Positions 1-64,000 of a DNA stretch of 64,000 nucleotides are shown here, piece after piece (the stretch's first letter is position 1; the number at the start of each line of letters is the position of its first letter). The stretch is from Spirosoma aerolatum (GTDB lineage Bacteria > Bacteroidota > Bacteroidia > Cytophagales > Spirosomataceae): NCBI RefSeq assembly GCF_002056795.1, contig NZ_CP020104.1:1251001-1315000 (forward strand), in the 5' to 3' direction. Position numbers and translations under genes: made by a program. Below the pieces are notes generated by a model, which made no database searches, was not told the DNA's origin, and was given only the letters and a program-made list of their open reading frames with translations.

Positions 1-527
1 TCTTCCGTATAGCTCACCGCCCGGAGCCGCTCGGAAGCCGCCGGATTTTCCAGTAGCGAGAGCATCATCATCTGACGCATCTGTTCCACCTGCCGCGACA
101 GTGTGTCGACCTGCTGTTGATAGGCTACCGTGGGCGTACTGGATCGCTGGAACCAGTACCCGGCCGCTATTCCGACTGCCAGCAGCGCTATGCTGTAGGC
201 CAGCCGCATGGCGTACTGGGGTGTCCAGAGCTGGCGAAGTTTGGCTAGTAGTGTTTCGAATATACTTTCCTTTTCGACAGCCGTTGTGTCCTTATACGTG
301 TCGAGCATAGCCTGAAACCGTACCCTTGCGGCCGCACTTGGTTCGGGAGCAGGTAACTTGCCCATTAGTTGCCAGAGTTGCCGGGTCGATTCGGCATCTT
401 CCCGACAGGCCGAACAGTCTGCCAGGTGCGCTTCCATAATCGCTCGTTCACCATCGGGTAGCTGGTTGCTGAGCCATTCGCTGAATTGTTCCTGCGTTTG
501 TTCACAGTTTATAGGCAGTTTTTCCAT
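1..527 (-). CDS. Anti-sigma factor with zf-HC2-type N-terminus (partial, runs off left edge)
   Basis: The reading frame opens with ATG at 527-525 and stays open to the window edge, giving 175 codons. Near residues 33-40 there is a zinc-binding HLADCSAC stretch (H-x3-C-x2-C), the hallmark of zf-HC2 anti-sigma factors. One hydrophobic segment follows at about residues 97-113 (AYSIALLAVGIAAGYW), then a Gln-rich, coiled-coil-prone stretch (QQQVDTLSRQVEQMRQMMM). The inferred role is a membrane-anchored inhibitor that holds the neighbouring ECF sigma factor until an envelope signal arrives. Its start lies inside the sigma gene (26-bp overlap), the usual coupled sigma/anti-sigma arrangement. The C-terminus is outside the window, so any periplasmic sensor domain cannot be judged. 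Confidence 0.8.
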   Translation of the reverse strand, partial: MEKLPINCEQTQEQFSEWLSNQLPDGERAIMEAHLADCSACREDAESTRQLWQLMGKLPAPEPSAAARVRFQAMLDTYKDTTAVEKESIFETLLAKLRQLWTPQYAMRLAYSIALLAVGIAAGYWFQRSSTPTVAYQQQVDTLSRQVEQMRQMMMLSLLENPAASERLRAVSYTE

Positions 528-1074
528 TCTCAAGAGTCAGATAAATTTTTTTTAACTCAGCCATTGCCCGATGGACCCGCACTTTTATCGCACCTTCTGT
601 CGTGTTGAGTACACGGGCAATTTCCTCGTACTTCAATTCCTGATACCGGCTAAGTACCAACACTTCGCGATTATCAGGACTCAGTTTGGCCATGGCCCGG
701 TTCAGCGTATCCAGCTCCTGTTCTTTCTGGAATCGCTCGTCGGCCATTGGGCCCCCGCCAATTCGCTCGGCAACTTCGGCCAGGTCGTACTGCTGCGAAC
801 TTTGTTTGTTCTGCTTGCTATGATCGACCAGAACATTGCGGGCCAGGTGATACATCCAGCTTCTGAACTCGCCATCGCCCGTGAAGGTATGCCGGTATTT
901 CAGCATTCGGTAAAACACCGTTTGCAGCATGTCTTCACTAGCCTCCCGCTGGTTGGTCATATGGAACAGGAAGCCGAACAAGGGCCGATGGTATCGCTCG
1001 AAGAGTAAGCCCATCGTGTCCAGATTTCCTGCTTTTACCTGCAGCATGAGTGCGTTGTCTGTCAGCGCGTTCAA
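502..1074 (-). CDS. ECF-type RNA polymerase sigma factor
   Basis: A 190-residue protein with the two-domain ECF layout. Region 2 lies at about residues 20-85 (LFERYHRPLFGFLF, then EFRSWMYHLARNVLVDH). Region 4 lies at about 130-180 (LSPDNREVLVLSRYQ, YEEIARVLNTTEGAIKVRVH), which is the helix-turn-helix that reads the -35 element. The start is uncertain: TTG at 1074 gives MNALTDNALMLQVKAGN, and an ATG nine codons later (1047) gives MLQVKAGN. I prefer TTG because relatives usually carry a few residues before this motif. The stop overlaps the start of the anti-sigma gene by 26 bp, so the pair is translationally coupled. The target regulon cannot be read from the sequence. Confidence 0.9.
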   Translation of the reverse strand: MNALTDNALMLQVKAGNLDTMGLLFERYHRPLFGFLFHMTNQREASEDMLQTVFYRMLKYRHTFTGDGEFRSWMYHLARNVLVDHSKQNKQSSQQYDLAEVAERIGGGPMADERFQKEQELDTLNRAMAKLSPDNREVLVLSRYQELKYEEIARVLNTTEGAIKVRVHRAMAELKKIYLTLENGKTAYKL

Positions 1075-1153
1075 ACCGTTTTGCTATTGCGTTTAGTGGG
1101 TTTTGGACTGGAAACTGCGGAAGTTGAGCAAGGTTACAGAGAAAGGGAAAATT

Positions 1154-1241
1154 TTTTTGAGCGTAGGGCATTGGGGTAAGGGCAGAGGGTAGCCTTTGCT
1201 AGATACCCTCTGCCCTTACCCCAATGCCCTACGCTCAAAAA
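1154..1241. repeat. Perfect 38-bp-arm palindrome abutting the permease A stop codon
   Basis: Arms 1154-1191 and 1204-1241 are exact reverse complements around a 12-nt loop. The right arm ends on the base before the stop codon of the permease at 1242. It contains words such as GGGTAAGGGCAGAGGGTA. In RNA from the minus strand it would form a very stable stem immediately after the stop, so it may terminate transcription or protect the 3' end. The arms are far longer than a normal intrinsic terminator. Confidence 0.9.
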
Positions 1242-3602
1242 CTACTCGGCCTTCAACGCATCCACAGGATTTAACTTAAGAGTTTGCCAGAGCTTGAGCA
1301 GGATGGTCGAAAAGGCGATGGTCAGCACAGCTATAGCCGAGAGGATGATAGCGACCGCCGAAACGCCATTGTTGATTTTGAACACGCTGTTCATGATCAT
1401 GATCGCCATATAGTAGCCTAACGAACAACCGACAAGCGTGGCTATAGCCAAAATCCAGAGGTAGTTTTTATGCAGTACCCAGCCTACCTGCGCTCCGGTA
1501 GCGCCTAATACCCGCCGAACCGCTACCTCACGCATTCGTTTCAGTACATTGAGTGAGATCAATGAGAACAGGCCCGAAATAGCCAACAATACTGTAACCA
1601 GCGAGAAAACGCCCATTGTTTCGGCAATACTGGTCGACACGGATTCGGCTTCGGCCAGGGCGTTGTTGAGGTAAACACCATCAAATGGTTTATAGGGAAA
1701 CAGTCGTTTCCAGGTTTTCTCGAGTTCAGCAAATACCTGCTTTTGATGTTCAGCTTTCACGCGGGCAATAAAATAGACAAACCGGCTGGGTGGTACGGGC
1801 CGGATAATAGCCGAAGAAATGGGACGAAACGGTGTATTAGTCATAAAATCGCGCACGACTCCGCCGATCTGATACGTGGTTGAATCAAGTCGGATGGACT
1901 GACCGATGAGTGGTTTACCTTCACCAAATTCACGCAAAAAGGTTTCGTTGACCAGTACTGTCTGGGCGGGCTGGTCGCCCTGAAGCGGGAGCAGTGGCTG
2001 ACCATCGCGAAGCTCAATCTGGAGCATTCGCAGAAAATCATCGCCCACGTTATACAGCATACTCTCGTGCGACTCACTATTCAGGTTGAAATTGGTCATG
2101 CTGTAGCTAAAACCGGGCAGATTCTGCGTACCCCCAACGGCTTCAATGTTCGGAATCGACTGAGCGGCTGTTTTGAAAACCTGCCAGGTCGATTCATCAT
2201 ACACATAAGCCCCGATGACATTTTGCCGGTCATAACCCACATTGGCGGTTCGATTGAACTCGGCATTGCGTTCAAAACTAAGTCCGGTAACCACGGCTGT
2301 TAGGGAAATGGCAATCTGTATCCCCATCATAATGCGGGAGAAAAGCCCTGAGCCCCCAAAACGCAGGGCTCCCCGGAAAATATGAGTCGGACGAAAGGCA
2401 CTCACGTAAAAAGCAGGGTAAGAACCGGCCAGGAGCGTAACAAAAATCAATAAGCCAAGCAGAAAAGCAAGTACTGTAGGCTGGGTATAGTCGATGGTCA
2501 GTTCCAGATACGACCACATATGGTTGTACCAGATTACGATCGGATAAGCCAGAATCATGCCCAGCAAAATCGACAGCGTACAGATTACGCTCGATTCGGT
2601 AAGTAACTGCACCACTAATTGGCTTTGCGTTCCCCCAAGCACTTTTCGAACGCCTATTTCACGCAGCCGACCATTACAGACCGCAATGGTCATATTGGCA
2701 AAGTTCAAAGCAGCCGTCAGTAGAATCATAATGGCCATTGCCACGGTTCCCCAAACAGCCGCAGCGGGCAGCGATGGATATAAGCTGTTGTTTCGCAGGC
2801 TGCGGCCAGAAAGAGCCACTGTAGCAAAGGGCTCAACGACGAATCGGCTGATTTTCCAATCCGGGTCGGCCGATTGCTGGCGAGCCACAAAGTTAGCCAG
2901 GGAAGCTTCAACCGCTGTTCGGTCGGAAGCGTGCTTTAGCAGCAGGAATACGGCATCGGCCCGGTATTCCCAATTGGTATAATCGACGGGCTTATTGTTG
3001 TCAAACTGGTTGGAAAGGTGCGTCAGGAAGTCGAATCGGATGCTGGATTGCTTTTGCTGACTATCGATCACACCGCGTACGGTCAGTACTTTTTTGAACG
3101 GCTGATCGGCATATACAATAATGGATTTGCCAATCGGGTTTTCACTACCGAAATACTTTGTGGCAATCTCGTTTGAAATCAGAACGCTCGACGGGTCAGA
3201 AAAATCGGCCGAGCCTTTAATGATCTTAAAATCAAAAACACGGAAGAAATTGAGGTCGGCGAAATGTAGAACTTCGTTAAAGGTATTATCGCCGTACTTG
3301 ACTACGGCCCGGCGGGCTTCAAATCGTACCCCCGTTTCAACGCCCGAAATTTGCTGGGCATCTGTAGCTAGTGGCGATGGGCAAGTGCCATACAGCGTCA
3401 GGTTATCCGCTTTTACGCTCTCGACCCGAACAATGCGGGCGCGGTTTCTATGCCAGTTGTCGAAGGTATGCGCGTACTGGTAATTCAGAAAAGCCAATAT
3501 CCCAAAACCAATGCCGATGCTTAGTCCCAGTACATTGATGATAACGTACCGAAAGTTGCGTTTAAGGTTACGGGTCGTGATGCTGAGATAGTTACGGAAC
3601 AT
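1242..3602 (-). CDS. Double-FtsX (MacB_PCD) ABC transporter permease A, divergent member
   Basis: A 786-residue inner-membrane permease. One TM helix lies near residues 20-40, then a periplasmic MacB_PCD-like domain, a first FtsX block (about 285-440), a second periplasmic domain and a C-terminal FtsX block. Members of the MacB/LolC/FtsX superfamily pass ATP-driven motion to the periplasm (efflux, lipoprotein release or signalling); the substrate here is unknown. Coupling motifs are RLREIGVRKVLGG and RMREVAVRRVLGA. It is the least typical copy: the C-terminus is NPVDALKAE rather than NPVKSLRSE, and the usual WLxxFAYK segment before the last helix is missing. The start of the first coupling region (NFANMTI...RLREIG) matches only permease J, suggesting a sub-lineage. 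It follows the secreted-protein gene at 3785-4414 and probably shares its transcript. Confidence 0.93.
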   Translation of the reverse strand: MFRNYLSITTRNLKRNFRYVIINVLGLSIGIGFGILAFLNYQYAHTFDNWHRNRARIVRVESVKADNLTLYGTCPSPLATDAQQISGVETGVRFEARRAVVKYGDNTFNEVLHFADLNFFRVFDFKIIKGSADFSDPSSVLISNEIATKYFGSENPIGKSIIVYADQPFKKVLTVRGVIDSQQKQSSIRFDFLTHLSNQFDNNKPVDYTNWEYRADAVFLLLKHASDRTAVEASLANFVARQQSADPDWKISRFVVEPFATVALSGRSLRNNSLYPSLPAAAVWGTVAMAIMILLTAALNFANMTIAVCNGRLREIGVRKVLGGTQSQLVVQLLTESSVICTLSILLGMILAYPIVIWYNHMWSYLELTIDYTQPTVLAFLLGLLIFVTLLAGSYPAFYVSAFRPTHIFRGALRFGGSGLFSRIMMGIQIAISLTAVVTGLSFERNAEFNRTANVGYDRQNVIGAYVYDESTWQVFKTAAQSIPNIEAVGGTQNLPGFSYSMTNFNLNSESHESMLYNVGDDFLRMLQIELRDGQPLLPLQGDQPAQTVLVNETFLREFGEGKPLIGQSIRLDSTTYQIGGVVRDFMTNTPFRPISSAIIRPVPPSRFVYFIARVKAEHQKQVFAELEKTWKRLFPYKPFDGVYLNNALAEAESVSTSIAETMGVFSLVTVLLAISGLFSLISLNVLKRMREVAVRRVLGATGAQVGWVLHKNYLWILAIATLVGCSLGYYMAIMIMNSVFKINNGVSAVAIILSAIAVLTIAFSTILLKLWQTLKLNPVDALKAE

Positions 3603-3689
3603 GAGAAGTGGGCGGAATAAAGAAACGAAGTAAAGTAAATAAAAAATTAGATATTAACTAATTCTCTATTTGTTTACACTTGATGGCCC

Positions 3690-3788
3690 ATAACTGGAAA
3701 AACGGGAAAGGCAGAAGGGAGAAAAGGAACAGGGCTTTCGTAGCCTTACTCCTTTTCTCCCTTCTGCCTTTCCCGTTTTTCCAGTTAT
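3690..3788. repeat. Perfect 39-bp-arm palindrome overlapping a stop codon
   Basis: Arms 3690-3728 and 3750-3788 are exact reverse complements with a 21-nt loop. The right arm covers the stop codon (3785-3787) of the minus-strand secreted-protein gene. The loop has its own small stem (GGCT/AGCC). The purine-rich strand reads GGCAGAAGGGAGAAAAGG, the same low-complexity style as the palindromes near 1.2 and 15.2 kb but a different sequence. Confidence 0.9.
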
Positions 3789-4414
3789 TGATTCACCGTT
3801 TTGATACCGAAGCTGCGTTCGGTTTCACGGATAATGGCTTGTTTTTCGCGTTCGCTCTTGCCAAGTACATTGGCTGTACGTTCAATGATCAGTTCCTCGC
3901 CGTCTTTCATAAACGTATACTGCATCCAGAGCCGACCGTTTTCTTTGTCTTCCTGAACTTTCACCGATTGGGGCGACACCTCGCTGGGTGAGTACGAAGG
4001 ATTGGCTTTGGCTTCGGTAGAAAACTCATACATTTTCTCCTTCTCTTCTGAGTTTCTGGAATAAGCTATCCGTTGTTCATCATAAGATGCCTGCTGGGCT
4101 GGCGAATAATCGGATTTGTATGATTTCTCCTTGCTCCAGCTATCCCGCTTGTGGCTTGTCGTAACGGCTACGGCTGGCTCGCTAAACGCGCGTTCCAGCG
4201 AATCGATGATGCTGTTTTCCAGGGCTTTTACTTCGCTTTTCTCCATCTCCGATACATCGAACGAGCGGTTGTAATGCAGCGAATTTCCGGCCTCCTGCAT
4301 ATCAACACGAATCCGTAAATGCCGACCATCCGTCGATACATGTTTGCTCGACGACCGTTGTGCTATTGCACCAAAGCTAACCGCAACCAATACCAGCGTA
4401 AACAGCGTTTTCAT
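3785..4414 (-). CDS. Small secreted protein, paralogue of the product at 21219-21833
   Basis: A 209-residue protein with a clear signal peptide (MKTLFTLVLVAVSFGAIAQ). I do not recognise a named family. It shares a layout with the protein at 21219-21833: an N-terminal strand motif (LRIRVDMQEAG.SLHYNRSFDVS here; LSIRVNGTVDGQKIDYDRSFNVS there), a low-complexity middle, and a C-terminal block (GRLWMQYTFMKDGEELIIER, then NVLGKSEREKQAIIRETERSFGI). The sequence alternates strand-like and helical segments and is rich in charge. It lies 182 bp upstream of permease A on the same strand, behind a predicted sigma-54-type promoter. Its paralogue directly follows permease H behind the same kind of promoter. 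I infer an exported partner of these permeases; the biochemical role is unknown. Confidence 0.8.
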   Translation of the reverse strand: MKTLFTLVLVAVSFGAIAQRSSSKHVSTDGRHLRIRVDMQEAGNSLHYNRSFDVSEMEKSEVKALENSIIDSLERAFSEPAVAVTTSHKRDSWSKEKSYKSDYSPAQQASYDEQRIAYSRNSEEKEKMYEFSTEAKANPSYSPSEVSPQSVKVQEDKENGRLWMQYTFMKDGEELIIERTANVLGKSEREKQAIIRETERSFGIKTVNQ

Positions 4415-4450
4415 GAATCGGCAGAAATAAAGTTAAGTAAAATTACTCCC

Positions 4451-4466
4451 CTCTATCATCATGCCA
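4451..4466 (-). promoter_or_regulatory. Candidate sigma-54-type -24/-12 promoter
   Basis: On the minus strand the site reads TGGCATGATGATAGAG. The -24 half (TGGCAT) fits sigma-54 well; the -12 half keeps only the G of TTGC. It lies 38 nt before the start codon at 4414 and 53 bp downstream of the tandem dyads at 4519-4556. The case rests on shared geometry with three other loci rather than this match alone. Confidence 0.4.
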
Positions 4467-4518
4467 AGAGTGTATTGGCTTGTTAATCAATTTGTTCGCT
4501 ATATATGAAGAAATTGAA

Positions 4519-4556
4519 TGTCCGAAATCGGACAAAACGCTGTACGCCAGTGGACA
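4519..4556 (-). promoter_or_regulatory. Tandem-dyad operator/UAS, copy 1
   Basis: The first dyad is TGTCCG-AAAT-CGGACA (4519-4534), a perfect 6-bp inverted repeat. The second is TGTACG-CCAG-TGGACA (4541-4556). Starts are 22 bp apart, about two helical turns. The same pair occurs upstream of three other minus-strand units. It looks like two adjacent dimer sites for one transcription factor. Confidence 0.6.
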
Positions 4557-4562
4557 AAGGGC

Positions 4563-4628
4563 TGGGTGCTAAGAGCGTGGTGTATGGCGTAGTAAACCAG
4601 CCGCCAGGCACCATGCTCCCAACTCCCA
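4563..4628. repeat. Imperfect palindrome next to the permease B stop
   Basis: Arms 4563-4589 and 4602-4628 pair with several mismatches; the best core is GAGCGTGGTG with CACCATGCTC. It lies 5 nt beyond the stop codon of the permease at 4634. The words (GAGC[AG]TGGTG) recur in the palindromes at 7058-7110 and 60123-60175. Confidence 0.65.
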
Positions 4629-4633
4629 ACTAT

Positions 4634-7018
4634 TCACTCGTTCCGTAAACTCTTCACAGGATTCATCAGGGCGGCTTTGGCGCTTTGAAAACTGATGGTC
4701 AACAGGGCGATGACGACGGCTAACAGGCCCGCCAGCGCAAACAACCACCAAGACAAATTAATTTTATAGGCGAAAGACTGGAGCCAGCTATTCATGAAAT
4801 AATAGCCGACGGGAATGGCTACTAGCATCGCAATCAGAACTAGCTTCAGAAAATCGGTCGATAGCAGCGTCATCAAACTCATTACCGAGGCACCCAGCAC
4901 TTTTCGGATGCCAATTTCTTTCGTTCGCATTTCGGCCGTAAATGTAGCCAGCCCAAACAAGCCCAGACAGGAGATCAGAACCGCAACCAGGGCGAAGGCA
5001 TTGAACAACGTAGCCGTGCGGGCTTCGGTTTTGTAAAGTCGATCAAATGTTTCATCCAGAAATGTGTATTCCAGCGGACGGCTCGGTACCAGCTCGGTCC
5101 AGATTTGCTGAATAGCTTTAATGGCGTCGGCCTCTTTGCCCGGTACAATTTTTACGTAAATACCACTGCGCCAGCCCGGATTGTTGAACATCACCAGCGG
5201 ACTGATTTCTTCGTGTAGGCTTTTGAAATGAAAGTCCCGAACAACGCCGAGTACGACCCCTTTCGATCCCTGAAAATGGAAACGCTGACCAACAACGGGC
5301 TTGTGTAGCTTAAATTTTCGGACGGCCGCTTCGTTCAGAACAACATTATGCTCGTCGGCCGTATTATTTTCGGCAAACCAGCGTCCTTCGGCCATTTTTA
5401 GGTTGAATACGTTCTGGTACGAAGGCTCGACCGAAATCTGGCCGACGGTGGGCTGAAAATCGGCCGGGCGGCCATCCCAGTCGAGGCTCCCACTATGGGC
5501 GCTTTTGATTTCCACAATGTTCTGGCTGGCAATGGTCGCTTCTTTAATGCTGGAATGTTGCAGGAGCTTGCTTTTCATCACTTGTGGATCGACCTTGGGC
5601 TGAACTCCCCAGGGAATGGTAAGCGACAGAATGTGATCGCGGTCGTAACCCAGTTTTGTGGTGCGAATGAACTTGATTTGATAGTAAACGACCAGCATGG
5701 CGATCAGGAAGGCAATGGAAATCGTGAACTGAACAACCACCAGGCTTTTGCGGAACAGGCTGTTGGTCGATCCCAGCACATTGAGGCCCCGTATGGCCCG
5801 GACGGGTTGAAACGACGACAGGAGCACCGCCGGGTAAATGCCGGTCAGAACGATAGCGGTCAATATAGTACCAACCAGAACTACCCACAACGAGGGGTTT
5901 CCAAAATGGATGGAAAAGGATTTGTTGGTCAGGCTATTAAATACAGACAGGAAGCTATAGGTACATACCAGCGCAATCCCCAGCGCTACCGCACACATCA
6001 GAATAGATTCCAGCATAAACTGGGCAAATAGTTGCGAATGACCGGCCCCGATGATCTTTTTTACCCCCACTTCTTTAGCTCGAACACTGGCCCGGGCAGT
6101 CGTCAGATTCACGTAATTGATACACGCCATAAGCAGAATGGCCAGGGCCAGCCCAAAGAAAATGTAAACGGTCCGTCGGTCGCCCTGTTCACTGCCGTAT
6201 CGATCGACGGTGTCGAAGTGCATATCGGTCAGGGCTTCCAGTTCGAGGGTGATGCTGGTATCAGGTTTCTTAGTTTTTTCGTCTGGCTTGGCCACCTGAA
6301 CGATTTGGGTTAGTTTTTTGCTGACTTTTTTCGCATCGGCTCCGGGGCGGAGAACCACGTACGTTTCGTAATTGAAATTGTTCCAGTTGTTCTCATTTTT
6401 ATACGTGTCCGGATTCGAAAGGTGGGCCGATAAAGGGATCAGACAATCATACTGAAAACTCGAGCTGACCGGGTTATCTTTAAAAACAGCCCGTACCACA
6501 TAATCCAGCGTATCGATACGGACCAACTGCCCAACGGCTTTAGCTGAACCAAACAGCTTGGTAGCTTTTGATTCGGTTAGGGCAATGCTACGCATGTTGC
6601 GATTAAAATCGGTCAGGTTACCATCGACAAGCGCGTAATCGAATACTGAAAACCAATTTTCATCGACACAGGCGACCTTCGGTTCCTGAATCAATTGGTC
6701 ACCAATTTTCATCGTCAGGCCGTTCCAGAAGGGCTTGGAAAGGCGGGTGATTGTTTCCACTTCGGGCAACCGCCTGGCCAGTTCTGCCAGCGGTAAGGGC
6801 GTTGTGGACCAGTGCCAGGTTTCTTCTTTATTAACCTGATTATGGCTGATAATCGGATAGGTACGGGCCGATTTGGCGTGATAACTATCAAAACTTAACT
6901 CGTTTTGTACCCATAGCAGAATAAGCACCGATGCCGCCATTCCGACAGCAAGACCTGTTACGTTCAACAAACCAAATAGTTTGGTTTTTAGGAGATTACG
7001 AATAGCAAATCGAAGCAT
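4634..7018 (-). CDS. Double-FtsX (MacB_PCD) ABC transporter permease B
   Basis: 794 residues, ATG at 7018. Predicted helices lie near residues 20-38, 284-303, 335-357, 377-400, 424-445, 672-692, 720-742 and 755-778, with periplasmic domains at about 45-280 and 450-670. Coupling motifs are RAKEVGVKKIIGAGHSQL (about 313) and RTKEIGIRKVLGASVMSL (about 698). The C-terminus is NPVKSLRNE. The N-terminus is shorter before the first helix than in most copies (MLRFAIRNLLKTKLFG). The second periplasmic domain carries the GVVRDFHFKSLHEEISPLV signature seen across the set. It starts 94 bp after the permease C stop, with a palindrome between, and probably sits in a C-B unit on the minus strand. Confidence 0.95.
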   Translation of the reverse strand: MLRFAIRNLLKTKLFGLLNVTGLAVGMAASVLILLWVQNELSFDSYHAKSARTYPIISHNQVNKEETWHWSTTPLPLAELARRLPEVETITRLSKPFWNGLTMKIGDQLIQEPKVACVDENWFSVFDYALVDGNLTDFNRNMRSIALTESKATKLFGSAKAVGQLVRIDTLDYVVRAVFKDNPVSSSFQYDCLIPLSAHLSNPDTYKNENNWNNFNYETYVVLRPGADAKKVSKKLTQIVQVAKPDEKTKKPDTSITLELEALTDMHFDTVDRYGSEQGDRRTVYIFFGLALAILLMACINYVNLTTARASVRAKEVGVKKIIGAGHSQLFAQFMLESILMCAVALGIALVCTYSFLSVFNSLTNKSFSIHFGNPSLWVVLVGTILTAIVLTGIYPAVLLSSFQPVRAIRGLNVLGSTNSLFRKSLVVVQFTISIAFLIAMLVVYYQIKFIRTTKLGYDRDHILSLTIPWGVQPKVDPQVMKSKLLQHSSIKEATIASQNIVEIKSAHSGSLDWDGRPADFQPTVGQISVEPSYQNVFNLKMAEGRWFAENNTADEHNVVLNEAAVRKFKLHKPVVGQRFHFQGSKGVVLGVVRDFHFKSLHEEISPLVMFNNPGWRSGIYVKIVPGKEADAIKAIQQIWTELVPSRPLEYTFLDETFDRLYKTEARTATLFNAFALVAVLISCLGLFGLATFTAEMRTKEIGIRKVLGASVMSLMTLLSTDFLKLVLIAMLVAIPVGYYFMNSWLQSFAYKINLSWWLFALAGLLAVVIALLTISFQSAKAALMNPVKSLRNE

Positions 7019-7057
7019 AGGGAAGGAGGTTAAAAAAGCGAGGAGCAGGGGGCATGG

Positions 7058-7110
7058 AGCGCGGTGCGGGGAGCAGGGATTGTTTTACTCCATGCTCCCC
7101 ACACCATGCT
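7058..7110. repeat. Imperfect palindrome next to the permease C stop
   Basis: Arms 7058-7079 and 7089-7110 pair over 22 bp with a few mismatches around a 9-nt loop. The right arm ends 2 nt before the stop codon at 7113. Words GCGGTGCGGGGAGCA and TGCTCCCCACACCATGCT match the style of the 4.6 and 60.1 kb palindromes. Confidence 0.75.
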
Positions 7111-7112
7111 AT

Positions 7113-9473
7113 TTATTCCGTTTTAAGTGATTTTGCTGGATTGATCAGAGCCGCTTTTATCGATTGGAACGACACGGTTAGCAAGGCAATACCTACGGCC
7201 AGCAGGCCCGCCAGCACAAACATCCACCACTGAATCTGAACTTTGTACTCGTAGTCGGCCAGCCATTTATCCATCGCGTACCAGGCTATGGGCGAGGCAA
7301 TCAGGATCGAGATGATCACCAGCCGCACAAAGTCTTTGGACAGTAACGCAACGACACTGAGTATGGATGCACCCAAAACTTTGCGAATGCCAATTTCTTT
7401 GGTGCGTTGCTGGGCCGTAAACGTTGCCAGACCAATCAAACCCAGGCATGAAATAAGGATCGTCAGGCCAGCGAACAGGCCCGAAAGGGTGGCAATCCGT
7501 TGTTCGTTATCGAATTTTCGGGCATACTCCTGATCGATAAATTTATAATCGAACGGATATTCCGGGTTATATTTTTTGAAAATAGCCTCGGCTTTGCGTA
7601 GGTTCTGTTCGGTTGAATTGGCCGGGTTCAGTTTGATATGCATGATACTGAGCCAGCCTTTACTACCTTCGATGGCCATTGGCTTGGTTGGGAAATAGGG
7701 CGACTGAAGAATAAAATCTTTAATGACCCCCACCACGTGCCAGTCGCGTCCATTGTCTTGTACGACCTGACCAATTGGCTGTTTAAAGCCCATTAATTTG
7801 ACGGCCGACTCGTTCAGAATCATCGCTGTTGAGTCGCTGGGGTATTGTTTCAGGTCGAAGTCGCGGCCCTGTACCAGTTGTAGGCCCGTCGTTTTAATCA
7901 GGTTATCGTCGGCACCGAACCGATCAATGATGGTTTTGTCATTTTGAGCTTTCCCTGCCCATTGAAAGCCCCAGCTATTGCTCCATCCCTGCGTAAGTGG
8001 TGCACTGGTTTTGCTGATCGAAACAGCTACCTGGCTGGCCATCAGCTCGTTCTTGATGAGTTCGTAGTTTTTGCCAATATCACCCGACAGGCTGTGATAG
8101 ATCAGATTGTCTTTAGCATAGCCCATGCTTCGGTCGCGGGCGTACTGAATCTGCTCACGAACAATGATGGTGCTGATTATCAGCATAACGGCAAAGGTGA
8201 ACTGAAGTACAACCAGCACTTTCCGGGGCGTTATGAGGGCATTTACCTTTCGGAAGTGGCCCTTTAACACGTTTACGGGTTTAAAAGATGAGAGAAAAAA
8301 TGCTGGATAACTACCCGCCAGCAGTCCGGCCAGCAGCACAAAACCGCCGAAAAAGAACCAGGCATACAGTTGGTTGTAAGGAACCGACAGGAGTTTGTCG
8401 GTCAGCGTGTTGAAGGCGGGTAAACTGGCCTGCACAATACCAAGGGCGGCAATGCCCGCCAGAAAAGCAATTAAAATAGACTCGCCCAGGAACTGAGCAA
8501 TCAGTGAACCGCGCTGTGCTCCCGATGCTTTCCGAATGCCCACCTCTTTGGCTCGTTTCTCGCTGCGGGCCGTACTTAGGTTCATAAAATTGATGCAGGC
8601 AATCAGCAGAATAAAAATGGCGATGAGGCCGAAGAGTTTGACAAAATCAATCAGGCCCCCGTTTTCGACACCATGAGTAAAACTGGAGTATAACCGCCAC
8701 CGGCTCATGGGATAGAGAAAAACCTCGCCTTTCGGGTCGTCTTTATCATACCGTTTACGCAGCAATTTTAACTTGGGCTCTATGGAGGCCAGCGTGGCCT
8801 TCGGTTTCAATTCGACATACGTTTGGGTTGAATTATTGCCCCAATATTCGTCGTCATTGCCGTTTTGTCTGTTGTAGGCCCAGGATAGTAGATACTCAAA
8901 GTTGAAGCGGGTGTTGGTGGGCAGGTCTTTCAACACGCCGGTTACGGTGAATAAATCCTTGTTGTTCAGTTTTACAGTACGACCCATGGGGTCAGTATTG
9001 CCGAACAACTTTTGCGCCAGCTTCTCGGTAACGACAAGGGTATTCGCCCCATTCAGTACCGTTTTTGGATTGCCCCGCAGCAAAGGGAAACTGAACATGC
9101 TCAGGAACGTCGAATCTACGACATTACCTTTTACCACCAGCCGTTTATCGCCAACCGTAAATAGCATGTCCTGGGTCCAGTCGACACGGGCTGTGCGTTC
9201 TACTTCCGGGAAATCACGGGTCATGGTCTTCGCCAGCACCCGTGGCGTCGTATTCCAGCATTCGAGTTTATTGCTGAAAATCGACCGATTCCAGGCTTCA
9301 TAAATTCGGTCCTTCTTTTCATGAAACTGATCGTAGCTGAGTTCGTGCTGGATCCAGAGAATAATCAGAATGGCACTGGCCATGCCGATAGACAGACCGA
9401 CGATGTTGATAACCGAAAAGCCCTTACTGCGCAATAAATTTCGAAGCGCTATTTTGAGGTAGTTGGTTAGCAT
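7113..9473 (-). CDS. Double-FtsX (MacB_PCD) ABC transporter permease C
   Basis: 786 residues, ATG at 9473, opening MLTNYLKIALRNLLRSKGF and the DELSYDRY-like motif HELSYDQFHEKKDRIYE at the first periplasmic boundary. Coupling motifs are RAKEVGIRKASGAQRGSL (a Ser where most copies have Leu or Met) and RTKEIGIRKVLGASILSV. The C-terminus is NPAKSLKTE. The tail (WLADYEYKVQIQWWMFVLAG) resembles G, K and M more than the neighbouring B. The divergent Uma2-like gene starts only 41 bp from its start codon. The predicted promoter of that gene (9463-9493) overlaps this permease's first codons, so the two starts could interfere with each other. Confidence 0.95.
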   Translation of the reverse strand: MLTNYLKIALRNLLRSKGFSVINIVGLSIGMASAILIILWIQHELSYDQFHEKKDRIYEAWNRSIFSNKLECWNTTPRVLAKTMTRDFPEVERTARVDWTQDMLFTVGDKRLVVKGNVVDSTFLSMFSFPLLRGNPKTVLNGANTLVVTEKLAQKLFGNTDPMGRTVKLNNKDLFTVTGVLKDLPTNTRFNFEYLLSWAYNRQNGNDDEYWGNNSTQTYVELKPKATLASIEPKLKLLRKRYDKDDPKGEVFLYPMSRWRLYSSFTHGVENGGLIDFVKLFGLIAIFILLIACINFMNLSTARSEKRAKEVGIRKASGAQRGSLIAQFLGESILIAFLAGIAALGIVQASLPAFNTLTDKLLSVPYNQLYAWFFFGGFVLLAGLLAGSYPAFFLSSFKPVNVLKGHFRKVNALITPRKVLVVLQFTFAVMLIISTIIVREQIQYARDRSMGYAKDNLIYHSLSGDIGKNYELIKNELMASQVAVSISKTSAPLTQGWSNSWGFQWAGKAQNDKTIIDRFGADDNLIKTTGLQLVQGRDFDLKQYPSDSTAMILNESAVKLMGFKQPIGQVVQDNGRDWHVVGVIKDFILQSPYFPTKPMAIEGSKGWLSIMHIKLNPANSTEQNLRKAEAIFKKYNPEYPFDYKFIDQEYARKFDNEQRIATLSGLFAGLTILISCLGLIGLATFTAQQRTKEIGIRKVLGASILSVVALLSKDFVRLVIISILIASPIAWYAMDKWLADYEYKVQIQWWMFVLAGLLAVGIALLTVSFQSIKAALINPAKSLKTE

Positions 9474-9493
9474 AGGTGTATGTATTAAATTTG
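9463..9493 (+). promoter_or_regulatory. Bacteroidota-type promoter for the Uma2-like gene at 9515
   Basis: TTG at 9463-9465, 20 bp, then TAAATTTG at 9486-9493, fitting the TTTG-N19/20-TAnnTTTG consensus. It lies 21 bp before the ATG at 9515 and downstream of an in-frame GTG at 9476, which therefore cannot be the start of a transcript from this promoter. Confidence 0.45.
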
Positions 9494-9514
9494 TTTGAAA
9501 CCGACGACAAGGCT

Positions 9515-9958
9515 ATGTATAATTCACCGATGAACGCTCCGTTTTTTGTTCATGATGACATGAGCGTTTATGGGCTTAAAGCTCATCAACGGATTATTTC
9601 TAAGCTCAATTCAGGATTGGGACCGCTTTTTTACCACAAGCATACGTTACATCTGGAGCCGTTGCCAGAAACAATGCTTAATGAAGGCGAAGCTAGCCCC
9701 GTTCCTGACTTAATTCTTTACGACAATCAAAATCGGGTCACACCTATCATAATCGAAGTTTGTCATACAGATGGCCTTCGTCGGGACTTACGGAAGGTCA
9801 TTAGGCTTATCGACGATGATGACTATGGCATTATCGAAGGTTTTATCTACGACTACATCGCTAACCAGTGGTTCCGCTATCGAATGGGTGATGGTGGTTT
9901 ACCAACCGAATCGTCCTTCTCAGAGCTACTTCAACTAGACTTAAATCAATTCCTTTAA
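9515..9958 (+). CDS. Uma2-like (DUF820, PD-(D/E)XK fold) protein, copy 1
   Basis: 147 residues from ATG 9515. The alignment with copies at 17826 and 45689 and the promoter position both favour this start over GTG 9476. Features of the Uma2 fold: an N-terminal helix with HQRIISKLN, then PLPE near residue 50, PDLILYD (acidic residue) and IIIEVCHT (Glu), then RRDLRKV and a GIIEGFIYDY strand. Uma2 proteins belong to the restriction-endonuclease-like superfamily; few have a proven function. It is divergent from permease C (41 bp) and its stop faces the permease D stop 17 bp away. Very similar proteins occupy the same position beside two other permeases. It might be a degraded nuclease or a binding protein; activity is unproven. 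Confidence 0.8.
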   Translation: MYNSPMNAPFFVHDDMSVYGLKAHQRIISKLNSGLGPLFYHKHTLHLEPLPETMLNEGEASPVPDLILYDNQNRVTPIIIEVCHTDGLRRDLRKVIRLIDDDDYGIIEGFIYDYIANQWFRYRMGDGGLPTESSFSELLQLDLNQFL

Positions 9959-9975
9959 GCCCTTCCTGGCTCTTT

Positions 9976-12360
9976 TTATTCCGTTTTAAGTGATTTAACT
10001 GGATTCATCAAGGCAGCTTTTATACTTTGGAAACTGACGGTAGCCAGGGCAATAACGGTAGCAATCAGACCGGCCAGTAGGAAGAACCACCAGGCAAGCT
10101 CGATCTTGTAGGCAAAACTTTGCAGCCATTGATTGGCAATGTACCAGGCAACCGGTGTAGCCACGACGATTGCGATGAGAACCAGCTTGAGAAAATCCTT
10201 GCTCAGCAAGGCGACAATACTCGCCACCGAAGCGCCCAATACTTTCCGAACACCAATCTCTTTCGTCCGGGCTTCAGCGGCAAAAGCAGCCAGCCCAAAC
10301 AAGCCCATGCAGGCAATTAATACGGCCAGTATAGTAAAGGTAAGTAAGACATGTCCCTGTTTTTGCTCGGCCTGATACTGTTGGGAGAAGTTCTCGTCCA
10401 GAAAATGGAAGCTTAACTCCGCATCGGGGTCAAATTTCTGGTAAACCGACTGGATATAAGCCAGTGCTTCGGTTGTTTTGGCAGGCCGAATGCGCACATA
10501 CAGATTATCTTTTTGATCAGGAGCGGGCATTTGCAACACCAGTGGCTCAATTTTATGCTGGAGCGAGTACGTATGGAAGTCCTTGACAACGCCGATCACC
10601 CGTGCTTCAACGGTTTGATCTTTGCCCAGGAAATACTTGACTCGCTTACCCACCGGATGCTGCCACCCCAGCGTTTTGGCCAGGGTTTCATTCACAAGCA
10701 CCGCGCCAAACCCATCACTGATCGACTCGGTAAAGTTGCGACCGTCCAATAGTTTGATTTGCATTGTATTCAGGTAATCGGCATCGACCTGGAACGTTTG
10801 AACGACCTGCGTGCTCGTTGGCATGATACCATTTTGCTCGAAAAACATGCCATTGGTGCCGATGTTGTTGTTGCCAATCGGATTGGTGGCGGCCGATACC
10901 TGCTCAATCAGCGGACTTTTTCGCAGCTCTTCTTTCAACGATTGAATCTGTTTGCGGACGCCCTGATTATCCAGATGGAAGGTTAATACTTGGTCTTTAT
11001 TGAAGCCCAGGTCTTTATGCAAAAAATAACCCATCTGACGGTAAATAACCCACGAACAGGTAATCAGGACAACAGCCGCAACGAACTGAAACACAACCAG
11101 TGCTTCGCGGAATCGGCTGCCGCCGAGTTTCGTCCCCAGCCGTCCATTGAGAGCTATTACCGGCCGGAAGCCGGAAAGAAGAAATGCCGGATAAAGACCA
11201 CTGCCAACGCCCAGCAAAACGGTAAATGCCATCAGCACCAGACCCGTAGCCACAGGGCCATATTGACTTAACGTCAGCGATTTGCCTGCCAGGTCATTGA
11301 ACAGAGGTAAGGCTGACTTGGCTACTATTAGTCCGACCAGACTAGCTAGAAATGCCATCAGCATCGACTCGGTCAGGAACTGGCTTATCAACTGACCACG
11401 ACGGGAGCCAATTGCTTTCCGAACGCCTACTTCGCGGGTACGGGCAATAGATCGGGCGGTGTAGAGGTTGACATAGTTGATACCGGCAATCAGTAAAATC
11501 AGGGCAGCCACCACGGCAAAGGTATAAATGGTGGTACTGTTGCCGTTTGGACTAAGTTCGTAATCCAGGTGCGAATGCAGGTGAATGGAGGTTATGGGCT
11601 GTAACTCCATCCGGTAGGTTACGTCGCCCATTTCCCGTTTAAGGTATTTGGGGAAGAACGAAGCCAGTTTAGGTTCCAGCGTTTTGTAATCGCTGCCTTT
11701 GGCTAGCAGCAAGTAGGTATACAGCTCAAAATTCTGCCAGCCGTTGGTATAATTGTCGGGTAGCGAACGCAGGGCACTGAATTGTAAATGTGAGTTGGAC
11801 GGAGTATCCTCGATCACCCCTGTCACCTTGTTGGGAAAGTGGTTGCTGAATTCAATTGTCTGTCCAACGGCTTTAGCGGCATCGCCAAACAGTTTTTCGG
11901 CCAGGCTTTTGGTCAGAACGATACTTTGCGGCTGCGTGAGGGCGCTGGCTGGATCGCCGTATAGAAACGGGAAGGAGAAAACGTCGAAGACCGTTTTATC
12001 GGCAAACATGATGTCGCCAACGTCCAGTTTTTTATCCTTGTACGTGATCTGTCCACCTCCTTCGGGATGAATGCGTACGGTTTTTTCAATGTCAGGGTAT
12101 TCGGCCTTTAGCGCGTCGGCAAAAGGGGCAGATGTAGGTGCCAACTGGAGGTTACCACCGGGCCAGTTCGCATAGTGAACGACCCGAACAATCCGGTCGG
12201 CATGGGTATGAAAACGGTCGTAGCTGAGTTCGTGAATGATGTACAGGCTCATCAGCCCGACAGCCGCCAGACCAATCCCCATGCCTACAACGTTGAGACT
12301 ACTAAACAGGCGGTTTTTCCAAAGATTCCGCAGTGCGATTTTGAGGTAGTTTCTGATCAT
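9976..12360 (-). CDS. Double-FtsX (MacB_PCD) ABC transporter permease D
   Basis: 794 residues, ATG at 12360. The first periplasmic boundary reads HELSYDRFHTHADRIVRV. Coupling motifs are RTREVGVRKAIGSRRGQL and RTKEIGVRKVLGASVASI; the C-terminus is NPVKSLKTE. The second periplasmic domain carries GVVKDFHTYSLQHKIEPLV. It is the first gene behind one of the four tandem-dyad plus sigma-54-like promoter regions, with the -12 element about 36 nt before the start codon. Transcription leftward would run through the antisense Uma2-like gene into permeases C and B, so a D-C-B unit is possible, though the 500-bp gap between D and C makes this uncertain. Confidence 0.95.
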   Translation of the reverse strand: MIRNYLKIALRNLWKNRLFSSLNVVGMGIGLAAVGLMSLYIIHELSYDRFHTHADRIVRVVHYANWPGGNLQLAPTSAPFADALKAEYPDIEKTVRIHPEGGGQITYKDKKLDVGDIMFADKTVFDVFSFPFLYGDPASALTQPQSIVLTKSLAEKLFGDAAKAVGQTIEFSNHFPNKVTGVIEDTPSNSHLQFSALRSLPDNYTNGWQNFELYTYLLLAKGSDYKTLEPKLASFFPKYLKREMGDVTYRMELQPITSIHLHSHLDYELSPNGNSTTIYTFAVVAALILLIAGINYVNLYTARSIARTREVGVRKAIGSRRGQLISQFLTESMLMAFLASLVGLIVAKSALPLFNDLAGKSLTLSQYGPVATGLVLMAFTVLLGVGSGLYPAFLLSGFRPVIALNGRLGTKLGGSRFREALVVFQFVAAVVLITCSWVIYRQMGYFLHKDLGFNKDQVLTFHLDNQGVRKQIQSLKEELRKSPLIEQVSAATNPIGNNNIGTNGMFFEQNGIMPTSTQVVQTFQVDADYLNTMQIKLLDGRNFTESISDGFGAVLVNETLAKTLGWQHPVGKRVKYFLGKDQTVEARVIGVVKDFHTYSLQHKIEPLVLQMPAPDQKDNLYVRIRPAKTTEALAYIQSVYQKFDPDAELSFHFLDENFSQQYQAEQKQGHVLLTFTILAVLIACMGLFGLAAFAAEARTKEIGVRKVLGASVASIVALLSKDFLKLVLIAIVVATPVAWYIANQWLQSFAYKIELAWWFFLLAGLIATVIALATVSFQSIKAALMNPVKSLKTE

Positions 12361-12393
12361 GACCGGCGTTTAGTGTTAAGATACTACGCCTAC

Positions 12394-12409
12394 AACAAAT
12401 ACACGACCA
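12394..12409 (-). promoter_or_regulatory. Candidate sigma-54-type -24/-12 promoter for permease D
   Basis: On the minus strand it reads TGGTCGTGTATTTGTT, with GG and the -12 TTG at sigma-54 spacing (consensus TGGCACG-N4-TTGC). The -12 G is followed by T instead of C. It lies 66 bp downstream of the dyads and about 35 nt before the start codon. Confidence 0.45.
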
Positions 12410-12474
12410 AATCTTTTTATTAGAGTTATGCTATTGACTGTCAGTGGTATAACTTGTTGGATATTGAACATCTT

Positions 12475-12511
12475 TGTCCGCAAACGGACGCCCAGTTGTC
12501 ATTTACGGACA
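12475..12511 (-). promoter_or_regulatory. Tandem-dyad operator/UAS, copy 2
   Basis: The first dyad is TGTCCG-CAAA-CGGACG (12475-12490). The second half-conserved dyad ends in TTACGGACA (to 12511); only its GGACA half is intact. The dyad starts are 21 bp apart. Same order and spacing as copies 1, 3 and 4. Confidence 0.6.
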
Positions 12512-12594
12512 GGCGGCCCGGCGGGATTTAGCTGATTTGACTGATCGACCCTGATTTTCTAACAGCATTCAAAGAAGGTGGTCAGTCAAATCAC

Positions 12595-12763
12595 GAAGCT
12601 GTTTAAACTTTCCTGCTTAGAACAGAAATTGGAGTGTTTTGTCATGCTGACGAAGGAAGCATCTTCGGTAACAGCATTCTTATAGCTATCGAAGATGCTT
12701 CCTTCGTCAGCATGACAAAAACGCCCCTGTTTGGGCTCCATCTGTAAAAATTTAAACAGCTTC
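12595..12763. repeat. Nested palindrome, dispersed CATGCTGACGAAGG family, copy 1
   Basis: The inner arms 12637-12667 and 12690-12720 are exact 31-bp reverse complements with a 22-nt loop; the word is CATGCTGACGAAGGAAGC. The outer arms GAAGCTGTTTAAA (12595-12607) and TTTAAACAGCTTC (12751-12763) are exact 13-bp complements and almost concentric with the inner pair, while the DNA between has diverged. Two further copies of the inner sequence lie at 32298-32384 and 51504-51594. Confidence 0.9.
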
Positions 12764-12783
12764 CACATAAACCCCGGTTCAGA

Positions 12784-15171
12784 CTACTCGCTGCGCAAGC
12801 TTTTCACCGGATTGGTTATGGCGGCTTTTACGCTTTGGTAAATAACCGTTGCCCAGCAAATCAGGAGGGTAAGCACGCAGGCAGCTATAAATACCCAAAC
12901 GCCGATGTCGGTTTTGTACGGGAAATTCTGCAACCATTTATACATCGAATACCAGGCTATGGGTATCGCGATGGGAAACGAGAAGAGCACCAGTTTCGTG
13001 AAGTCTTTCGATAGCAGCACCACCACACTCGACACCGATGCGCCCAGCACCTTCCGAACGCCAATTTCTTTGACCCGCTGCTCGGTGGTAAAGGTCGCCA
13101 GGCCAAACAGCCCCAGACAGGCAATCAGGATAGTCAGCGCTGAAAAAGCAGTGAAGATGCGACCCCGTAGCTCATCGGCCTCATAGGCCGACGCAAAGTC
13201 CTGATCCAGAAAGCGGTATTCAAACAACTTGTCGGGGTAGGTTTCGCGCCATGTCTTGCCGATGAAAGCCAGCGTTTGTTCCACGTTCTGGGGCTGTATT
13301 TTGATGTGAATCACAGGATTGGCACGCCGACAAAGGATAATCAGCGGCTCAATCGGATTGTAGAGCGACTGCTGATGGAAGTCTTTGACAACGCCGATTA
13401 CCTGTGCTGTTGGCGGGCTTGGCTGACCATTTTGCGGTAGACCGCCCAGAATCACTTTTTTGCCCAGCGGTTCTTTCCAGCCCATGCGTTGTACGGCTGC
13501 CTGATTGACAATGACGGAGTTGAGCGTATCGGCGGGAATTTTATCGGAAAAATCACGCCCCTGTACAACGTTCATCCCCATCGTTCGGAGGTAATCGTAA
13601 TCGACCTGCATCGGTTTGAAGCCCATCTCTTTCAGGCCGGTATTCGACTCGACGGTGAAAATGACCCGGCCGCCAATATTGCTGGTGGGTGAGGAGGCTG
13701 AAGCTACTTCCCGAATGTTTGGATTGGCTAGCAGACTATTGCGCAAGGAATAAAAACGCTCGCGGGGTTGCCGGTCCTGGTAGTTGACGGTCAGCACCTG
13801 CTCGCGGTCGTACCCCATGTCATGATTGCGCATGAAGTTCAGTTGCTTATACACAATCCAGGTGCAGATGAGCATGATGAGCGAGATGGAAAACTGCGCA
13901 ACAACCAACGCTTTTCGGAAGAAACTACCGCCTTTGGCATTGAACGACCCTTTGAGCACCGCTGCCGGTTCGAAAGCTGATAGATAGAATGCTGGATAAC
14001 TACCGCTGATGAAGCCTGTAAACACGACAATGGACAAGGCTATCAACAGAAACTGTGGTCGGAGTAATTCGACAAAATGGATGTCTTTACCCGAAACGCT
14101 ATTGAAAAAGGGGAGCAGAATCAAGACCAGAATCAGGCTGGATACCAACGCCAGTACCGTCATCAGAACGGATTCGGTCAGGAATTGAGCCATTAGTCGG
14201 CTTCGCAACGAGCCCATCACTTTTCGAAGACCAACTTCTTTAGCCCGCTTGGCTGAACGGGCCGTTGCCAGATTCATGTAGTTTATACTCGCAATCAGGA
14301 GCATAAAAAAAGCAACCGCACTGAACGTATAGACGTACCCGATATTGCCGTTCGATTCACCTTCCATGTTCGAATACAGGTGGATACTCGTCAGCGGTTG
14401 GAGTTCGTAAGTAACTTTGATGCCCATCCGTTTGAAGATAGGGCCGATGTATTTATCGTACACCTGCGGAAACTTACTGACCAGTATATTGGTGTCGAAA
14501 TGCTCGGGCAACACGAGGTAGCTATAGATGTAAAAACCGCCCCAAACCGTAGCCGCCTGCCGTTCGTCCCGGCCTGTCGATAGCAGAGCGTTGAAGGTAA
14601 AGTGGGAGTTTTTGGGAATGTCTTCCAGTACGCCCGTTACTTTGTAGAAGGTTGTATCATTGGTTTGTAACGACTGCCCCAGTGCGCTATTCGAACCGAA
14701 AAATTTCTGAGCAGCTGTCTCCGTCAGGACCACACTACCCGGCTGATTGAGTGCTGTTTTGGGATCGCCTTCTACAAATTTGTAGCTGAATACGTCGAAC
14801 ACCGTAGAGTCGGCCGAATAGACGTTTTCCTCATAAAATCGTTTCTCCCCCTGCCGAAACAGCATCCGACCATAGGGAAAGAACCGCACGTAGTTTTTTA
14901 CGAACGGGTAATCTTTTTTCAGCGTGGGCGCCAGCGCCGGTTGGGTACTGCTCCAGCGGTTCACTTTATCCGGCTCGGTAATGTGTGAAACGATGCGGTA
15001 AATCTGCGAAGCCTTGGCCTGATACCGATCGTAGCTAAGCTCGTCGGTCACGTAGAGCAGTAGAAGTAATCCACAGGTGACCCCAATGGTCAGACCCAGA
15101 ATGTTGATCAGGCTGTAAAACTTGTCTTTGCGCAAGTTCCGCCAGGCGATTTTCAGATAATTAAGGAGCAT
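12784..15171 (-). CDS. Double-FtsX (MacB_PCD) ABC transporter permease E
   Basis: 795 residues, ATG at 15171, opening MLLNYLKIAWRNLRKDKFYS, with DELSYDRYQAKASQIYRI after the first helix. Coupling motifs are RAKEVGLRKVMGSLRSRL and RVKEIGVRKVLGASVSSV (Val for the usual Thr). The last membrane block is unusual: PYKTDIGVWVFIAACVLTLL replaces the common FAYKI-I-WWxFxLAGLLA stretch, yet the end NPVKSLRSE is standard. The pre-membrane segment YIGPIFKRMGIKVTYELQPL resembles the equivalent part of G and K. It is preceded by permease F, whose stop is 120 bp upstream with a palindrome in the gap. Confidence 0.95.
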   Translation of the reverse strand: MLLNYLKIAWRNLRKDKFYSLINILGLTIGVTCGLLLLLYVTDELSYDRYQAKASQIYRIVSHITEPDKVNRWSSTQPALAPTLKKDYPFVKNYVRFFPYGRMLFRQGEKRFYEENVYSADSTVFDVFSYKFVEGDPKTALNQPGSVVLTETAAQKFFGSNSALGQSLQTNDTTFYKVTGVLEDIPKNSHFTFNALLSTGRDERQAATVWGGFYIYSYLVLPEHFDTNILVSKFPQVYDKYIGPIFKRMGIKVTYELQPLTSIHLYSNMEGESNGNIGYVYTFSAVAFFMLLIASINYMNLATARSAKRAKEVGLRKVMGSLRSRLMAQFLTESVLMTVLALVSSLILVLILLPFFNSVSGKDIHFVELLRPQFLLIALSIVVFTGFISGSYPAFYLSAFEPAAVLKGSFNAKGGSFFRKALVVAQFSISLIMLICTWIVYKQLNFMRNHDMGYDREQVLTVNYQDRQPRERFYSLRNSLLANPNIREVASASSPTSNIGGRVIFTVESNTGLKEMGFKPMQVDYDYLRTMGMNVVQGRDFSDKIPADTLNSVIVNQAAVQRMGWKEPLGKKVILGGLPQNGQPSPPTAQVIGVVKDFHQQSLYNPIEPLIILCRRANPVIHIKIQPQNVEQTLAFIGKTWRETYPDKLFEYRFLDQDFASAYEADELRGRIFTAFSALTILIACLGLFGLATFTTEQRVKEIGVRKVLGASVSSVVVLLSKDFTKLVLFSFPIAIPIAWYSMYKWLQNFPYKTDIGVWVFIAACVLTLLICWATVIYQSVKAAITNPVKSLRSE

Positions 15172-15192
15172 AGGAGTAAGGGGAAAGGAGCA

Positions 15193-15282
15193 GGGAGCAA
15201 GGAGTCGGGAGCGAGGAGTTGGGAGTAGTAATGGAGGACGTACTCCCTACTCCCAGCCCCTCGCTCCATGCACCTTGCCCCT
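15193..15282. repeat. Imperfect long palindrome next to the permease F stop
   Basis: The core pairs 15208-15228 with 15247-15267 (21 bp, two mismatches) around an 18-nt loop. Pairing resumes outward (CAAGG 15198-15202 with CCTTG 15273-15277), all on one axis. It ends about 9 nt before the stop at 15292. The plus strand is GGGAG-rich on the left and CTCCC-rich on the right. Confidence 0.75.
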
Positions 15283-15291
15283 CGCCCCAAG

Positions 15292-17739
15292 CTATTCACT
15301 CCGCAAAGACGTAACCGGATTCCTAAACGCTGCTTTCAGGCTCTGAAAACTTACGGTGATGAGAGCAATGCCAATGACAAGAAGTCCGGCGAGGAAGAAC
15401 ATGCCCCAGGGAAGATCGATACGATAGGCGAATCCGTCCAGCCATGTACGGACACCCCACCAGGCCAGGGGCGACGCAATGAGGATGGCTATTAAGATGA
15501 GCGCCAGAAAATCTTTTGAGAGCAGGGTGACAATACTGACGACAGATGCCCCTAAAACCTTGCGAATACCAATTTCTTTGGTACGACGTTCGGCCGTGAA
15601 GGTAACCAGGCCAAATAGTCCCAGGCAGCTAATAAAGACAGCTATCCCCGTTGCCAGTGAAATGAGTTTGCCCAGGTCGCGTTCGGTGCCGTAGAGTTCA
15701 GCTATCGATTCGTCAACGAATTTGGGCTCAAAGGTCTCATCTGGATACGTACCGTCCCAGAGGGCTTTGACCTGAGCCAGCGTCTGATCGAACGAAGTGG
15801 CTCCGGTCCGTCTGAAGCGTACATTAAAGATATGCAGGTTCTCTTTCTGGCTCATCAGGGCTGTAGGCTGGATGGGGTTATGTAGCGAACGGTGGTTGAA
15901 ATTTCGGACGACACCCACAATGGGCATTTTGCCCAGCATCTTGCCAATGGCCTGCGAGGGCTTTTGATACCCCATATACCGGGCCAGGGTTTCGTTGATG
16001 ACAAACTCATTAGCCGTATCGCTTGCCATCAGATTTCGACCCGCCAACAGCTTTAGTCCATATAGCGCGATAAAGCTAGTATCCACTTCCTTTCGGTATA
16101 CATTCACCTCCGATTTGCCCTTTTTACCTGTGTATTCCAGTGTGGAGGTCGAATACCCACCCGAGAGGGGAGTCTGATTGGCCAGACTTACCCGTTCGAC
16201 ACCCACCAGTTTACGAATTCGGTCGGCCAGCGTAAACCGAACATCGTGGTGATCGCCATTAAAAAACGAGCTGGTTGGTGTGTGAAACGTAACGATAGCT
16301 TCGCGCTGAAACCCCTGGTCGGCGTTGATCATAAACCGGAGTTGCTGCCCCACCAGCAATGCGCCGATGATAAACACCTGCGCTACGGTAAACTGTCCGA
16401 CAATCAGCCCCTTTCGCAAAAGTGCATTGCCCGTTGTCAGCCCCGTCTGCTTCCGCAATGTAACGACTGGTGACAAACGGGCCAGCAGTGTACCCGGATA
16501 AAAACCGGCCAGTAAGGCCGTAAAAATGGCTACGCCCAGCAGAAAGAGGTACAGACTCGGTCGGGTGTAATCAAGAACCACACCTTTCGGGACTAGTTCA
16601 CCCAGATAGGCTATCGCTCCCTGCGAGAATAGCATAGCCAGACTTGACGCCAGCAAGGTAAGCAACAGGGTTTCGCCCAGAAACTGCGCCATCAACTGGC
16701 TCCGTTCGCTACCCAGCGATTTACGAATACCGATTTCCTTCGCCCGTTGTGTCGATTGGGCCGTGGCCAGATTGATGAAGTTGATACAGGCCAGTAGCAG
16801 CAGAAAGCCACCCACTAAGCCCAGGGTGAGTAAGGTTGGTTTATGGGCAATGTGATGGCCGCTGGCATAATCGGCGTTGAAATGAATGTCGGACAACGGT
16901 TGGAGCAACAGCCAGCGGTCGCCCGATTCTTCACTGGGTGGTACGTTGGCCGCTACCAGTTTGGTCACCTGCTCACCAAATCGTTTGGGATCGGTGCCGG
17001 GTGCTAGTTTGAGCAGACATTGCGACGACGAGTTGGTATTGTTCCACTGCTCGAATCCCAGATTGTCCCGTCGTTTTTTGCTGGTGGTTTGTGTCGCCAG
17101 CGAAACAAAGGCTTGATAGTCAAAATCGCTGGGCGTTTCGAGGTCTTTTATCAAGCCTGAAACCGTCAGCATCAGGGTGTCTTTGTATTGCTTGCCGATT
17201 AACTGTCGGCCGACAAGTGCCGGACTGGCATTGCCAAAATACAACTGGGCCTGCTTCTCGGTAAGCACTACCTGTCCGGGTTTCGACAGGGATGTTTTAG
17301 GCGAACCCGCCAACCACTCTCGGGGCAAAATCTCGAAAAAGGCTTCGTTCGTACTGACCATCCATTCACGCTCGTTCTTTTCGGCACGGACCTGAAGCGG
17401 TTCTGCACCCTGCCGTGGAATGTCAACTACCTGGAAACTGCCTGCGTGAAATGGAGCTACGGTTCTGACCCCCGCCAGTTTGGTTCGTACTGCTTCCGGG
17501 ATTGGTGCTGATAAGCCCGAATTGTAGTAAAAATCGTCCCCGAACTTAAATTTGGAGACGAGTCGGTATACCTGCTCACGATCTGGCAATCGTTTGTCGA
17601 AACCCAATTCGAACTGTACAATGAGGTAAATGACCAGACAGGATGCAATGCCTACCGATAGCCCTGCTACGTTAAGGAGCGTGGTCAGCCGATTACGACT
17701 CAGATTGCGGATAGCGATTTTGACGTAGTTAAGAAGCAT
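15292..17739 (-). CDS. Double-FtsX (MacB_PCD) ABC transporter permease F
   Basis: At 815 residues this is the longest copy. The N-terminus is atypical: after the first helix it has FELGFDKRLPDREQVYRL instead of DELSYDRY...DRIYR. The first periplasmic domain is longer, with GAEPLQVRAEKNEREWM. Coupling motifs are RAKEIGIRKSLGSERSQL and RTKEIGIRKVLGASVVSI; the C-terminus is NPVTSLRSE. The signature after the second periplasmic domain is GVVRNFNHRSLHNPIQP (Asn for the usual Asp in KDF). The start codon lies 86 bp from the divergent Uma2-like gene at 17826. No tandem dyads are visible upstream; it may be read from permease G or have its own weak promoter. Confidence 0.95.
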   Translation of the reverse strand: MLLNYVKIAIRNLSRNRLTTLLNVAGLSVGIASCLVIYLIVQFELGFDKRLPDREQVYRLVSKFKFGDDFYYNSGLSAPIPEAVRTKLAGVRTVAPFHAGSFQVVDIPRQGAEPLQVRAEKNEREWMVSTNEAFFEILPREWLAGSPKTSLSKPGQVVLTEKQAQLYFGNASPALVGRQLIGKQYKDTLMLTVSGLIKDLETPSDFDYQAFVSLATQTTSKKRRDNLGFEQWNNTNSSSQCLLKLAPGTDPKRFGEQVTKLVAANVPPSEESGDRWLLLQPLSDIHFNADYASGHHIAHKPTLLTLGLVGGFLLLLACINFINLATAQSTQRAKEIGIRKSLGSERSQLMAQFLGETLLLTLLASSLAMLFSQGAIAYLGELVPKGVVLDYTRPSLYLFLLGVAIFTALLAGFYPGTLLARLSPVVTLRKQTGLTTGNALLRKGLIVGQFTVAQVFIIGALLVGQQLRFMINADQGFQREAIVTFHTPTSSFFNGDHHDVRFTLADRIRKLVGVERVSLANQTPLSGGYSTSTLEYTGKKGKSEVNVYRKEVDTSFIALYGLKLLAGRNLMASDTANEFVINETLARYMGYQKPSQAIGKMLGKMPIVGVVRNFNHRSLHNPIQPTALMSQKENLHIFNVRFRRTGATSFDQTLAQVKALWDGTYPDETFEPKFVDESIAELYGTERDLGKLISLATGIAVFISCLGLFGLVTFTAERRTKEIGIRKVLGASVVSIVTLLSKDFLALILIAILIASPLAWWGVRTWLDGFAYRIDLPWGMFFLAGLLVIGIALITVSFQSLKAAFRNPVTSLRSE

Positions 17740-17789
17740 GAGGTCGGGTTACGAAGCGAAAGGTGATAACTTTATTACATTGGTTTACT

Positions 17790-17797
17790 TATCTTTG
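17790..17797 (+). promoter_or_regulatory. -7 element TATCTTTG upstream of the Uma2-like gene at 17826
   Basis: TATCTTTG fits the Bacteroidota TAnnTTTG -7 element and lies 28 bp before the start codon. No good TTG -33 element is seen at the expected distance. The same octamer precedes the genes at 20748 and 35557. Confidence 0.4.
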
Positions 17798-17825
17798 ATA
17801 GGTCGTATTTTAAAGTCCAATTGAT

Positions 17826-18275
17826 ATGGGTTATCCAGATCCTATACCTCAGAAATTCCTCGTCATGGAGGATGAAATGGGCGTAAATGCTCCTATCACC
17901 CATCAACGTATCATTTCCAGACTTCATGTTGAACTAGGTGTTCTATACTACCATCGCAGAAGTATACCTTACGAACCCTTACCGGAAACCATGCTTGGTG
18001 AAGGGATCAGCAGCCCTACTCCCGATTTGATTCTTTACGATAATGAAACGGAACAAACCCGCGTCATTATTGAAATCTGCCATACAAGAGCTGTGAAGAG
18101 CGATCTGGACAAAGTCATTCGGTTAGTCGATGGCGGTTTATACGGCATTCTGGAAGGTTTTGTGTATAACTATAAAACCGCTGAATGGTATCGGTATCGT
18201 CTGGGAAATGGTGGCCTTGTTGAGACCTCAGCTCAGTCTGATACATTGAACGTTGATCTGAGTAAATTTCTGTAA
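17826..18275 (+). CDS. Uma2-like (DUF820, PD-(D/E)XK fold) protein, copy 2
   Basis: 149 residues, ATG at 17826. It aligns along its whole length with the proteins at 9515 and 45689: EDEMGVNAPITHQRIIS, PLPETMLGEG, PTPDLILYDN, VIIEICHTR, SDLDKVIRLV, LEGFVYNY, then YRYRLGNGG and a C-terminal LNVDLSKFL. The Asp of PDL and the Glu of IIEI match the metal-binding acidic positions of the Uma2 fold. Unlike copy 1 it has LDKV where copy 1 has LRKV. The stop is 4 bp from the permease G stop, facing it; the start is 86 bp from the divergent permease F start. Confidence 0.8.
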   Translation: MGYPDPIPQKFLVMEDEMGVNAPITHQRIISRLHVELGVLYYHRRSIPYEPLPETMLGEGISSPTPDLILYDNETEQTRVIIEICHTRAVKSDLDKVIRLVDGGLYGILEGFVYNYKTAEWYRYRLGNGGLVETSAQSDTLNVDLSKFL

Positions 18276-18279
18276 ATCC

Positions 18280-20703
18280 TTATTCTGCCCGTAACGATTT
18301 CACCGGATTCATCAGCGCGGCTTTGATGCTCTGGAAACTCACGGTCAACAGCGCAATGCCGACTGCCAGTACACCCGCCAGCACAAACATCCACCATTCG
18401 ATGTCGATCTTATAGGCAAAATCAGCCAGCCATCGGTTCATGGCGTACCAGGCCACCGGACTTGCCAGCACAATGGCCATAGCCACCAGCTTCAGAAAAT
18501 CTTTAGAAAGGAGACCGACGATACTTGGAACACTGGCACCCAATACCTTCCGAACGCCAATCTCTTTGGTACGCTGCTCCGCCATGAACGTCGCCAGTCC
18601 AAACAGGCCCAGGCAGGCTACAAAAATGGTCAGCCCGGCGAAAAGACCCAGAATGCGCCCGGTTTTCTGTTCGGCCAGATAGGTATTGTTGAAGCGTTCA
18701 TCCAGGAACGAGTAGGTAAATGGCGCTTCGGTGGTCAGTTGCTCCCATTGCTTTTTTAGCGAAGCCAATAGTCCACGAATGTCTTTGGTTTTAATTTTCA
18801 CGATGACAGCGCCAGAGGTACTACCCAGCACCATGACCAGGGGCGAAATGGCTTCGTGCATCGAGCGGAAATGGAAATCCTTTACTACACCAACAACCCG
18901 ATACGTTCCCAGCTTGCCATCGTTTTCCGTATGTGTAATCGTATGGCCAAGCGCATTACCGTTCCAGCCAAACGTGCGGGCGGCTGTTTCGTTCAGAATT
19001 ACCCCCGACGAGTCGGTGCCATAGGCTTTGGAGAAATTTCGACCGTAAGCCATCTGCATACCCAGCGTCGGAATATAATTGTAATCAACCTCGTACCGTA
19101 GCGTTTTGACCAACTGCGTTGAGTTAGACTCAGGGTAAATCATGTAGTTGTTGTTGTAGCTCGGCCCCGCTGGTAAATACCCCGATGTGCTGACATTGAC
19201 CACCCGAGGGTCCTGCATAACCAGGTTGCGGAACACCTCTGCCTGGTTGCCTAACTGCCATGTTTCGGGTAGTACCAGTACCTGATCTTTATCGTAACCC
19301 AGCCGTTTATTCTGAATGTAGCTGAGTTGCCGGTACACGACCGTCGTGCCAATCATTAGCGTGATTGAAATGAAAAACTGAACTACCACCAGGCCACTTC
19401 GCAGGCCAATACTCTTTCGGTCGCCCGTGAACTTGGTTCCTTTCAGCACCTGAACGGGCCTGAACGACGACAGGAAAAAGGCAGGGTAGCTGCCCGCCAG
19501 TAGGCCCACGACCACACCCAGCAATAATAAACCCGGCAGAAGCCAGGGTTTGGTCGAAAAATTGAAGGTGAGTTCTTTGCCAGCCAGTTCATTGAAAAGG
19601 GGTAAGGTCAGATAAACCAGCCCGACGGCCAGCACCAGCGCAATAGCGGTTAAGAGCAGCGACTCGATTAGAAACTGGCTGGTCAGGCTCTGGCGCACCG
19701 AGCCCATTACCTTCCGGATGCCCACTTCTTTGGCCCGTTTCGAGGCTCCGGCTGTACTCAGGTTCATGAAGTTGATACTGGCGATGATCAGCATAAACAG
19801 GGCAATGGCCCCGAAAATATAGACATACTGCGCATCACCGTTGGGTTCCAGCTCACCCGTCAGGTTCGAGCGCAGATGAATATCGGTTAAGGGTTGAAGC
19901 AGAAAGCGAACATCGTTGCCCTTCTGGCGGAACTGGCTTAGCGTCATACCAAAGGCCTGTTGAAGTTGTGGCGCCATGTATTTGCTGACCAACTGTGGCA
20001 TTTTCGCTTCCAGCTTTGCGGGATCGTATCCTTTGGCAAGTACCAAATACGTGTGATAGCTCGATGTCATCCACGAAGGCGATTTGGCATCGGAATTCCC
20101 GGCCATCGACACAAACATATCGAAATGAAAGTGCGAGTTGACGGGTACTTTTTTGATTACACCGGTTACCCGAAAGAGGGCATTCCAGCTTTTGATTGGT
20201 ATCGATTTTCCAATCGGGTTTTCAGTACCAAAAAGTTGATGCGCCATCGCCTGGGTGATAACAGCCGTGTTGGGCTGGATCAGCGCTGTTTTGGCATCGC
20301 CCTGAAGCAGGGGTAGGGTAAATACCTGAAAGAAGTTGGAGTCGACGAACGCAATTTGATCATCCCGAAACGTTTTATCGCCCACCGTGATCGATGGTGC
20401 CCCGGCAGCCCGGATACGGGTCGCTTCTTCCACTTCCGGGTAGTCAGCTTTTAACGTTGAGGCAACAGGTGGCATCACATTGGCCTCATTGATCTGTCCA
20501 CCATTCGTAATGGCCTGAAAAACGACCCGCACAATCCGGTCGGCTTTTTCGCTGTAGCGGTCATAACTCAGTTCATTGAACAGGTACAAACTGATGAGCA
20601 GGCATGTGGCCAACCCGAGCGCCAACCCGACAATATTGATGGCTGAAAAAGCTTTGTTGCGAACCAGATTCCGCCAGGCGATTTTGATATAGTTAAGGAG
20701 CAT
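18280..20703 (-). CDS. Double-FtsX (MacB_PCD) ABC transporter permease G
   Basis: 807 residues, ATG at 20703. N-terminus MLLNYIKIAWRNLVRNKAFS, then NELSYDRYSEKADRIVRV. The extra segment before the second helix (YMAPQLQQAFGMTLSQFRQKG and VRFLLQPLTDIHLRS) is shared with permease K (YVGPQVQQMIGKSLGEFRKAG), so G and K look like close paralogues about 35 kb apart. Coupling motifs are RAKEVGIRKVMGSVRQSL and RTKEIGVRKVLGASVPSI; the C-terminus is NPVKSLRAE. The start codon faces the divergent Uma2-like gene at 20748 with 44 bp between. No dyad operator is visible in that gap. Confidence 0.95.
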   Translation of the reverse strand: MLLNYIKIAWRNLVRNKAFSAINIVGLALGLATCLLISLYLFNELSYDRYSEKADRIVRVVFQAITNGGQINEANVMPPVASTLKADYPEVEEATRIRAAGAPSITVGDKTFRDDQIAFVDSNFFQVFTLPLLQGDAKTALIQPNTAVITQAMAHQLFGTENPIGKSIPIKSWNALFRVTGVIKKVPVNSHFHFDMFVSMAGNSDAKSPSWMTSSYHTYLVLAKGYDPAKLEAKMPQLVSKYMAPQLQQAFGMTLSQFRQKGNDVRFLLQPLTDIHLRSNLTGELEPNGDAQYVYIFGAIALFMLIIASINFMNLSTAGASKRAKEVGIRKVMGSVRQSLTSQFLIESLLLTAIALVLAVGLVYLTLPLFNELAGKELTFNFSTKPWLLPGLLLLGVVVGLLAGSYPAFFLSSFRPVQVLKGTKFTGDRKSIGLRSGLVVVQFFISITLMIGTTVVYRQLSYIQNKRLGYDKDQVLVLPETWQLGNQAEVFRNLVMQDPRVVNVSTSGYLPAGPSYNNNYMIYPESNSTQLVKTLRYEVDYNYIPTLGMQMAYGRNFSKAYGTDSSGVILNETAARTFGWNGNALGHTITHTENDGKLGTYRVVGVVKDFHFRSMHEAISPLVMVLGSTSGAVIVKIKTKDIRGLLASLKKQWEQLTTEAPFTYSFLDERFNNTYLAEQKTGRILGLFAGLTIFVACLGLFGLATFMAEQRTKEIGVRKVLGASVPSIVGLLSKDFLKLVAMAIVLASPVAWYAMNRWLADFAYKIDIEWWMFVLAGVLAVGIALLTVSFQSIKAALMNPVKSLRAE

Positions 20704-20719
20704 CTTATGGCCTTTTTGT

Positions 20720-20727
20720 TATCTTTG
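20720..20727 (+). promoter_or_regulatory. -7 element TATCTTTG upstream of the Uma2-family gene at 20748
   Basis: TATCTTTG fits the Bacteroidota -7 consensus, 20 bp before the start codon. No clear -33 TTG at the expected spacing, which would fall inside the divergent permease G coding region. Confidence 0.4.
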
Positions 20728-20747
20728 ATAAAAAACTTCGTTGCGTT

Positions 20748-21218
20748 ATGGAGGCCGTCATTGATCAACCCACCGAGTTCGAAGATGAAAAAATGTCGAG
20801 TTATAATCATTCTGAGTTGCAGAGCAATCTGGCTTTCCTGCTGAAACTCTCTTATCGTACTCAATACAGTATCCTGACAGAGCTTGATTTCGATTTTGCA
20901 TCTGGCAAGGCCCGCCCTGACCTCGCTATTATGCCCAAACGGAAAGCCGATTGGCTAGCCGATGAAATTGTTGTACAGGATGTTCCGTTAACAACCATCG
21001 AGATTCTCTCTCCTGAACAAAGCTTGAACAGCCTGACCGAACGCATTTACAAAAAACATTTCCCGGCCGGTGTGAAGTCCGTCTGGCTGGTGGTACCCAC
21101 TGTTCAAACCGTTTCCATTCTATTGCCAGATCGTCGCCAGCTTAACTTTGCGAATGGCCTCGTCGCTGATCCCGTAACCGGCATTCAACTCCAGTTGAGC
21201 GAAATCTTTGAAGGCTAA
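20748..21218 (+). CDS. Uma2 family (DUF820) protein, canonical type
   Basis: 156 residues, ATG at 20748. It is the most recognisable Uma2 member here: NHSELQSNLAFLL, ARPDLAIMPK, TTIEILSPEQ, LTERIYKKHFPAGVKSVW and LVVP. In Uma2 proteins the Asp of PDL, the Glu of IE-L and a following Lys form the PD-(D/E)XK-like site. It differs clearly from the three shorter copies and probably represents a separate branch. It is divergent from permease G and its stop directly touches the stop of the minus-strand secreted protein at 21219, with no spacer. Nuclease activity is predicted from the fold only. Confidence 0.87.
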   Translation: MEAVIDQPTEFEDEKMSSYNHSELQSNLAFLLKLSYRTQYSILTELDFDFASGKARPDLAIMPKRKADWLADEIVVQDVPLTTIEILSPEQSLNSLTERIYKKHFPAGVKSVWLVVPTVQTVSILLPDRRQLNFANGLVADPVTGIQLQLSEIFEG

Positions 21219-21833
21219 TCACTTCCCACTCTTCGGTATACCAATCTCTTTTTCAATCCGCTCGATAAGCTGTTGCCGTTCCTGCTGCGACTTGTCGCGG
21301 GCGTTGAGCGTGCGTTCGTAGGTGATGTCTTCACCGTCTTTCTGGAATCGGTAGCGCAGGAATAGTTTGCCCGTCTCCGAATCGTAATTCACCTCTTTGG
21401 TATACGGATTCTTCCCGCCAACAGCTACAGCCTGACTGTTACCATTACTACTGGTTATCATCGGTCCATCGCTACTGATGATCGTGACAGACTCACTGCC
21501 ATCAAAACGAGGAGGTTTGGGCGCTTTAGGGGCCTTGGGCGCTGCAGGAGCAGCTATACTCATTGCAGGCTCGGTGGGTGGAATCGGTGGTTCAGGTCTG
21601 CTGATGTGCAATGAGTCCAGAATGCGTTCGCGAAGGGCGTTGCGTTCGGCAAGATTTAAACCCGACACATTAAAACTCCGGTCGTAGTCGATCTTTTGCC
21701 CATCGACTGTACCGTTTACACGAATTGAGAGGGTCTTCTCATCGTCGTTAATGCTCGTGCTGAGCGACGAATGTTTCTGCGCCATAGCCAATGAGCTTGC
21801 CAGCGCCAGTAGGATTGTGATATGTGTTTTCAT
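21219..21833 (-). CDS. Small secreted protein, paralogue of the product at 3785-4414
   Basis: 204 residues with signal peptide MKTHITILLALASSLAMAQ. It shares the N-terminal LSIRVNG...YDRSFNVS block and the C-terminal GKLFLRYRFQKDGEDITYER, ARDKSQQERQQLIERIEKEIGI block with the product at 3785-4414. The middle carries a Pro/Ala/Lys-rich run (PAAPKAPKAPKPP, about residues 95-110), a likely flexible linker. The start is only 32 bp behind the permease H stop, so H and this gene form a two-gene unit behind a dyad-type promoter. The function is unknown; I infer an exported accessory to permease H. No lipobox was seen. Confidence 0.8.
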   Translation of the reverse strand: MKTHITILLALASSLAMAQKHSSLSTSINDDEKTLSIRVNGTVDGQKIDYDRSFNVSGLNLAERNALRERILDSLHISRPEPPIPPTEPAMSIAAPAAPKAPKAPKPPRFDGSESVTIISSDGPMITSSNGNSQAVAVGGKNPYTKEVNYDSETGKLFLRYRFQKDGEDITYERTLNARDKSQQERQQLIERIEKEIGIPKSGK

Positions 21834-21865
21834 ACTTGTTCAGAAAGGGGCATGCTCCCTGCTAT

Positions 21866-24274
21866 TTATTCCGATTTAAGTGATTTAATAGGGTTCGTTA
21901 ACGCGGCTTTCACACTTTGGAAACTGACCGTCAACAGGGCGATCAGGACCGTTAGGCCACCGGCCAGTACAAACACCCACCACTGAATGTCGGTGCGGTA
22001 GGCAAAATCCTTTAGCCAGTTGTGCATGGCGTACCAGGCCACCGGCGACGCAATCACCAGCGCGACCAGTACCAGCTTCATAAAGTCTTTCGAGAACAGG
22101 GCGACCAGACTGGCTTCCGACGCGCCCAACACTTTTCGAATGCCAATTTCTTTGGTACGGGCTTCGGCCATAAACATCGACAGCCCAAACAGACCCAGGC
22201 ATGAAATTAGGATGGCGATACCCGAAAACACGCTGAACAGGGTTTGCTGGGTTTGCTCGCGTGCATAGAGCCGATCAAAGCGTTCGTCCAAAAATTTGTA
22301 ATCGAACGGTTGCTGCGGAAAGAATTGCTTCCAGACCGACTCGACCCGTTGTACCGCTTCGGGCGTGTTGCCTTTGAGTGGAATCGACAGCCAGTTAAGT
22401 TGTCCAGGCCGCAGAATCATCGCCAAAGCCGCCATTTGCTGGTGCAGGGATTCAAAATGAAAATCTTTCGTAACACCGATAATCTGCCCTTTAGCCGGTC
22501 CATACTGAAATGGTTTGCCAATTGCCTGCTCAGGTGTCCAGCCGAGTTGCCGAACGGCGGTTTCGTTCAGAATAACCATCGCCGTGTCGGTCGAGTAAGA
22601 GCGGGCAAAGTTTCGCCCGGCAGCCATGCTGATCTGATAGGCTGGAATAAAATCGTAATCGACGCTTAGCCCCCGCAGGTTGATTTTGACGGGTGCCATT
22701 GTGTCGCCTTTCATGGCCATAGCCCCGTATGAATCCAGCAAGCGTCCCGACGGTATCCGCGATGAGCGACCCAGATCACGCACAAAGCCGGTCTGAACCA
22801 GTTGCTGTTTCAGCGTTTCGTAATTGGTCGTCGAATCGCCTACATCGCGGAGAATCAACACCTGATCTTTGGCGTAGCCCAGTCGATAATTCTGGATGTA
22901 TTTCATCTGGTTGTAGACTACGGCGGTGCTGATAATCAGAACAATGGCGATGGAAAACTGAGTGATCACCAGCACCTGCCGCAGTTTGCCACTCCGTACG
23001 GTTGAGGCAATTTGACCTTTCAGTACACCCAGTGGCCGGAACGAAGTCAGGAAAAAAGCGGGATAGCTACCAGCTACCAGCCCTGTCAGAAGCGTAATGC
23101 CAACCAGAACGGCCAGAAAAACCGGATTCAACAGTTGGCTGAATGAGAGTTGCTTGTTGGTGAAATCGTTGAGTGCCGGTAATCCCAGCATAACCAGAAA
23201 GACAGCCACCCCGAGTGCAAACAGAACCAGTACCAGAGATTCGCTCAGGAATTGACCAATGAGCTGGTTGCGCAAGGCCCCTACAACCTTGCGCATACCA
23301 ACCTCTTTGGCTCGCCCCGCCGAACGAGCAGTGGCCAGATTCATATAATTGATGCAGGCAATCAGCAAAATGAATAAACCGATAGCCGAAAAAAGATAAA
23401 TGTAGGTAATGTCGCCCGTGGGCTCTACTTCCGAATCGGTATGTGAGCGTAAGTGAATGTCCGTCAGCTTTTGCAGGTTCAGCACCGACCAGGTAGACGC
23501 CTTGCGGCCTTCTTCGGGCGGTATATGCTTGTCCTGAAAGGCCGGGAAAGCGCCTTCAACCCGTGCGGGGTCCGTATTGGGCTTCAAAAGAACATAGGTG
23601 TTGAAGGAATTGTTGCTCCAGTTGGTCCGTAAACCTTCGGCTCCGTAAATTCGGTTGTCGTTCAGGGTCGAGAACGAAATCAGAAAGCCGGGATGGAAAT
23701 GGGCCTGAGTAGGTAGTGGTTCATATACACCTGTAACAGTCAGGTCGAACTGGTTATTGAATCGAACCGTCTTGCCCACGGGATTTTCGCTGCCGAAATA
23801 CTTCGTCGCCATGGGCCGGGAGAACATGATCGAAAACGGATTGACCAGCGCCTGATCAGGATTGCCACTAACCATGTCGAAATCAAGTACTTTAAACAAA
23901 TTCGCTTCGGCCAGAAAAATGTCCGGCTCATTGAACGAATGTTCGCCAACGCGTAACAGACCATTGCTTAGATCCAGCGTTCGGACGACTTGCTCGGCTT
24001 CTGAAAAATCCTGTTTGATTAGGGGGCCAAAGGGCGGTGCGGCCTGCGCCAGTTTCAGCGAGGGTGATCCGTCCGATGTAAGGAAAGTTCGGGTAAGCCG
24101 GTAAACCCGGTTGGCATTCGTATTATAGCGGTCGTAGCTGAGTTCGTCCTGTACATACAGAGCGATGAGCAGAAAACACGCTAATCCAACGGCTACTCCA
24201 ACAATATTGATGAAACTAAACGTTTTGTGCTTCTGCAGATTACGAAAAGCGATTAGCAAATAATTGCGTAGCAT
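21866..24274 (-). CDS. Double-FtsX (MacB_PCD) ABC transporter permease H
   Basis: 802 residues, ATG at 24274. N-terminus MLRNYLLIAFRNLQKHKTFS and DELSYDRYNTNANRVYRL. Coupling motifs are RAKEVGMRKVVGALRNQL and RTKEIGIRKVLGASEASL; Glu in the second replaces the usual Val, an acidic change next to the presumed ATPase contact. The C-terminus is NPIKSLKSE. The signature GVTKDFHFESLHQQMAALA lies between the second periplasmic domain and the last helices. It is the first gene of a unit preceded by tandem dyads and a sigma-54-like element (-12 about 33 nt before the start) and followed by the secreted protein at 21219-21833. Confidence 0.95.
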   Translation of the reverse strand: MLRNYLLIAFRNLQKHKTFSFINIVGVAVGLACFLLIALYVQDELSYDRYNTNANRVYRLTRTFLTSDGSPSLKLAQAAPPFGPLIKQDFSEAEQVVRTLDLSNGLLRVGEHSFNEPDIFLAEANLFKVLDFDMVSGNPDQALVNPFSIMFSRPMATKYFGSENPVGKTVRFNNQFDLTVTGVYEPLPTQAHFHPGFLISFSTLNDNRIYGAEGLRTNWSNNSFNTYVLLKPNTDPARVEGAFPAFQDKHIPPEEGRKASTWSVLNLQKLTDIHLRSHTDSEVEPTGDITYIYLFSAIGLFILLIACINYMNLATARSAGRAKEVGMRKVVGALRNQLIGQFLSESLVLVLFALGVAVFLVMLGLPALNDFTNKQLSFSQLLNPVFLAVLVGITLLTGLVAGSYPAFFLTSFRPLGVLKGQIASTVRSGKLRQVLVITQFSIAIVLIISTAVVYNQMKYIQNYRLGYAKDQVLILRDVGDSTTNYETLKQQLVQTGFVRDLGRSSRIPSGRLLDSYGAMAMKGDTMAPVKINLRGLSVDYDFIPAYQISMAAGRNFARSYSTDTAMVILNETAVRQLGWTPEQAIGKPFQYGPAKGQIIGVTKDFHFESLHQQMAALAMILRPGQLNWLSIPLKGNTPEAVQRVESVWKQFFPQQPFDYKFLDERFDRLYAREQTQQTLFSVFSGIAILISCLGLFGLSMFMAEARTKEIGIRKVLGASEASLVALFSKDFMKLVLVALVIASPVAWYAMHNWLKDFAYRTDIQWWVFVLAGGLTVLIALLTVSFQSVKAALTNPIKSLKSE

Positions 24275-24305
24275 ACCAGCATCTGAAGTTTATTCATAAA
24301 AGATA

Positions 24306-24321
24306 CCCAAATGCCGTACCA
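24306..24321 (-). promoter_or_regulatory. Candidate sigma-54-type -24/-12 promoter for permease H
   Basis: The minus strand reads TGGTACGGCATTTGGG, the best of the four: TGG, ACG and TTG all sit at consensus positions of TGGCACG-N4-TTGC, with G instead of the final C. It lies 53 bp downstream of the dyads and about 33 nt before the start codon. Confidence 0.5.
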
Positions 24322-24373
24322 GAAAGGTAACTTGTTGGCTGTTAAATACTTGCGTTTTATGCCTGTTCGTAAA

Positions 24374-24410
24374 TGTCCGTTTATGGACGTGATAAGTTCA
24401 GTTACGGACA
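24374..24410 (-). promoter_or_regulatory. Tandem-dyad operator/UAS, copy 3
   Basis: The first dyad is TGTCCG-TTTA-TGGACG (24374-24389). The second (24395-24410) keeps only its right half, TTACGGACA, as in copy 2. The dyad starts are 21 bp apart. Confidence 0.6.
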
Positions 24411-24460
24411 GCAGCGTACTTATGTGCCTACTCCTCGCACCTCGCGCCCTGCGCCTTGCT

Positions 24461-25177
24461 CTAAAACTGATTTTTCAACGCCAGTGTAGGGTACACCTGA
24501 ATCCGGTTTTCGTTCGTTAGGGTATGGTAAAACAGGTTGATGCGCGAGCCGACAGAAACCGTTTTGCCTACTTTAACCCAGCATTGAGGGTCGCCAAAGA
24601 ACGCTACTTTTTTACCAGCCAGCCCTTTCGTAAAATCATTACCCTGGTTGCGGTTTTCACTCCAGGCCACCAGGCTCCCGGCAATCATGAGCCGATAGTT
24701 GAAAAAGCCTTTCCCGAAATAAAACGTTAGCTGTGGATCGTAGCTTGGCTTGGGGAAGGCATTGTATCGATAGACCAGACTCGTACTGAACCAGGCACCA
24801 CGCCATTGAAATGGATAAGCGGCACCCAAGCCAAACGTATTGGTGAGGTAATACCCAAAGGATGGCGGTGCTACCCCTAGACCGCCACTGTAGGTCAGCG
24901 CCAGATATACCTTCGGCCGCCAGAACCGTAGATTCCTGGACACCTGTACGAAAAGCTGCCCGATGTTGTTATTTTCGCCCGAAAAGTCGGTCTGCATTTT
25001 CAGGAGAAACGAGCCAGTTGAGTCATTGTTCTTGAAATATTCAAAAGAAAGGGAGGTAAAATTCGTTCGGTTCAAAGTGGGGTCGAGCGAATGGCGGAAA
25101 TCATAATGAAGTTGAAGCTGTTGCGCTTGACCAGCCAGCATAATTAAACAGAAAAAAAACAGAAGCAGCGTTTTCAT
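24461..25177 (-). CDS. DUF5020-like outer-membrane beta-barrel protein
   Basis: 238 residues with signal peptide MKTLLLFFFCLIMLAGQAQ, and many alternating amphipathic strands ending in LKNQF, a terminal Phe typical of outer-membrane barrels. The openings LHYDFRHSLDP, FTSLSFEYFKND and the GGLGVAP...YYLTNTFGLGAAYPFQW core fit the DUF5020 family of Bacteroidota, which resembles Tsx-like nucleoside channels; I recall this family from memory and have not compared it. It probably sits in the outer membrane as a small channel. It lies between permease H's promoter region and the plus-strand regulator-like gene at 25357, transcribed divergently from the latter. No link to the permeases is shown. Confidence 0.65.
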   Translation of the reverse strand: MKTLLLFFFCLIMLAGQAQQLQLHYDFRHSLDPTLNRTNFTSLSFEYFKNNDSTGSFLLKMQTDFSGENNNIGQLFVQVSRNLRFWRPKVYLALTYSGGLGVAPPSFGYYLTNTFGLGAAYPFQWRGAWFSTSLVYRYNAFPKPSYDPQLTFYFGKGFFNYRLMIAGSLVAWSENRNQGNDFTKGLAGKKVAFFGDPQCWVKVGKTVSVGSRINLFYHTLTNENRIQVYPTLALKNQF

Positions 25178-25270
25178 TGACGACGAAATTGTTTCGGCAA
25201 AACTTCGTCGTATGGCCTGAATCGGGCGGAATTAGGGCGGAAACGTCACGGAAATGTGAATTCTGCAAAA

Positions 25271-25331
25271 ATGCACAATGAATAATGCATACTGAAAAGT
25301 GTATGTTAATTATCTGTCATTCATTGTACAT
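25271..25331. repeat. Imperfect palindrome with ATGCACAATGAAT arms
   Basis: ATGCACAATGAAT (25271-25283) pairs with ATTCATTGTACAT (25319-25331), one mismatch. Inside is a second small stem, CATAC (25288-25292) with GTATG (25301-25305). It lies in the divergent gap between the genes at 25177 and 25357. AATGAATAATG-type words also recur up to 25346. Confidence 0.6.
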
Positions 25332-25356
25332 TATCCATTATTCATTTACATAGCGT

Positions 25357-26535
25357 ATGTATAGAGACGACTTCGATAGGCGGGCGTTTGCCGAACTAAT
25401 GGATGCGGTGGTCAGAAAATGCTTTGATCATCCACTGAACAGCCCATTGTCGGAGCCGGAGAGTAAGCACCTGAGTACCGAGATCGAAGAACGAACCGGG
25501 TTGGTGATCGGCTGGCGAAGCATTAAAAACTATACAGCTTTTGTCCTGAACCCTTCGACCGGCAAGCAAGAAAATCCGTCCATAGCTACGCTCGATACCC
25601 TGGCGCGTTATGTACTCGACGCGCCCACTACCAATGAAGTCGAACGTAAAAAAGCAGGTGAGAGTTTTTCGTACTGGTTTCGATACCGCGAACAGATTGG
25701 CACACCGACACTGATAAAGACAGCCAATACGAAGCCGAAACGGTCGGGCGATGGCTGGCTCGTAGTGGTTCTAGTATTGATCGTGCTGGTGTTAGGCTAT
25801 CTATTTTTTCATCAGGCGAATCTGGAGCAGATTCAGGAAGATTTCCACAATACATCCGATGCCTACCTTAGCCAGAACGGTTGGACGGTACAGCATAAAA
25901 ATGAATCCTACTGGAAACGGCGGAATGAAAGCTCCGGCCGTCTGACGCTGTTTACGCTAAAGGGAGATAACTGGCCTAAGTCTGGCGAAACCCCACGCGT
26001 ACAGAACCTGCTGATTCGTGAAATCAGGAACGATTGCTTCCGAACCGAAATTCACATGACTGATTTTGTGCCCGGTGGTAATTGGCAGCAGGCAGGTTTG
26101 CTGCTCATGGAAGATACACTATTTACGGGTAAAAGCATCCGGTTATCGCTTTCGTACAACGATTTTTTCGGGGGCCTTAAGCGTCCGGCCGAGATTCTGA
26201 TTCAGGCTATTTCGTCGTATGGGAAAGCGGATGCCAATCTGGAAGAGTTTATCCATCAGCCTCTGTTTCATATCAGTAATGCCGAAGATCGTCGTATTGC
26301 CGATACCAACCTGAAAAACGTTGCCTTTCGAATCGAGAAACAGGGTCGGAAATTTCGGATTCTCTACTCGGCCAGCCCGGTCGACAATTTTTCGTTTAAG
26401 GAGCTAACTACCTACGAATTTGGTATGGCACCGAACTATATAGGTCTGTTTGCCCTCAAAGGTTATGTCGATTCGACGGCGATAGCGCCCGTAAAAATCC
26501 GCTATTTTCGACTGGATGGGCAGCTGTGCAACTAA
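25357..26535 (+). CDS. Membrane protein with predicted N-terminal DNA-binding domain and extracytoplasmic lectin-like domain
   Basis: 392 residues, ATG at 25357. Residues about 25-90 (LSTEIEERTGLVIGWRSIKN, then NPSIATLDTLARYVL) resemble the helix-turn-helix-like domain found at the start of many Bacteroidota proteins (LSxxIxxxTGxxIS...PSxxTLDxLAxY). A single TM helix follows at about 130-148 (WLVVVLVLIVLVLGYLFF). The remaining 240 residues face the periplasm. They look like an all-beta concanavalin-type or DUF1349-like fold: WQQAGLLLMEDTLFTGKSIR, FRIEKQGRKFRILYS, and a C-terminal IRYFRLDGQL. The architecture suggests a one-piece membrane regulator that senses a ligand outside and acts on DNA inside. 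The DNA-binding assignment is inference; protein-protein contact is equally possible. Confidence 0.55.
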   Translation: MYRDDFDRRAFAELMDAVVRKCFDHPLNSPLSEPESKHLSTEIEERTGLVIGWRSIKNYTAFVLNPSTGKQENPSIATLDTLARYVLDAPTTNEVERKKAGESFSYWFRYREQIGTPTLIKTANTKPKRSGDGWLVVVLVLIVLVLGYLFFHQANLEQIQEDFHNTSDAYLSQNGWTVQHKNESYWKRRNESSGRLTLFTLKGDNWPKSGETPRVQNLLIREIRNDCFRTEIHMTDFVPGGNWQQAGLLLMEDTLFTGKSIRLSLSYNDFFGGLKRPAEILIQAISSYGKADANLEEFIHQPLFHISNAEDRRIADTNLKNVAFRIEKQGRKFRILYSASPVDNFSFKELTTYEFGMAPNYIGLFALKGYVDSTAIAPVKIRYFRLDGQLCN

Positions 26536-26577
26536 TACGTGTATGATTCCTTCGGGATCTTACTACGAACTACCTGT

Positions 26578-27033
26578 CTAATTCTGGTCTGTTGAAAGAG
26601 GGTTCTCCAGCAGTTGCTTCAGGATGTGAAGCGTTGTGTTCCAATAGAATTCGAAGTGTTTGTAGATGGCGTAGGTCGCGAACTGGCTTTGCCGAAGCAT
26701 AAGGATCGTCTGATCGGCATGTGCATCCAGCGAAAATTCGACGATCGAATAGTTTTCGGGCGCGTCAGCGATTTCGGATAACGTACTCCAATAGGTGTAC
26801 TCAAGGGTACGCTCTGGGATATACTGCAAAACGGTCCCCTTATTGTCAAAACGAACCCCGTGGAAATCACCCTGGATACGGATTGGACTGCCGACGCTCC
26901 AGTCGGTATAGATTGTAACATCGGAATCCCACATCCATCGTTTTATCAAATCGGGGTTCGTCAACGAATCCCATACGGTTGAAAGGGGCGCTTTGATGGG
27001 CACTGTCCTATATACTATAGCGTCAGGCTGCAT
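26578..27033 (-). CDS. AHSA1/SRPBCC family protein
   Basis: 151 residues, ATG at 27033. It has the usual AHSA1 (Aha1 C-terminal-like, START-fold) marks: an N-terminal strand VYRTVPIKAPLSTVWDSLTN, then PDLIKRWMWD, a GSPIRIQGDF strand, a PERTLEYTYW strand and a closing helix HFEFYWNTTLHILKQLLE. Family members are soluble hydrophobic-ligand binding proteins, and many are annotated only as hypothetical. It is convergent with the preceding plus-strand gene (42 bp between stops) and faces away from susC. No pathway context explains it. Confidence 0.85.
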   Translation of the reverse strand: MQPDAIVYRTVPIKAPLSTVWDSLTNPDLIKRWMWDSDVTIYTDWSVGSPIRIQGDFHGVRFDNKGTVLQYIPERTLEYTYWSTLSEIADAPENYSIVEFSLDAHADQTILMLRQSQFATYAIYKHFEFYWNTTLHILKQLLENPLSTDQN

Positions 27034-27313
27034 GGTTGAAATAGGTATTTCTAGTCAGTCGATTCACGATTTATAACTAGCTTAATACACGATAAGTCTC
27101 ATCTTGTTGGTAGTGGACGCTCGGTAGAAATGAGCTAATCTTATGGGAAAATGGTTGATCATAGCTTCAAATTTTGCCCTAATACGGGTTTTGTCTAATT
27201 TATTTTAATTAATCAGGTTATTTTTTAAAAAAATTTATTTTGTTTTAGGTAATTAAAAAAATATATTAATATTGTCTCTCATTAACCTATTTGAAGATTT
27301 AACAGATTTTTCT

Positions 27314-30300
27314 ATGGCAAAAACTGTACTTAGGCTTATTATCTTACTGTTGGTAATAAGTAGCCCCGTACTGGCGCAGACCATTTCGGGTAAAGTTACC
27401 ACAACAACGGATGGGCAGCCCTTGCCGGGCGTTTCCATTGTGGTAAAAGGGTCCAATACGGGTACTGTAACGGATGCTGAAGGTAAATACAGCATTGCGT
27501 CTGGTCGGAACAGAACGCTGGTGTTCTCCTACATTGGCTACAAAACCAAAGAAGTAGCCATCGACAATCGTACAACGGTCGATGTAACCCTGGAAGAAGA
27601 TGCTACGATGCTGAATGAATTTGTCGTTACAGCGTTGGGTATCAAGAAAGAGGAACGGGCATTGGGATACGCTACGGCCATTGTGAACAATGATCAACTG
27701 GTGAAAACGGCTACTCCAAACTTTGCCACCGCTCTGTACGGAAAGGCTCCAGGGGTAACGATCAACGCGACACCGGGTGGTGCTACCAGTGCTGTAAACA
27801 TCAATATTCGTGGTCTGTCGTCGATTACGGGTAATACGCAGCCGCTGATCGTGATGGACGGTATCCCCATTCGGAACGGCGAAGCCCGAAATAACGACTA
27901 CTGGGGTGATCAACGGATTCGGGGTAACGGTATCCTGGACCTGAACCCAGCCGATATTGAAAACCTGTCGATCCTGAAAGGAGCTTCGGCAGCCGCTCTG
28001 TATGGCTCCGAAGCGGTGAACGGAGTTATTCTGGTTACGACCAAAAGTGGCAAAGGCCGGAAAGGCCTGGGCATCGACTTCAGCGCCAGCTATAGTGTCG
28101 ATAAAATCGCCTATCTGCCCCGTTATCAGAATGTTCGTGGCCCTGGTTACATGCTGAACTACAACAATGGCGGGCAGGATGCCAATGGTTTTATTTATTA
28201 CGATACCAATGGGGATGGGAAAGGGGATACGCGAGGTCTGCTTAACGCGACCGTAAACTTCGGGCCTAAATTCGATGGTCAGCCTGTCATGGCATTCGAT
28301 GGGGTTATTCGCCCATACTCGGCATCAAACAACAGCTACGCTGACCTGTTCCAGAGTGCAAACAGTGCCAACATCAACCTTGCAATTTCGAAGGCTACTG
28401 AAAACTCGTCGATTCGTTTTTCGTATACCCGTCAGGACAACGGCATGATCAGCTACAAAGCGAAAAACGAAAAGAATATCATGAACCTGAATGCCAGCTT
28501 CAATGAGAGCAAAAATCTGAAGACGGATCTGGTCGTGAACTACATCAATCAATATACCCACAATCGCCCGTACAAAGTTGACCGGATGATCAACAACTTC
28601 TCCGGGATGATGAACCGCTTTGAGTCGGCCGATTGGTATTTCAACAAGTATCAGACCAGCCTGGGGTATAAATATGTAACCGGCACCAACCAGAGCCTGA
28701 CTCCGAACGAAAACATTATTCGGAATGGATTCAAAACGGACATTGGTGACTATGTATGGAGTACGCGGGCGAATACCTACGATGAATACAGCAACCGGGT
28801 TATTGCCAGCGTTACTCAGAACTGGGAAATCGTACCGAATCTGAACCTGCGTGGTCGTCTGGGAACCGATTTTACCTCGGAGCGTATCGAAGACAAACAA
28901 CGGAGTTCAATCCCGCTGGCGTTTGGATACTCGGGTTCGTTCGGACTAAGCAACAACCTGTATAGCAATGTCTATACCGACGTATTGCTGTCGTATACCA
29001 AGAAATTGAACGACGATATCACGCTTTCGGCAATGGGTGGGTATAACGCCTATAAGCAGTTGAATACGTTGATGACCCGGTCGACCAATGGTGGTCTGAG
29101 CACGGAGAATTTCTTCGATCTGTCGGCTTCTGTAAACACCGTAGGTGGTAGCAGCTCGCGGGATCGTTGGGTGCGCGATGCTTTCCTGGGTACCGTGAAT
29201 TTCAACTACAAAGACGTAGTATATGTAGAAGGAACGTTGCGCCGGGATAAAACATCGACGCTGGCTCCTGGCAACAACGCGTTCGTTTACCCATCTGTAA
29301 ATTCGTCGTTCATCATCAGCGAACTGTTTAAATTGCCTACAGCTATCAGCTATGCCAAACTGCGGGCATCATACGGTATCGTGGGTAATTACCCCGCTAT
29401 CTATCGCGCCAACAATGCTTATACGCAGGGTAACCTAAGCGTACAGCAGTCGGGCGGAAGCTCTGTATTGTATACGAACATCAGCAGCGATTATGGCAAC
29501 GACAAAATTCGGCCTGAACAGAAGCGTGAGTTTGAATTTGGTTTAGAAACCCGCCTATTCAAAGATCGGTTACGTGTCGACCTGGCTTACTATAATGCAC
29601 AAATCGTAGATCAGATTCTGCCACTGACCATTGCCGCTTCGTCGGGTGCCAAATCGGTACTGGCCAACATCGGTACACTGCGCAACCAGGGTCTGGAAAT
29701 GGCGTTGAACATCGCCCCCATTCGAACGAGCGATTTCCGTTGGGATCTGACGCTGAACCTGGCCAAAAATACCAACAAGGTAGAAAAGCTGGCCAACGGT
29801 TCTACCGAGCTTCTGCATGCGGATTATGATGGGAATGCTGCTCAGCTCCGTTCAATCGTGGGGCAGCCAATGGGCGACATCTACGTACATGGAATCCTGA
29901 CCAATGCGCAAGGCCAGAAAATTGTCGGTCCGAACGGTATCTATCAACTGGACGGTAACAACTGGATCAAGGCTGGTAACGCTATGCCAAAACTGACGGG
30001 TGGTTTGCTGAACAACTTCACCTATAAAGGAATTACGCTGGATGTGATTGCTGATTTCCGTTTTGGTGGCGCCATCATGCCGACGGGTATCAACTGGATG
30101 ACCTCGCGTGGATTGACCGAAGAGAGCCTGACGGCTATGGATGCCGAGCATGGTGGATTAGCTTACTATGTCGATGCGAACGGTAAAGGCGTACAAACTA
30201 CAGGTGCAGCCGGACCTAACGGCGAAACCGTTTACCACGATGGTATGCTGATGGATGGTGTACTGGCTACTGGCGAAAAGAATACCAATATTGTTTCGCA

Positions 30301-30628
30301 GGCAGTTTACTACAACTCGACCTACAACTGGGGTGGCCCACAGTATGGCAGCGCCCGGTACGAACTGTACGTAAAGGATAACACCTACATCAAAATGCGG
30401 GAGATCTCGCTTGGCTATCGACTGCCTGCTGCCTTTACCCGTAAGATCGGTACGCAAAACCTGACGTTGTCAGTATTTGGCCGGAACCTGTTCTTCATCT
30501 ACAGAACCATCAAAGATATGGATGCTGAACAGGCCAACACCGGAACCCGCTGGACCGATAACATCAGCAATGCCGGAAACAACCCATCTTTCCGTACAAT
30601 GGGCGTCATGCTACGGGCTAGCTTCTAA
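27314..30628 (+). CDS. SusC/RagA-type TonB-dependent outer-membrane transporter
   Basis: 1104 residues from ATG 27314 (an upstream in-frame TTG at 27272 would spoil the signal peptide MAKTVLRLIILLLVISSPVLAQ). Order: carboxypeptidase-regulatory-like domain (about 22-100, ISGKVTTTTDGQPLPGVSIV), SusC signature with TonB box-like stretch (LNEFVVTALGIKKEERALGY, about 115), plug domain with VMDGIPIRNGEARNN, and a large C-terminal beta barrel ending in MLRASF. With the adjacent SusD it would import oligosaccharides across the outer membrane using TonB energy. There is no N-terminal STN signalling domain, so it probably does not work through an anti-sigma factor. About 280 AT-rich bases precede the gene and probably hold its promoter, but no convincing TAnnTTTG element was found. 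Confidence 0.95.
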   Translation: MAKTVLRLIILLLVISSPVLAQTISGKVTTTTDGQPLPGVSIVVKGSNTGTVTDAEGKYSIASGRNRTLVFSYIGYKTKEVAIDNRTTVDVTLEEDATMLNEFVVTALGIKKEERALGYATAIVNNDQLVKTATPNFATALYGKAPGVTINATPGGATSAVNINIRGLSSITGNTQPLIVMDGIPIRNGEARNNDYWGDQRIRGNGILDLNPADIENLSILKGASAAALYGSEAVNGVILVTTKSGKGRKGLGIDFSASYSVDKIAYLPRYQNVRGPGYMLNYNNGGQDANGFIYYDTNGDGKGDTRGLLNATVNFGPKFDGQPVMAFDGVIRPYSASNNSYADLFQSANSANINLAISKATENSSIRFSYTRQDNGMISYKAKNEKNIMNLNASFNESKNLKTDLVVNYINQYTHNRPYKVDRMINNFSGMMNRFESADWYFNKYQTSLGYKYVTGTNQSLTPNENIIRNGFKTDIGDYVWSTRANTYDEYSNRVIASVTQNWEIVPNLNLRGRLGTDFTSERIEDKQRSSIPLAFGYSGSFGLSNNLYSNVYTDVLLSYTKKLNDDITLSAMGGYNAYKQLNTLMTRSTNGGLSTENFFDLSASVNTVGGSSSRDRWVRDAFLGTVNFNYKDVVYVEGTLRRDKTSTLAPGNNAFVYPSVNSSFIISELFKLPTAISYAKLRASYGIVGNYPAIYRANNAYTQGNLSVQQSGGSSVLYTNISSDYGNDKIRPEQKREFEFGLETRLFKDRLRVDLAYYNAQIVDQILPLTIAASSGAKSVLANIGTLRNQGLEMALNIAPIRTSDFRWDLTLNLAKNTNKVEKLANGSTELLHADYDGNAAQLRSIVGQPMGDIYVHGILTNAQGQKIVGPNGIYQLDGNNWIKAGNAMPKLTGGLLNNFTYKGITLDVIADFRFGGAIMPTGINWMTSRGLTEESLTAMDAEHGGLAYYVDANGKGVQTTGAAGPNGETVYHDGMLMDGVLATGEKNTNIVSQAVYYNSTYNWGGPQYGSARYELYVKDNTYIKMREISLGYRLPAAFTRKIGTQNLTLSVFGRNLFFIYRTIKDMDAEQANTGTRWTDNISNAGNNPSFRTMGVMLRASF

Positions 30629-30642
30629 ATCTTACTGCAATC

Positions 30643-32247
30643 ATGAAAAAGAAACATATATCATTACTGCTTTTATCAGGAATGCTCCTGGCAAACGTAG
30701 CCTGTAAGGATTCAGAGTTTACCGAAGCCTATCCTGATCCTTCCAAGATTTCGACGACAACGGTTGAAAAGCAATTCACCGGCGTTCTGTATGCAAGCCG
30801 TGATTATGTCCTGCCGGGCTATCGGTTCTACTTCGTTACACTGCGTACATCCCTGAACCGCTACAACCAGGCTGTGGGCTGGCCTAACGAATCAGGTCAG
30901 TATGTACCGGGTTCGTCGGGTGTGGAAGATGTCTGGTATAACTACTACAACGTACTGGCGCAGTACCGTGAACTGCAGAAAGTCTATGCGTCAAAGCCGA
31001 CTGATCAGCAGAAAGAACTGCGCATATTTATGCTGAGTGCTGCGGTATTTGTGTACGATTACACGGCAAAACTGGTTGACCTGTTTGGGCCAATTCCTTT
31101 CAGCCAGGCGGGTTTGTTAAGCACAAATGGGGGTGATTACCAGACGTCGAGTGCTAAGTTCGATACGGCCGATGGTATTTACACTTTCCTGCTGGACGAT
31201 CTGAAAAGCATCGCCACCGAAATGAATACAATCACGCTGAATGCTGGCTACCAGAAGTCGTTCCAGACCCAGGATTTCCTCAACAAAGGCGATCTGTCGC
31301 TGTGGAAACGGTATACCAACTCGCTACGTTTGCGTCTGCTAAACCGGGTTTCGGATGTTGATGCGTTTAAATCGCGTTCAAATTCAGAAATCGCTGAAAT
31401 TCTGGGCAATCCGAATACCTATCCGGTTGTTGAGACGAATGCGCAGAACATCCAGATGAATGTTTATGATATCAACACCGATATCAATTCCAAAGGCTTC
31501 CGCGATGGTATTGAAGGCGATGGCTGGTATGGTAATACGGCTGGTAAGGCAATCATCGACAACATGAATGCCAATAATGACCCACGTCTGCCTGTACTGT
31601 TTGAACCCGGTGCCAATGCTGGTGGAAAATACGTAGGTGTTGATCCAATGGCTACGTCGGCTACCCAGACAGCACAAATCAATGGCGGTCAGATTGCGAT
31701 CTATAACCGCTATACGCTGAGTCGTAATCAGTTCTTTCCTGGTATTCTGATCAATGCAGCTCAGGTCAATCTGATCAAGGCAGAATATTACCTGCGGACC
31801 AATAACGATGCTGCTGCCAAAACGGCTTATGAAACGGCCATCACTCAGTCGGTTCAGTTCTACAATGGCATTCTGGCCCTTACCAATGCGACTGGTATTA
31901 CGGGGTCGGCGAAGCCCGCAGCCGCTACTGATGCCTCTATTGCCTCCTACATTGCAGGCAATGGAGTAAGCTGGACTAAAGCGGCTACAAGTGCTGATAA
32001 ATTGAAGCTGATTGCCACCCAGAAATGGTTGCATTATAACCTGGTTCAGCCCTATGAAAACTGGTCGGATGTTCGCCGTTTAGATTACCCAGTACTGAGT
32101 TTCTGGACCGATAACTCGAACAATCAGACCTTGCCCCCCGTGAAGTGGACCATTCCAGGTAACGAGATCACGTACAACACCGCCAACTACGAGACCGTAC
32201 GGGCATCTGATAAGTTAACCACCAAGGTTTTCTGGGATGTGAAGTAA
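30643..32247 (+). CDS. SusD/RagB-like nutrient-binding outer-membrane lipoprotein (SusD_2 type)
   Basis: 534 residues. The signal segment MKKKHISLLLLSGMLLANVAC with Cys21 makes it a likely lipoprotein. The opening block (FTEAYPDPSKISTTTVEKQF, then RYNQAVGWPN and VWYNYYNVLAQYRELQ) fits the SusD_2 branch (starch-binding associating with outer membrane) rather than classical SusD. The C-terminus has QKWLHYNLVQPYENWSDVRR, the usual final helix region. It lies 14 bp behind susC, so the two are co-transcribed and form the gated transporter. The ligand is probably a glycan processed by the enzymes at 35557-43155, from which it is separated by two minus-strand genes. Confidence 0.92.
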   Translation: MKKKHISLLLLSGMLLANVACKDSEFTEAYPDPSKISTTTVEKQFTGVLYASRDYVLPGYRFYFVTLRTSLNRYNQAVGWPNESGQYVPGSSGVEDVWYNYYNVLAQYRELQKVYASKPTDQQKELRIFMLSAAVFVYDYTAKLVDLFGPIPFSQAGLLSTNGGDYQTSSAKFDTADGIYTFLLDDLKSIATEMNTITLNAGYQKSFQTQDFLNKGDLSLWKRYTNSLRLRLLNRVSDVDAFKSRSNSEIAEILGNPNTYPVVETNAQNIQMNVYDINTDINSKGFRDGIEGDGWYGNTAGKAIIDNMNANNDPRLPVLFEPGANAGGKYVGVDPMATSATQTAQINGGQIAIYNRYTLSRNQFFPGILINAAQVNLIKAEYYLRTNNDAAAKTAYETAITQSVQFYNGILALTNATGITGSAKPAAATDASIASYIAGNGVSWTKAATSADKLKLIATQKWLHYNLVQPYENWSDVRRLDYPVLSFWTDNSNNQTLPPVKWTIPGNEITYNTANYETVRASDKLTTKVFWDVK

Positions 32248-32297
32248 TTAGTACAACTGCAATAGATAAGCAGCTTACTAAAAATGGATTAGGTTAT

Positions 32298-32384
32298 TTT
32301 TTGTCATGCTGACGAAGGAAGCATCTTCGGAAGTAGGATATAAGGTTATCTCCGAAGATGCTTCCTTCGTCAGCATGACAAAAA
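32298..32384. repeat. Perfect palindrome, dispersed CATGCTGACGAAGG family, copy 2
   Basis: Arms 32298-32331 and 32351-32384 are exact 34-bp complements with a 19-nt loop and T/A-rich outer ends. The sequence CATGCTGACGAAGGAAGC matches copy 1 at 12.6 kb. It lies between the convergent susD and VCBS genes and could act as a two-way terminator, though it is much longer than needed. Confidence 0.9.
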
Positions 32385-32484
32385 CGCCTTTATTGTATAC
32401 TATAAACTGTTTATTATTAAGGAGTTATAGTTAAGTTAGAGTAGGTTTGGTTAAGTATAAGAAATAGGTAGGTCATTGGCCTGC

Positions 32485-34047
32485 CTATTTTTGTTGATGC
32501 TGGTTTTCCAGCACGAGCAGTTGCGGAAAGGTGGTAATGCCTTTATACAGGAGCTGGGTCATTTCGCCAACCGTATGAAAATAAGAACCCAGCACAATGT
32601 CGGTATCGCCATCCTGATCGATGTCGGCGGCTTCCATAGTGAGCCATTTTCCGTAAGCAGCTTCGGGCGTGCTAAAGGGTTTAAAGTTTAGCTTACCTTC
32701 GTTCGAGAAATAAATAAAGCTCTGTTCGGGCTGCTCCAGTGTGGTATAAAAAGCAGTAGCCGCTATATCAACATCGCCATCGTTATCGAAGTCGCGGGCA
32801 ATGGCTTTGCTGGCTCCGTATATGGGGAAAAACCAGGCCTCTTTGAAGTTATCTTTCCGGTCGTTCAGGTAGATGTGCACACCATGATAATTTTTATGGA
32901 TGGCCGAATAGTCCCAGTTATCGCCATTAGCCAGCAGAATATCCAGAAACCCATCCTTATTGAAATCAACGAGTTCGAAATAGCTGGACCCGAATAAAGG
33001 CGAAAACCGCAAGGCCGTTTTTTCGGTGAATTGACCTTTACCTTGATTATAGAAGATAGTTACCTCCTCTCGTGCCTGGGCCATCAACACCATAATATCG
33101 GGCTTTTTATCGTGGTTGAAATCGGCAATCTGTACGTTTCGGGCACCGGGCAATGCCTTCAGAACATGCTCTTTCGTGGGGTCGAGCCCATCGTACCAGA
33201 ACAGCTTTCCGGCATTATTTCCAAAACCACAGATGAGAGCGTCCTGCCTGCCATCCCCATTCAGGTCGCTGGCTGCAAACTGAACCGGACGGGGTAACTC
33301 TTTGATATTGATGGGTGAGGAACCCGGCTTAGCCGACCGTTCCAGCGTCATCAGTCGGCCCAGATGCTGATCGGATGGGCTGAATATGCCGATGGTTAAT
33401 AGACGTGGAGGGGCGTTTTGAGGAAAATCTATATCGGTTGGTGGGGTATCGATCCACCAGGTATCGGCTAGTTGGAGATTTCTGTCCAGTACATAAAGCG
33501 CATTCTGAGCGTCACCTACGTACAACTGCCCCTTGTTGCTATCATATTTCAAAAGGGTTGTTTGCGGCACGGGCTTATCGCCGAGCGATAGCGCTTTAAT
33601 GGTAAAAAGCGGAAGGCTATCCTTTATGGGAGCGTGGGACTTTTGGGGTAAAGGTGCTTCGGGAGCCGTCTGTTCGTAGTAGCTGACGATTTTTTCCCAG
33701 TCGCTCATCGATAGTACGGGCGTTTCCGGGTAAATATGCAGCGGTCTGATGGCGTTTTCTTCTTCGGGCGAAAGTGACTGGAGCGTGTCCTGCCCCGGCA
33801 GCTTAAGACCCAGGCGCATGGCCATAATGGGCAAAACACGGGTGGTCCAGGTTTTCTTATCCAGAAGCTCCGGTTCTGGAACCAGGTGGCAACTCCCACA
33901 ATAACGCGATGCCAGTTGCTTTCCGATTAAGGCCGAATCCTTGACAACTTTTACCTGACGAACCGGTGTGAAATCCTGGTCAATACTGGCAAAAGAGACA
34001 ATGCCAATAGCGATGAAAAGAAGCAGACCCGCTTTTAAGGGAACCAT
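32485..34047 (-). CDS. Exported cytochrome c-like domain fused to VCBS/FG-GAP repeat propeller
   Basis: 520 residues, ATG at 34047, signal segment MVPLKAGLLLFIAIGIVSFA. A CGSCH haem-binding motif (Cys50, Cys53, His54) is followed by a methionine-bearing helix (LPIMAMRLGL, about 71-80) that may give the sixth ligand. From about residue 145 onward come several FG-GAP/VCBS units: AASDLNGDGRQDALICGFG, IADFNHDKKPDIMVL, LVDFNKDGFLDILLANG, IARDFDNDGDVDIAATAF, MEAADIDQDGDTDIVLGSY. Each carries a D-x-[DN]-x-D-G-type calcium loop, giving a beta-propeller. It is periplasmic or outer-membrane facing. It sits between susD (convergent) and the ROK repressor (33 bp behind it on the same strand), and may bind sugars or partners. 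Electron transfer is possible but not shown. Confidence 0.8.
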   Translation of the reverse strand: MVPLKAGLLLFIAIGIVSFASIDQDFTPVRQVKVVKDSALIGKQLASRYCGSCHLVPEPELLDKKTWTTRVLPIMAMRLGLKLPGQDTLQSLSPEEENAIRPLHIYPETPVLSMSDWEKIVSYYEQTAPEAPLPQKSHAPIKDSLPLFTIKALSLGDKPVPQTTLLKYDSNKGQLYVGDAQNALYVLDRNLQLADTWWIDTPPTDIDFPQNAPPRLLTIGIFSPSDQHLGRLMTLERSAKPGSSPINIKELPRPVQFAASDLNGDGRQDALICGFGNNAGKLFWYDGLDPTKEHVLKALPGARNVQIADFNHDKKPDIMVLMAQAREEVTIFYNQGKGQFTEKTALRFSPLFGSSYFELVDFNKDGFLDILLANGDNWDYSAIHKNYHGVHIYLNDRKDNFKEAWFFPIYGASKAIARDFDNDGDVDIAATAFYTTLEQPEQSFIYFSNEGKLNFKPFSTPEAAYGKWLTMEAADIDQDGDTDIVLGSYFHTVGEMTQLLYKGITTFPQLLVLENQHQQK

Positions 34048-34080
34048 TCGGCAATTCGTTTACAGAAAATAAGAAGAAAA

Positions 34081-35316
34081 TCAGGTATCGGCGAATAGGC
34101 TTTCGAGCACATGCGCATGTGTACCTAACCACTTGGCCGCACCATTTAGTTGCGTAACCTCAACCAGTAAATTATTGCGGAAGCCACTCAGGCAATGTTT
34201 ATTAATGGCTAGCTTGATGGAATTGGTGATGAACAGAGACGCTTCGGCCAGTACACCGTCGATCACAATTATCTCGGGATTGAACAACGTAACGGCAATG
34301 GCCAGTCCTTTGCCAAGCTGATAGCCTGTTTCGTGCAGTTGATCGATGGCAAAGGTATCACCCTGAGAAGCTGCCTGGATCACGTGGCTGATCGTAATCT
34401 GGCTTGGATCGTCGTGGAAGACCGCTAGTTTGGTTGCCTGACCAGCCTTCACTTCTCGCTGTACTCGCTTAACGAGCGACGATGCAGAGGTCAATGTATC
34501 CAGACAACCTATTTTCCCGCAATAGCATAACTCACCCTGAGGAGCTACCTGGATGTGCCCCAGTTCGCCCGCAAAGCCCGAAGCACCATGAAAAACCTCG
34601 CCATTGATAATAATGCCTAAACCCACCCCCCAGTCGATATTGATGGTCAGCGCGTGTTGTTTACCCACACTGCTCCCAAACCGATGTTCACCCAAAGCGG
34701 TGGCTTTGGTATCGTTAATCATAAACACAGGCAAACCCCACTGCTGCTCCAGCCAGGCTGTAAGCGACTGATCGGGTAAAGTCAGGTTAGCATAGCTTAA
34801 GTTAAGTCCATGCTGTGAATCGATCAGACCGGGTAACGATAGGCCAACCCCGACGATGCTGGATTTATCGATACCTGACTCGGTAACGGCTTCATTAACG
34901 AACGATACCAGAAATTCTGAAAAACGTGGACTGTTTTCCAGTGCCATGTCGACACGCTGTTGAAAAATAATCTCCCGTAGTGGGTTTACCAGCAGCAAGG
35001 TAGTATCGTGCGTATTACTATCCAGAATAACAGCGTAATGACCTGCTGGATTCAGGCTAAAAAGAACAGGCCGCCGACCATTATTACCTGATACCGTTCC
35101 GACGGTATTGACCCAGCCATCATCCGTCAACTGGTCGATAATCTGGGTGGCCGATGGAATACTGGTATTTAATAATTCGGCTAGCTTCGCCAGTGTCAAA
35201 GAGCCTTCCTGATACAGATGGAGAAGTGCTTTCTTAACCTGTTGGTTTTTTTTAAAAGCAACAATGGAGCGTTTGGTAGTAAGAAGATTTCCTTCCGGAG
35301 TGGCAGATGAGAGCAT
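34081..35316 (-). CDS. ROK family transcriptional repressor (NagC/Mlc-like)
   Basis: 411 residues from ATG 35316; a TTG at 35352 would add 12 residues. An N-terminal winged helix (about 20-80: KALLHLYQEGSLTLAKLAEL, ATQIIDQLTDDGWV) precedes a ROK domain with FAGELGHIQVAPQG and CYCGKIGCLDTLTSASSLV. These hold the conserved Glu-x-x-His and the Cys-x-Cys-x4-Cys zinc site. ROK repressors bind sugars or sugar phosphates and release DNA; with GH18 and GH20 downstream, an N-acetylglucosamine-type inducer is likely. It is divergent from the glycosidase operon (240 bp between starts), the natural target for repression. It follows no other gene and lies 33 bp upstream of the VCBS gene, so the two may share a transcript. 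Confidence 0.9.
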   Translation of the reverse strand: MLSSATPEGNLLTTKRSIVAFKKNQQVKKALLHLYQEGSLTLAKLAELLNTSIPSATQIIDQLTDDGWVNTVGTVSGNNGRRPVLFSLNPAGHYAVILDSNTHDTTLLLVNPLREIIFQQRVDMALENSPRFSEFLVSFVNEAVTESGIDKSSIVGVGLSLPGLIDSQHGLNLSYANLTLPDQSLTAWLEQQWGLPVFMINDTKATALGEHRFGSSVGKQHALTINIDWGVGLGIIINGEVFHGASGFAGELGHIQVAPQGELCYCGKIGCLDTLTSASSLVKRVQREVKAGQATKLAVFHDDPSQITISHVIQAASQGDTFAIDQLHETGYQLGKGLAIAVTLFNPEIIVIDGVLAEASLFITNSIKLAINKHCLSGFRNNLLVEVTQLNGAAKWLGTHAHVLESLFADT

Positions 35317-35525
35317 ATACGTTAACGACTCCTTCCTAAAGCGGTCGTTCAATTAGAAGCGAACAAGTCCTGTACTTATAAGACATAAGCGTGCCATTTC
35401 TATTGATAAACTCAAAAAACTTACCAATTGCATAATGTCGGGCAGCAATTATGGCATTTCATTAACATAGTTAATAAATATTTTTCTTAATAAGGTCGTA
35501 TTTTATAAAAAATTTAAAATCTCGG

Positions 35526-35533
35526 TATCTTTG
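35526..35533 (+). promoter_or_regulatory. -7 element TATCTTTG of the glycosidase operon
   Basis: It fits TAnnTTTG and lies 23 bp before the GTG start at 35557, in the gap divergent from the ROK repressor. No TTG is found at -33; the upstream DNA is AT-rich (35461-35520). Any ROK operator should lie nearby but none could be picked out by eye. Confidence 0.4.
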
Positions 35534-35556
35534 TTCTATCTCATCTTGACAAAAAA

Positions 35557-36714
35557 GTGAAGTCACATTTTCAGATCGTAGTCAATTCGTTGGCCGCTTG
35601 TCTCATCGGCCTGTGTTTTATTCATTCTACAAAGGCTATAGCTCAGTCTGCCCCAAAACGATACGTACTTATTGGATACGTAAGCGGTAACGGATGGACC
35701 AAAGAGCAGATTGACGCCCGTAAATTGACCCACATCAACTACGCCTTTGCCGTTCCGGCACAAAACGGTGAATTTGCGCCTATTTCCCCAAAAGATTCGG
35801 CTAATCTGGTGGCGCTAACATCGCTCCGGGCCGTTAACAAAGACCTGAAAATACTGATCTCGGTTGGTGGCTGGGGCGGTTGTAAGTACTTTTCCGATGC
35901 CGCTCTGACTGACGCTTCCCGGCAGAAATTTGCGGCCAGCGCGGTGGCTTTTCTGAAAAAATATAAGCTCGACGGTGTTGACATCGATTGGGAGTATCCT
36001 GCGCAAATTGGTGCCGGAAACATTTTTCGGCCCGAAGACAAGGGCAATTTTACGTTGTTTCTCAAAGCAATCCGGGATCAGCTCGACAAGCAGGGGCAAG
36101 GCGATAAGCGCACGGGCTCCAATCACTATCTGCTGACGGCCGCTACCGGGGGCGATACGGCTTTTGTGAGCCATACGAACCTGGGCGAAGCGCAACGCTA
36201 CCTGGATTATGTGAACATCATGACGTATGACCTGTATCATGGCAATGATAAAGTAACTGGGCATCACAGTCCACTGGCACAATCGAAAAAGGGCGATCAA
36301 TCGCGTAACAGCTCTATGTCGGCGGTGGATGGGCATATTAAGGCAGGGGTTCCGGCTCGTAAAATCGTTTTAGGTATCCCTTTCTATGGGCGCGGCTGGT
36401 CCGATGTTCGTCCGGTCGATAACGGTCTATATCAGCCGTCGACGGGCAAGCATTCCTTTCTTAGCCACGATGAACTGGTAGATAAGTACATCAACAAAAA
36501 TGGGTTTGTACGCTATTGGGATGCCGATGCCAAAGCTCCCTATCTATGGAATCCAACTTCGCGCACGTTTATTTCCTATGCCGATACCGAATCGTTTATT
36601 CCCAAACTCAACTACGTGAAACAGAAGGGGCTGGGCGGCATTATGTTCTGGGAATACATTTACGATCTGAAACACAAAGCCTTGCTCGATACCGTTGTGA
36701 ACGGCCTGAACTAA
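35557..36714 (+). CDS. Secreted GH18 chitinase-like glycosidase
   Basis: 385 residues, GTG start, signal peptide ending near SALA-like KAIAQ (about residue 30). The GH18 hallmark DGVDIDWEYP sits at about 140-150, with the catalytic Glu and the two acidic partners (D-x-x-D-x-D-x-E). Other conserved stretches are ISVGGWGGCKYF (about 105), VNIMTYDLYHG (about 222), VLGIPFYGRGW (about 270) and GGIMFWEY (about 365). It would cut beta-1,4 linkages in chitin or, less likely, act as an endo-beta-N-acetylglucosaminidase on N-glycans. It is the first gene of a plus-strand operon; the next gene starts 24 bp after its stop. It is a single catalytic domain without a visible carbohydrate-binding module. Confidence 0.93.
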   Translation: MKSHFQIVVNSLAACLIGLCFIHSTKAIAQSAPKRYVLIGYVSGNGWTKEQIDARKLTHINYAFAVPAQNGEFAPISPKDSANLVALTSLRAVNKDLKILISVGGWGGCKYFSDAALTDASRQKFAASAVAFLKKYKLDGVDIDWEYPAQIGAGNIFRPEDKGNFTLFLKAIRDQLDKQGQGDKRTGSNHYLLTAATGGDTAFVSHTNLGEAQRYLDYVNIMTYDLYHGNDKVTGHHSPLAQSKKGDQSRNSSMSAVDGHIKAGVPARKIVLGIPFYGRGWSDVRPVDNGLYQPSTGKHSFLSHDELVDKYINKNGFVRYWDADAKAPYLWNPTSRTFISYADTESFIPKLNYVKQKGLGGIMFWEYIYDLKHKALLDTVVNGLN

Positions 36715-36737
36715 CCCAACTCCCGGCAGAAAATACG

Positions 36738-38198
36738 ATGAAGATACCCCCGTTTTACGCAAACTGTTATGCCTGGTTACTGGCTATTTGCCTGCTGCCT
36801 GGTGCGTTGCTGGCGCAACAGCACTCCGAACAGAATCATACGCACTACATAACGCCTAAGGATAGCCTGGTTCGTCAGAAACTTGCGCAGTGGCAGGGTA
36901 TCAAGTTTGGGCTTCTCATGCACTGGGGAACGTATAGCCAGTGGGGTATTGTCGAATCCTGGTCGCTATGCCCCGAAGATGAGGGTTGGTGTGTACGGAG
37001 AGGTCCATACGCAGCCAACTGGTACGACTATAAACGGGCTTACGAAAACCTTCAGACCAGCTTCAATCCTACGCAGTTCAATCCCGACCGCTGGGCCACG
37101 GCGGCTAAAGAGGCTGGTATGAAATACGTGGTGTTTACGACCAAGCACCACGATGGGTTTTGTATGTTTGATACCAAACAAACGGATTACAAAATTACCG
37201 ATCCGAAATCACCGTTCTCGTCGAATCCCCGCAGCAACGTTGCCAAAGAGGTTTTCAATGCCTTTCGCGCTCAGAACTTTATGGTAGGGGCTTATTTTTC
37301 GAAGCCCGACTGGCATATACCCTACTACTGGGACCCCTATTTCCCGCCCAAAGACCGAAACGTATCCTACTCACCCCAGAAATATCCGGAGCGTTGGCAG
37401 AAATTCAAGGATTTTACCTACAATCAGATTCAGGAATTGATGACCGATTACGGTAAAATCGATATTCTCTGGCTCGACGGAGGCTGGGTGCGACCACGAA
37501 CAACCATCGACTCAACCATTAGCTGGCAGCGTACCATCCCTTATGATCAGGATATCGACATGGCTCGTATTGCCCGTATGGGCCGTAGCCACCAACCGGG
37601 TTTGCTGGTCGTAGACCGGACCGTAACGGGTGAATTTGAAAATTACGTAACCCCCGAACAATCCATTCCTGATGCGTATATGCCCATTCCGTGGGAGTCG
37701 TGCATGACCATGGGTGATTCGTGGTCGTATATTCCGAAAGAGAATTTTAAACCAACGCGTAAGCTAATTCATACACTGGTCGACATTGTTGCCAAGAACG
37801 GTAACCTGCTGCTGAACATTGCCCCCAGCCCCAATGGCGACTGGCACCCGGAGGCTTACCAGCGGTTGCAGGAAATTGGTGCCTGGCTGCGCATCAATGG
37901 CGAATCGATTTATGACACCAAACCCGTTGCACCGTATCGGCAAAAGCAGTGGGCGTATACGGGCAATGGATCAACGGTTTATCAGACATATCTGCCTGCC
38001 GAACAGGAAACACCACCTGCTACGCTAACGCTCAGTGCAATCGGTAAGATAAGCAAGCCAACCATTAAACTGCTGGGATATATCAAGCCGCTCAAGTTCA
38101 GTAAATCAGCCGATGGTTTTGTGGTTACGTTGCCCGATGCCGCTCGTAAGTGGTTGCAATCACAACCTGCCTGGGTTTTCAAAGTGTCGGAACGGTAA
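36738..38198 (+). CDS. Secreted GH29 alpha-L-fucosidase
   Basis: 486 residues from ATG 36738. The frame is open upstream into the chitinase gene, but the ATG fits the signal peptide (MKIPPFYANCYAWLLAICLL, ending LLAQQ). GH29 signatures: FGLLMHWGTYSQWG (about 58), the WCVRRGPYAANWYDY stretch, YVVFTTKHHDGFCMFDTK (about 130), ILWLDGGWVRP (about 240, the Asp being the expected nucleophile) and GNLLLNIAPSPNGDWH (about 355). It releases terminal alpha-L-fucose. Its presence in a GH18/GH20 operon suggests the substrate carries fucose, as in fucosylated N-glycans or modified chito-oligosaccharides. A C-terminal beta region follows. Confidence 0.93.
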   Translation: MKIPPFYANCYAWLLAICLLPGALLAQQHSEQNHTHYITPKDSLVRQKLAQWQGIKFGLLMHWGTYSQWGIVESWSLCPEDEGWCVRRGPYAANWYDYKRAYENLQTSFNPTQFNPDRWATAAKEAGMKYVVFTTKHHDGFCMFDTKQTDYKITDPKSPFSSNPRSNVAKEVFNAFRAQNFMVGAYFSKPDWHIPYYWDPYFPPKDRNVSYSPQKYPERWQKFKDFTYNQIQELMTDYGKIDILWLDGGWVRPRTTIDSTISWQRTIPYDQDIDMARIARMGRSHQPGLLVVDRTVTGEFENYVTPEQSIPDAYMPIPWESCMTMGDSWSYIPKENFKPTRKLIHTLVDIVAKNGNLLLNIAPSPNGDWHPEAYQRLQEIGAWLRINGESIYDTKPVAPYRQKQWAYTGNGSTVYQTYLPAEQETPPATLTLSAIGKISKPTIKLLGYIKPLKFSKSADGFVVTLPDAARKWLQSQPAWVFKVSER

Positions 38199-38229
38199 CT
38201 TTATTTTGGTCCTTGATATTTAATCAGCA

Positions 38230-40782
38230 ATGCAAAAACTACTGGCCAGCCTGGCCCTCTCGTTCTTGTCAACCAGTCAACTGTGGGCGCAAACGACCCC
38301 GGAACCCGTTCGGCCAACAGCTTATACATTTACCAGAGGGCTGGTGGCGCTGACCGGTAGCCGATATGGTCGCGAAGCCATTTATACCGATCCGTTGGCG
38401 TATCGGCTGTATTCGGGTACGCTAACAGCCCCGGCAGAAGGAGCCGCGTTCGGCACCGACGATCAAGGTCGTGCTATTACCTGGATGGCTGTAGCAGCGG
38501 ATAGCCTGGGTCGGCTTCGGTTGCGTGGCAACAATCGGGGTAATGGCGGAGCACCGGCAGGACCGGGTGTGGTGGCCGGTAGTTTGCGGGGAGGTATCGG
38601 TGGAGGAGGTGGCTACACCTATCTGACCTACCCCTCATCGCGCGAACAGATGGCGTTGCTGACCATAAAAGGCAATAGTAACGTCTATGTAAATGGTGAA
38701 CTGCACATGGGCGATGCTTATAATATGGGTTATCTGCACATTCCGGTAAAGTTGCGCAAAGGCATAAATGAGTTGTATGTGCGGGGGATTATGATCACGG
38801 CCACCCTGGATTTTCCAAATAAGCCAACACTACTCAGTACCGACGACCCTACCTTACCCAGCATCCGGTTAGGCGAATCGAATAATGCGTTACAGGGTGC
38901 CCTGGTGGTTATCAATGCATCAACCAAACCCCTCACCGATCTGCAACTAGTCAGTAAGCTGGCGGGTAAAAGTCAAACAACAACGCTTCCCGACATACCA
39001 CCCCTATCGAGCCGGAAAGTGGCATTTGGGTTCGATGGAAGTGGCGTTACCGAAAAAGGCCCACATTCCACGGAGTTAAGTTTGATTCAGAAGGGGAAAA
39101 TGCTTGACGCAGGGCGAATTACTGTCGAGGCTGTTCCGCCCGGTGCGTCGTATAGTCAAACATTTGTCAGTCGGATTGATGGGAGCCTGCAATACTATGC
39201 TGTAACGCCCCAATCGTCGGTTAACACGGCTTCATCGGCCTTGTTTTTGTCGATGCATGGAGCTGGTGTTGAAGCTAGCGGACAGGCGCGGGCGTATAAG
39301 GCCAAAGACTGGGGTAATCTGGTGGCAGCTACCAACCGCCGACCACGCGGGTTCAACTGGGAAGACTGGGGACGGATCGATGCGCTGGAGGTACTAGCCA
39401 TCGCCAGAAATCAGTTTAAACCCAATCCGCAGCACATCTACCTGACGGGCCATTCGATGGGTGGGCATGGCACCTGGTTTCTGGGCGCGACTTATCCCGA
39501 TAAGTGGGCGGCTATTGCTCCCTGCGCTGGCTATCCGACCCTGAAAGAGTACGGTTCGGCCGATGGGGTTATTCCCGATACCAGTAGCAATCCGCTGGAA
39601 CAGATGCTGTTGCGGTCGGGTAATCAGAGTGATGTGCTGAAACTAACGGCCAATTATAAACCGCTGGGCGTATACATCTTTCATGGTGATGCCGACCGAA
39701 CGGTGCCTGTGACCTATGCCCGACAGATGCGCAAACTATTAGGTCAGTCGCAACCCGACATGAGCTACTACGAATATCCCGGAGGTAGTCACTGGTTTGG
39801 TGACCACAGCGTCGACTGGAAGCCTCTGTTCGATTTTTTCAAATGGCACCAGATTTCTGCCGACTCAGCCGTAAATGCCATTGATTTTACAACCGCGAAT
39901 CCGGGGATTTCGTCGGCCTATCGGTGGGCATCGATTGAGCAGCAAACCCAACCCCTGCTTTATAGCCGCATCCAGTTAACCCGCCAGCGATCGTCTATTA
40001 CAGGAACAACGTCGAATGTCAGCCTGCTCAAACTGGCCCTGAATGAATTTGGCGCGAAAACACTGGTGACGATTACGCTGGATGGTACGTCCGCACTGAC
40101 CTACACCACAGCTAGCGCCCAGGATACAGTATTCCTACATCGCGAAAGTGGGCAATGGGTACAGACCAAACAACCGGACACTTGGCAGAAAGGTCCTCAC
40201 CGGAACGGCACGTTTAAAGACGCATTCAACAACCGAATGGTGTTTGTGTACGGTACAAAAGGGACAAAGGACGAAAACGACTGGAATATCCAGAAAGCCC
40301 GCTACGATGCCGAAACCTGGCTGTATCGGGGTAACGGAGCCGTAGACATCATTGCCGACACAGAGTTTTCAATGACCAGCTATGCGGATCGAGGTGTGGT
40401 TCTGTTTGGGAATGCGACCAACAACGCGGCCTGGCAGGCGCTATTGGCCGATTGCCCCATTCAGGTAGAACGTAACCGAATTAAGGCTGGGAGCCAGCAA
40501 TGGCAGGGCGACGACCTGGGTGCCTATTTCGTTTGGCCCATCAAAGGGTCGAAAACTGCATCGGTAGCGGTTATTGGAGGGACTGGGCTAAAGGGAATGA
40601 AAGCGGCATCGGCTAATCAGTATTTTGCTGGTGCCAGCGGATTTCCCGACTTCATGATTTTCGGACTCGATATGGTCCGGGATGGCAGCAAGGGCGTTCG
40701 CATGGCTGGTTTCTATAACAACAACTGGCAACTGGCACCGGAGCACTACGTTGTCAATGGGCAGATGCGTGGAAGTAATTAA
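38230..40782 (+). CDS. Secreted multidomain alpha/beta-hydrolase (esterase/peptidase S9-like)
   Basis: 850 residues, signal peptide MQKLLASLALSFLSTSQLWAQ. The first ~350 residues are beta-rich with no family I recognise. The catalytic region (about 390-540) has the serine motif TGHSMGGHGTWFLGATYP, then HGDADRTVPVTYA (Asp) and YPGGSHWFGDHS (His), giving a Ser-Asp-His triad as in PHB-depolymerase/feruloyl-esterase-like or prolyl-oligopeptidase-type proteins. Another ~300 residues follow with no clear domain (ends EHYVVNGQMRGSN). It starts 31 bp after the fucosidase and is clearly part of the operon, so a carbohydrate esterase that removes acetyl or other ester groups from the glycan is likely. 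Peptidase activity cannot be excluded. Confidence 0.75.
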   Translation: MQKLLASLALSFLSTSQLWAQTTPEPVRPTAYTFTRGLVALTGSRYGREAIYTDPLAYRLYSGTLTAPAEGAAFGTDDQGRAITWMAVAADSLGRLRLRGNNRGNGGAPAGPGVVAGSLRGGIGGGGGYTYLTYPSSREQMALLTIKGNSNVYVNGELHMGDAYNMGYLHIPVKLRKGINELYVRGIMITATLDFPNKPTLLSTDDPTLPSIRLGESNNALQGALVVINASTKPLTDLQLVSKLAGKSQTTTLPDIPPLSSRKVAFGFDGSGVTEKGPHSTELSLIQKGKMLDAGRITVEAVPPGASYSQTFVSRIDGSLQYYAVTPQSSVNTASSALFLSMHGAGVEASGQARAYKAKDWGNLVAATNRRPRGFNWEDWGRIDALEVLAIARNQFKPNPQHIYLTGHSMGGHGTWFLGATYPDKWAAIAPCAGYPTLKEYGSADGVIPDTSSNPLEQMLLRSGNQSDVLKLTANYKPLGVYIFHGDADRTVPVTYARQMRKLLGQSQPDMSYYEYPGGSHWFGDHSVDWKPLFDFFKWHQISADSAVNAIDFTTANPGISSAYRWASIEQQTQPLLYSRIQLTRQRSSITGTTSNVSLLKLALNEFGAKTLVTITLDGTSALTYTTASAQDTVFLHRESGQWVQTKQPDTWQKGPHRNGTFKDAFNNRMVFVYGTKGTKDENDWNIQKARYDAETWLYRGNGAVDIIADTEFSMTSYADRGVVLFGNATNNAAWQALLADCPIQVERNRIKAGSQQWQGDDLGAYFVWPIKGSKTASVAVIGGTGLKGMKAASANQYFAGASGFPDFMIFGLDMVRDGSKGVRMAGFYNNNWQLAPEHYVVNGQMRGSN

Positions 40783-40866
40783 AAGGCTATAGCATCCAGG
40801 CCAAATTACTGTGATGTGTGAATACTTGCCATCACAAAAAAAGGGAACTTCTATACCTGTATTCTC

Positions 40867-43155
40867 ATGAGTCGATTGTCTTTCCTGTGTCTTGCCCTAC
40901 TGTTTACCATTCATCTGCAGGCTCAGGACTTTACCCGGCGGTATCCCCTTATCCCATACCCCACATCGCTAACACCCGCGTCCGGGCAATTCACCATAAC
41001 CACTCAAACCGCACTGGTTGTTGAGGACAGTCGATTTACTGCTGAAGCAGGGCAGTTGCAGGAGTTGATGCAGCAGGGACTAGGAAAGCGGCTGCCAGGA
41101 AAAGGCAAAGGACCCAAAATTGTGCTCCAATACGACCCGACTAGTTCCGCGTCGGAAGGGTATACGCTACAGATCAACCCACAGCAGATAACGCTGAAAG
41201 CCCGTCAGCCTGTCGGGATGTTTCGGGCTATTCAAACCATCCGGCAACTGTTGCCTGTAGCGATTGAAGGACGGCCCAGCACGTCGATGTCATTGCCACT
41301 GCCAGCGGTTCAGATTCAGGATCAACCAGCCTATGCCTGGCGAGGCATGCACCTCGATGTGTCGCGCCATTTCTTTTCAATGGCTTATTTGCAGAAATTC
41401 ATCGACCGGCTGGCGTTGTATAAGTTTAATACGTTTCATCTGCACCTGACCGACGATCAGGGTTGGCGACTGGAAATCAAGGCCTATCCTAAACTGACGA
41501 GTGAGGGCGCCTGGCGAACCTTCAATAATCAGGATTCGGTTGTTCTGAAACGGGCTATCTCTGACTCTGATTTTGACCTGCCAGAGCAATTTATTCGCCA
41601 GCAGAATGGCCAGACGCAGTACGGTGGATTTTATACGCAGGCCCAAATGCGCGACCTGATTGCCTATGCAGCCGCTCGACACATCACCATTATTCCGGAA
41701 ATCGACATGCCCGGTCACCTGACGGCCGCCATTAAGGCATATCCGTTTCTGAGTTGCACGGGCCAGGTAGGCTGGGGGAAAACATTTTCTGTACCAATTT
41801 GTCCCTGCAACGAGCCGACCTATACGTTTATGGAAACGGTGCTGAGCGAAGTGATGGCTCTGTTTCCCAGCGAATACATACATATTGGAGCCGACGAAGT
41901 GGAAAAATCGACCTGGACGCAATCGCAGGCTTGCCAGGAATTGATGAAGCGCGAAAGTATTCAGAATGTAGAGGAATTGCAGAGCTACTTCGTCCATCGG
42001 ATTGAACAATTTGTGCAGTCGAAGGGGAAAAAGCTGATGGTCTGGGACGATGCCCTTGAAGGTGGACTCAAACCCTCTACAGCCGTTATGTACTGGCGTA
42101 GCTGGGTGAAAGATGCTGCCCAGAAAGCCGCCCGGAACGGAAATGATGTGGTGATGACGCCCGTCAGTACCCTCTATTTCGATAGCCCACCCGGCATCCG
42201 GTCGGTCGAGAATGTGTATAATCTGGCGGTAGTGCCTCCGGGGGTTACCACCGAGCAAACGAAGCAGTTTCTGGGCGCACAGGCCAACATCTGGACGGAG
42301 TATATTTCTACCGAGAACCGGGTCGATTATATGAGCATGCCTCGGATGACGGCTCTTTCAGAAGTAATCTGGACAGGCAAAAATGATTTTTCATCGTTTC
42401 AGAAACGACTTTTGCCGCACTACCTGCGTATGGAAAAAATGGGAATCCATTACCGATTGCCCGACCTAACGGGTTTTGCCGAAGAGAATGTTTTTGTCGA
42501 TCAGGCTACGCTTCGCATCAAAAAGCCGCTGGACAGTTATACGCTACGCTATACCACCGATGGTTCGCAGCCGCAGCCAGGCTCACCGGAACTACCCATG
42601 GGGTTGCTCATTACCAAACCGCAAACGGTTAAGGTAGCGGCTTTTACGCCATCGGGGGTGCGTGGCGATGTCTACAGCTTACGGTATCAGCAGCAGGCTT
42701 ACGCAACGCCAGTTTCGGTGGTTCATCAACAGGCTGGCTTACAGGGTAGTTACTTCAAGAAGTATTTTAAAGAAACGAAACTGATGAAGCAGCAGAGAGC
42801 CGACAGTACCTATACGATCAGCAATCTGGTGGTACCAAAATCAGTCAATGCGCCTAGATTCGGTATCCAGTTTCGGGGGTATTTAACCGTACCCGAAACA
42901 GGTGTTTATAGTTTCTTCTACACCTGCGATGATGGCGGTATCCTGCGCATTGCCGACCGAATGGTGGTGGATAATGATGGTAACCATTTCCCTATCGAAA
43001 AAAGTGGACAAGTGGCTTTACAAAAAGGCGCTCACCCATTCGAAGCGGATTTTATCGAAGGTGGTGGCGGCTTTACGCTGAAATTGAAATATAGTCTGAA
43101 CGGCTCCGAGCCAATGGATATTCCCGATAGCTGGTTTACGCACTACTTGGATTAG
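40867..43155 (+). CDS. Secreted GH20 beta-N-acetylhexosaminidase with C-terminal CHB/PA14 modules
   Basis: 762 residues, signal peptide MSRLSFLCLALLFTIHLQAQ. The N-terminal GH20b-like domain (about 25-155) precedes a TIM barrel with AWRGMHLDVSRHFFS (about 160), HLHLTDDQGWRLEIK, IIPEIDMPGHLTAA and HIGADEVEKSTW (about 345, catalytic Asp-Glu). Then come a chitobiase-type module (YTTDGSQPQPGSPELP, about 562) and a PA14-like domain (GVYSFFYTCDDGGILRI, about 680) that may bind sugar. The enzyme removes terminal beta-GlcNAc/GalNAc. It is the last gene of the operon, 84 bp behind the esterase, and is followed by a strong hairpin. Its stop faces permease I. Confidence 0.95.
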   Translation: MSRLSFLCLALLFTIHLQAQDFTRRYPLIPYPTSLTPASGQFTITTQTALVVEDSRFTAEAGQLQELMQQGLGKRLPGKGKGPKIVLQYDPTSSASEGYTLQINPQQITLKARQPVGMFRAIQTIRQLLPVAIEGRPSTSMSLPLPAVQIQDQPAYAWRGMHLDVSRHFFSMAYLQKFIDRLALYKFNTFHLHLTDDQGWRLEIKAYPKLTSEGAWRTFNNQDSVVLKRAISDSDFDLPEQFIRQQNGQTQYGGFYTQAQMRDLIAYAAARHITIIPEIDMPGHLTAAIKAYPFLSCTGQVGWGKTFSVPICPCNEPTYTFMETVLSEVMALFPSEYIHIGADEVEKSTWTQSQACQELMKRESIQNVEELQSYFVHRIEQFVQSKGKKLMVWDDALEGGLKPSTAVMYWRSWVKDAAQKAARNGNDVVMTPVSTLYFDSPPGIRSVENVYNLAVVPPGVTTEQTKQFLGAQANIWTEYISTENRVDYMSMPRMTALSEVIWTGKNDFSSFQKRLLPHYLRMEKMGIHYRLPDLTGFAEENVFVDQATLRIKKPLDSYTLRYTTDGSQPQPGSPELPMGLLITKPQTVKVAAFTPSGVRGDVYSLRYQQQAYATPVSVVHQQAGLQGSYFKKYFKETKLMKQQRADSTYTISNLVVPKSVNAPRFGIQFRGYLTVPETGVYSFFYTCDDGGILRIADRMVVDNDGNHFPIEKSGQVALQKGAHPFEADFIEGGGGFTLKLKYSLNGSEPMDIPDSWFTHYLD

Positions 43156-43173
43156 TAATACGCTCTACCGCAT

Positions 43174-43204
43174 CGCTCGTCCGCAATGCAATCGCGGACG
43201 AGCG
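43174..43204. terminator. Bidirectional hairpin between GH20 and permease I
   Basis: CGCTCGTCCGC (43174-43184) pairs exactly with GCGGACGAGCG (43194-43204), 9-nt loop, two bases from the permease I stop. It lies between convergent genes, so it can stop transcription from both sides. There is no long T tract. Confidence 0.7.
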
Positions 43205-43205
43205 C

Positions 43206-45605
43206 TTAATCTGACCGCAAACTCTTCACCGGATTCATCAAGGCTGCTTTGATACTTTGGTAACTGATTGTCAGCAAGGCAAGGCCAATGGCGAACATAC
43301 CTGCCAATGCAAAGACCCACCAGGCAATATTGATTTTGTAGGCAAAACCGGCCAGCCATTCGTTCATCGTATACCAGGCCAGTGGCGAAGCTAGCAGAAT
43401 AGCCAGAAGCACCAGTTTCATAAAGTCTCTGGAGAGTAGAGTTACAATACTGGCTACCGAAGCCCCCAGCACCTTCCGAATACCGATCTCTTTGGTACGT
43501 TGCCCAACCGTGAAGGCTACCAGCCCATATAGGCCAAGTCCGCAAATGACCATCGCCATCAGCGCAAACGTATTGGCGAGTTTCGAAATCGTCGTTTCGG
43601 TCTCGTAGAATTTGTCTAGTTGGTCGGTTAGGAACTCATATTCAAACACATCGTTCGGGTACAGCCGTTGCCAAACCGTCCGAATGTGGGCCAGTGTTTG
43701 GGTCGATGATGCGCCTGAAATCCGAATGCCCGCCTGTTTGTACATAGTGGGGTATGTGGCAATAAAGCAGGGGGCAATCACCTCACGCAACGATTTCTGG
43801 TGAAAGTCCCTGACCACACCCACGATAGGCATTGGTACCGACGACAGGTAATATTGCATCCGTTTGCCGAGAATGGCCTGTGGATCGCGGAAGCCGAGTT
43901 TGTGGAGCAGCGTTTCGTTGATGACATACTCCCGGATCGAATCGCCTTCCGTAATGTTACGGCCTGCAACGATTTTTAAATTGTATGTTTTCAGGTAATC
44001 GGCATCGGCGAGCCGCTCCCGGACCGGGAAGTTGGTCCAGTCGTTTTTTGCCCCAAATTTGAATGAGCCGCCATTCATGACATTAGCCGAGGGTGGACGG
44101 TATTGAAGGGTTACCGATTTAATGCCGGGGTATTGGCGGAGTTCATTTTTGAAGGCTTCCCACGACTTCTTTTCGGAGAGAGGAAGGTTGACAGTTAGGA
44201 TGTTATCTTGCCGATAACCCAGGTCGGTCTGCCGAATGAAGTTCATTTGTTTCATTACGACCAACGCCCCAATTAGCAGTGCCTGACAAACGACGAATTG
44301 CAGAATAACCAACCCTTTTCGCAGCGAGTAGCCCCCTACTATAGCGGCCGTGAGTTTCCCGCGCAGGCTAGCCCAGGGGCTGAACCCTGACAATACAAAA
44401 GCCGGATACCCGCCTGCCAGTAGACTTACAGTAAGTGTCAATAAGCTGATAAATAAGAGTATAGATGGGTCAGGCTTGAGCGAAAGCTGTATATGTACCC
44501 AGTTGTTGAATAAGGGTAGGCTCAGCAAGGCTACCCCCACTGCCAATGCGGTTGCCACAATAACAATTAACCCTGTTTCGAGCAGAAATTGCCAGGCCAG
44601 TTGAACGCGTGAACTGCCCAGTGTTTTGCGAACGCCCACTTCTTTGCTGCGCCGAAATGCCTGGGCTGTTGCCAGATTGACAAAATTGATGCAGGCAGTC
44701 AGTACCAGAAACAGGCCAATCAACTCCAGCGACCAAAGCAACGAAGGCCGGATAACTCCGCCTACGCGGTCAACGTCGAAATGCACATCGGCCAGCGGCT
44801 GGATATGAAATTGGAAAGCGTGAGCCACGTCGCCGAAATGTTTTTTCGATAAATCTGGAAACGTTGCTTCCACCCGCTTCGCTGTGGCTGGTGAATTATC
44901 GTTTAGGGTACAATAAAGACGATAATTACTATTCAACTGCCCCCATGCAGTTATGTTAAAATCGGGGTCGAGCTGCCGGAGGGTTGGCATCGAAATGAAC
45001 AGGCCAATGTTTGTATCGGTCGGCTGAACAGGATCGGCGATGATACCCGTGACGGTTGCATTGATCGTGTGATTGAGTTCAATAGTACGACCTATTGGGT
45101 TACTCGTGCCGAAATACCGCCTGGCCCACGATTCGGTCATAACAACCGTATTGGGTTCGCGCAACGCCTTTTTCGGGTCACCGCTTAGCCATTGGTAATC
45201 AAAAATCTGAAACAGTTCGCCTTCGGTCAGTGCTGTACCATCATGCTCCAGAAACCGTTTGGGGGCCTGGCCCGGTTGAGGAATGCTGACCGTCAGCGAC
45301 CGATTGGCCATCAAAAAAGCTGCCTGTTCGACCTGCGGATAGTCGGTTCGGAGTGCTTTGGCCATCGGTAATGGCGCTTCGGGGTAGTGCTCAACAGATC
45401 CGTCGTCGAGATGGAGGTCCAGAACGATGCGGTAGATACGGTCGAAGTTGGCATGGTGTCGGTCGGTGCTGAGGTGGTACCGGACAAACAGAAAAATGAG
45501 CAATCCGCCCGCCATACCGATGGTAAGTCCGACGACGTTCAGAAGTGTATACGTGCGTTGCGAGCGCAGGTTACGGAGGGCGATTTTGAGGTAATTGCGA
45601 ACCAT
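43206..45605 (-). CDS. Double-FtsX (MacB_PCD) ABC transporter permease I
   Basis: 799 residues, ATG at 45605. The first periplasmic boundary reads RYHLSTDRHHANFDRIYRI, with His in place of the usual acidic DEL. Coupling motifs are RSKEVGVRKTLGSSRVQL and RTKEIGIRKVLGASVASI; the C-terminus is NPVKSLRSD (Asp in place of the usual final Glu). The second domain has GVVRDFHQKSLREVIAPCF. It is the first permease on the far side of the glycan locus. The start codon is 83 bp from the divergent Uma2-like gene at 45689, with the plus-strand -7 element and a hairpin in between. No dyad operator is seen. Confidence 0.95.
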   Translation of the reverse strand: MVRNYLKIALRNLRSQRTYTLLNVVGLTIGMAGGLLIFLFVRYHLSTDRHHANFDRIYRIVLDLHLDDGSVEHYPEAPLPMAKALRTDYPQVEQAAFLMANRSLTVSIPQPGQAPKRFLEHDGTALTEGELFQIFDYQWLSGDPKKALREPNTVVMTESWARRYFGTSNPIGRTIELNHTINATVTGIIADPVQPTDTNIGLFISMPTLRQLDPDFNITAWGQLNSNYRLYCTLNDNSPATAKRVEATFPDLSKKHFGDVAHAFQFHIQPLADVHFDVDRVGGVIRPSLLWSLELIGLFLVLTACINFVNLATAQAFRRSKEVGVRKTLGSSRVQLAWQFLLETGLIVIVATALAVGVALLSLPLFNNWVHIQLSLKPDPSILLFISLLTLTVSLLAGGYPAFVLSGFSPWASLRGKLTAAIVGGYSLRKGLVILQFVVCQALLIGALVVMKQMNFIRQTDLGYRQDNILTVNLPLSEKKSWEAFKNELRQYPGIKSVTLQYRPPSANVMNGGSFKFGAKNDWTNFPVRERLADADYLKTYNLKIVAGRNITEGDSIREYVINETLLHKLGFRDPQAILGKRMQYYLSSVPMPIVGVVRDFHQKSLREVIAPCFIATYPTMYKQAGIRISGASSTQTLAHIRTVWQRLYPNDVFEYEFLTDQLDKFYETETTISKLANTFALMAMVICGLGLYGLVAFTVGQRTKEIGIRKVLGASVASIVTLLSRDFMKLVLLAILLASPLAWYTMNEWLAGFAYKINIAWWVFALAGMFAIGLALLTISYQSIKAALMNPVKSLRSD

Positions 45606-45625
45606 AAACGTTTTGTCTACTTTTG
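45595..45625 (+). promoter_or_regulatory. Bacteroidota-type promoter for the Uma2-like gene at 45689
   Basis: TTG at 45595-45597, 20 bp, then TACTTTTG at 45618-45625 (TAnnTTTG). It overlaps the permease I start codon (45603-45605), as the corresponding promoter at 9463-9493 overlaps the permease C start. The hairpin 45643-45680 lies in the resulting leader. Confidence 0.45.
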
Positions 45626-45642
45626 TTTACAAGTTTCTAAAA

Positions 45643-45680
45643 ACTGGCTCTGGATCAATTGCTATCGATTTAGAGCCAGT
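45643..45680. repeat. Hairpin in the leader of the Uma2-like gene
   Basis: ACTGGCTCT (45643-45651) pairs exactly with AGAGCCAGT (45672-45680), 20-nt loop. It ends 8 nt before the ATG at 45689, where an RNA stem could affect ribosome access, or it may be a DNA-binding site. Confidence 0.6.
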
Positions 45681-45688
45681 CATTGGTT

Positions 45689-46132
45689 ATGTACGAAGTC
45701 AAACACAGTCTGTCGATGGTGCATGAAGATGAAATGGGCCTCAATGCGCCTATGGATCATCAGCGTATTATCAGTAAATTGAATGTAGGTTTGGGTAAGC
45801 TTTATTATTATGACAAAGCTATCCCACTGGAACCGTTGCCCGAAACGATGCTCGACGAGGGCCGTACGAGTCCAACTCCCGACCTGATTCTGTACGATAA
45901 GGAGCGCGATCATATACCGATTATCGTCGAAGTGTGCCATACGCGCGGCTTAAAAGGTGATTTGCAAAAAGTGGTCAGCCTGATCGAAGATTTTCCATAC
46001 GACATCGTCGAAGGGTTTGTCTATAATTACCGGACGGGTATTTGGTTTCGGTACCGAAAAGGTGACAATGGTATGGCTTCCGAATCTTCTTTCTCTGACA
46101 TTCTCCAATTGGATCTGAATCAGTTTATCTAA
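45689..46132 (+). CDS. Uma2-like (DUF820, PD-(D/E)XK fold) protein, copy 4
   Basis: 147 residues from ATG 45689; a TTG two codons earlier is possible but unnecessary. It aligns from end to end with copies at 9515 and 17826: EDEMGLNAPMDHQRIISKLN, PLPETMLDEG, PTPDLILYDK, PIIVEVCHTR, GDLQKVVSLI, VEGFVYNY, and a C-terminus LQLDLNQFI nearly identical to that of the 9515 copy (LQLDLNQFL). The acidic residues of PDL and VEV occupy the expected metal site. The length equals that of the 9515 copy. Its stop is 23 bp from the permease J stop, facing it; its start faces permease I. Confidence 0.8.
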   Translation: MYEVKHSLSMVHEDEMGLNAPMDHQRIISKLNVGLGKLYYYDKAIPLEPLPETMLDEGRTSPTPDLILYDKERDHIPIIVEVCHTRGLKGDLQKVVSLIEDFPYDIVEGFVYNYRTGIWFRYRKGDNGMASESSFSDILQLDLNQFI

Positions 46133-46155
46133 ACCGTATCGGCGACCCGGCAGAC

Positions 46156-48573
46156 TTATTCGCTACGTAAACTTTTTATGGGGTTGGCCAGGGCTGCCCG
46201 GACAGCTTGTGCACTAACGACTAGGCTTGTTAATAAAGCCAGTATAGCAGCTACGAACACAAACGGTGCCCAGGATAAATCGATTCGGTAAGCGAAATGC
46301 GCGAGCCAGTCGTGTAAAAGATAATACGCCAACGGCCAGGCAATCAGGTTGGCAATGACCAGAATCAGGGCAAATTCCTTTATAAATAGATTGACGATGC
46401 CGATGGTGTTGGCGCCCAGTACTTTCCGAATCCCAATCTCTTTGGTTCGGCGGGTCACGTTCAGCGAAACCAGCCCCAGCACACCCAGCAATACGATAAT
46501 TAGAGCTAAGGTCGTAGCTAACCGGGATGCTTTCTGCAATTGCATCTCTATCTGATAAAGCTTTTGGAGCGTATCGTCCATGAACGAATACTCAAACGGC
46601 GCATCCGGAAACAAGCGGGCCCATTCCTGCCCGATTGCGTCTACCGTTTGGGGTAACTGCCCCGGCTTGAGCCGGAACGAGAAATAGCGGTAAACCGGAT
46701 TTGACCGAACGTTAATGAAGATAATTGGCTTTATGGCCTGGTGCAGCGAATTGAAATGAAAGTCTTTGAGGACCCCTCCGATCTTCAAGGGGTAGCCTCC
46801 TCCATAAAATCGTACCTGTTGACCAATTGCGTTGGCTGGATCCTTCCAACCCAGGGCTTTCACAGCTGATTCGTTTAAAACTACTTCTGTCGAATCATAC
46901 CCTCCGCCGTTGGCATTGAAAAATTGTCCTGAATGGAGTCGAAGCCCATAGGTTTGGGCAAATCGTTCATCAGAGGTTAGTACCTCTATGGTAGCCGCTT
47001 TAGTACTGTCCTGACCATGCCGAAACACCTGGCCGCTTCCACTACTTCGTCCATCGGGAACGATAAACGAAAAGCTTACATCGCTTACACCTGGCACTCG
47101 CGCCAGTTGGTTGCGGATACCTTCCATACGCTGCACCCCTGCTGGCGACCAGTCGCGTGGCACTGAAGCTACCGTCAGGACCTGATCTTTAGTATAGCCC
47201 AGATCTTTGCTGAAAAAGTACGTTACCTGCCGACCGATGACCATAGCCCCGACAAACACGAAAATGGCCACTGTAAACTGAAACACGATTAAGGCCCGGC
47301 GTAAACCAATCCCTTTCTGGACCGACGCTGTCAGCTTCCCTTTCAGCGATTCGACCGAGGGCAGATTCGACAGGATAAAAGCCGGGTAACTACCCGCCAG
47401 TATGGCAATGAGCAGGACCAGCCCAATGAGCGCCACATATGCTAATGGCGACCAACTAATGAATGAGGGGATAGGTCGCTCCAGTATGTTGGCAAACATT
47501 GGTCGGAAAATTTCGTGGCATCCAAGAGCCAGCATGGTAGCGCCAGCGGTAAGCAAAAGGGATTCGGTCAAAAACTGGCCGATCAACTGGCTCTTGATGC
47601 CACCAAGTGCCTTCCGTACACCAATCTCCCGCAGCCGGGTTGCCGACATACCAATGGTGATGTTGATGAAATTGACTACAGCCATCAGCAAAATGAATAC
47701 GCCGATCAGGCTCAAGGTCAGCACCATTTTCTCGACCAGCCCATTATTAGCCTTTAGGTAGAGGGTTGACAGCGGGCTCAGATAGGCATGCAAATTCTCT
47801 TTATAACCCGATGGCGCATAGGTGGTTAACGCATCCGTAAGCGGTTTGGTAAGTTGATCGGCCATAACACCCGGTTGCAATTCCAGATAGGTTGGTATGT
47901 ATTGGTTTTGCCACGAATCGATCCCCACTTTGGGCGTGAAATAACCGACATCGCGCATCGGAATGAAAATCTGGTCGCGCTTGGGGAGCAAGTCTAGTAC
48001 ACTGTTGCGGGGTGGTTCCTGCAATATGCCGGTTACCGTAAATACCTGTTTGCCACCAAGCGGAGTCTGGACAGTAAGCGTTCGTCGGAGAACGTCGGTT
48101 CTGCCAAACAGTTTTTGCGCCATAGCTTCCGTAATCACGATAGAGTTGGGGGCCAGCATAGCCGTTTTTGGGTCACCATGCATCAGTGGAAACCCAAACA
48201 TCGACAGCAGGGTGGAGTCGCCGACCTCGATACCTTCCCGGAAATGTTTATCGCCATTCGAAACAATGGCTGTGACCCCGTAAAAGCGGTAATAATTTGC
48301 TACCAGGGTAGGGTACTGTTGCTTAAGCGTTGGGCCGAGGAGCCCCAGACTTGTGATATCCATACCCATCGTTGGCTCCTTCCAGCGGCTTTGTATCAGA
48401 TATTGTTGGTTTACGTTCCGCAACGTTTTGTTGACGGCTAGTTCACCCTGAATGTAGTTGCCAATTAGCAGCAGAAACGTAATGCCAACCGTAAGACCGA
48501 GAAGTGTAACCAGTGCGTAGAACCGGCGCTGGCGTAGATTGCGAAGGGCAATTTTAAGGTAATTCTGAAGCAT
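46156..48573 (-). CDS. Double-FtsX (MacB_PCD) ABC transporter permease J
   Basis: 805 residues, ATG at 48573. The motif after helix one is atypical (YIQGELAVNKTLRNVNQQYL, no DELSYDRY). Coupling motifs are RLREIGVRKALGGIKSQL and RTKEIGIRKVLGANTIGI. The first, with NFINITIGMSATR before it, is shared with permease A and not with the others. The last block is also unusual (HFAYRIDLSWAPFVFVAAIL, then ANPIKSLRSE). The signature GVLKDFHFNSLHQAIKPII is typical. It lies 155 bp downstream of the MgtA-type ATPase on the same strand; no dyad operator precedes it, so it may have its own simple promoter. Confidence 0.95.
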   Translation of the reverse strand: MLQNYLKIALRNLRQRRFYALVTLLGLTVGITFLLLIGNYIQGELAVNKTLRNVNQQYLIQSRWKEPTMGMDITSLGLLGPTLKQQYPTLVANYYRFYGVTAIVSNGDKHFREGIEVGDSTLLSMFGFPLMHGDPKTAMLAPNSIVITEAMAQKLFGRTDVLRRTLTVQTPLGGKQVFTVTGILQEPPRNSVLDLLPKRDQIFIPMRDVGYFTPKVGIDSWQNQYIPTYLELQPGVMADQLTKPLTDALTTYAPSGYKENLHAYLSPLSTLYLKANNGLVEKMVLTLSLIGVFILLMAVVNFINITIGMSATRLREIGVRKALGGIKSQLIGQFLTESLLLTAGATMLALGCHEIFRPMFANILERPIPSFISWSPLAYVALIGLVLLIAILAGSYPAFILSNLPSVESLKGKLTASVQKGIGLRRALIVFQFTVAIFVFVGAMVIGRQVTYFFSKDLGYTKDQVLTVASVPRDWSPAGVQRMEGIRNQLARVPGVSDVSFSFIVPDGRSSGSGQVFRHGQDSTKAATIEVLTSDERFAQTYGLRLHSGQFFNANGGGYDSTEVVLNESAVKALGWKDPANAIGQQVRFYGGGYPLKIGGVLKDFHFNSLHQAIKPIIFINVRSNPVYRYFSFRLKPGQLPQTVDAIGQEWARLFPDAPFEYSFMDDTLQKLYQIEMQLQKASRLATTLALIIVLLGVLGLVSLNVTRRTKEIGIRKVLGANTIGIVNLFIKEFALILVIANLIAWPLAYYLLHDWLAHFAYRIDLSWAPFVFVAAILALLTSLVVSAQAVRAALANPIKSLRSE

Positions 48574-48728
48574 GAGACAAACGATTTAGGCGACCTGCTA
48601 GTTGACGCCGTGAAGGTATCGACTATCGCGTTTCGTTTGTCTTTTAATCTGATTGACAGGGTGTTAAAAAATGTTAAGGGCAGAGTGCCGGGTATAAGGA
48701 GTAAGGAGAAGGGGAGGATATTAACAGG

Positions 48729-51251
48729 CTACTCTGTTTTATAGTGGCGGAAAAACCAGACCTTTAGCAGGTCGGCGGTGAGCACATAGCCTAAGATAAT
48801 CAGCAGGATAGTTACGAGTTGGTGAACGGGTGGCGGGGTAAGGCCGAATGCAGCCGAAACTGGTGAATAGGGGAGGTACACTGTTAGTAGAATACATAGA
48901 ATGCTTAACAGGGTAATCCACCGGGCGGGTCTGCTCCTGAAGAAATTCTTACGGGTACGGATGATGAAGAAAATAAGCAATTCGGTCAGGATCGACTCGA
49001 TAAACCAGCCCGATTGAAAACCCGATTCTTTCAGGTGAAAGCCGAACAGAAGGGTACTGAACGTGAAGACGTCGAACAACGAACTATGAATCCCGAACAC
49101 CAGCATGTAGCGCTTGATCAGTTGGATATTCCATTTGCCGGGTCTGGCAATCTGTTCCTGATCCACATTGTCGGAGGGGATACTCAGGAAGGGGAAGTCG
49201 GTCAGGAAGTTGGTGAGCAGAATCTGCTTGGGCAGCATCGGCATGAAGGGTAGAAAAAGCGAAGCCAGTGCCACACTGCACATATTGCCAAACGTGGAGC
49301 CCGTGCTGATGTAGATGTATTTCAGCGTATTCGCAAATGTTTTGCGCCCTTCGCTGATACCGTCGGCAATGACCGATAAGTCTTTTTCGAGCAGGATAAA
49401 ATCGGCAGCATCGCGGGCCACATCGGTTGCATTATCGACGGTTATGCCCACATCGGCAGCATTGATGGCCGGTACGTCGTTGATACCATCGCCCATGTAG
49501 GCCACCGTGTACGAGTGCCGTAAGGCCTGAATAATGTGCTCTTTCTGCTGGGGCTCCACTTCCGAGAAAATATGCGCCGATTTTACTTTCTGGGCTAGTG
49601 TTGTCGCGTCGATTGTCAGTAGTTCTTGGCCCGTCATCACAACCGGATTTTCGATGCCGATCTGTCGACCAATGGCCTGAGCCACGATTCGGTTATCGCC
49701 CGAAATGATTTTAAAGTCGATGTTGAGTTGCTTTAAGGCACCAATAGCGTCCACAACCCCCGCTTTGATTGGGTCTTTCATCAGCACAAAACCGGCAAAG
49801 GTCATATCGGCTTCGTCGGCTTTGGAGAAAGTTTCATACTGACCATCTTTATAACAGACCACAAGGGCTCGCATACCGTTTTGTCCGAACTGTTCGAACT
49901 GCTGTTCAATAGCTGGCCGATAAGTAACGATTGGATTTATGGTTCCGTCGGGCATGCGTACAGCCGAACAAATGGACAGACATTCGGCAAAGGCACCTTT
50001 GCTGATGAGCCGTTTTTCGATGCCGGTATCGATGGCAATGCTTAGTCGTTTGCGGGTAAAATCGTAGGGGATTTCGCCCAGTTTGGTTGGTTTCGAGACG
50101 GGTGTATCGAAGGTAAGAGACCGTATGGCCTCGTCGATGGGGTTAGAATAGCCCGTTTCAAACAGCGCATTGTAATACACCATCATTTTGACAAAGTCGC
50201 TGGGTTGCCCCCACGCATCGACAAGCCCGTTGATCTGAATGGCCCCTTCGGTAATAGTGCCCGTTTTGTCGGTGCAGAGCAGGCTGATTTCACCGAGGTT
50301 CTGAATGGAATTTAGTTTCTTAACGATTACCTTCTTGTCCAGCAGTCGTTTGGCCCCCGCACTCATCGCAATGGTCGTAATGGCCGGTAACAATTCAGGG
50401 GCCATCCCAACGGCCAGCGCCAGTGCAAACAGGGCCGAATCGATCAGGCTTTTCTGATTGATGAGGTTAATAATCAGAATAAATCCACTCAATGCCAGCG
50501 TAATACGCATGAGCATAAACCCAAAGTCCTTCAAGCCTTTATCGAAAGATGTTTCGATAACTGAACCGGCACTTTGAACGACGTTACCAAACACCGTATG
50601 CTGCCCGGTATGGATAACCAGAGCTTTGCCACTACCACTAACAATGTTGCTGCCTTCCCACAGACAATTCGGACGTTGCGATAAGGCCGCACTCGCTTCC
50701 GAAATACAGGGTTCTTTCCGTACCGGAAACGATTCGCCCGTCAAACTGGCTTCGTTGACCTGTAGTTCATTGGCCTCAATAAGCAGGCAGTCGGCTGACA
50801 CCACATCGCCCGCGTTGAACAGGAGTACATCACCAGGGACCAGTTGCGAAGCCGGAATCTCTTTTTCCTGGCCATCGCGAATGACGGAGCTTTTAATGGT
50901 AATCAGAGTTTGTAGTTTTTCTACGACTCGTCCGGCATTTCGCTCCTGAAAAAAGCTGATCAACCCCGTCGATAGCAGGATGAACAGGATAATCATGACA
51001 TCGGAGGTGTCCCCTAAAAAAGCCGACAGGAGCACAGCACCGATGAGCAGGAGCATAAGCGGACTTTTGAACTGCGTAATAAACAGCCGGATGTCTTTTT
51101 GCAAAGCAGATTCGGAGTGGGGTCCTGTCGCTGTTTTTAATCGTTGCCGGGCGACCTGTTCGGTTAGTCCGTTCTCGGAACTACCGAGTTGTTGCGCCCA
51201 GTAAGGAGTCGTCTTTGTCCAGAAAGTATCTGTTTTGTTGGCGGTGTTCAA
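48729..51251 (-). CDS. mgtA: Magnesium-translocating P-type ATPase (P3B, MgtA-like)
   Basis: 840 residues. Only a TTG at 51251 fits as a start: the frame upstream meets a stop without an ATG, and the next Met is near residue 66. Motifs: NEASLTGESFPVRKE (actuator loop, about 170), LCTDKTGTITEGAI (phosphorylated Asp, about 330) and YMGDGINDVPAINAADVGIT (hinge, about 595), with about ten TM helices; the C-terminal half has NFLTDFPFLSIPSDNVD, typical of the MgtA/MgtB subfamily. It moves Mg2+ into the cytosol using ATP, in the inner membrane. It is unrelated to the ABC permeases around it. No riboswitch or leader peptide was recognised in the region upstream. Confidence 0.9.
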   Translation of the reverse strand: MNTANKTDTFWTKTTPYWAQQLGSSENGLTEQVARQRLKTATGPHSESALQKDIRLFITQFKSPLMLLLIGAVLLSAFLGDTSDVMIILFILLSTGLISFFQERNAGRVVEKLQTLITIKSSVIRDGQEKEIPASQLVPGDVLLFNAGDVVSADCLLIEANELQVNEASLTGESFPVRKEPCISEASAALSQRPNCLWEGSNIVSGSGKALVIHTGQHTVFGNVVQSAGSVIETSFDKGLKDFGFMLMRITLALSGFILIINLINQKSLIDSALFALALAVGMAPELLPAITTIAMSAGAKRLLDKKVIVKKLNSIQNLGEISLLCTDKTGTITEGAIQINGLVDAWGQPSDFVKMMVYYNALFETGYSNPIDEAIRSLTFDTPVSKPTKLGEIPYDFTRKRLSIAIDTGIEKRLISKGAFAECLSICSAVRMPDGTINPIVTYRPAIEQQFEQFGQNGMRALVVCYKDGQYETFSKADEADMTFAGFVLMKDPIKAGVVDAIGALKQLNIDFKIISGDNRIVAQAIGRQIGIENPVVMTGQELLTIDATTLAQKVKSAHIFSEVEPQQKEHIIQALRHSYTVAYMGDGINDVPAINAADVGITVDNATDVARDAADFILLEKDLSVIADGISEGRKTFANTLKYIYISTGSTFGNMCSVALASLFLPFMPMLPKQILLTNFLTDFPFLSIPSDNVDQEQIARPGKWNIQLIKRYMLVFGIHSSLFDVFTFSTLLFGFHLKESGFQSGWFIESILTELLIFFIIRTRKNFFRSRPARWITLLSILCILLTVYLPYSPVSAAFGLTPPPVHQLVTILLIILGYVLTADLLKVWFFRHYKTE

Positions 51252-51283
51252 ATCAGTGATAGTTAACTGCAGCCGTTATTGAA

Positions 51284-51364
51284 TTTAACCGCAAAGGTGC
51301 AATAGGGGCAAGCTGTTATAAATCAGCTCATTAGCCCTTGCGTCTTTGCGCCCTTGCGGTTAAA
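51284..51364. repeat. Palindrome with AACCGCAA arms
   Basis: TTTAACCGCAA (51284-51294) pairs exactly with TTGCGGTTAAA (51354-51364). Pairing continues inward imperfectly (AAGGTGCAA against TTTGCGCCC), and a small AGCTG/CAGCT stem lies in the loop. Such ACCGCAAAGG-rich palindromes are familiar dispersed elements in Bacteroidota genomes. Confidence 0.65.
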
Positions 51365-51476
51365 CAACGCTATGATGAAGCAATGATACACCTGATGAAC
51401 CTCACGGGCCTATGATAAAAATCAGGCCAAAGACTCGTATTTATCGGTGACAGCGTTAGCATGATTCTAAATGATG

Positions 51477-51508
51477 AATCTGTTTAAAAGCGTTTAAACA
51501 GATTTTTT
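51477..51508. repeat. Perfect 12-bp hairpin followed by T tract
   Basis: AATCTGTTTAAA (51477-51488) pairs exactly with TTTAAACAGATT (51493-51504), 4-nt loop AGCG, followed by TTTT (to 51508). It looks like an intrinsic terminator on the plus strand but has no gene just upstream on that strand. The TTTAAAC core also occurs in the outer arms of the 12.6 kb element. Confidence 0.7.
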
Positions 51509-51594
51509 GTCTGGCGACGAAGGCGCAATCTTCATTGAAAGCGTTTTCTGCCTATTTCCGAAGATGGTTCCTTCGTGGCCATAACAGAAAAAAA
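51504..51594. repeat. Degenerate palindrome, CATGCTGACGAAGG family, copy 3
   Basis: The right part (51559-51594) reads CGAAGATGGTTCCTTCG then TGGCCATAACAG, a mutated form of the same arm at 12.69 and 32.35 kb. The left part (GGCGACGAAGGCGCAATCTTC) is further decayed, so the arms no longer pair well. Flanking TTTAAAC words (51482-51488 and about 51620-51627) recall the outer arms of copy 1. Confidence 0.6.
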
Positions 51595-51782
51595 TACCGG
51601 CTATAGCTCAATTTTATGAAGTTTAAACAAGTTTATGGTTATAGGCCGAAAAGGGTTAGATTTATACAATGCTTTCTTTACGTAAGTAATGCTTCGGCTA
51701 GCTGGCAGACTCCCGCATTTTTCTGAGGGATCTAACCGTAGGTATTGCTCAATTATATGCCGTCAACTTGTTATTTATCCGC

Positions 51783-53741
51783 ATGGAATCCTTGTTTACA
51801 TCGACTAACCTGCTTCCTGATATTGACCTGAATGCGTCGGGTACCAGCATGGAACTGTATCGACCTATACGCGATTCCGATGGTCAGATTATTGACTTTC
51901 AGCTTCTGATGCTCAATGCTCCTGCTCTGGAGCTGTGGGGTCGCCCGCAAGGCGAACTCATTGGGCAACTGCTTCGTCAGTTGGTAGTTGAAGCCGATGC
52001 TTTCTATCTGGTCCGACAGTTTAGCCTTGTCGTCGATTATGGGCGGGCTGTGCGATTCGACATGGATAGCCCTCAGAAAGGATTGGCCTGTGAACTACAG
52101 GTGACGAAAGTGGATGATGGGGTCCTGGTGAGCTATCAGGATGTCGACAACCGGCGGCCGCACGCCCGACTGGAGGCAACGGTATTGGCGCAATCGGAGC
52201 GGAGTATATTACATCAGGATACCATTTATCAGCAGGTAGTTGATAATACGCAGGCGGGTCTGTTGCTGGCTCGACCCATTCGAAATGAGCAGGCCGAGAT
52301 AATCGACTTTCAATACATTCTAACCAACGAATACAATGCCCGCACGACGGGTCGGTCGGTGGCGGAGATGACCGGGGCATTGGTCGGTGACTTATTTCCT
52401 GGCTGGCAGCATTCAGACTTGTTCCGGCATTATGTAGAAGCGGTTGAGACTCAGCAACCCAAACGAATTGTCTTTTTTTATGAGCAATACGGAATGAAGG
52501 GTTGGTTCGATGGCTCGTTCACCTGTGTGGATGGCTGCATACTATATACCTATACCGACGTAACAGCTTATAAAGAAGCAGAGTTGGAACAGCAACAGAA
52601 CGTAGCCCTGCTCGAACAGGTGATGAATATGACCCCTGCGGCCATTGTCCTGAACCAGAGTATCCGGGATGAATCGGGCGAGATCATTGACTTACGCATG
52701 ATGAAGCTCAACCAGATGGCTGCCGACATCCTGCAAAACCCAATCGAAAAGATTCAGTTTCGTCGCGTGTCCCGCTACATTGCCGGTTCTATAGAAACCC
52801 CTTTGTTTGAGCAATGCAGGCAGGTGATCAAAACAGGTGTGCCCATTCGGATGGAAGTGCCCTGGGCTGGCCGATGGTATGATTTTTCGGTAGTTCGGTT
52901 TGGAGATGGGGTGGTGCTGGCAGCGCAGGATATTACGCCTACCCACCAGTACCGGGAGGAACTTGAACTGACTAATATCGAACTAAAGCGGTCGAACGAG
53001 AATCTGCAGTCGTTCGCCTTTGTGGCTTCGCACGATTTGCAGGAACCACTGCGTAAGATAATATCGTTCTCCGACATGCTGGCCACGCAATACGCCGACC
53101 AGTTCAATGCTGAGCCAACCGATATTGTCCGACGGATCAATACATCGGCTATCCGCATGCGTTTGCTGATTCATGACCTGTTGGCGTATTCGCAGGTACA
53201 GACGCGGCAGGATTCGTTTAAATCTGTAAACATCGCCAGTCTGATTCAGGAGTTGCAGGAGCATGAGCTTTGGGAAACGATTTACCAGCGTAAAGCCGAA
53301 ATTCATGTGGGTGAATTGCCTCTGGTCATGGCCGATCAGTCGCAGATGCGTCAACTCTTCCAGAACCTACTCTCCAATGCCATTAAGTTTTGTGCAGGTG
53401 ACATCATACCTGTCGTTTCAATAAGCAGCCGACTTGTAGATCGGGCGGATATACCCCTAGGGCTGATGGCGTCAGCAACGTCGGTAAAAACGAAGTCATC
53501 AACTACCCGATTTGCCGAAATTTCCATTGCCGACAACGGAATCGGCTTCGATATGAAATACCTCGACCGGATTTTTCAGGTGTTCCAGCGTTTGCACGGG
53601 CGTAGTGAATTCACCGGATCGGGGATTGGTCTGGCGATCTGTCATAAAATTGTGGAGCGCCACGGCGGAACCATCACTGCCAGCAGCCAACCCGGCAAAG
53701 GCAGTACATTTCGGGTGTATCTGCCCCTGGGCAGATCGTAA
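51783..53741 (+). CDS. PAS-domain sensor histidine kinase, soluble
   Basis: 652 residues from ATG 51783 (a TTG five codons upstream is less likely). Three PAS-like modules of similar build occupy about residues 20-390 (repeated RPIRDSDGQIIDFQLLMLNA, RPIRNEQAEIIDFQYILTN and SIRDESGEIIDLRMMKLN). HisKA follows with the phospho-acceptor His in FAFVASHDLQEPLRKI (about 420), then HATPase_c with NLLSNAIKFC (N box), IADNGIGFD (G1) and GSGIGLAICHKIVERHGG (G2), about 525-650. No TM helix or signal peptide is visible, so it senses a cytoplasmic cue. No response regulator is adjacent, so the partner is elsewhere. Its stop is 21 bp from the permease K stop, facing it. Confidence 0.9.
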   Translation: MESLFTSTNLLPDIDLNASGTSMELYRPIRDSDGQIIDFQLLMLNAPALELWGRPQGELIGQLLRQLVVEADAFYLVRQFSLVVDYGRAVRFDMDSPQKGLACELQVTKVDDGVLVSYQDVDNRRPHARLEATVLAQSERSILHQDTIYQQVVDNTQAGLLLARPIRNEQAEIIDFQYILTNEYNARTTGRSVAEMTGALVGDLFPGWQHSDLFRHYVEAVETQQPKRIVFFYEQYGMKGWFDGSFTCVDGCILYTYTDVTAYKEAELEQQQNVALLEQVMNMTPAAIVLNQSIRDESGEIIDLRMMKLNQMAADILQNPIEKIQFRRVSRYIAGSIETPLFEQCRQVIKTGVPIRMEVPWAGRWYDFSVVRFGDGVVLAAQDITPTHQYREELELTNIELKRSNENLQSFAFVASHDLQEPLRKIISFSDMLATQYADQFNAEPTDIVRRINTSAIRMRLLIHDLLAYSQVQTRQDSFKSVNIASLIQELQEHELWETIYQRKAEIHVGELPLVMADQSQMRQLFQNLLSNAIKFCAGDIIPVVSISSRLVDRADIPLGLMASATSVKTKSSTTRFAEISIADNGIGFDMKYLDRIFQVFQRLHGRSEFTGSGIGLAICHKIVERHGGTITASSQPGKGSTFRVYLPLGRS

Positions 53742-53761
53742 AGCATCCTGCCCTATGTACT

Positions 53762-56203
53762 TTATTCACTGCGCAAACTTTTCACCGGATTCATCAACGC
53801 GGCTTTGATACTCTGAAAGCTGACGGTGACTAACGCAATACCAACGGCTACCAGTCCGGCCAGAGCAAACATCCACCATTCGATGTCGATTTTATAAGCA
53901 AAGTCGGCCAGCCACTGATTCATGGCCCACCAGGCAATCGGACTGGCGATCAGAATAGCAATCAGGACGAGCTTCAGAAAATCTTTGGAGAGTAAACCCA
54001 CAATGCTGGTGACACTGGCCCCCAGTACTTTCCGAACGCCAATCTCTTTAGTGCGCTGCTCGGCCATAAACGCTGCCAGCCCAAATAGACCCAGACAAGC
54101 GATCAGGACAGCCAGCATGGCAAATGTGAGGGCGATGGTGCCAACGCGCTGTTCAGCCCGGTACATCTCGTCGAAGCTTTGATTCATAAACTGGTAGCTG
54201 AAGGGCTGTCCGGGAGCCAGCTGTTTCCATTTCGCTTCAATCTGGCGTACCAGTGCGGGGATGTCGGCCCCACTTAGCCGGAACGATACCGCTCCCGAGT
54301 TTGAATCCAGAACAAGCGATAATGCCCCGATATTTCGCCGGAGCGATTCGAAATGAAAGTTTTTAACAACCCCAACAATCGTGTATGTCTTGCGGGTTTT
54401 GCCTTCCCCATCATTGAATCGCCAGACGCGCTTACCAATAGGGTCTTTAAAGCCCAGGATTTTTATGGCCGCTTCATTCAGGATAATCCCCGAGGAATCA
54501 GAACCAAACTGCCGCGAAAATTCACGGCCTTTCACCAGTTGCATCCCCATCGTTTTCAGGTAATCGTGATCGACTCCCCAGGTTTGCATGCTAAACCCTT
54601 TGTTCATATCGGTCTGACCTTCCGCAAAGTAGGCATTGTCGTTCCGGTTGGATGGCGTCGGCAGATAGCCCGATATACTTCCGCTCAGTACGCCGGGTAA
54701 CCGCAATACTTCTTGTTTGAAGGTTTCGGCCTGTTTGCCAATAGCATACGCATCGTTGATAGTCAGGACCTGTTCGCGGTTAAAACCAACATTTTTCGTC
54801 TGGATGAACGTAATCTGCCGATAAACGATGATAGTGCCTACAATCAAAATGACCGACATCATAAACTGAAACACGACCAGTCCGCTCCGTAAACTCGCAC
54901 TACTGAAGCCAGCTCCCATTTTCAATGCTGATAAGCCGCCCTTCAGCACTTTTATTGGTTGAAACGATGACAGGAAAAAGGCAGGGTAACTTCCGGCAAC
55001 CAAGCCCACAACAAACGGCAGCAGAATAAGTACCGGCAACAGATAGGACGAAGCCAATTGGTTGATGGTTAACTCCTTTGCCGAAATGGTATTGAAACCC
55101 GGTAACGCCAGTGCAACAATGAAAACGGCCAGTACCATCGCCAGCGCTGATGTCAGTACTGATTCCGTCATAAATTGCCCGATGAGTTGCTGCCGTTCCG
55201 AACCCATCACTTTCCGAACGCCCACCTCCCTGGCCCGATTGGCCGAGCGGGCCGTAGCCAGATTCATGAAGTTGATGCAGGCAATCAGCAGAATAAAGAG
55301 CGCTACCGCCGAGAAAATATATACGTACTGAATGTCGCCGTTGGGAGCCAGTTCAATCTGCTGTTTTGAGTACAAGTGAATGTCGGTCAGGGGCATCAGC
55401 CAATACCGGACACTATTGCCTGCTTTCCGGAATTCGCCTAAACTCTTGCCAATCATCTGTTGTACCTGGGGGCCTACGTATTTTTCGATAACGGCATCGA
55501 AATTCTTCGCAAAAGCCGCTGGGTCGGTACCGGTTCTGAGCAGTATATAGGTATAATGGTTATTGCTGAGCCATTGCCCCCACGGATAATCATCACTGAG
55601 CATGGTTGGGATGAGGTCGGCATGGAAATGGGCATTTTTCGGCATGTCGCGCATAACGCCCGATACTTTAAACGTCAGCCGGTTGTCCAGAAGTAGCGTT
55701 TGACCCATCGGGTTCTGATTACCAAAGTGCCGTTTTGCGGCTGATTCACTAATAACAATCGTATTAGGTTCGGCCAGCGCCCGTTTCGGATCACCGGAAA
55801 TAAGTGGTAAAGTAAAGACATCGAACAACGTAGAATCGGCAAACGTAACGTTGTCTTCGCGCAGATTGGTGGTTTCGCCCGCTCGTTTTACCAGCCATGT
55901 GCCACGCTGGTGCAACCGAACGTATTGCTCAACCTGCGGATAGTCTTTTTTGAGGGTAGGGCCTACGGGATCGGGCGAAACGGCAAACCGCATATCGTTG
56001 CCGCCAAATTTAATGTCGGACTGAACCCGGTAAATCCGGTCGGCCTTTTCGTTGTATCGGTCGTAACTGAGTTCATCCAGCACATAGAGGGTTATGAGCA
56101 GACAGCAGGCCAGCCCAACCGCCAGGCCAAAGATATTGATAAAGGCAAAGCCCCGTTGTTTCTGCAACGTTCGCCAGGCGATTTTGAGATAGTTCGTTAG
56201 CAT
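53762..56203 (-). CDS. Double-FtsX (MacB_PCD) ABC transporter permease K
   Basis: 813 residues, ATG at 56203. N-terminus MLTNYLKIAWRTLQKQRGFA and DELSYDRYNEKADRIYRV. It shares with permease G the extra segment before the second helix (YVGPQVQQMIGKSLGEFRKAG, RYWLMPLTDIHLYS). Its last 60 residues are nearly those of permease M (IAWWAMNQWLADFAYKIDIE here, IAWWAMNQWLADFAYRVNIQ in M), hinting at sequence exchange. Coupling motifs are RAREVGVRKVMGSERQQL and RTKEIGVRKVLGASVTSI. It starts 7 bp after the DUF2911 gene stop, so both lie in one transcript, behind the fourth dyad promoter. Confidence 0.95.
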   Translation of the reverse strand: MLTNYLKIAWRTLQKQRGFAFINIFGLAVGLACCLLITLYVLDELSYDRYNEKADRIYRVQSDIKFGGNDMRFAVSPDPVGPTLKKDYPQVEQYVRLHQRGTWLVKRAGETTNLREDNVTFADSTLFDVFTLPLISGDPKRALAEPNTIVISESAAKRHFGNQNPMGQTLLLDNRLTFKVSGVMRDMPKNAHFHADLIPTMLSDDYPWGQWLSNNHYTYILLRTGTDPAAFAKNFDAVIEKYVGPQVQQMIGKSLGEFRKAGNSVRYWLMPLTDIHLYSKQQIELAPNGDIQYVYIFSAVALFILLIACINFMNLATARSANRAREVGVRKVMGSERQQLIGQFMTESVLTSALAMVLAVFIVALALPGFNTISAKELTINQLASSYLLPVLILLPFVVGLVAGSYPAFFLSSFQPIKVLKGGLSALKMGAGFSSASLRSGLVVFQFMMSVILIVGTIIVYRQITFIQTKNVGFNREQVLTINDAYAIGKQAETFKQEVLRLPGVLSGSISGYLPTPSNRNDNAYFAEGQTDMNKGFSMQTWGVDHDYLKTMGMQLVKGREFSRQFGSDSSGIILNEAAIKILGFKDPIGKRVWRFNDGEGKTRKTYTIVGVVKNFHFESLRRNIGALSLVLDSNSGAVSFRLSGADIPALVRQIEAKWKQLAPGQPFSYQFMNQSFDEMYRAEQRVGTIALTFAMLAVLIACLGLFGLAAFMAEQRTKEIGVRKVLGASVTSIVGLLSKDFLKLVLIAILIASPIAWWAMNQWLADFAYKIDIEWWMFALAGLVAVGIALVTVSFQSIKAALMNPVKSLRSE

Positions 56204-56210
56204 AAGAAAG

Positions 56211-57320
56211 TCAGTTAATAACGGGTTTTCCTTCGTTGATGGCCTTTATCATAGCCTCTACGTTTGTTTTGTTCAGGGCATTCGGTGCCTGTGGGAGTGC
56301 CGCCTGTAGATACGGCAATGCCTCTTTGGGTTTTCCCAGGGCCACTAACGCACGACTCATGCCCAGATTTGTCGTAAACTGATTCGGGTTTTTGTCGTAG
56401 TTGGTTTTGAAAACCGCATAGGCTTCCTGATTCCGTTTCTGAGCCAGCAGGCTACGGCCGTATTGATGCAACTCGTTGAGTGTGCCCAGAGGCATAGCTT
56501 CTTTCATAAGCGCCGTGGCTTCATCCGTTTTGTTGATCGCAGCCAGGATAGACGCTTTCGTATGTAACGTCTGAAAATTCTTCTGCCCAATGTAGCGGGC
56601 ATTAATGGCTTGATCGGCCCAAATGAGGCCCTGGTTCAGATCATGACTGGTTTCCAGGCAATAGGTGGCTGCCTGTACCAGCGATTGCCAAGTAAAGCCG
56701 GGTTTGGAAAGCAATTCTTTGCGGAATGACGCCATCTGCTGGCCCACCAGATCGACGCTCACTGTAAACGGGATCATACGTTTTTCCCACGACAATGCCA
56801 CGGCTGCTGAGCTATCGGTCTGGTTCACGAACGAATACGTAAGCAGTTCAACCGATCGGTCGAGCGGCTGATTTTTTACCGTAACCTTGAGCACATCCAG
56901 GGCGGGGTCGTAGTAAAAGCTGCCCCAGGAGACGACGATTTTGGAGAAAATGACGGTGGTTTCCTCCTCGCCCAGGTTCATAAATAACCCATAGGTTCCG
57001 GCTTCGAGTGGTTTACCTTCCACCTTCACATCGTCTGAAAAGGTAATCGTTGTGGTTTCGTTGGCACCCGCTCGCCAGGGAGCGGGTTTGCCAGGACCGT
57101 AGCCCAGATCCTGGAAGCCATAGTGGGCAATGGGTGTTCCCCAGATTTTTCCTTCGCGACCTTTCACCCCCGGCCGGTCGTAGTGGACCGTAACGGTTGT
57201 CAGGCCAATTTGCTCAGAGACCGATGCTTTTTTGTTGCCACCAATTGGCGGTGTCGTGAGTTGCGCCTGACACACCAGCGCATACACGAAAAGATAGACG
57301 GTGAGCGTAACGTTACGCAT
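56211..57320 (-). CDS. Secreted DUF2911 protein with C-terminal TPR-like repeats
   Basis: 369 residues from ATG 57320 (a TTG at 57332 adds four residues). Signal peptide MRNVTLTVYLFVYALVCQAQ. The DUF2911 domain (about 25-190) has VTVHYDRPGVKGREGKIWGT, PWRAGANETTTITFSDDVKV and PLEAGTYGLFM, the known block pattern. The rest (about 200-369) is helical with TPR-like repeats (ASILAAINKTDEATALMKEA, GRSLLAQKRNQEAYAVFKTN, NLGMSRALVALGKPKEALPY). DUF2911 has no known biochemical function. Here it is placed 7 bp from the following permease K, so they are almost surely co-transcribed. It is periplasmic, and may be a soluble partner of K's periplasmic domains, as I propose for the two secreted paralogues elsewhere. 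Confidence 0.85.
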   Translation of the reverse strand: MRNVTLTVYLFVYALVCQAQLTTPPIGGNKKASVSEQIGLTTVTVHYDRPGVKGREGKIWGTPIAHYGFQDLGYGPGKPAPWRAGANETTTITFSDDVKVEGKPLEAGTYGLFMNLGEEETTVIFSKIVVSWGSFYYDPALDVLKVTVKNQPLDRSVELLTYSFVNQTDSSAAVALSWEKRMIPFTVSVDLVGQQMASFRKELLSKPGFTWQSLVQAATYCLETSHDLNQGLIWADQAINARYIGQKNFQTLHTKASILAAINKTDEATALMKEAMPLGTLNELHQYGRSLLAQKRNQEAYAVFKTNYDKNPNQFTTNLGMSRALVALGKPKEALPYLQAALPQAPNALNKTNVEAMIKAINEGKPVIN

Positions 57321-57376
57321 AGGGACAAACAATGAGAGGAATTACAGATGGCGAATTGGCCGGGAATGACAGACCA

Positions 57377-57565
57377 TTAAATTTTTGTCGTGCCAGCCTG
57401 CCTGGTCGTATCTAAAGCCAGTGCTCCCTTTTTAGGCGTTAAACAGGATTGGGCTTTCTGCGTATCGGCTGTACTTGGGGGTTTAACCAGATAGCAAATA
57501 GCAATAATCAACAGCATACATAATCCTTTTAGGAACAGGCTAAGAAAGATTAGTTGTGCTTTCAT
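57377..57565 (-). CDS. Small hypothetical membrane protein
   Basis: 62 residues from ATG 57565: MKAQLIFLSLFLKGLCMLLI forms a hydrophobic N-terminus (one TM helix or an uncleaved signal), then a polar tail with two Cys (QSCLTPKK) and no recognised family. It is the first open frame behind the fourth dyad and sigma-54-like promoter, with the -12 element about 42 nt before the start, and precedes the DUF2911 gene by 56 bp. Its position matches a short leader gene of the operon. It could be a chance frame; no homologue is known to me. Confidence 0.45.
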   Translation of the reverse strand: MKAQLIFLSLFLKGLCMLLIIAICYLVKPPSTADTQKAQSCLTPKKGALALDTTRQAGTTKI

Positions 57566-57606
57566 CGTTCGGTTGTACGCAACAGGTAAGGCTGCGTAAG
57601 CCATAC

Positions 57607-57622
57607 CTCCAAGATTATGCCA
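57607..57622 (-). promoter_or_regulatory. Candidate sigma-54-type -24/-12 promoter
   Basis: The minus strand reads TGGCATAATCTTGGAG. The -24 half (TGGCAT) is good; the TTG of the -12 half is present but shifted by one base against the standard spacing. It lies 44 bp downstream of the dyads and about 42 nt before the ATG at 57565. Confidence 0.4.
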
Positions 57623-57665
57623 TATAGGTAATCGTTTGATTTATAATAGTTTGTCTTGCTGAGCG

Positions 57666-57702
57666 TGTCCGCTATCGGACAGAATTTGTACGGGGGTGGA
57701 CA
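57666..57702 (-). promoter_or_regulatory. Tandem-dyad operator/UAS, copy 4
   Basis: The first dyad is TGTCCG-CTAT-CGGACA (57666-57681), a perfect 6-bp inverted repeat. The second is TGTACG-GGGG-TGGACA (57687-57702), matching the second dyad of copy 1. The dyad starts are 21 bp apart. Confidence 0.6.
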
Positions 57703-57730
57703 AGGTGCTGGGTACCCACCACTTTGCTAT

Positions 57731-60100
57731 TTATTCGGACCGTAATGATTTGACCGGATTCATCAAGGCGGCTTTGATGCTTTGGAAACTGACGGTGATC
57801 AGCGCAATAATTATTGCTGCCAAACCGGCCAGGGCAAACATCCACCATGCCAGGTCAATTTTATATGCGAACCCCTGTAGCCACTGCCGCATCACCCACC
57901 AGGATAACGGAGAAGCCAGGAAAATGGCAACCAGAACCAGTTTCAGGAAGTCTTTCGAAAGCAGCGTCACGATGCTGGTAACAGAGGCTCCTAATACCTT
58001 CCGAACGCCAATTTCTTTGGTCCGTTGTTCAGCCATAAAAGCAGCTAAACCAAATAGCCCCAAACAGGCGATGAAAATAGCCAGACACGCGAACAGGGTT
58101 GCTAACGTCCCAACAACGGTTTCGCTTTTGTAAATGTGTTGAAAATCAGCATCCACAAACGAATAGATGAACGGAAACTGAGGATTCATTTGCCGACAAA
58201 GGGCTTCGATACTGGACAGGGCCTGTTTGGTCTGGCCAGGCTTCGTTTTGATAAGAATGTTGTCGTAGTTCCAGGTTTCGGCCAGACGAATGATCAGTGG
58301 GCGAATAGGTACATGTAACGAATTGAAATGGAAGTCTTTCACGACACCGACAATTTTGCCGGGATGGTCTCCGAAGGTGAGCGGCTGACCAACCGGGTCT
58401 TTATACGAAAGTCGTTTCGCGGCCGATTCGTTGATGAGGTAATTCGTTGAATCCATACCGTAGCCGGGCGAAAAATCGCGTCCACCGATTAAGGTAAGGT
58501 TCATCGTTTTAACGAAGTCGTAGCCGACCCAGGTATTATTGAACTGGATGGCAGATCGGGGATCTTTGCCGACCCATTTTACGCCATCGGTCGTATTGCC
58601 ATTGCGGAGGGGATTCGTCTGTATATGCGAAACAGACTGAATGCCCGGTAGCTGTAGGAGTTGCTGTTTAAATGCCTGGTATTTCTTCGCGATTTCGCCC
58701 TCTCCCGGAACATTAATCAGGTTTTCACGGTCGTAGCCGAGGTTTTTGGTCTGAATGTATCGGAGTTGTTGGTACACCACAACCGTTCCGACAATCATAA
58801 GGATGGATAAAACAAACTGAAAAACGACAAGGCCCCGCCGGAAAAACTGAGCGCCTGCGCCAAAGCGAAGGGTGCCTTTCAGGACGCGCACTGGATTCAG
58901 CGACGACAAAAATAGAGCCGGATAACTACCCGATAAAGCGCCCGTGAGTAGCAATAAACCCGCCAGAAAAGCCCAGAAGGTGGGCTGAGATAAAGGTAAA
59001 ACCAATTGTTTATCCGTCAATTGGTTAAACGTAGGGAGCACCAGGCCAACCAGTATGATGGCCAGCGCCAGCGAGATGGTGGTCATCAGAAAGGCCTCGC
59101 CCAGGAACTGTTGAATAAGCACGAACCGTTCGGCGCCTACAGCTTTGCGAACTCCCACTTCCCGTGCTCGTTTTACGGATCGAGCCGTGGCCAGATTCAT
59201 GAAGTTGATTCCGGCAATCAGAAGCAGAAACGCAGCGACTACGATGAAAAGCCGAACATACTCAATTCGCCCACCGTCGCGCTGACCATTCCTGAAATTT
59301 GAGTATAGATAGGCTTCCGTTTCGGGCTGGAGAAACAGCTCGATGTTGAAGGTTGGGCCAATATCTTTGTTGCGGCCTTTCAGAAACGATTTGAGTTTGG
59401 CGTTAACGTTGGCAGGATTTGACCCAGGCCGAAGTTGAAGTCGAGTGTCTGGGCCGCCATTTTCCCAGCCTTGTAGCCAGGGCTGGCCTTTCAGGTAGTT
59501 ATCCCAGTTTCGCAGGTAGTCGTATTGATCTGTTGAGTTATGGGGTAGATTTTCAAATACGGCCGTTACCTGATAATCAATGGCGTTATTGAACCGAATC
59601 GACTTCCCTAAAGCAGCCTGGGGTGTCTTGAAAAACGTCTCGGCTACTTTCCTGGAAATAGCCAGTCCATTGGGTGCATTCAGAGCCGTACTTGCCGTAC
59701 CGGCTAGCAGTGGAATACTGTACATCTTAAACCAATCGGCTCCGGCAGCGTGTCCATTGTACCGGCTCACTTTATCGTTAGCGCTTAGTACATCCTGATC
59801 TTCGCCCGAAAAACCAGCCGCATACAGTACTTCTGGAAATACTCTTTTCAGTTCAGGAGCCAGCAATCCGGGGGTATCTTCATCCGTAACAATCCGTCCG
59901 TCGGCGATCTCATTTTCCATGATCCGATACAGCGAATTGGCATGGGCATATTGTTTTCCTATGCTCCGTTCATCCTGAACCCATAATAAAATGAGCAGAC
60001 TAGACGCCATGCCCAGGGCTAAGCCTAGCATGTTAATGATCGAAAAGGTCTTATTTCGAACCAGATTTCGCCAGGCGATTTTGAGATAGTTGAGAAGCAT
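57731..60100 (-). CDS. Double-FtsX (MacB_PCD) ABC transporter permease L
   Basis: 789 residues from ATG 60100 (MLLNYLKIAWRNLVRNKTFS). The frame continues upstream through the palindrome for 24 codons, but those residues match no family member. After helix one it reads DERSIGKQYAHANSLYRI rather than DELSYDRY, so the first periplasmic domain is of a different subtype. Coupling motifs are RAREVGVRKAVGAERFVL and RTKEIGVRKVLGASVTSI; the C-terminus is NPVKSLRSE. The second domain has GVVKDFHFNSLHVPIRPLI. It lies 73 bp behind permease M and its stop is only 28 bp from the dyad region that serves the next unit. Confidence 0.95.
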   Translation of the reverse strand: MLLNYLKIAWRNLVRNKTFSIINMLGLALGMASSLLILLWVQDERSIGKQYAHANSLYRIMENEIADGRIVTDEDTPGLLAPELKRVFPEVLYAAGFSGEDQDVLSANDKVSRYNGHAAGADWFKMYSIPLLAGTASTALNAPNGLAISRKVAETFFKTPQAALGKSIRFNNAIDYQVTAVFENLPHNSTDQYDYLRNWDNYLKGQPWLQGWENGGPDTRLQLRPGSNPANVNAKLKSFLKGRNKDIGPTFNIELFLQPETEAYLYSNFRNGQRDGGRIEYVRLFIVVAAFLLLIAGINFMNLATARSVKRAREVGVRKAVGAERFVLIQQFLGEAFLMTTISLALAIILVGLVLPTFNQLTDKQLVLPLSQPTFWAFLAGLLLLTGALSGSYPALFLSSLNPVRVLKGTLRFGAGAQFFRRGLVVFQFVLSILMIVGTVVVYQQLRYIQTKNLGYDRENLINVPGEGEIAKKYQAFKQQLLQLPGIQSVSHIQTNPLRNGNTTDGVKWVGKDPRSAIQFNNTWVGYDFVKTMNLTLIGGRDFSPGYGMDSTNYLINESAAKRLSYKDPVGQPLTFGDHPGKIVGVVKDFHFNSLHVPIRPLIIRLAETWNYDNILIKTKPGQTKQALSSIEALCRQMNPQFPFIYSFVDADFQHIYKSETVVGTLATLFACLAIFIACLGLFGLAAFMAEQRTKEIGVRKVLGASVTSIVTLLSKDFLKLVLVAIFLASPLSWWVMRQWLQGFAYKIDLAWWMFALAGLAAIIIALITVSFQSIKAALMNPVKSLRSE

Positions 60101-60122
60101 AGAGCAGGGGTAAGGAGCATGG

Positions 60123-60175
60123 AGCGTGGTGCGTGGAGCAGGGCGTATTTCAGCCCCTTCCCCACGCACCACGCT
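60123..60175. repeat. Palindrome overlapping the permease M stop
   Basis: AGCGTGGTGCGTGG (60123-60136) pairs exactly with CCACGCACCACGCT (60162-60175). Pairing resumes inward to about 60143/60155 with two mismatches. The right arm covers the first two bases of the stop codon at 60174-60176. The words recur at 4.6 and 7.1 kb. Confidence 0.85.
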
Positions 60176-62573
60176 ACTCAGAGCGAAGTGATTTAATCGG
60201 ATTCATCAAGGCGGCTTTGAAACTTTGGAAACTGACCGTTAACAGGGCAATACCGACGGCCAAAAGACCCGCCAGCGCGAAAACCCACCACTGGATATTG
60301 ACGCGGTAGGCAAAATCGGCCAGCCACTGATTCATGGCCCACCAGGCAATGGGACTGGCCAGCAGAATTGCGATCAGGACAGGTTTCAGAAAGTCTTTCG
60401 AGAGCAGCCCAACAATGCTGGACACCGAGGCACCCAACGCTTTCCGAACGCCAATCTCTTTGGTCCGTTGTTCGGCGGTGAAAGCTGCCAGCCCGAACAG
60501 ACCCAGACAGGCAATCAGGATAGCCAGTGCCGAGAATACCAGCACCACCTGCGCTGTCCGCTGCTCCGAACGGTACAGCGTATTCAGGAACTCATCGAGG
60601 AAGGTGTATTCAAAAGCCGAATCGGGCATGTCTTTCTGGAAAACAGCTTCCAGTTGACGCATGGTTTGGCTCAATTGGGCCGTACGGGTTTTAACCAGCA
60701 GGTAAGGGCGCGATTCGGTATCGGCATTGTGGAAGGCGTAGGCACCAATGGGCGTATGAAGCGATTGGAAGTGGAAGTCATCGACGACTCCTATAATTTC
60801 GGCCTGGTCCCAGCCAAATAGATTGTGGGCTTTCTGGCCGATGGCTTTTTGGGGAGTAAGGCCCAGATAATTGACCGCCGTTTTGTTCAGAACAACCTGA
60901 ACCGTTGTGTCTTTGGCGTCTTTGGTGGCCGGTAAGGTACGACCAGCCAGGAGTTTCAGACCCAGCACATTCATAAACTCGTTGCTGACCCGGTTGGTCT
61001 GAATGGCCATGCCTTCGTTGGAACTGCCCAAATTGCCTGATCGACTGATCGTACGTCCGCTACCGCCACGACCCGGAAACGTCTGGGCCCGGCACACATC
61101 GACCACGCTACTGAGACTTCGGTAATCGTTCATCAGGGCGTCGATCTGGCTTATATCCTTCGCTGCCGATGTCATAACCGCCACAACCTGCGTGGGCTCA
61201 TAGCCCAGTTTTTGCGACTGAATAAACTGTAACTGCTGGTAGAAAATGAACGTACAAACCATCAGAATCACTGAAGCGGCAAACTGAATCACCACCAGCG
61301 ACCGCCGGAACAGACCCGCCCCCGACTGATTTCGGAAGCTAGTACTGAGCAGGTATTTGGGCGAAAATGACGATAGATAAAAGGCCGGGTAGGACCCCGC
61401 AATGAGCGTAATCAGCAGACCAATCAGCAACAGGCCGACGACTACTTCGGGCGTTAGCAGGGCCATGAACGGTATTTGTTTGTCCTTCATCTGATTGAAA
61501 AGCGGCAAACCCAGGGTAACGAGGCCAATCGCCAGTATAAGGGCCAGCGTAACCATCAGGCCCGTTTCCAGATAGAAGCGGGTGATGAGATCCCGTGCCG
61601 ATGCCCCAACGGTTTTGATCACTCCAACCTCCCGGAAACGAATCTGCGCTTTGGCTGTTGCCAGGTTCATATAATTGATCGACGCAATTAACAGGACGAC
61701 AATGGCGAGGATGAGCAGAATCTTTACCTGACGCAGATCGCCGATACGGGTGGTGTTGGCGTTGGTAATATCGGCCGAGTACAGGTGAACATCCGTAAGC
61801 GGCTGGAGCCAGATGTTGAACCATTGTTCAGCCTTCGGAATGTTTTTGTTAATGATACCTGCCATCTGCCGTTCGACTTGAGCTTGCTCTGCCTGTGGAC
61901 GGAGCAGAACGTAGGTTTCAAAACTGGCATTGTCCCAGGTTGGATTTCGGGCCCAGCGAACGCTGCTGAACGAGCCAATCATGTCTGCATCGAGGGTCGA
62001 GGTGCCGGGGAAATTTTTGTAAACCCCCGTTACTTCCAGCGTGTCTTTATTATCGATGTACAGGATTTTTCCAACCGGGTTAGCAGTGCCGAAATACCGT
62101 TCGGCGGTTGCCTGACTCAGCACAACCTTGTGGGGGCCATCCAGAGCTGTTTTAGGATTGCCTTTCGCCAACTCAACGTCGAAGATGTCGAACAGGCTAC
62201 CATCGGCCCAGTAAAAATTGGTCTCCGCAAATTTCTTATTGCCAGATTTAACAAAAGCGGTTTGCCCGAAATTATGACGAAGAAAACGTACCTGTTGCTC
62301 TACCGTGGGAATATCGGCTTTGAGGGCTGGGCCAACAGCGTTAGGCGAATTAGCCCAGTTCATGCTTTTGCCATCGAAGGTGGCCGTTAAACCGACCCGG
62401 TAAATCCGGTCCGCTTTAGTATGGTACTTGTCGAACAGGAGTTCGTCTTTCACATGCAGCATCAGCAACAGGGCAACGGCCAGTCCGGTTGCTAGCCCAA
62501 GTAAGTTGAGGAAGGTGAACAGGCGGTTTTTTAGCAGCCCCCGCCAGGCGATTTTGAGGTAGTTCTGGAGCAT
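60174..62573 (-). CDS. Double-FtsX (MacB_PCD) ABC transporter permease M
   Basis: 799 residues, ATG at 62573. N-terminus MLQNYLKIAWRGLLKNRLFT and DELLFDKYHTKADRIYRV. The first coupling motif is unusual, RFREVGVIKTVGASARDL, with Ile where others have an Arg (VGV-RK) and no RAKEVG start. The second is standard (RTKEIGVRKALGASVSSI). The C-terminus (NPIKSLRSE) and the preceding 60 residues nearly match K. The second periplasmic signature reads GVVDDFHFQSLHTPIGAYA (Asp for Lys). It is the middle gene of an N-M-L run with gaps of 47 and 73 bp, each holding a palindrome. Confidence 0.95.
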   Translation of the reverse strand: MLQNYLKIAWRGLLKNRLFTFLNLLGLATGLAVALLLMLHVKDELLFDKYHTKADRIYRVGLTATFDGKSMNWANSPNAVGPALKADIPTVEQQVRFLRHNFGQTAFVKSGNKKFAETNFYWADGSLFDIFDVELAKGNPKTALDGPHKVVLSQATAERYFGTANPVGKILYIDNKDTLEVTGVYKNFPGTSTLDADMIGSFSSVRWARNPTWDNASFETYVLLRPQAEQAQVERQMAGIINKNIPKAEQWFNIWLQPLTDVHLYSADITNANTTRIGDLRQVKILLILAIVVLLIASINYMNLATAKAQIRFREVGVIKTVGASARDLITRFYLETGLMVTLALILAIGLVTLGLPLFNQMKDKQIPFMALLTPEVVVGLLLIGLLITLIAGSYPAFYLSSFSPKYLLSTSFRNQSGAGLFRRSLVVIQFAASVILMVCTFIFYQQLQFIQSQKLGYEPTQVVAVMTSAAKDISQIDALMNDYRSLSSVVDVCRAQTFPGRGGSGRTISRSGNLGSSNEGMAIQTNRVSNEFMNVLGLKLLAGRTLPATKDAKDTTVQVVLNKTAVNYLGLTPQKAIGQKAHNLFGWDQAEIIGVVDDFHFQSLHTPIGAYAFHNADTESRPYLLVKTRTAQLSQTMRQLEAVFQKDMPDSAFEYTFLDEFLNTLYRSEQRTAQVVLVFSALAILIACLGLFGLAAFTAEQRTKEIGVRKALGASVSSIVGLLSKDFLKPVLIAILLASPIAWWAMNQWLADFAYRVNIQWWVFALAGLLAVGIALLTVSFQSFKAALMNPIKSLRSE

Positions 62574-62588
62574 AAGAAAGAGGGTTTT

Positions 62589-62620
62589 ATGTAGAGACGC
62601 GAGGTATCGCGTCTCTACAT
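62589..62620. repeat. Perfect hairpin GTAGAGACGCGA next to the permease N stop
   Basis: ATGTAGAGACGCGA (62589-62602) pairs exactly with TCGCGTCTCTACAT (62607-62620), 4-nt loop GGTA. The right arm ends on the base before the stop codon at 62621. The word GTAGAGACGCG is one I know as a widespread short dispersed repeat in some Bacteroidota and cyanobacterial genomes. Confidence 0.85.
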
Positions 62621-64000
62621 TTATTCGGATCGTAATGATTTCACTGGATTGGCTAATGCGGCTTTGATACTCTGGAAGCTAACAGTAAGTAACGCAATTA
62701 ATAGCACTAAGGCAAACGGTAGCGCAAAGAGCCACCACTGAATCGCTGCCCGGAAAGCAAATCCCTGAAGCCATTGACTAATAGCATACCAGGCTAGCGG
62801 AGTAGCCACTACAAAAGCGATCAGAATCAACACCGCAAATTCACGGTATAGCATCTGCACAATTTCAGCGACCGATGCGCCCAGCACCTTCCGAATGCCA
62901 ATCTCTTTGGTACGTTGCGCCGTCGTGAACGAAGCGAGGCCGAAGAGCCCCAGGCAGGCGACCAGAATAGCCAGTCCCGTGAATAAGCCAAACACCTGCC
63001 CAAATCGCTGGTCGGCGCGGTATTGTTCGTTGAACCGTTCGTCCAGAAACGAATACTCGAACGGATTGCCGGGGAAAAAGTGATTCCACTCCGTCCGAAT
63101 GGTTGCGATGGTGCTGTTGAGTTCGCTGGATGCCAGCTTGATAGAGAAATACCCGCGCACATCGGGAATCAGGCGCAGGATGAGCGGTTCGTAGGCATCG
63201 CGCAAGGACTGCTGATGAAAATTGTCCGTAACCCCGACCAGCGTAAAGGTTTCGCCCCAAAACTCAATCTGCTTGCCAATGGCATCCTCCGGTCGGTTGA
63301 AACCCAATTGCTGAACAGCCTTTTTGTTGAAAATGAGGGCTTTGGGGTCGCTGCCGAACTCTTTAGCGAAGTTGCGCCCGGCCAGCAGTTTCAGATCGAA
63401 GGTTTTCAGGAAATCGTAATCGACGCCAATGATTCGGTATTGCTGACTTTTACTTTCGTCGGTCCCCTTGAGTCGGATACCCCCCGCATTCCAGTCCGAA
63501 GCCTGACCCGGCACCACTGTCGAAGCCGCAATGGACCGGATGCCGGGTCGACGGAGAAGCTCATCTTTAAAGGCCAGCATCTGCCGCATAAAGGTGGAGT
63601 CGGTTTTGACAATGGGCGGATTGATCACCAGCGTCTGGTCGATGTTCAGGCCCAGGCTTTGCGCCCGCATGTATTGGATCTGATGGAAGACCGCCAGCGT
63701 GCCGACCAGCAAAAACAGGGAAGCCGCAAACTGAAACACGACCAGCGATTTGCGCAAGACAATACCTTGTGATGAGGTGCTGACTTTCCCTTTCAGCACC
63801 GACACGGGTTTAAACCCTGACAGTACAAACGCCGGATATAAGCCCGACAGAAAGGCACCGATGACAAATAGCCCAAGCAAGGGCAACCAGAAGGTAGGAC
63901 TTACGAGCAGCGAAAACGACATCTGCTGACCCGACAGTTGGTTGAACATCGGTATCGATACGGCAACAATCACCAACGCCAGTCCAACGGCCAGCCCATT
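62621..64000 (-). CDS. Double-FtsX (MacB_PCD) ABC transporter permease N (partial, cut by right edge)
   Basis: The frame runs from the stop at 62621 to the window edge, about 459 codons, starting in the middle of the first FtsX block (NGLAVGLALVIVAVSIPMF). Visible are the last first-half helices, LSGLYPAFVLSGFKPVSVLK, the second periplasmic domain with GVTDNFHQQSLRDAYEPLI (Thr-Asp-Asn replaces the usual Val-Lys-Asp), and the second coupling motif RTKEIGIRKVLGASVAEI, then QMLYREFAVLILIAF where most copies have LLSKDFLKLV. The C-terminus is NPVKSLRSE. The first half of the protein and its promoter lie outside the window. Confidence 0.93.
   Translation of the reverse strand, partial: NGLAVGLALVIVAVSIPMFNQLSGQQMSFSLLVSPTFWLPLLGLFVIGAFLSGLYPAFVLSGFKPVSVLKGKVSTSSQGIVLRKSLVVFQFAASLFLLVGTLAVFHQIQYMRAQSLGLNIDQTLVINPPIVKTDSTFMRQMLAFKDELLRRPGIRSIAASTVVPGQASDWNAGGIRLKGTDESKSQQYRIIGVDYDFLKTFDLKLLAGRNFAKEFGSDPKALIFNKKAVQQLGFNRPEDAIGKQIEFWGETFTLVGVTDNFHQQSLRDAYEPLILRLIPDVRGYFSIKLASSELNSTIATIRTEWNHFFPGNPFEYSFLDERFNEQYRADQRFGQVFGLFTGLAILVACLGLFGLASFTTAQRTKEIGIRKVLGASVAEIVQMLYREFAVLILIAFVVATPLAWYAISQWLQGFAFRAAIQWWLFALPFALVLLIALLTVSFQSIKAALANPVKSLRSE

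Follow-up and report, generated by a model that had tools for sequence, protein, structure and literature searches.

Bacteroidota carry large arrays of orphan MacB/FtsX permeases that have no known function or trigger, and a 64-kb stretch of the Spirosoma aerolatum genome (hereafter the window) raises the question of what might switch such genes on, as several of them lie behind a common upstream DNA element. A preliminary description of the window had read four such places as tandem dyads with a sigma-54-like promoter, serving a subset of the permeases. A pattern scan of the window recovered all four two-dyad elements, each on the minus strand, and placed the -24 ends of the accompanying promoters at 4466, 12409, 24321 and 57622, in agreement with that description. 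Perfect copies of TGTCCN6GGACA occur only twice in the 64 kb (4519 and 57666); with one mismatch allowed there are seven, six of which are dyads of the four elements. The seventh, at 17273, is not part of any of them.

The four sites, all on the minus strand, are built alike. The 4.5-kb site has an exact promoter-proximal dyad (dyad 1, 4519..4534, TGTCCGAAATCGGACA), a second dyad with one mismatch 22 bp upstream of it (4541..4556), and a -24/-12 element with a weak -12 (4452..4467, TTGGCATGATGATAGA) across a gap of 51 bp. At the 12.5-kb site dyad 1 (12475..12490, TGTCCGCAAACGGACG in plus-strand letters) is accompanied by a half-conserved dyad 2 (12497..12511, TGTCATTTACGGACA, likewise in plus-strand letters) and a -24/-12 element at 12395..12410 (TTGGTCGTGTATTTGT, gap 64). 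The 24.4-kb site matches the tandem pattern without mismatch, its dyad 1 at 24374..24389, dyad 2 found by the tandem scan 21 bp upstream (24395..24410) and the -24/-12 element at 24307..24322 (CTGGTACGGCATTTGG, gap 51). The 57.7-kb site combines an exact dyad 1 (57666..57681, TGTCCGCTATCGGACA), a dyad 2 picked up by both dyad and tandem scans 21 bp upstream (57687..57702), and a -24/-12 element whose -12 is shifted by one base (57608..57623, ATGGCATAATCTTGGA, gap 42).

The genes behind these sites, also on the minus strand, are mostly permeases of about 800 residues with MacB_PCD/FtsX domains. Such a permease, identified by domain match and operon assignment, is headed by the 12.5-kb site (9976..12360) and another by the 24.4-kb site (21866..24274), where the second gene of the unit encodes a 204-aa protein with only a below-cut-off Pfam match (21219..21833). 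After the 4.5-kb site the first gene encodes a 209-aa protein with no Pfam family and, by eye, a signal-peptide-like N-terminus (3785..4414), and the second the permease (1242..3602). After the 57.7-kb site the first frame of at least 100 aa encodes a DUF2911/TPR protein (56211..57332), and the next a permease by domain match (53762..56203). Other permeases of the window lack the element, as had been remarked: it reaches three or four of the 13 complete ones depending on the gap allowed, the permease of the 4.5-kb unit being counted at the wider limit only because of its intergenic gap of 182 bp. Rfam models at gathering scores found nothing in the 64-kb window.

A sceptical view would be that such sites arise by chance, or that upstream DNA was passively copied during permease gene duplication and has no regulatory function. 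The permeases are paralogues lying in arrays, so that their sites could come by copying, and the simplest counts leave room for chance: taken by itself the exact dyad gives a weak signal (16 sites genome-wide against 12 in the control), and an initial composite pattern had 12 hits, with 6 in the control. A clean signal came only with promoter and dyad combined, or with near-exact tandem pairs. The combined pattern has 15 hits genome-wide and 0 in the reversed control. When two mismatches are allowed, the tandem pattern yields 42 rows (13 in the control); a limit of one mismatch leaves 17 distinct places in the genome, 16 of which have TGGY-N7-TTG 20-100 bp off on one side, compared with 3.6% of random positions.

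We scored the element with a matrix trained on 17 sites, none of them from the window, whose promoter consensus is a.tTGGCa...caTTTG. With it the window sites score 36.9 (4.5 kb, where the poor -12 gives a promoter part of -1.2), 40.9 (12.5 kb, where the half-conserved second dyad scores 7.1), 49.4 (24.4 kb) and 48.9 (57.7 kb), against a top score of 21.6 in the reversed-sequence control (603 kb, both strands) and of 18.4 in 19 stretches of 20 kb taken at arbitrary positions in this genome. Altogether about 25 copies were found in the genome, the window's four among them; this is a lower bound, the matrix scan having taken in 603 kb of the 7.96 Mb, selected to include permeases, EBPs and strict hits. 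Palindromic dyads also give opposite-strand scores, in which the promoter part is negative; such scores represent the same elements in reverse and were excluded from the counts. A further likely site at 3395824 was flagged by the tandem pattern and then scored 39.9 with the matrix. The two-mismatch tandem rows at 174344 and 5012064 were left out of the regulon, as was an exact dyad (783431) with a single promoter-like match, 88 bp away.

The layout is constant: two TGTCCg-N4-cGGACA dyads about 21-22 bp apart are followed by a TTGGCA-N5-TTTG-like sigma-54 promoter, and the gap from dyad to promoter falls into classes of 42, 51-54 or 62-64 bp, roughly steps of a helical turn. The 25 gaps lie on one helical phase (R 0.86, a value reached by 0 of 100,000 uniform draws). 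That the distance to the promoter varies while the phase stays argues against mere copying, as do the differing letters between and around the conserved bases, the presence of the element before unrelated genes (DUF3244-like, DUF4097, AraC) and its recurrence in other genera and beside the regulator discussed below. Chance or functionless copying is hence the least probable of the readings considered here, and a very remote one.

The genome-wide search bore out the expectation of a regulon. One sigma-54 regulon appears to reach about half of a very large permease family, together with likely shared pump parts. Its predicted members are PadR-permease operons, some of the ~800-aa permeases, an adaptor, ATPases and four DUF3244-like proteins; the PadR-permease operons, the adaptor/ATPase unit, the DUF3244-like proteins and a few other genes go beyond the preliminary description. 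The family was tallied as 64 open frames from the better-scoring matches (down to E about 1e-14), outside which stand one below-cut-off match (3011919) and at least three shorter, more weakly matching frames of ~400 aa (near 721352, 2760054 and 3703062). The permeases contain two stretches each of MacB_PCD and FtsX domains, and the proteins tested lack an ATPase domain. The PadR-permease operons among the targets take in 24-27 of the 30 ~900-aa permeases.

This last association offers a different explanation, namely that the dyads are operators of the PadR-family repressors encoded first in many units, near an ordinary or a sigma-54 promoter. PadR proteins bind inverted repeats, and a PadR-like gene comes first in 10 of the 25 units of this genome and at 10 of 40 places in relatives. 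The same tandem dyads, however, stand without a PadR gene in the window units, before the DUF3244-like genes and in the HlyD-ATPase unit; comparison of 22 EBP loci gave no PadR match; and the fixed two-turn spacing and helical phasing to the -24/-12 fit an activator. We consider the repressor explanation improbable.

An activator of sigma-54 type has its expected partners in this genome. There is one match to rpoN (Sigma54_DBD, E 1.1e-54). The preliminary description had suggested looking for an NtrC-family regulator near a MacB-like locus. A protein of this family, EBP1, a response regulator of 463 aa with receiver, sigma-54 AAA+ and Fis HTH domains (genome 1333662-1335053), is encoded 18.7 kb beyond the window, where this permease cluster ends, and adjoins an HlyD/ATPase locus. 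A sensor kinase of 450 aa is encoded at genome 1337731-1339083, with other genes between it and EBP1. The best solved relatives of EBP1 by sequence are ZraR and NtrC-type proteins, and it does not reach the curated cut-off in any of the best 25 of 66 matched NCBIfam models. The sigma-54-contacting loop, classically GAFTGA, reads GAFTDA in EBP1 and its paralogue EBP2, and also in all 68 loops matched by script in 80 loci of EBP1 relatives. Judging from its sequence and genomic setting, EBP1 is likely to be the activator of the regulon.

Comparison of these relatives links the element to EBP1. With the same matrix, 39 of the 80 loci have a site that exceeds the reversed null maximum of 24.3 and 41 have none; 29 of the 39 sites are divergent in strand and no more than 300 bp from where the EBP begins, 5 are as close but read on the other strand, 4 are set some 2 kb away by an inserted gene, an arrangement shared with S. 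aerolatum, and 1 is elsewhere. Of 18 close relatives examined, 17 have HlyD and/or ATPase homologues on the divergent side of the EBP gene, with these dyads and promoter often intervening, and 13 have a kinase homologue downstream. Fibrella has EBP1 and the kinase, yet no site and no HlyD/ATPase gene in the examined flank. Among 40 places chosen by hand in relatives, the leading gene encodes a permease in 13, PadR in 10, an ATPase in 3, HlyD in 2, a DUF3244-like protein in 2 and something else in 10; these counts include two places at or below the null maximum (L245, score 17.8; L230, 24.3).

Across 101 genomes of the family the element likewise follows EBP1. There are 447 hits (69 in the control) in the 55 genomes with an EBP1 match of at least 62% identity, three of which have no pattern hit, 12 (6) in 16 genomes with a match at 56-61%, 15 (10) in 16 with a best match at 44-53%, and 2 (3) in 14 without an EBP1 match at E 1e-100. 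This co-occurrence has phylogeny and genome size as confounders, although it persists when only genomes of 5 Mb or more are counted.

It also leaves room for a part played by EBP2, since an EBP2-like match is present in many of the EBP1-bearing genomes. The dyads might be bound by another EBP, mainly this paralogue, or EBP1 and EBP2 might cross-regulate, the regulon still being sigma-54 dependent. EBP2 (466 aa, genome 3704216-3705616) is 46% identical to EBP1, has a recognition helix of the same kind (RFALYRRLEKFG vs RQALYRRLEKFG in EBP1) and, too, sits with a MacB-type exporter, in a MacAB-TolC-like operon at 3.70 Mb. Its own operon, however, has TGTGCGAAATCGCACA and not TGTCCG, sites of the TGTCCG type adjoin EBP1 relatives, and hits are few in the genomes at 44-53% identity. 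We regard this alternative as unlikely, though the least so of the three.

The single rpoN, the NtrC-family regulator by the HlyD/ATPase locus, and elements before permeases and partners here and in relatives support the sigma-54/NtrC interpretation given in the preliminary description. We propose, with a probability of roughly 0.86, that the elements are the enhancer and promoter of one sigma-54 regulon, in which a signal would pass from kinase to EBP1, to the dyads and to the promoter, co-inducing adaptor/ATPase and permeases. The sensor kinase would respond to a stimulus by phosphorylating EBP1, which would then bind both dyads, two helical turns apart, and build an AAA+ ring; from this fixed face of the helix it would remodel sigma-54 RNA polymerase at the -24/-12, about 42, 53 or 63 bp downstream. 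An HlyD adaptor and ABC ATPase would rise in step with some small, probably exported proteins and with many double MacB/FtsX permeases, often preceded by a PadR gene, and these permeases would probably use the co-induced ATPase/adaptor in common for the export or extraction of envelope-active molecules.

The proposed system resembles the NtrC-family two-component regulons ZraSR, GlrKR and AtoSC in its receiver-AAA+-Fis activator, upstream dyads and -24/-12 promoter, and differs from them in its dyad (TGTCCG-N4-CGGACA), in the placement of the activator sites near the promoter in helical steps, and in having permease arrays as targets. A statistical link between sigma-54 and FtsX permeases is already published: predicted sigma-54 promoters are enriched before COG0577 permeases in Bacteroidota and others, which was called the first evidence for it (PMC12316311). 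The main text of that report, by word search, does not contain Spirosoma, UAS or 'upstream activat', and the passages considered here name no enhancer, activator or spacing rule for these permeases. Among the matches listed in a search outside subscription journals and preprints we found nothing further on an enhancer, activator or sigma-54 permease regulon in this group. The candidate activator, DNA site and promoter rule would together offer a direct handle on the orphan permeases, as an inducer of EBP1 would make their substrates and the idea of a shared ATPase testable, and would give a worked example of a sigma-54 enhancer code from a phylum for which we found few such studies.

The permeases are like the ADOP duplicated permeases (TIGR03434) in their two MacB_PCD/FtsX units and in the PadR gene before many of the ~900-aa ones. 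Four of the 64, including one of ~900 aa (267 bits), cover this model from positions 5-7 to 803 of 803, with 286.5, 344.4, 228.0 and 267.2 bits, below the curated cut-off of 622.3. The darobactin exporter DarBCD, whose model names make it a precedent for a double permease that has its adaptor and ATPase as separate proteins, provides the best-scoring named relatives of the adaptor (DarC, 203 bits of a cut-off of 450) and the ATPase (DarD, 280 of 375) and the second-best of the permeases (DarB, at most 152 of 700), all below curated cut-offs; RND_mfp, a general model, is the only one whose cut-off (95) the adaptor exceeds, with 162 bits.

In 295 genomes of the class the strict TTTG pattern reaches five or more hits only in the three genomes that belong to the same family and elsewhere gives 0-2 per genome, near the control level; it is therefore uninformative beyond the family, where relatives use other -12 and dyad bases. 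More tentatively, and at somewhat less than even odds, one switch may co-induce a shared adaptor/ATPase core and dozens of interchangeable orphan permeases, being old in Bacteroidota and rewired by matched changes in recognition helix and dyad. A single stimulus would then equip one pump with many alternative permeases at the same time. A KSB1 contig carries a relative with a similar site. The dyad TGTCCG would go with the helix SR[QA]ALYRR and mostly TGTTCG/TGAACG with TRASLYRR, TGTGCG being found in EBP2-type sites.

Direct reading of the sequence confirmed the element of the preliminary description, two TGTCCg-N4-cGGACA dyads 21-22 bp apart followed by a sigma-54-type -24/-12 promoter, at all four minus-strand sites of the window (near 4.5, 12.5, 24.4 and 57.7 kb). 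Matrices for both dyads and the promoter were trained on 17 sites, all outside the window, whose consensus is TGTCCg....cG.ACa for the proximal dyad, TGTCCg.ta.cGGACA for the second (21-22 bp start to start) and a.tTGGCa...caTTTG for the promoter that follows. The window sites scored 36.9-49.4, against a maximum of 21.6 in 603 kb of reversed sequence (both strands) and of 18.4 in 19 arbitrarily placed 20-kb stretches of the same genome; a twentieth stretch, chosen since a tandem-dyad scan had flagged its site, holds a further candidate at 3395824 (score 39.9, gap 66, weak -12). A matrix-free pattern scan found 17 tandem dyads with at most one mismatch genome-wide, of which 16 have TGGY-N7-TTG within 20-100 bp, as against 3.6% of random positions; the odd one is the 57.7-kb window site, where the -12 is shifted by one base. 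The gap from the proximal dyad to TTGG at 25 sites of this genome is 42 (n = 2), 51-54 (n = 16) or 62-64 (n = 7), and these gaps share a common phase on a 10.5-bp helix (R 0.86) reached by none of 100,000 uniform draws over 39-67, a statistic that is optimistic because some of the sites belong to related operons. Closely similar dyad-promoter distances were seen again in other genera.

The genome is a single contig of 7.96 Mb with 119 MacB_PCD matches, and the window (1251001-1315000) is enclosed by a cluster of 21 MacB_PCD/FtsX permeases of ~800 aa (1242585-1328928). We took the reach of a site to be the same-strand genes downstream with gaps of at most 100 or at most 200 bp, and the permease set to be the 64 open frames with the better-scoring MacB_PCD matches in the fetched stretches, a few weaker ~400-aa frames being left out. 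Under these two limits 26 sites (the 25 and one of EBP2 type) reach 31 or 36 of the 64 permeases: 24 or 27 of the 30 of ~900 aa, 6 or 8 of the 27 of ~800 aa and 1 of 7 others; for the window the count is 3 or 4 of 13. One to six ~900-aa permeases follow each of ten PadR-like genes at element sites; Pfam assigns one of these genes to PadR, and the other nine share 50-66% identity with it. The ~800-aa permeases under the element, those of the window included, come either singly or after another gene. An HlyD adaptor and an ABC ATPase (1329509-1331496) follow one site, and an ABC ATPase at 4.379 Mb follows a different one. The predicted regulon also includes four DUF3244-like proteins of 124 aa whose N-termini resemble signal peptides, encoded on the minus strand at separate loci (L065 5844-6218, L066 5889-6263, L067 5785-6159 and L068 5264-5638); three share 59-72% identity with the fourth, and the two submitted to Pfam fall on either side of the DUF3244 cut-off. 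The remaining members are a 350-aa DUF4097 protein and an AraC-type regulator. The sigma-54 promoters and tandem dyads of the scattered DUF3244-like genes are closely alike, and in one relative (L254) such genes form a tandem trio. Inside the permease cluster, window 27272-43155 is a glycan-use locus with a SusC/SusD-like pair and GH18, alpha-L-fucosidase, esterase-like and GH20 genes, accompanied by FG-GAP and ROK genes on the opposite strand.

The candidate activator, EBP1, is a 463-aa NtrC-type response regulator with receiver, AAA+ and Fis HTH domains, whose closest named relatives are from Spirosoma species (88-89% identity), making a Spirosoma the probable host. Among nine EBP-type genes with an HTH-like C-terminal end seen (L028-L030, L032-L036 and L037/L038), only EBP1 and its 466-aa paralogue EBP2 end in R-x-ALYRRLEKFG; the C-terminal end of L031 is without a helix-turn-helix-like part. 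The L037/L038 gene (1078644-1079143) is divided between two reading frames. EBP1 adjoins the HlyD-ATPase unit, with one PMT_2 gene between it and the unit's site, and its presumed sensor, a 450-aa kinase, lies 2.7 kb beyond EBP1, after other genes including a desaturase. With a Spirosoma-trained matrix, 39 of 80 loci of EBP1 relatives have sites above the maximum of 24.3 in the reversed-sequence null: 29 are divergent and at most 300 bp from the EBP start, five are equally near but score best on the other strand, four (three Spirosoma and Fibrisoma) are ~2 kb away behind a PMT_2 gene, and one is elsewhere. The site separates EBP1 from an HlyD/ATPase/permease unit in Larkinella, Dyadobacter, Persicitalea, Emticicia, Chitinophaga and Ferruginibacter. 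HlyD and/or ATPase homologues occupy the divergent side in 17 of 18 relatives (L128-L145; the exception is L131), and 13 of the 18 have a homologue of the kinase downstream, mostly adjoining EBP1. The sigma-54-contact loop reads GAFTDA, not GAFTGA, in all 68 script-matched cases among the 80 loci and our own EBP1 and EBP2.

Across 101 genomes of the family, pattern matches number 447 (69 in the control) in the 55 genomes with EBP1 of at least 62% identity, 12 (6) in 16 genomes at 56-61%, 15 (10) in 16 genomes at 44-53%, and 2 (3) in the 14 genomes without a match at E 1e-100. The rank difference persisted when only genomes of 5 Mb or more were compared (51 vs 26; p about 1e-9), a comparison that still includes shared ancestry. 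Contrary to this rule, the pattern scan gave zero matches in three EBP1-bearing genomes (G304, G356 and G368), and G381 has 9 element matches, yet an EBP1 match spanning residues 1-268 only, which may be cut by a contig end. The latter match lies at G381:C1:5827588-5828403, in a genome of one 5.8-Mb contig.

In relatives we inspected 40 hand-picked places; the sites at two of them (L245 and L230) do not score above the null. Downstream of the best site, the first gene encodes a permease in 13, PadR in 10, an ATPase in three, HlyD in two and a DUF3244-like protein in two, and matches no reference protein in 10. In eight of these ten an HlyD (only 24-25% identity), ATPase or permease homologue is among the following genes, and no transporter was seen among the genes after the site in L241 and L253. 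Pfam identified first genes as an outer-membrane efflux protein (L229) and DUF5916 proteins (L264 and L265). Alignments of four tested permeases to the ADOP model span almost the entire model with scores under its cut-off, and the best scores of the ATPase and adaptor, likewise under cut-offs, are to darobactin exporter subunits. MacB and the darobactin exporter are the systems from which a role in export or extraction is argued. By this analogy we infer that the permeases would export or extract envelope-active molecules, and that the co-induced ATPase and adaptor might be common to permeases lacking an ATPase domain.

The predicted regulon is well supported at the level of sequence. In Bacteroidota and other phyla, FtsX-type permeases (COG0577) have already been connected with predicted sigma-54 promoters (PMC12316311). 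Our literature searches found no report of the tandem enhancer, phasing rule, candidate activator or regulon content, and we therefore call this a new regulon of a known kind.

The EBP2 operon, in turn, is preceded by a TGTGCGAAATCGCACA dyad with a good sigma-54 promoter at 3697940 (L047 about 1941), upstream of 3698038. This operon, HlyD-TolC-ATPase-two permeases-EBP2-kinase, constitutes a paralogous system. Comparison of recognition helices with dyads at 33 hand-picked confident loci showed that base 4 of the half-site is C in 8/8 half-sites for SRQALYRR and 23/36 for SRAALYRR, and T or A in 56/68 for TRASLYRR, an exception being Ferruginibacter (L142), where a TRASLYRR helix is paired with a TGTCCG dyad. 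This suggests that the system may have been rewired through matched changes of helix and half-site. A KSB1-labelled contig (L153) encodes a kinase and a relative of EBP1 and has, at about 774 on the minus strand, a comparable tandem dyad together with a good sigma-54 promoter, suggesting that the arrangement crosses phyla.
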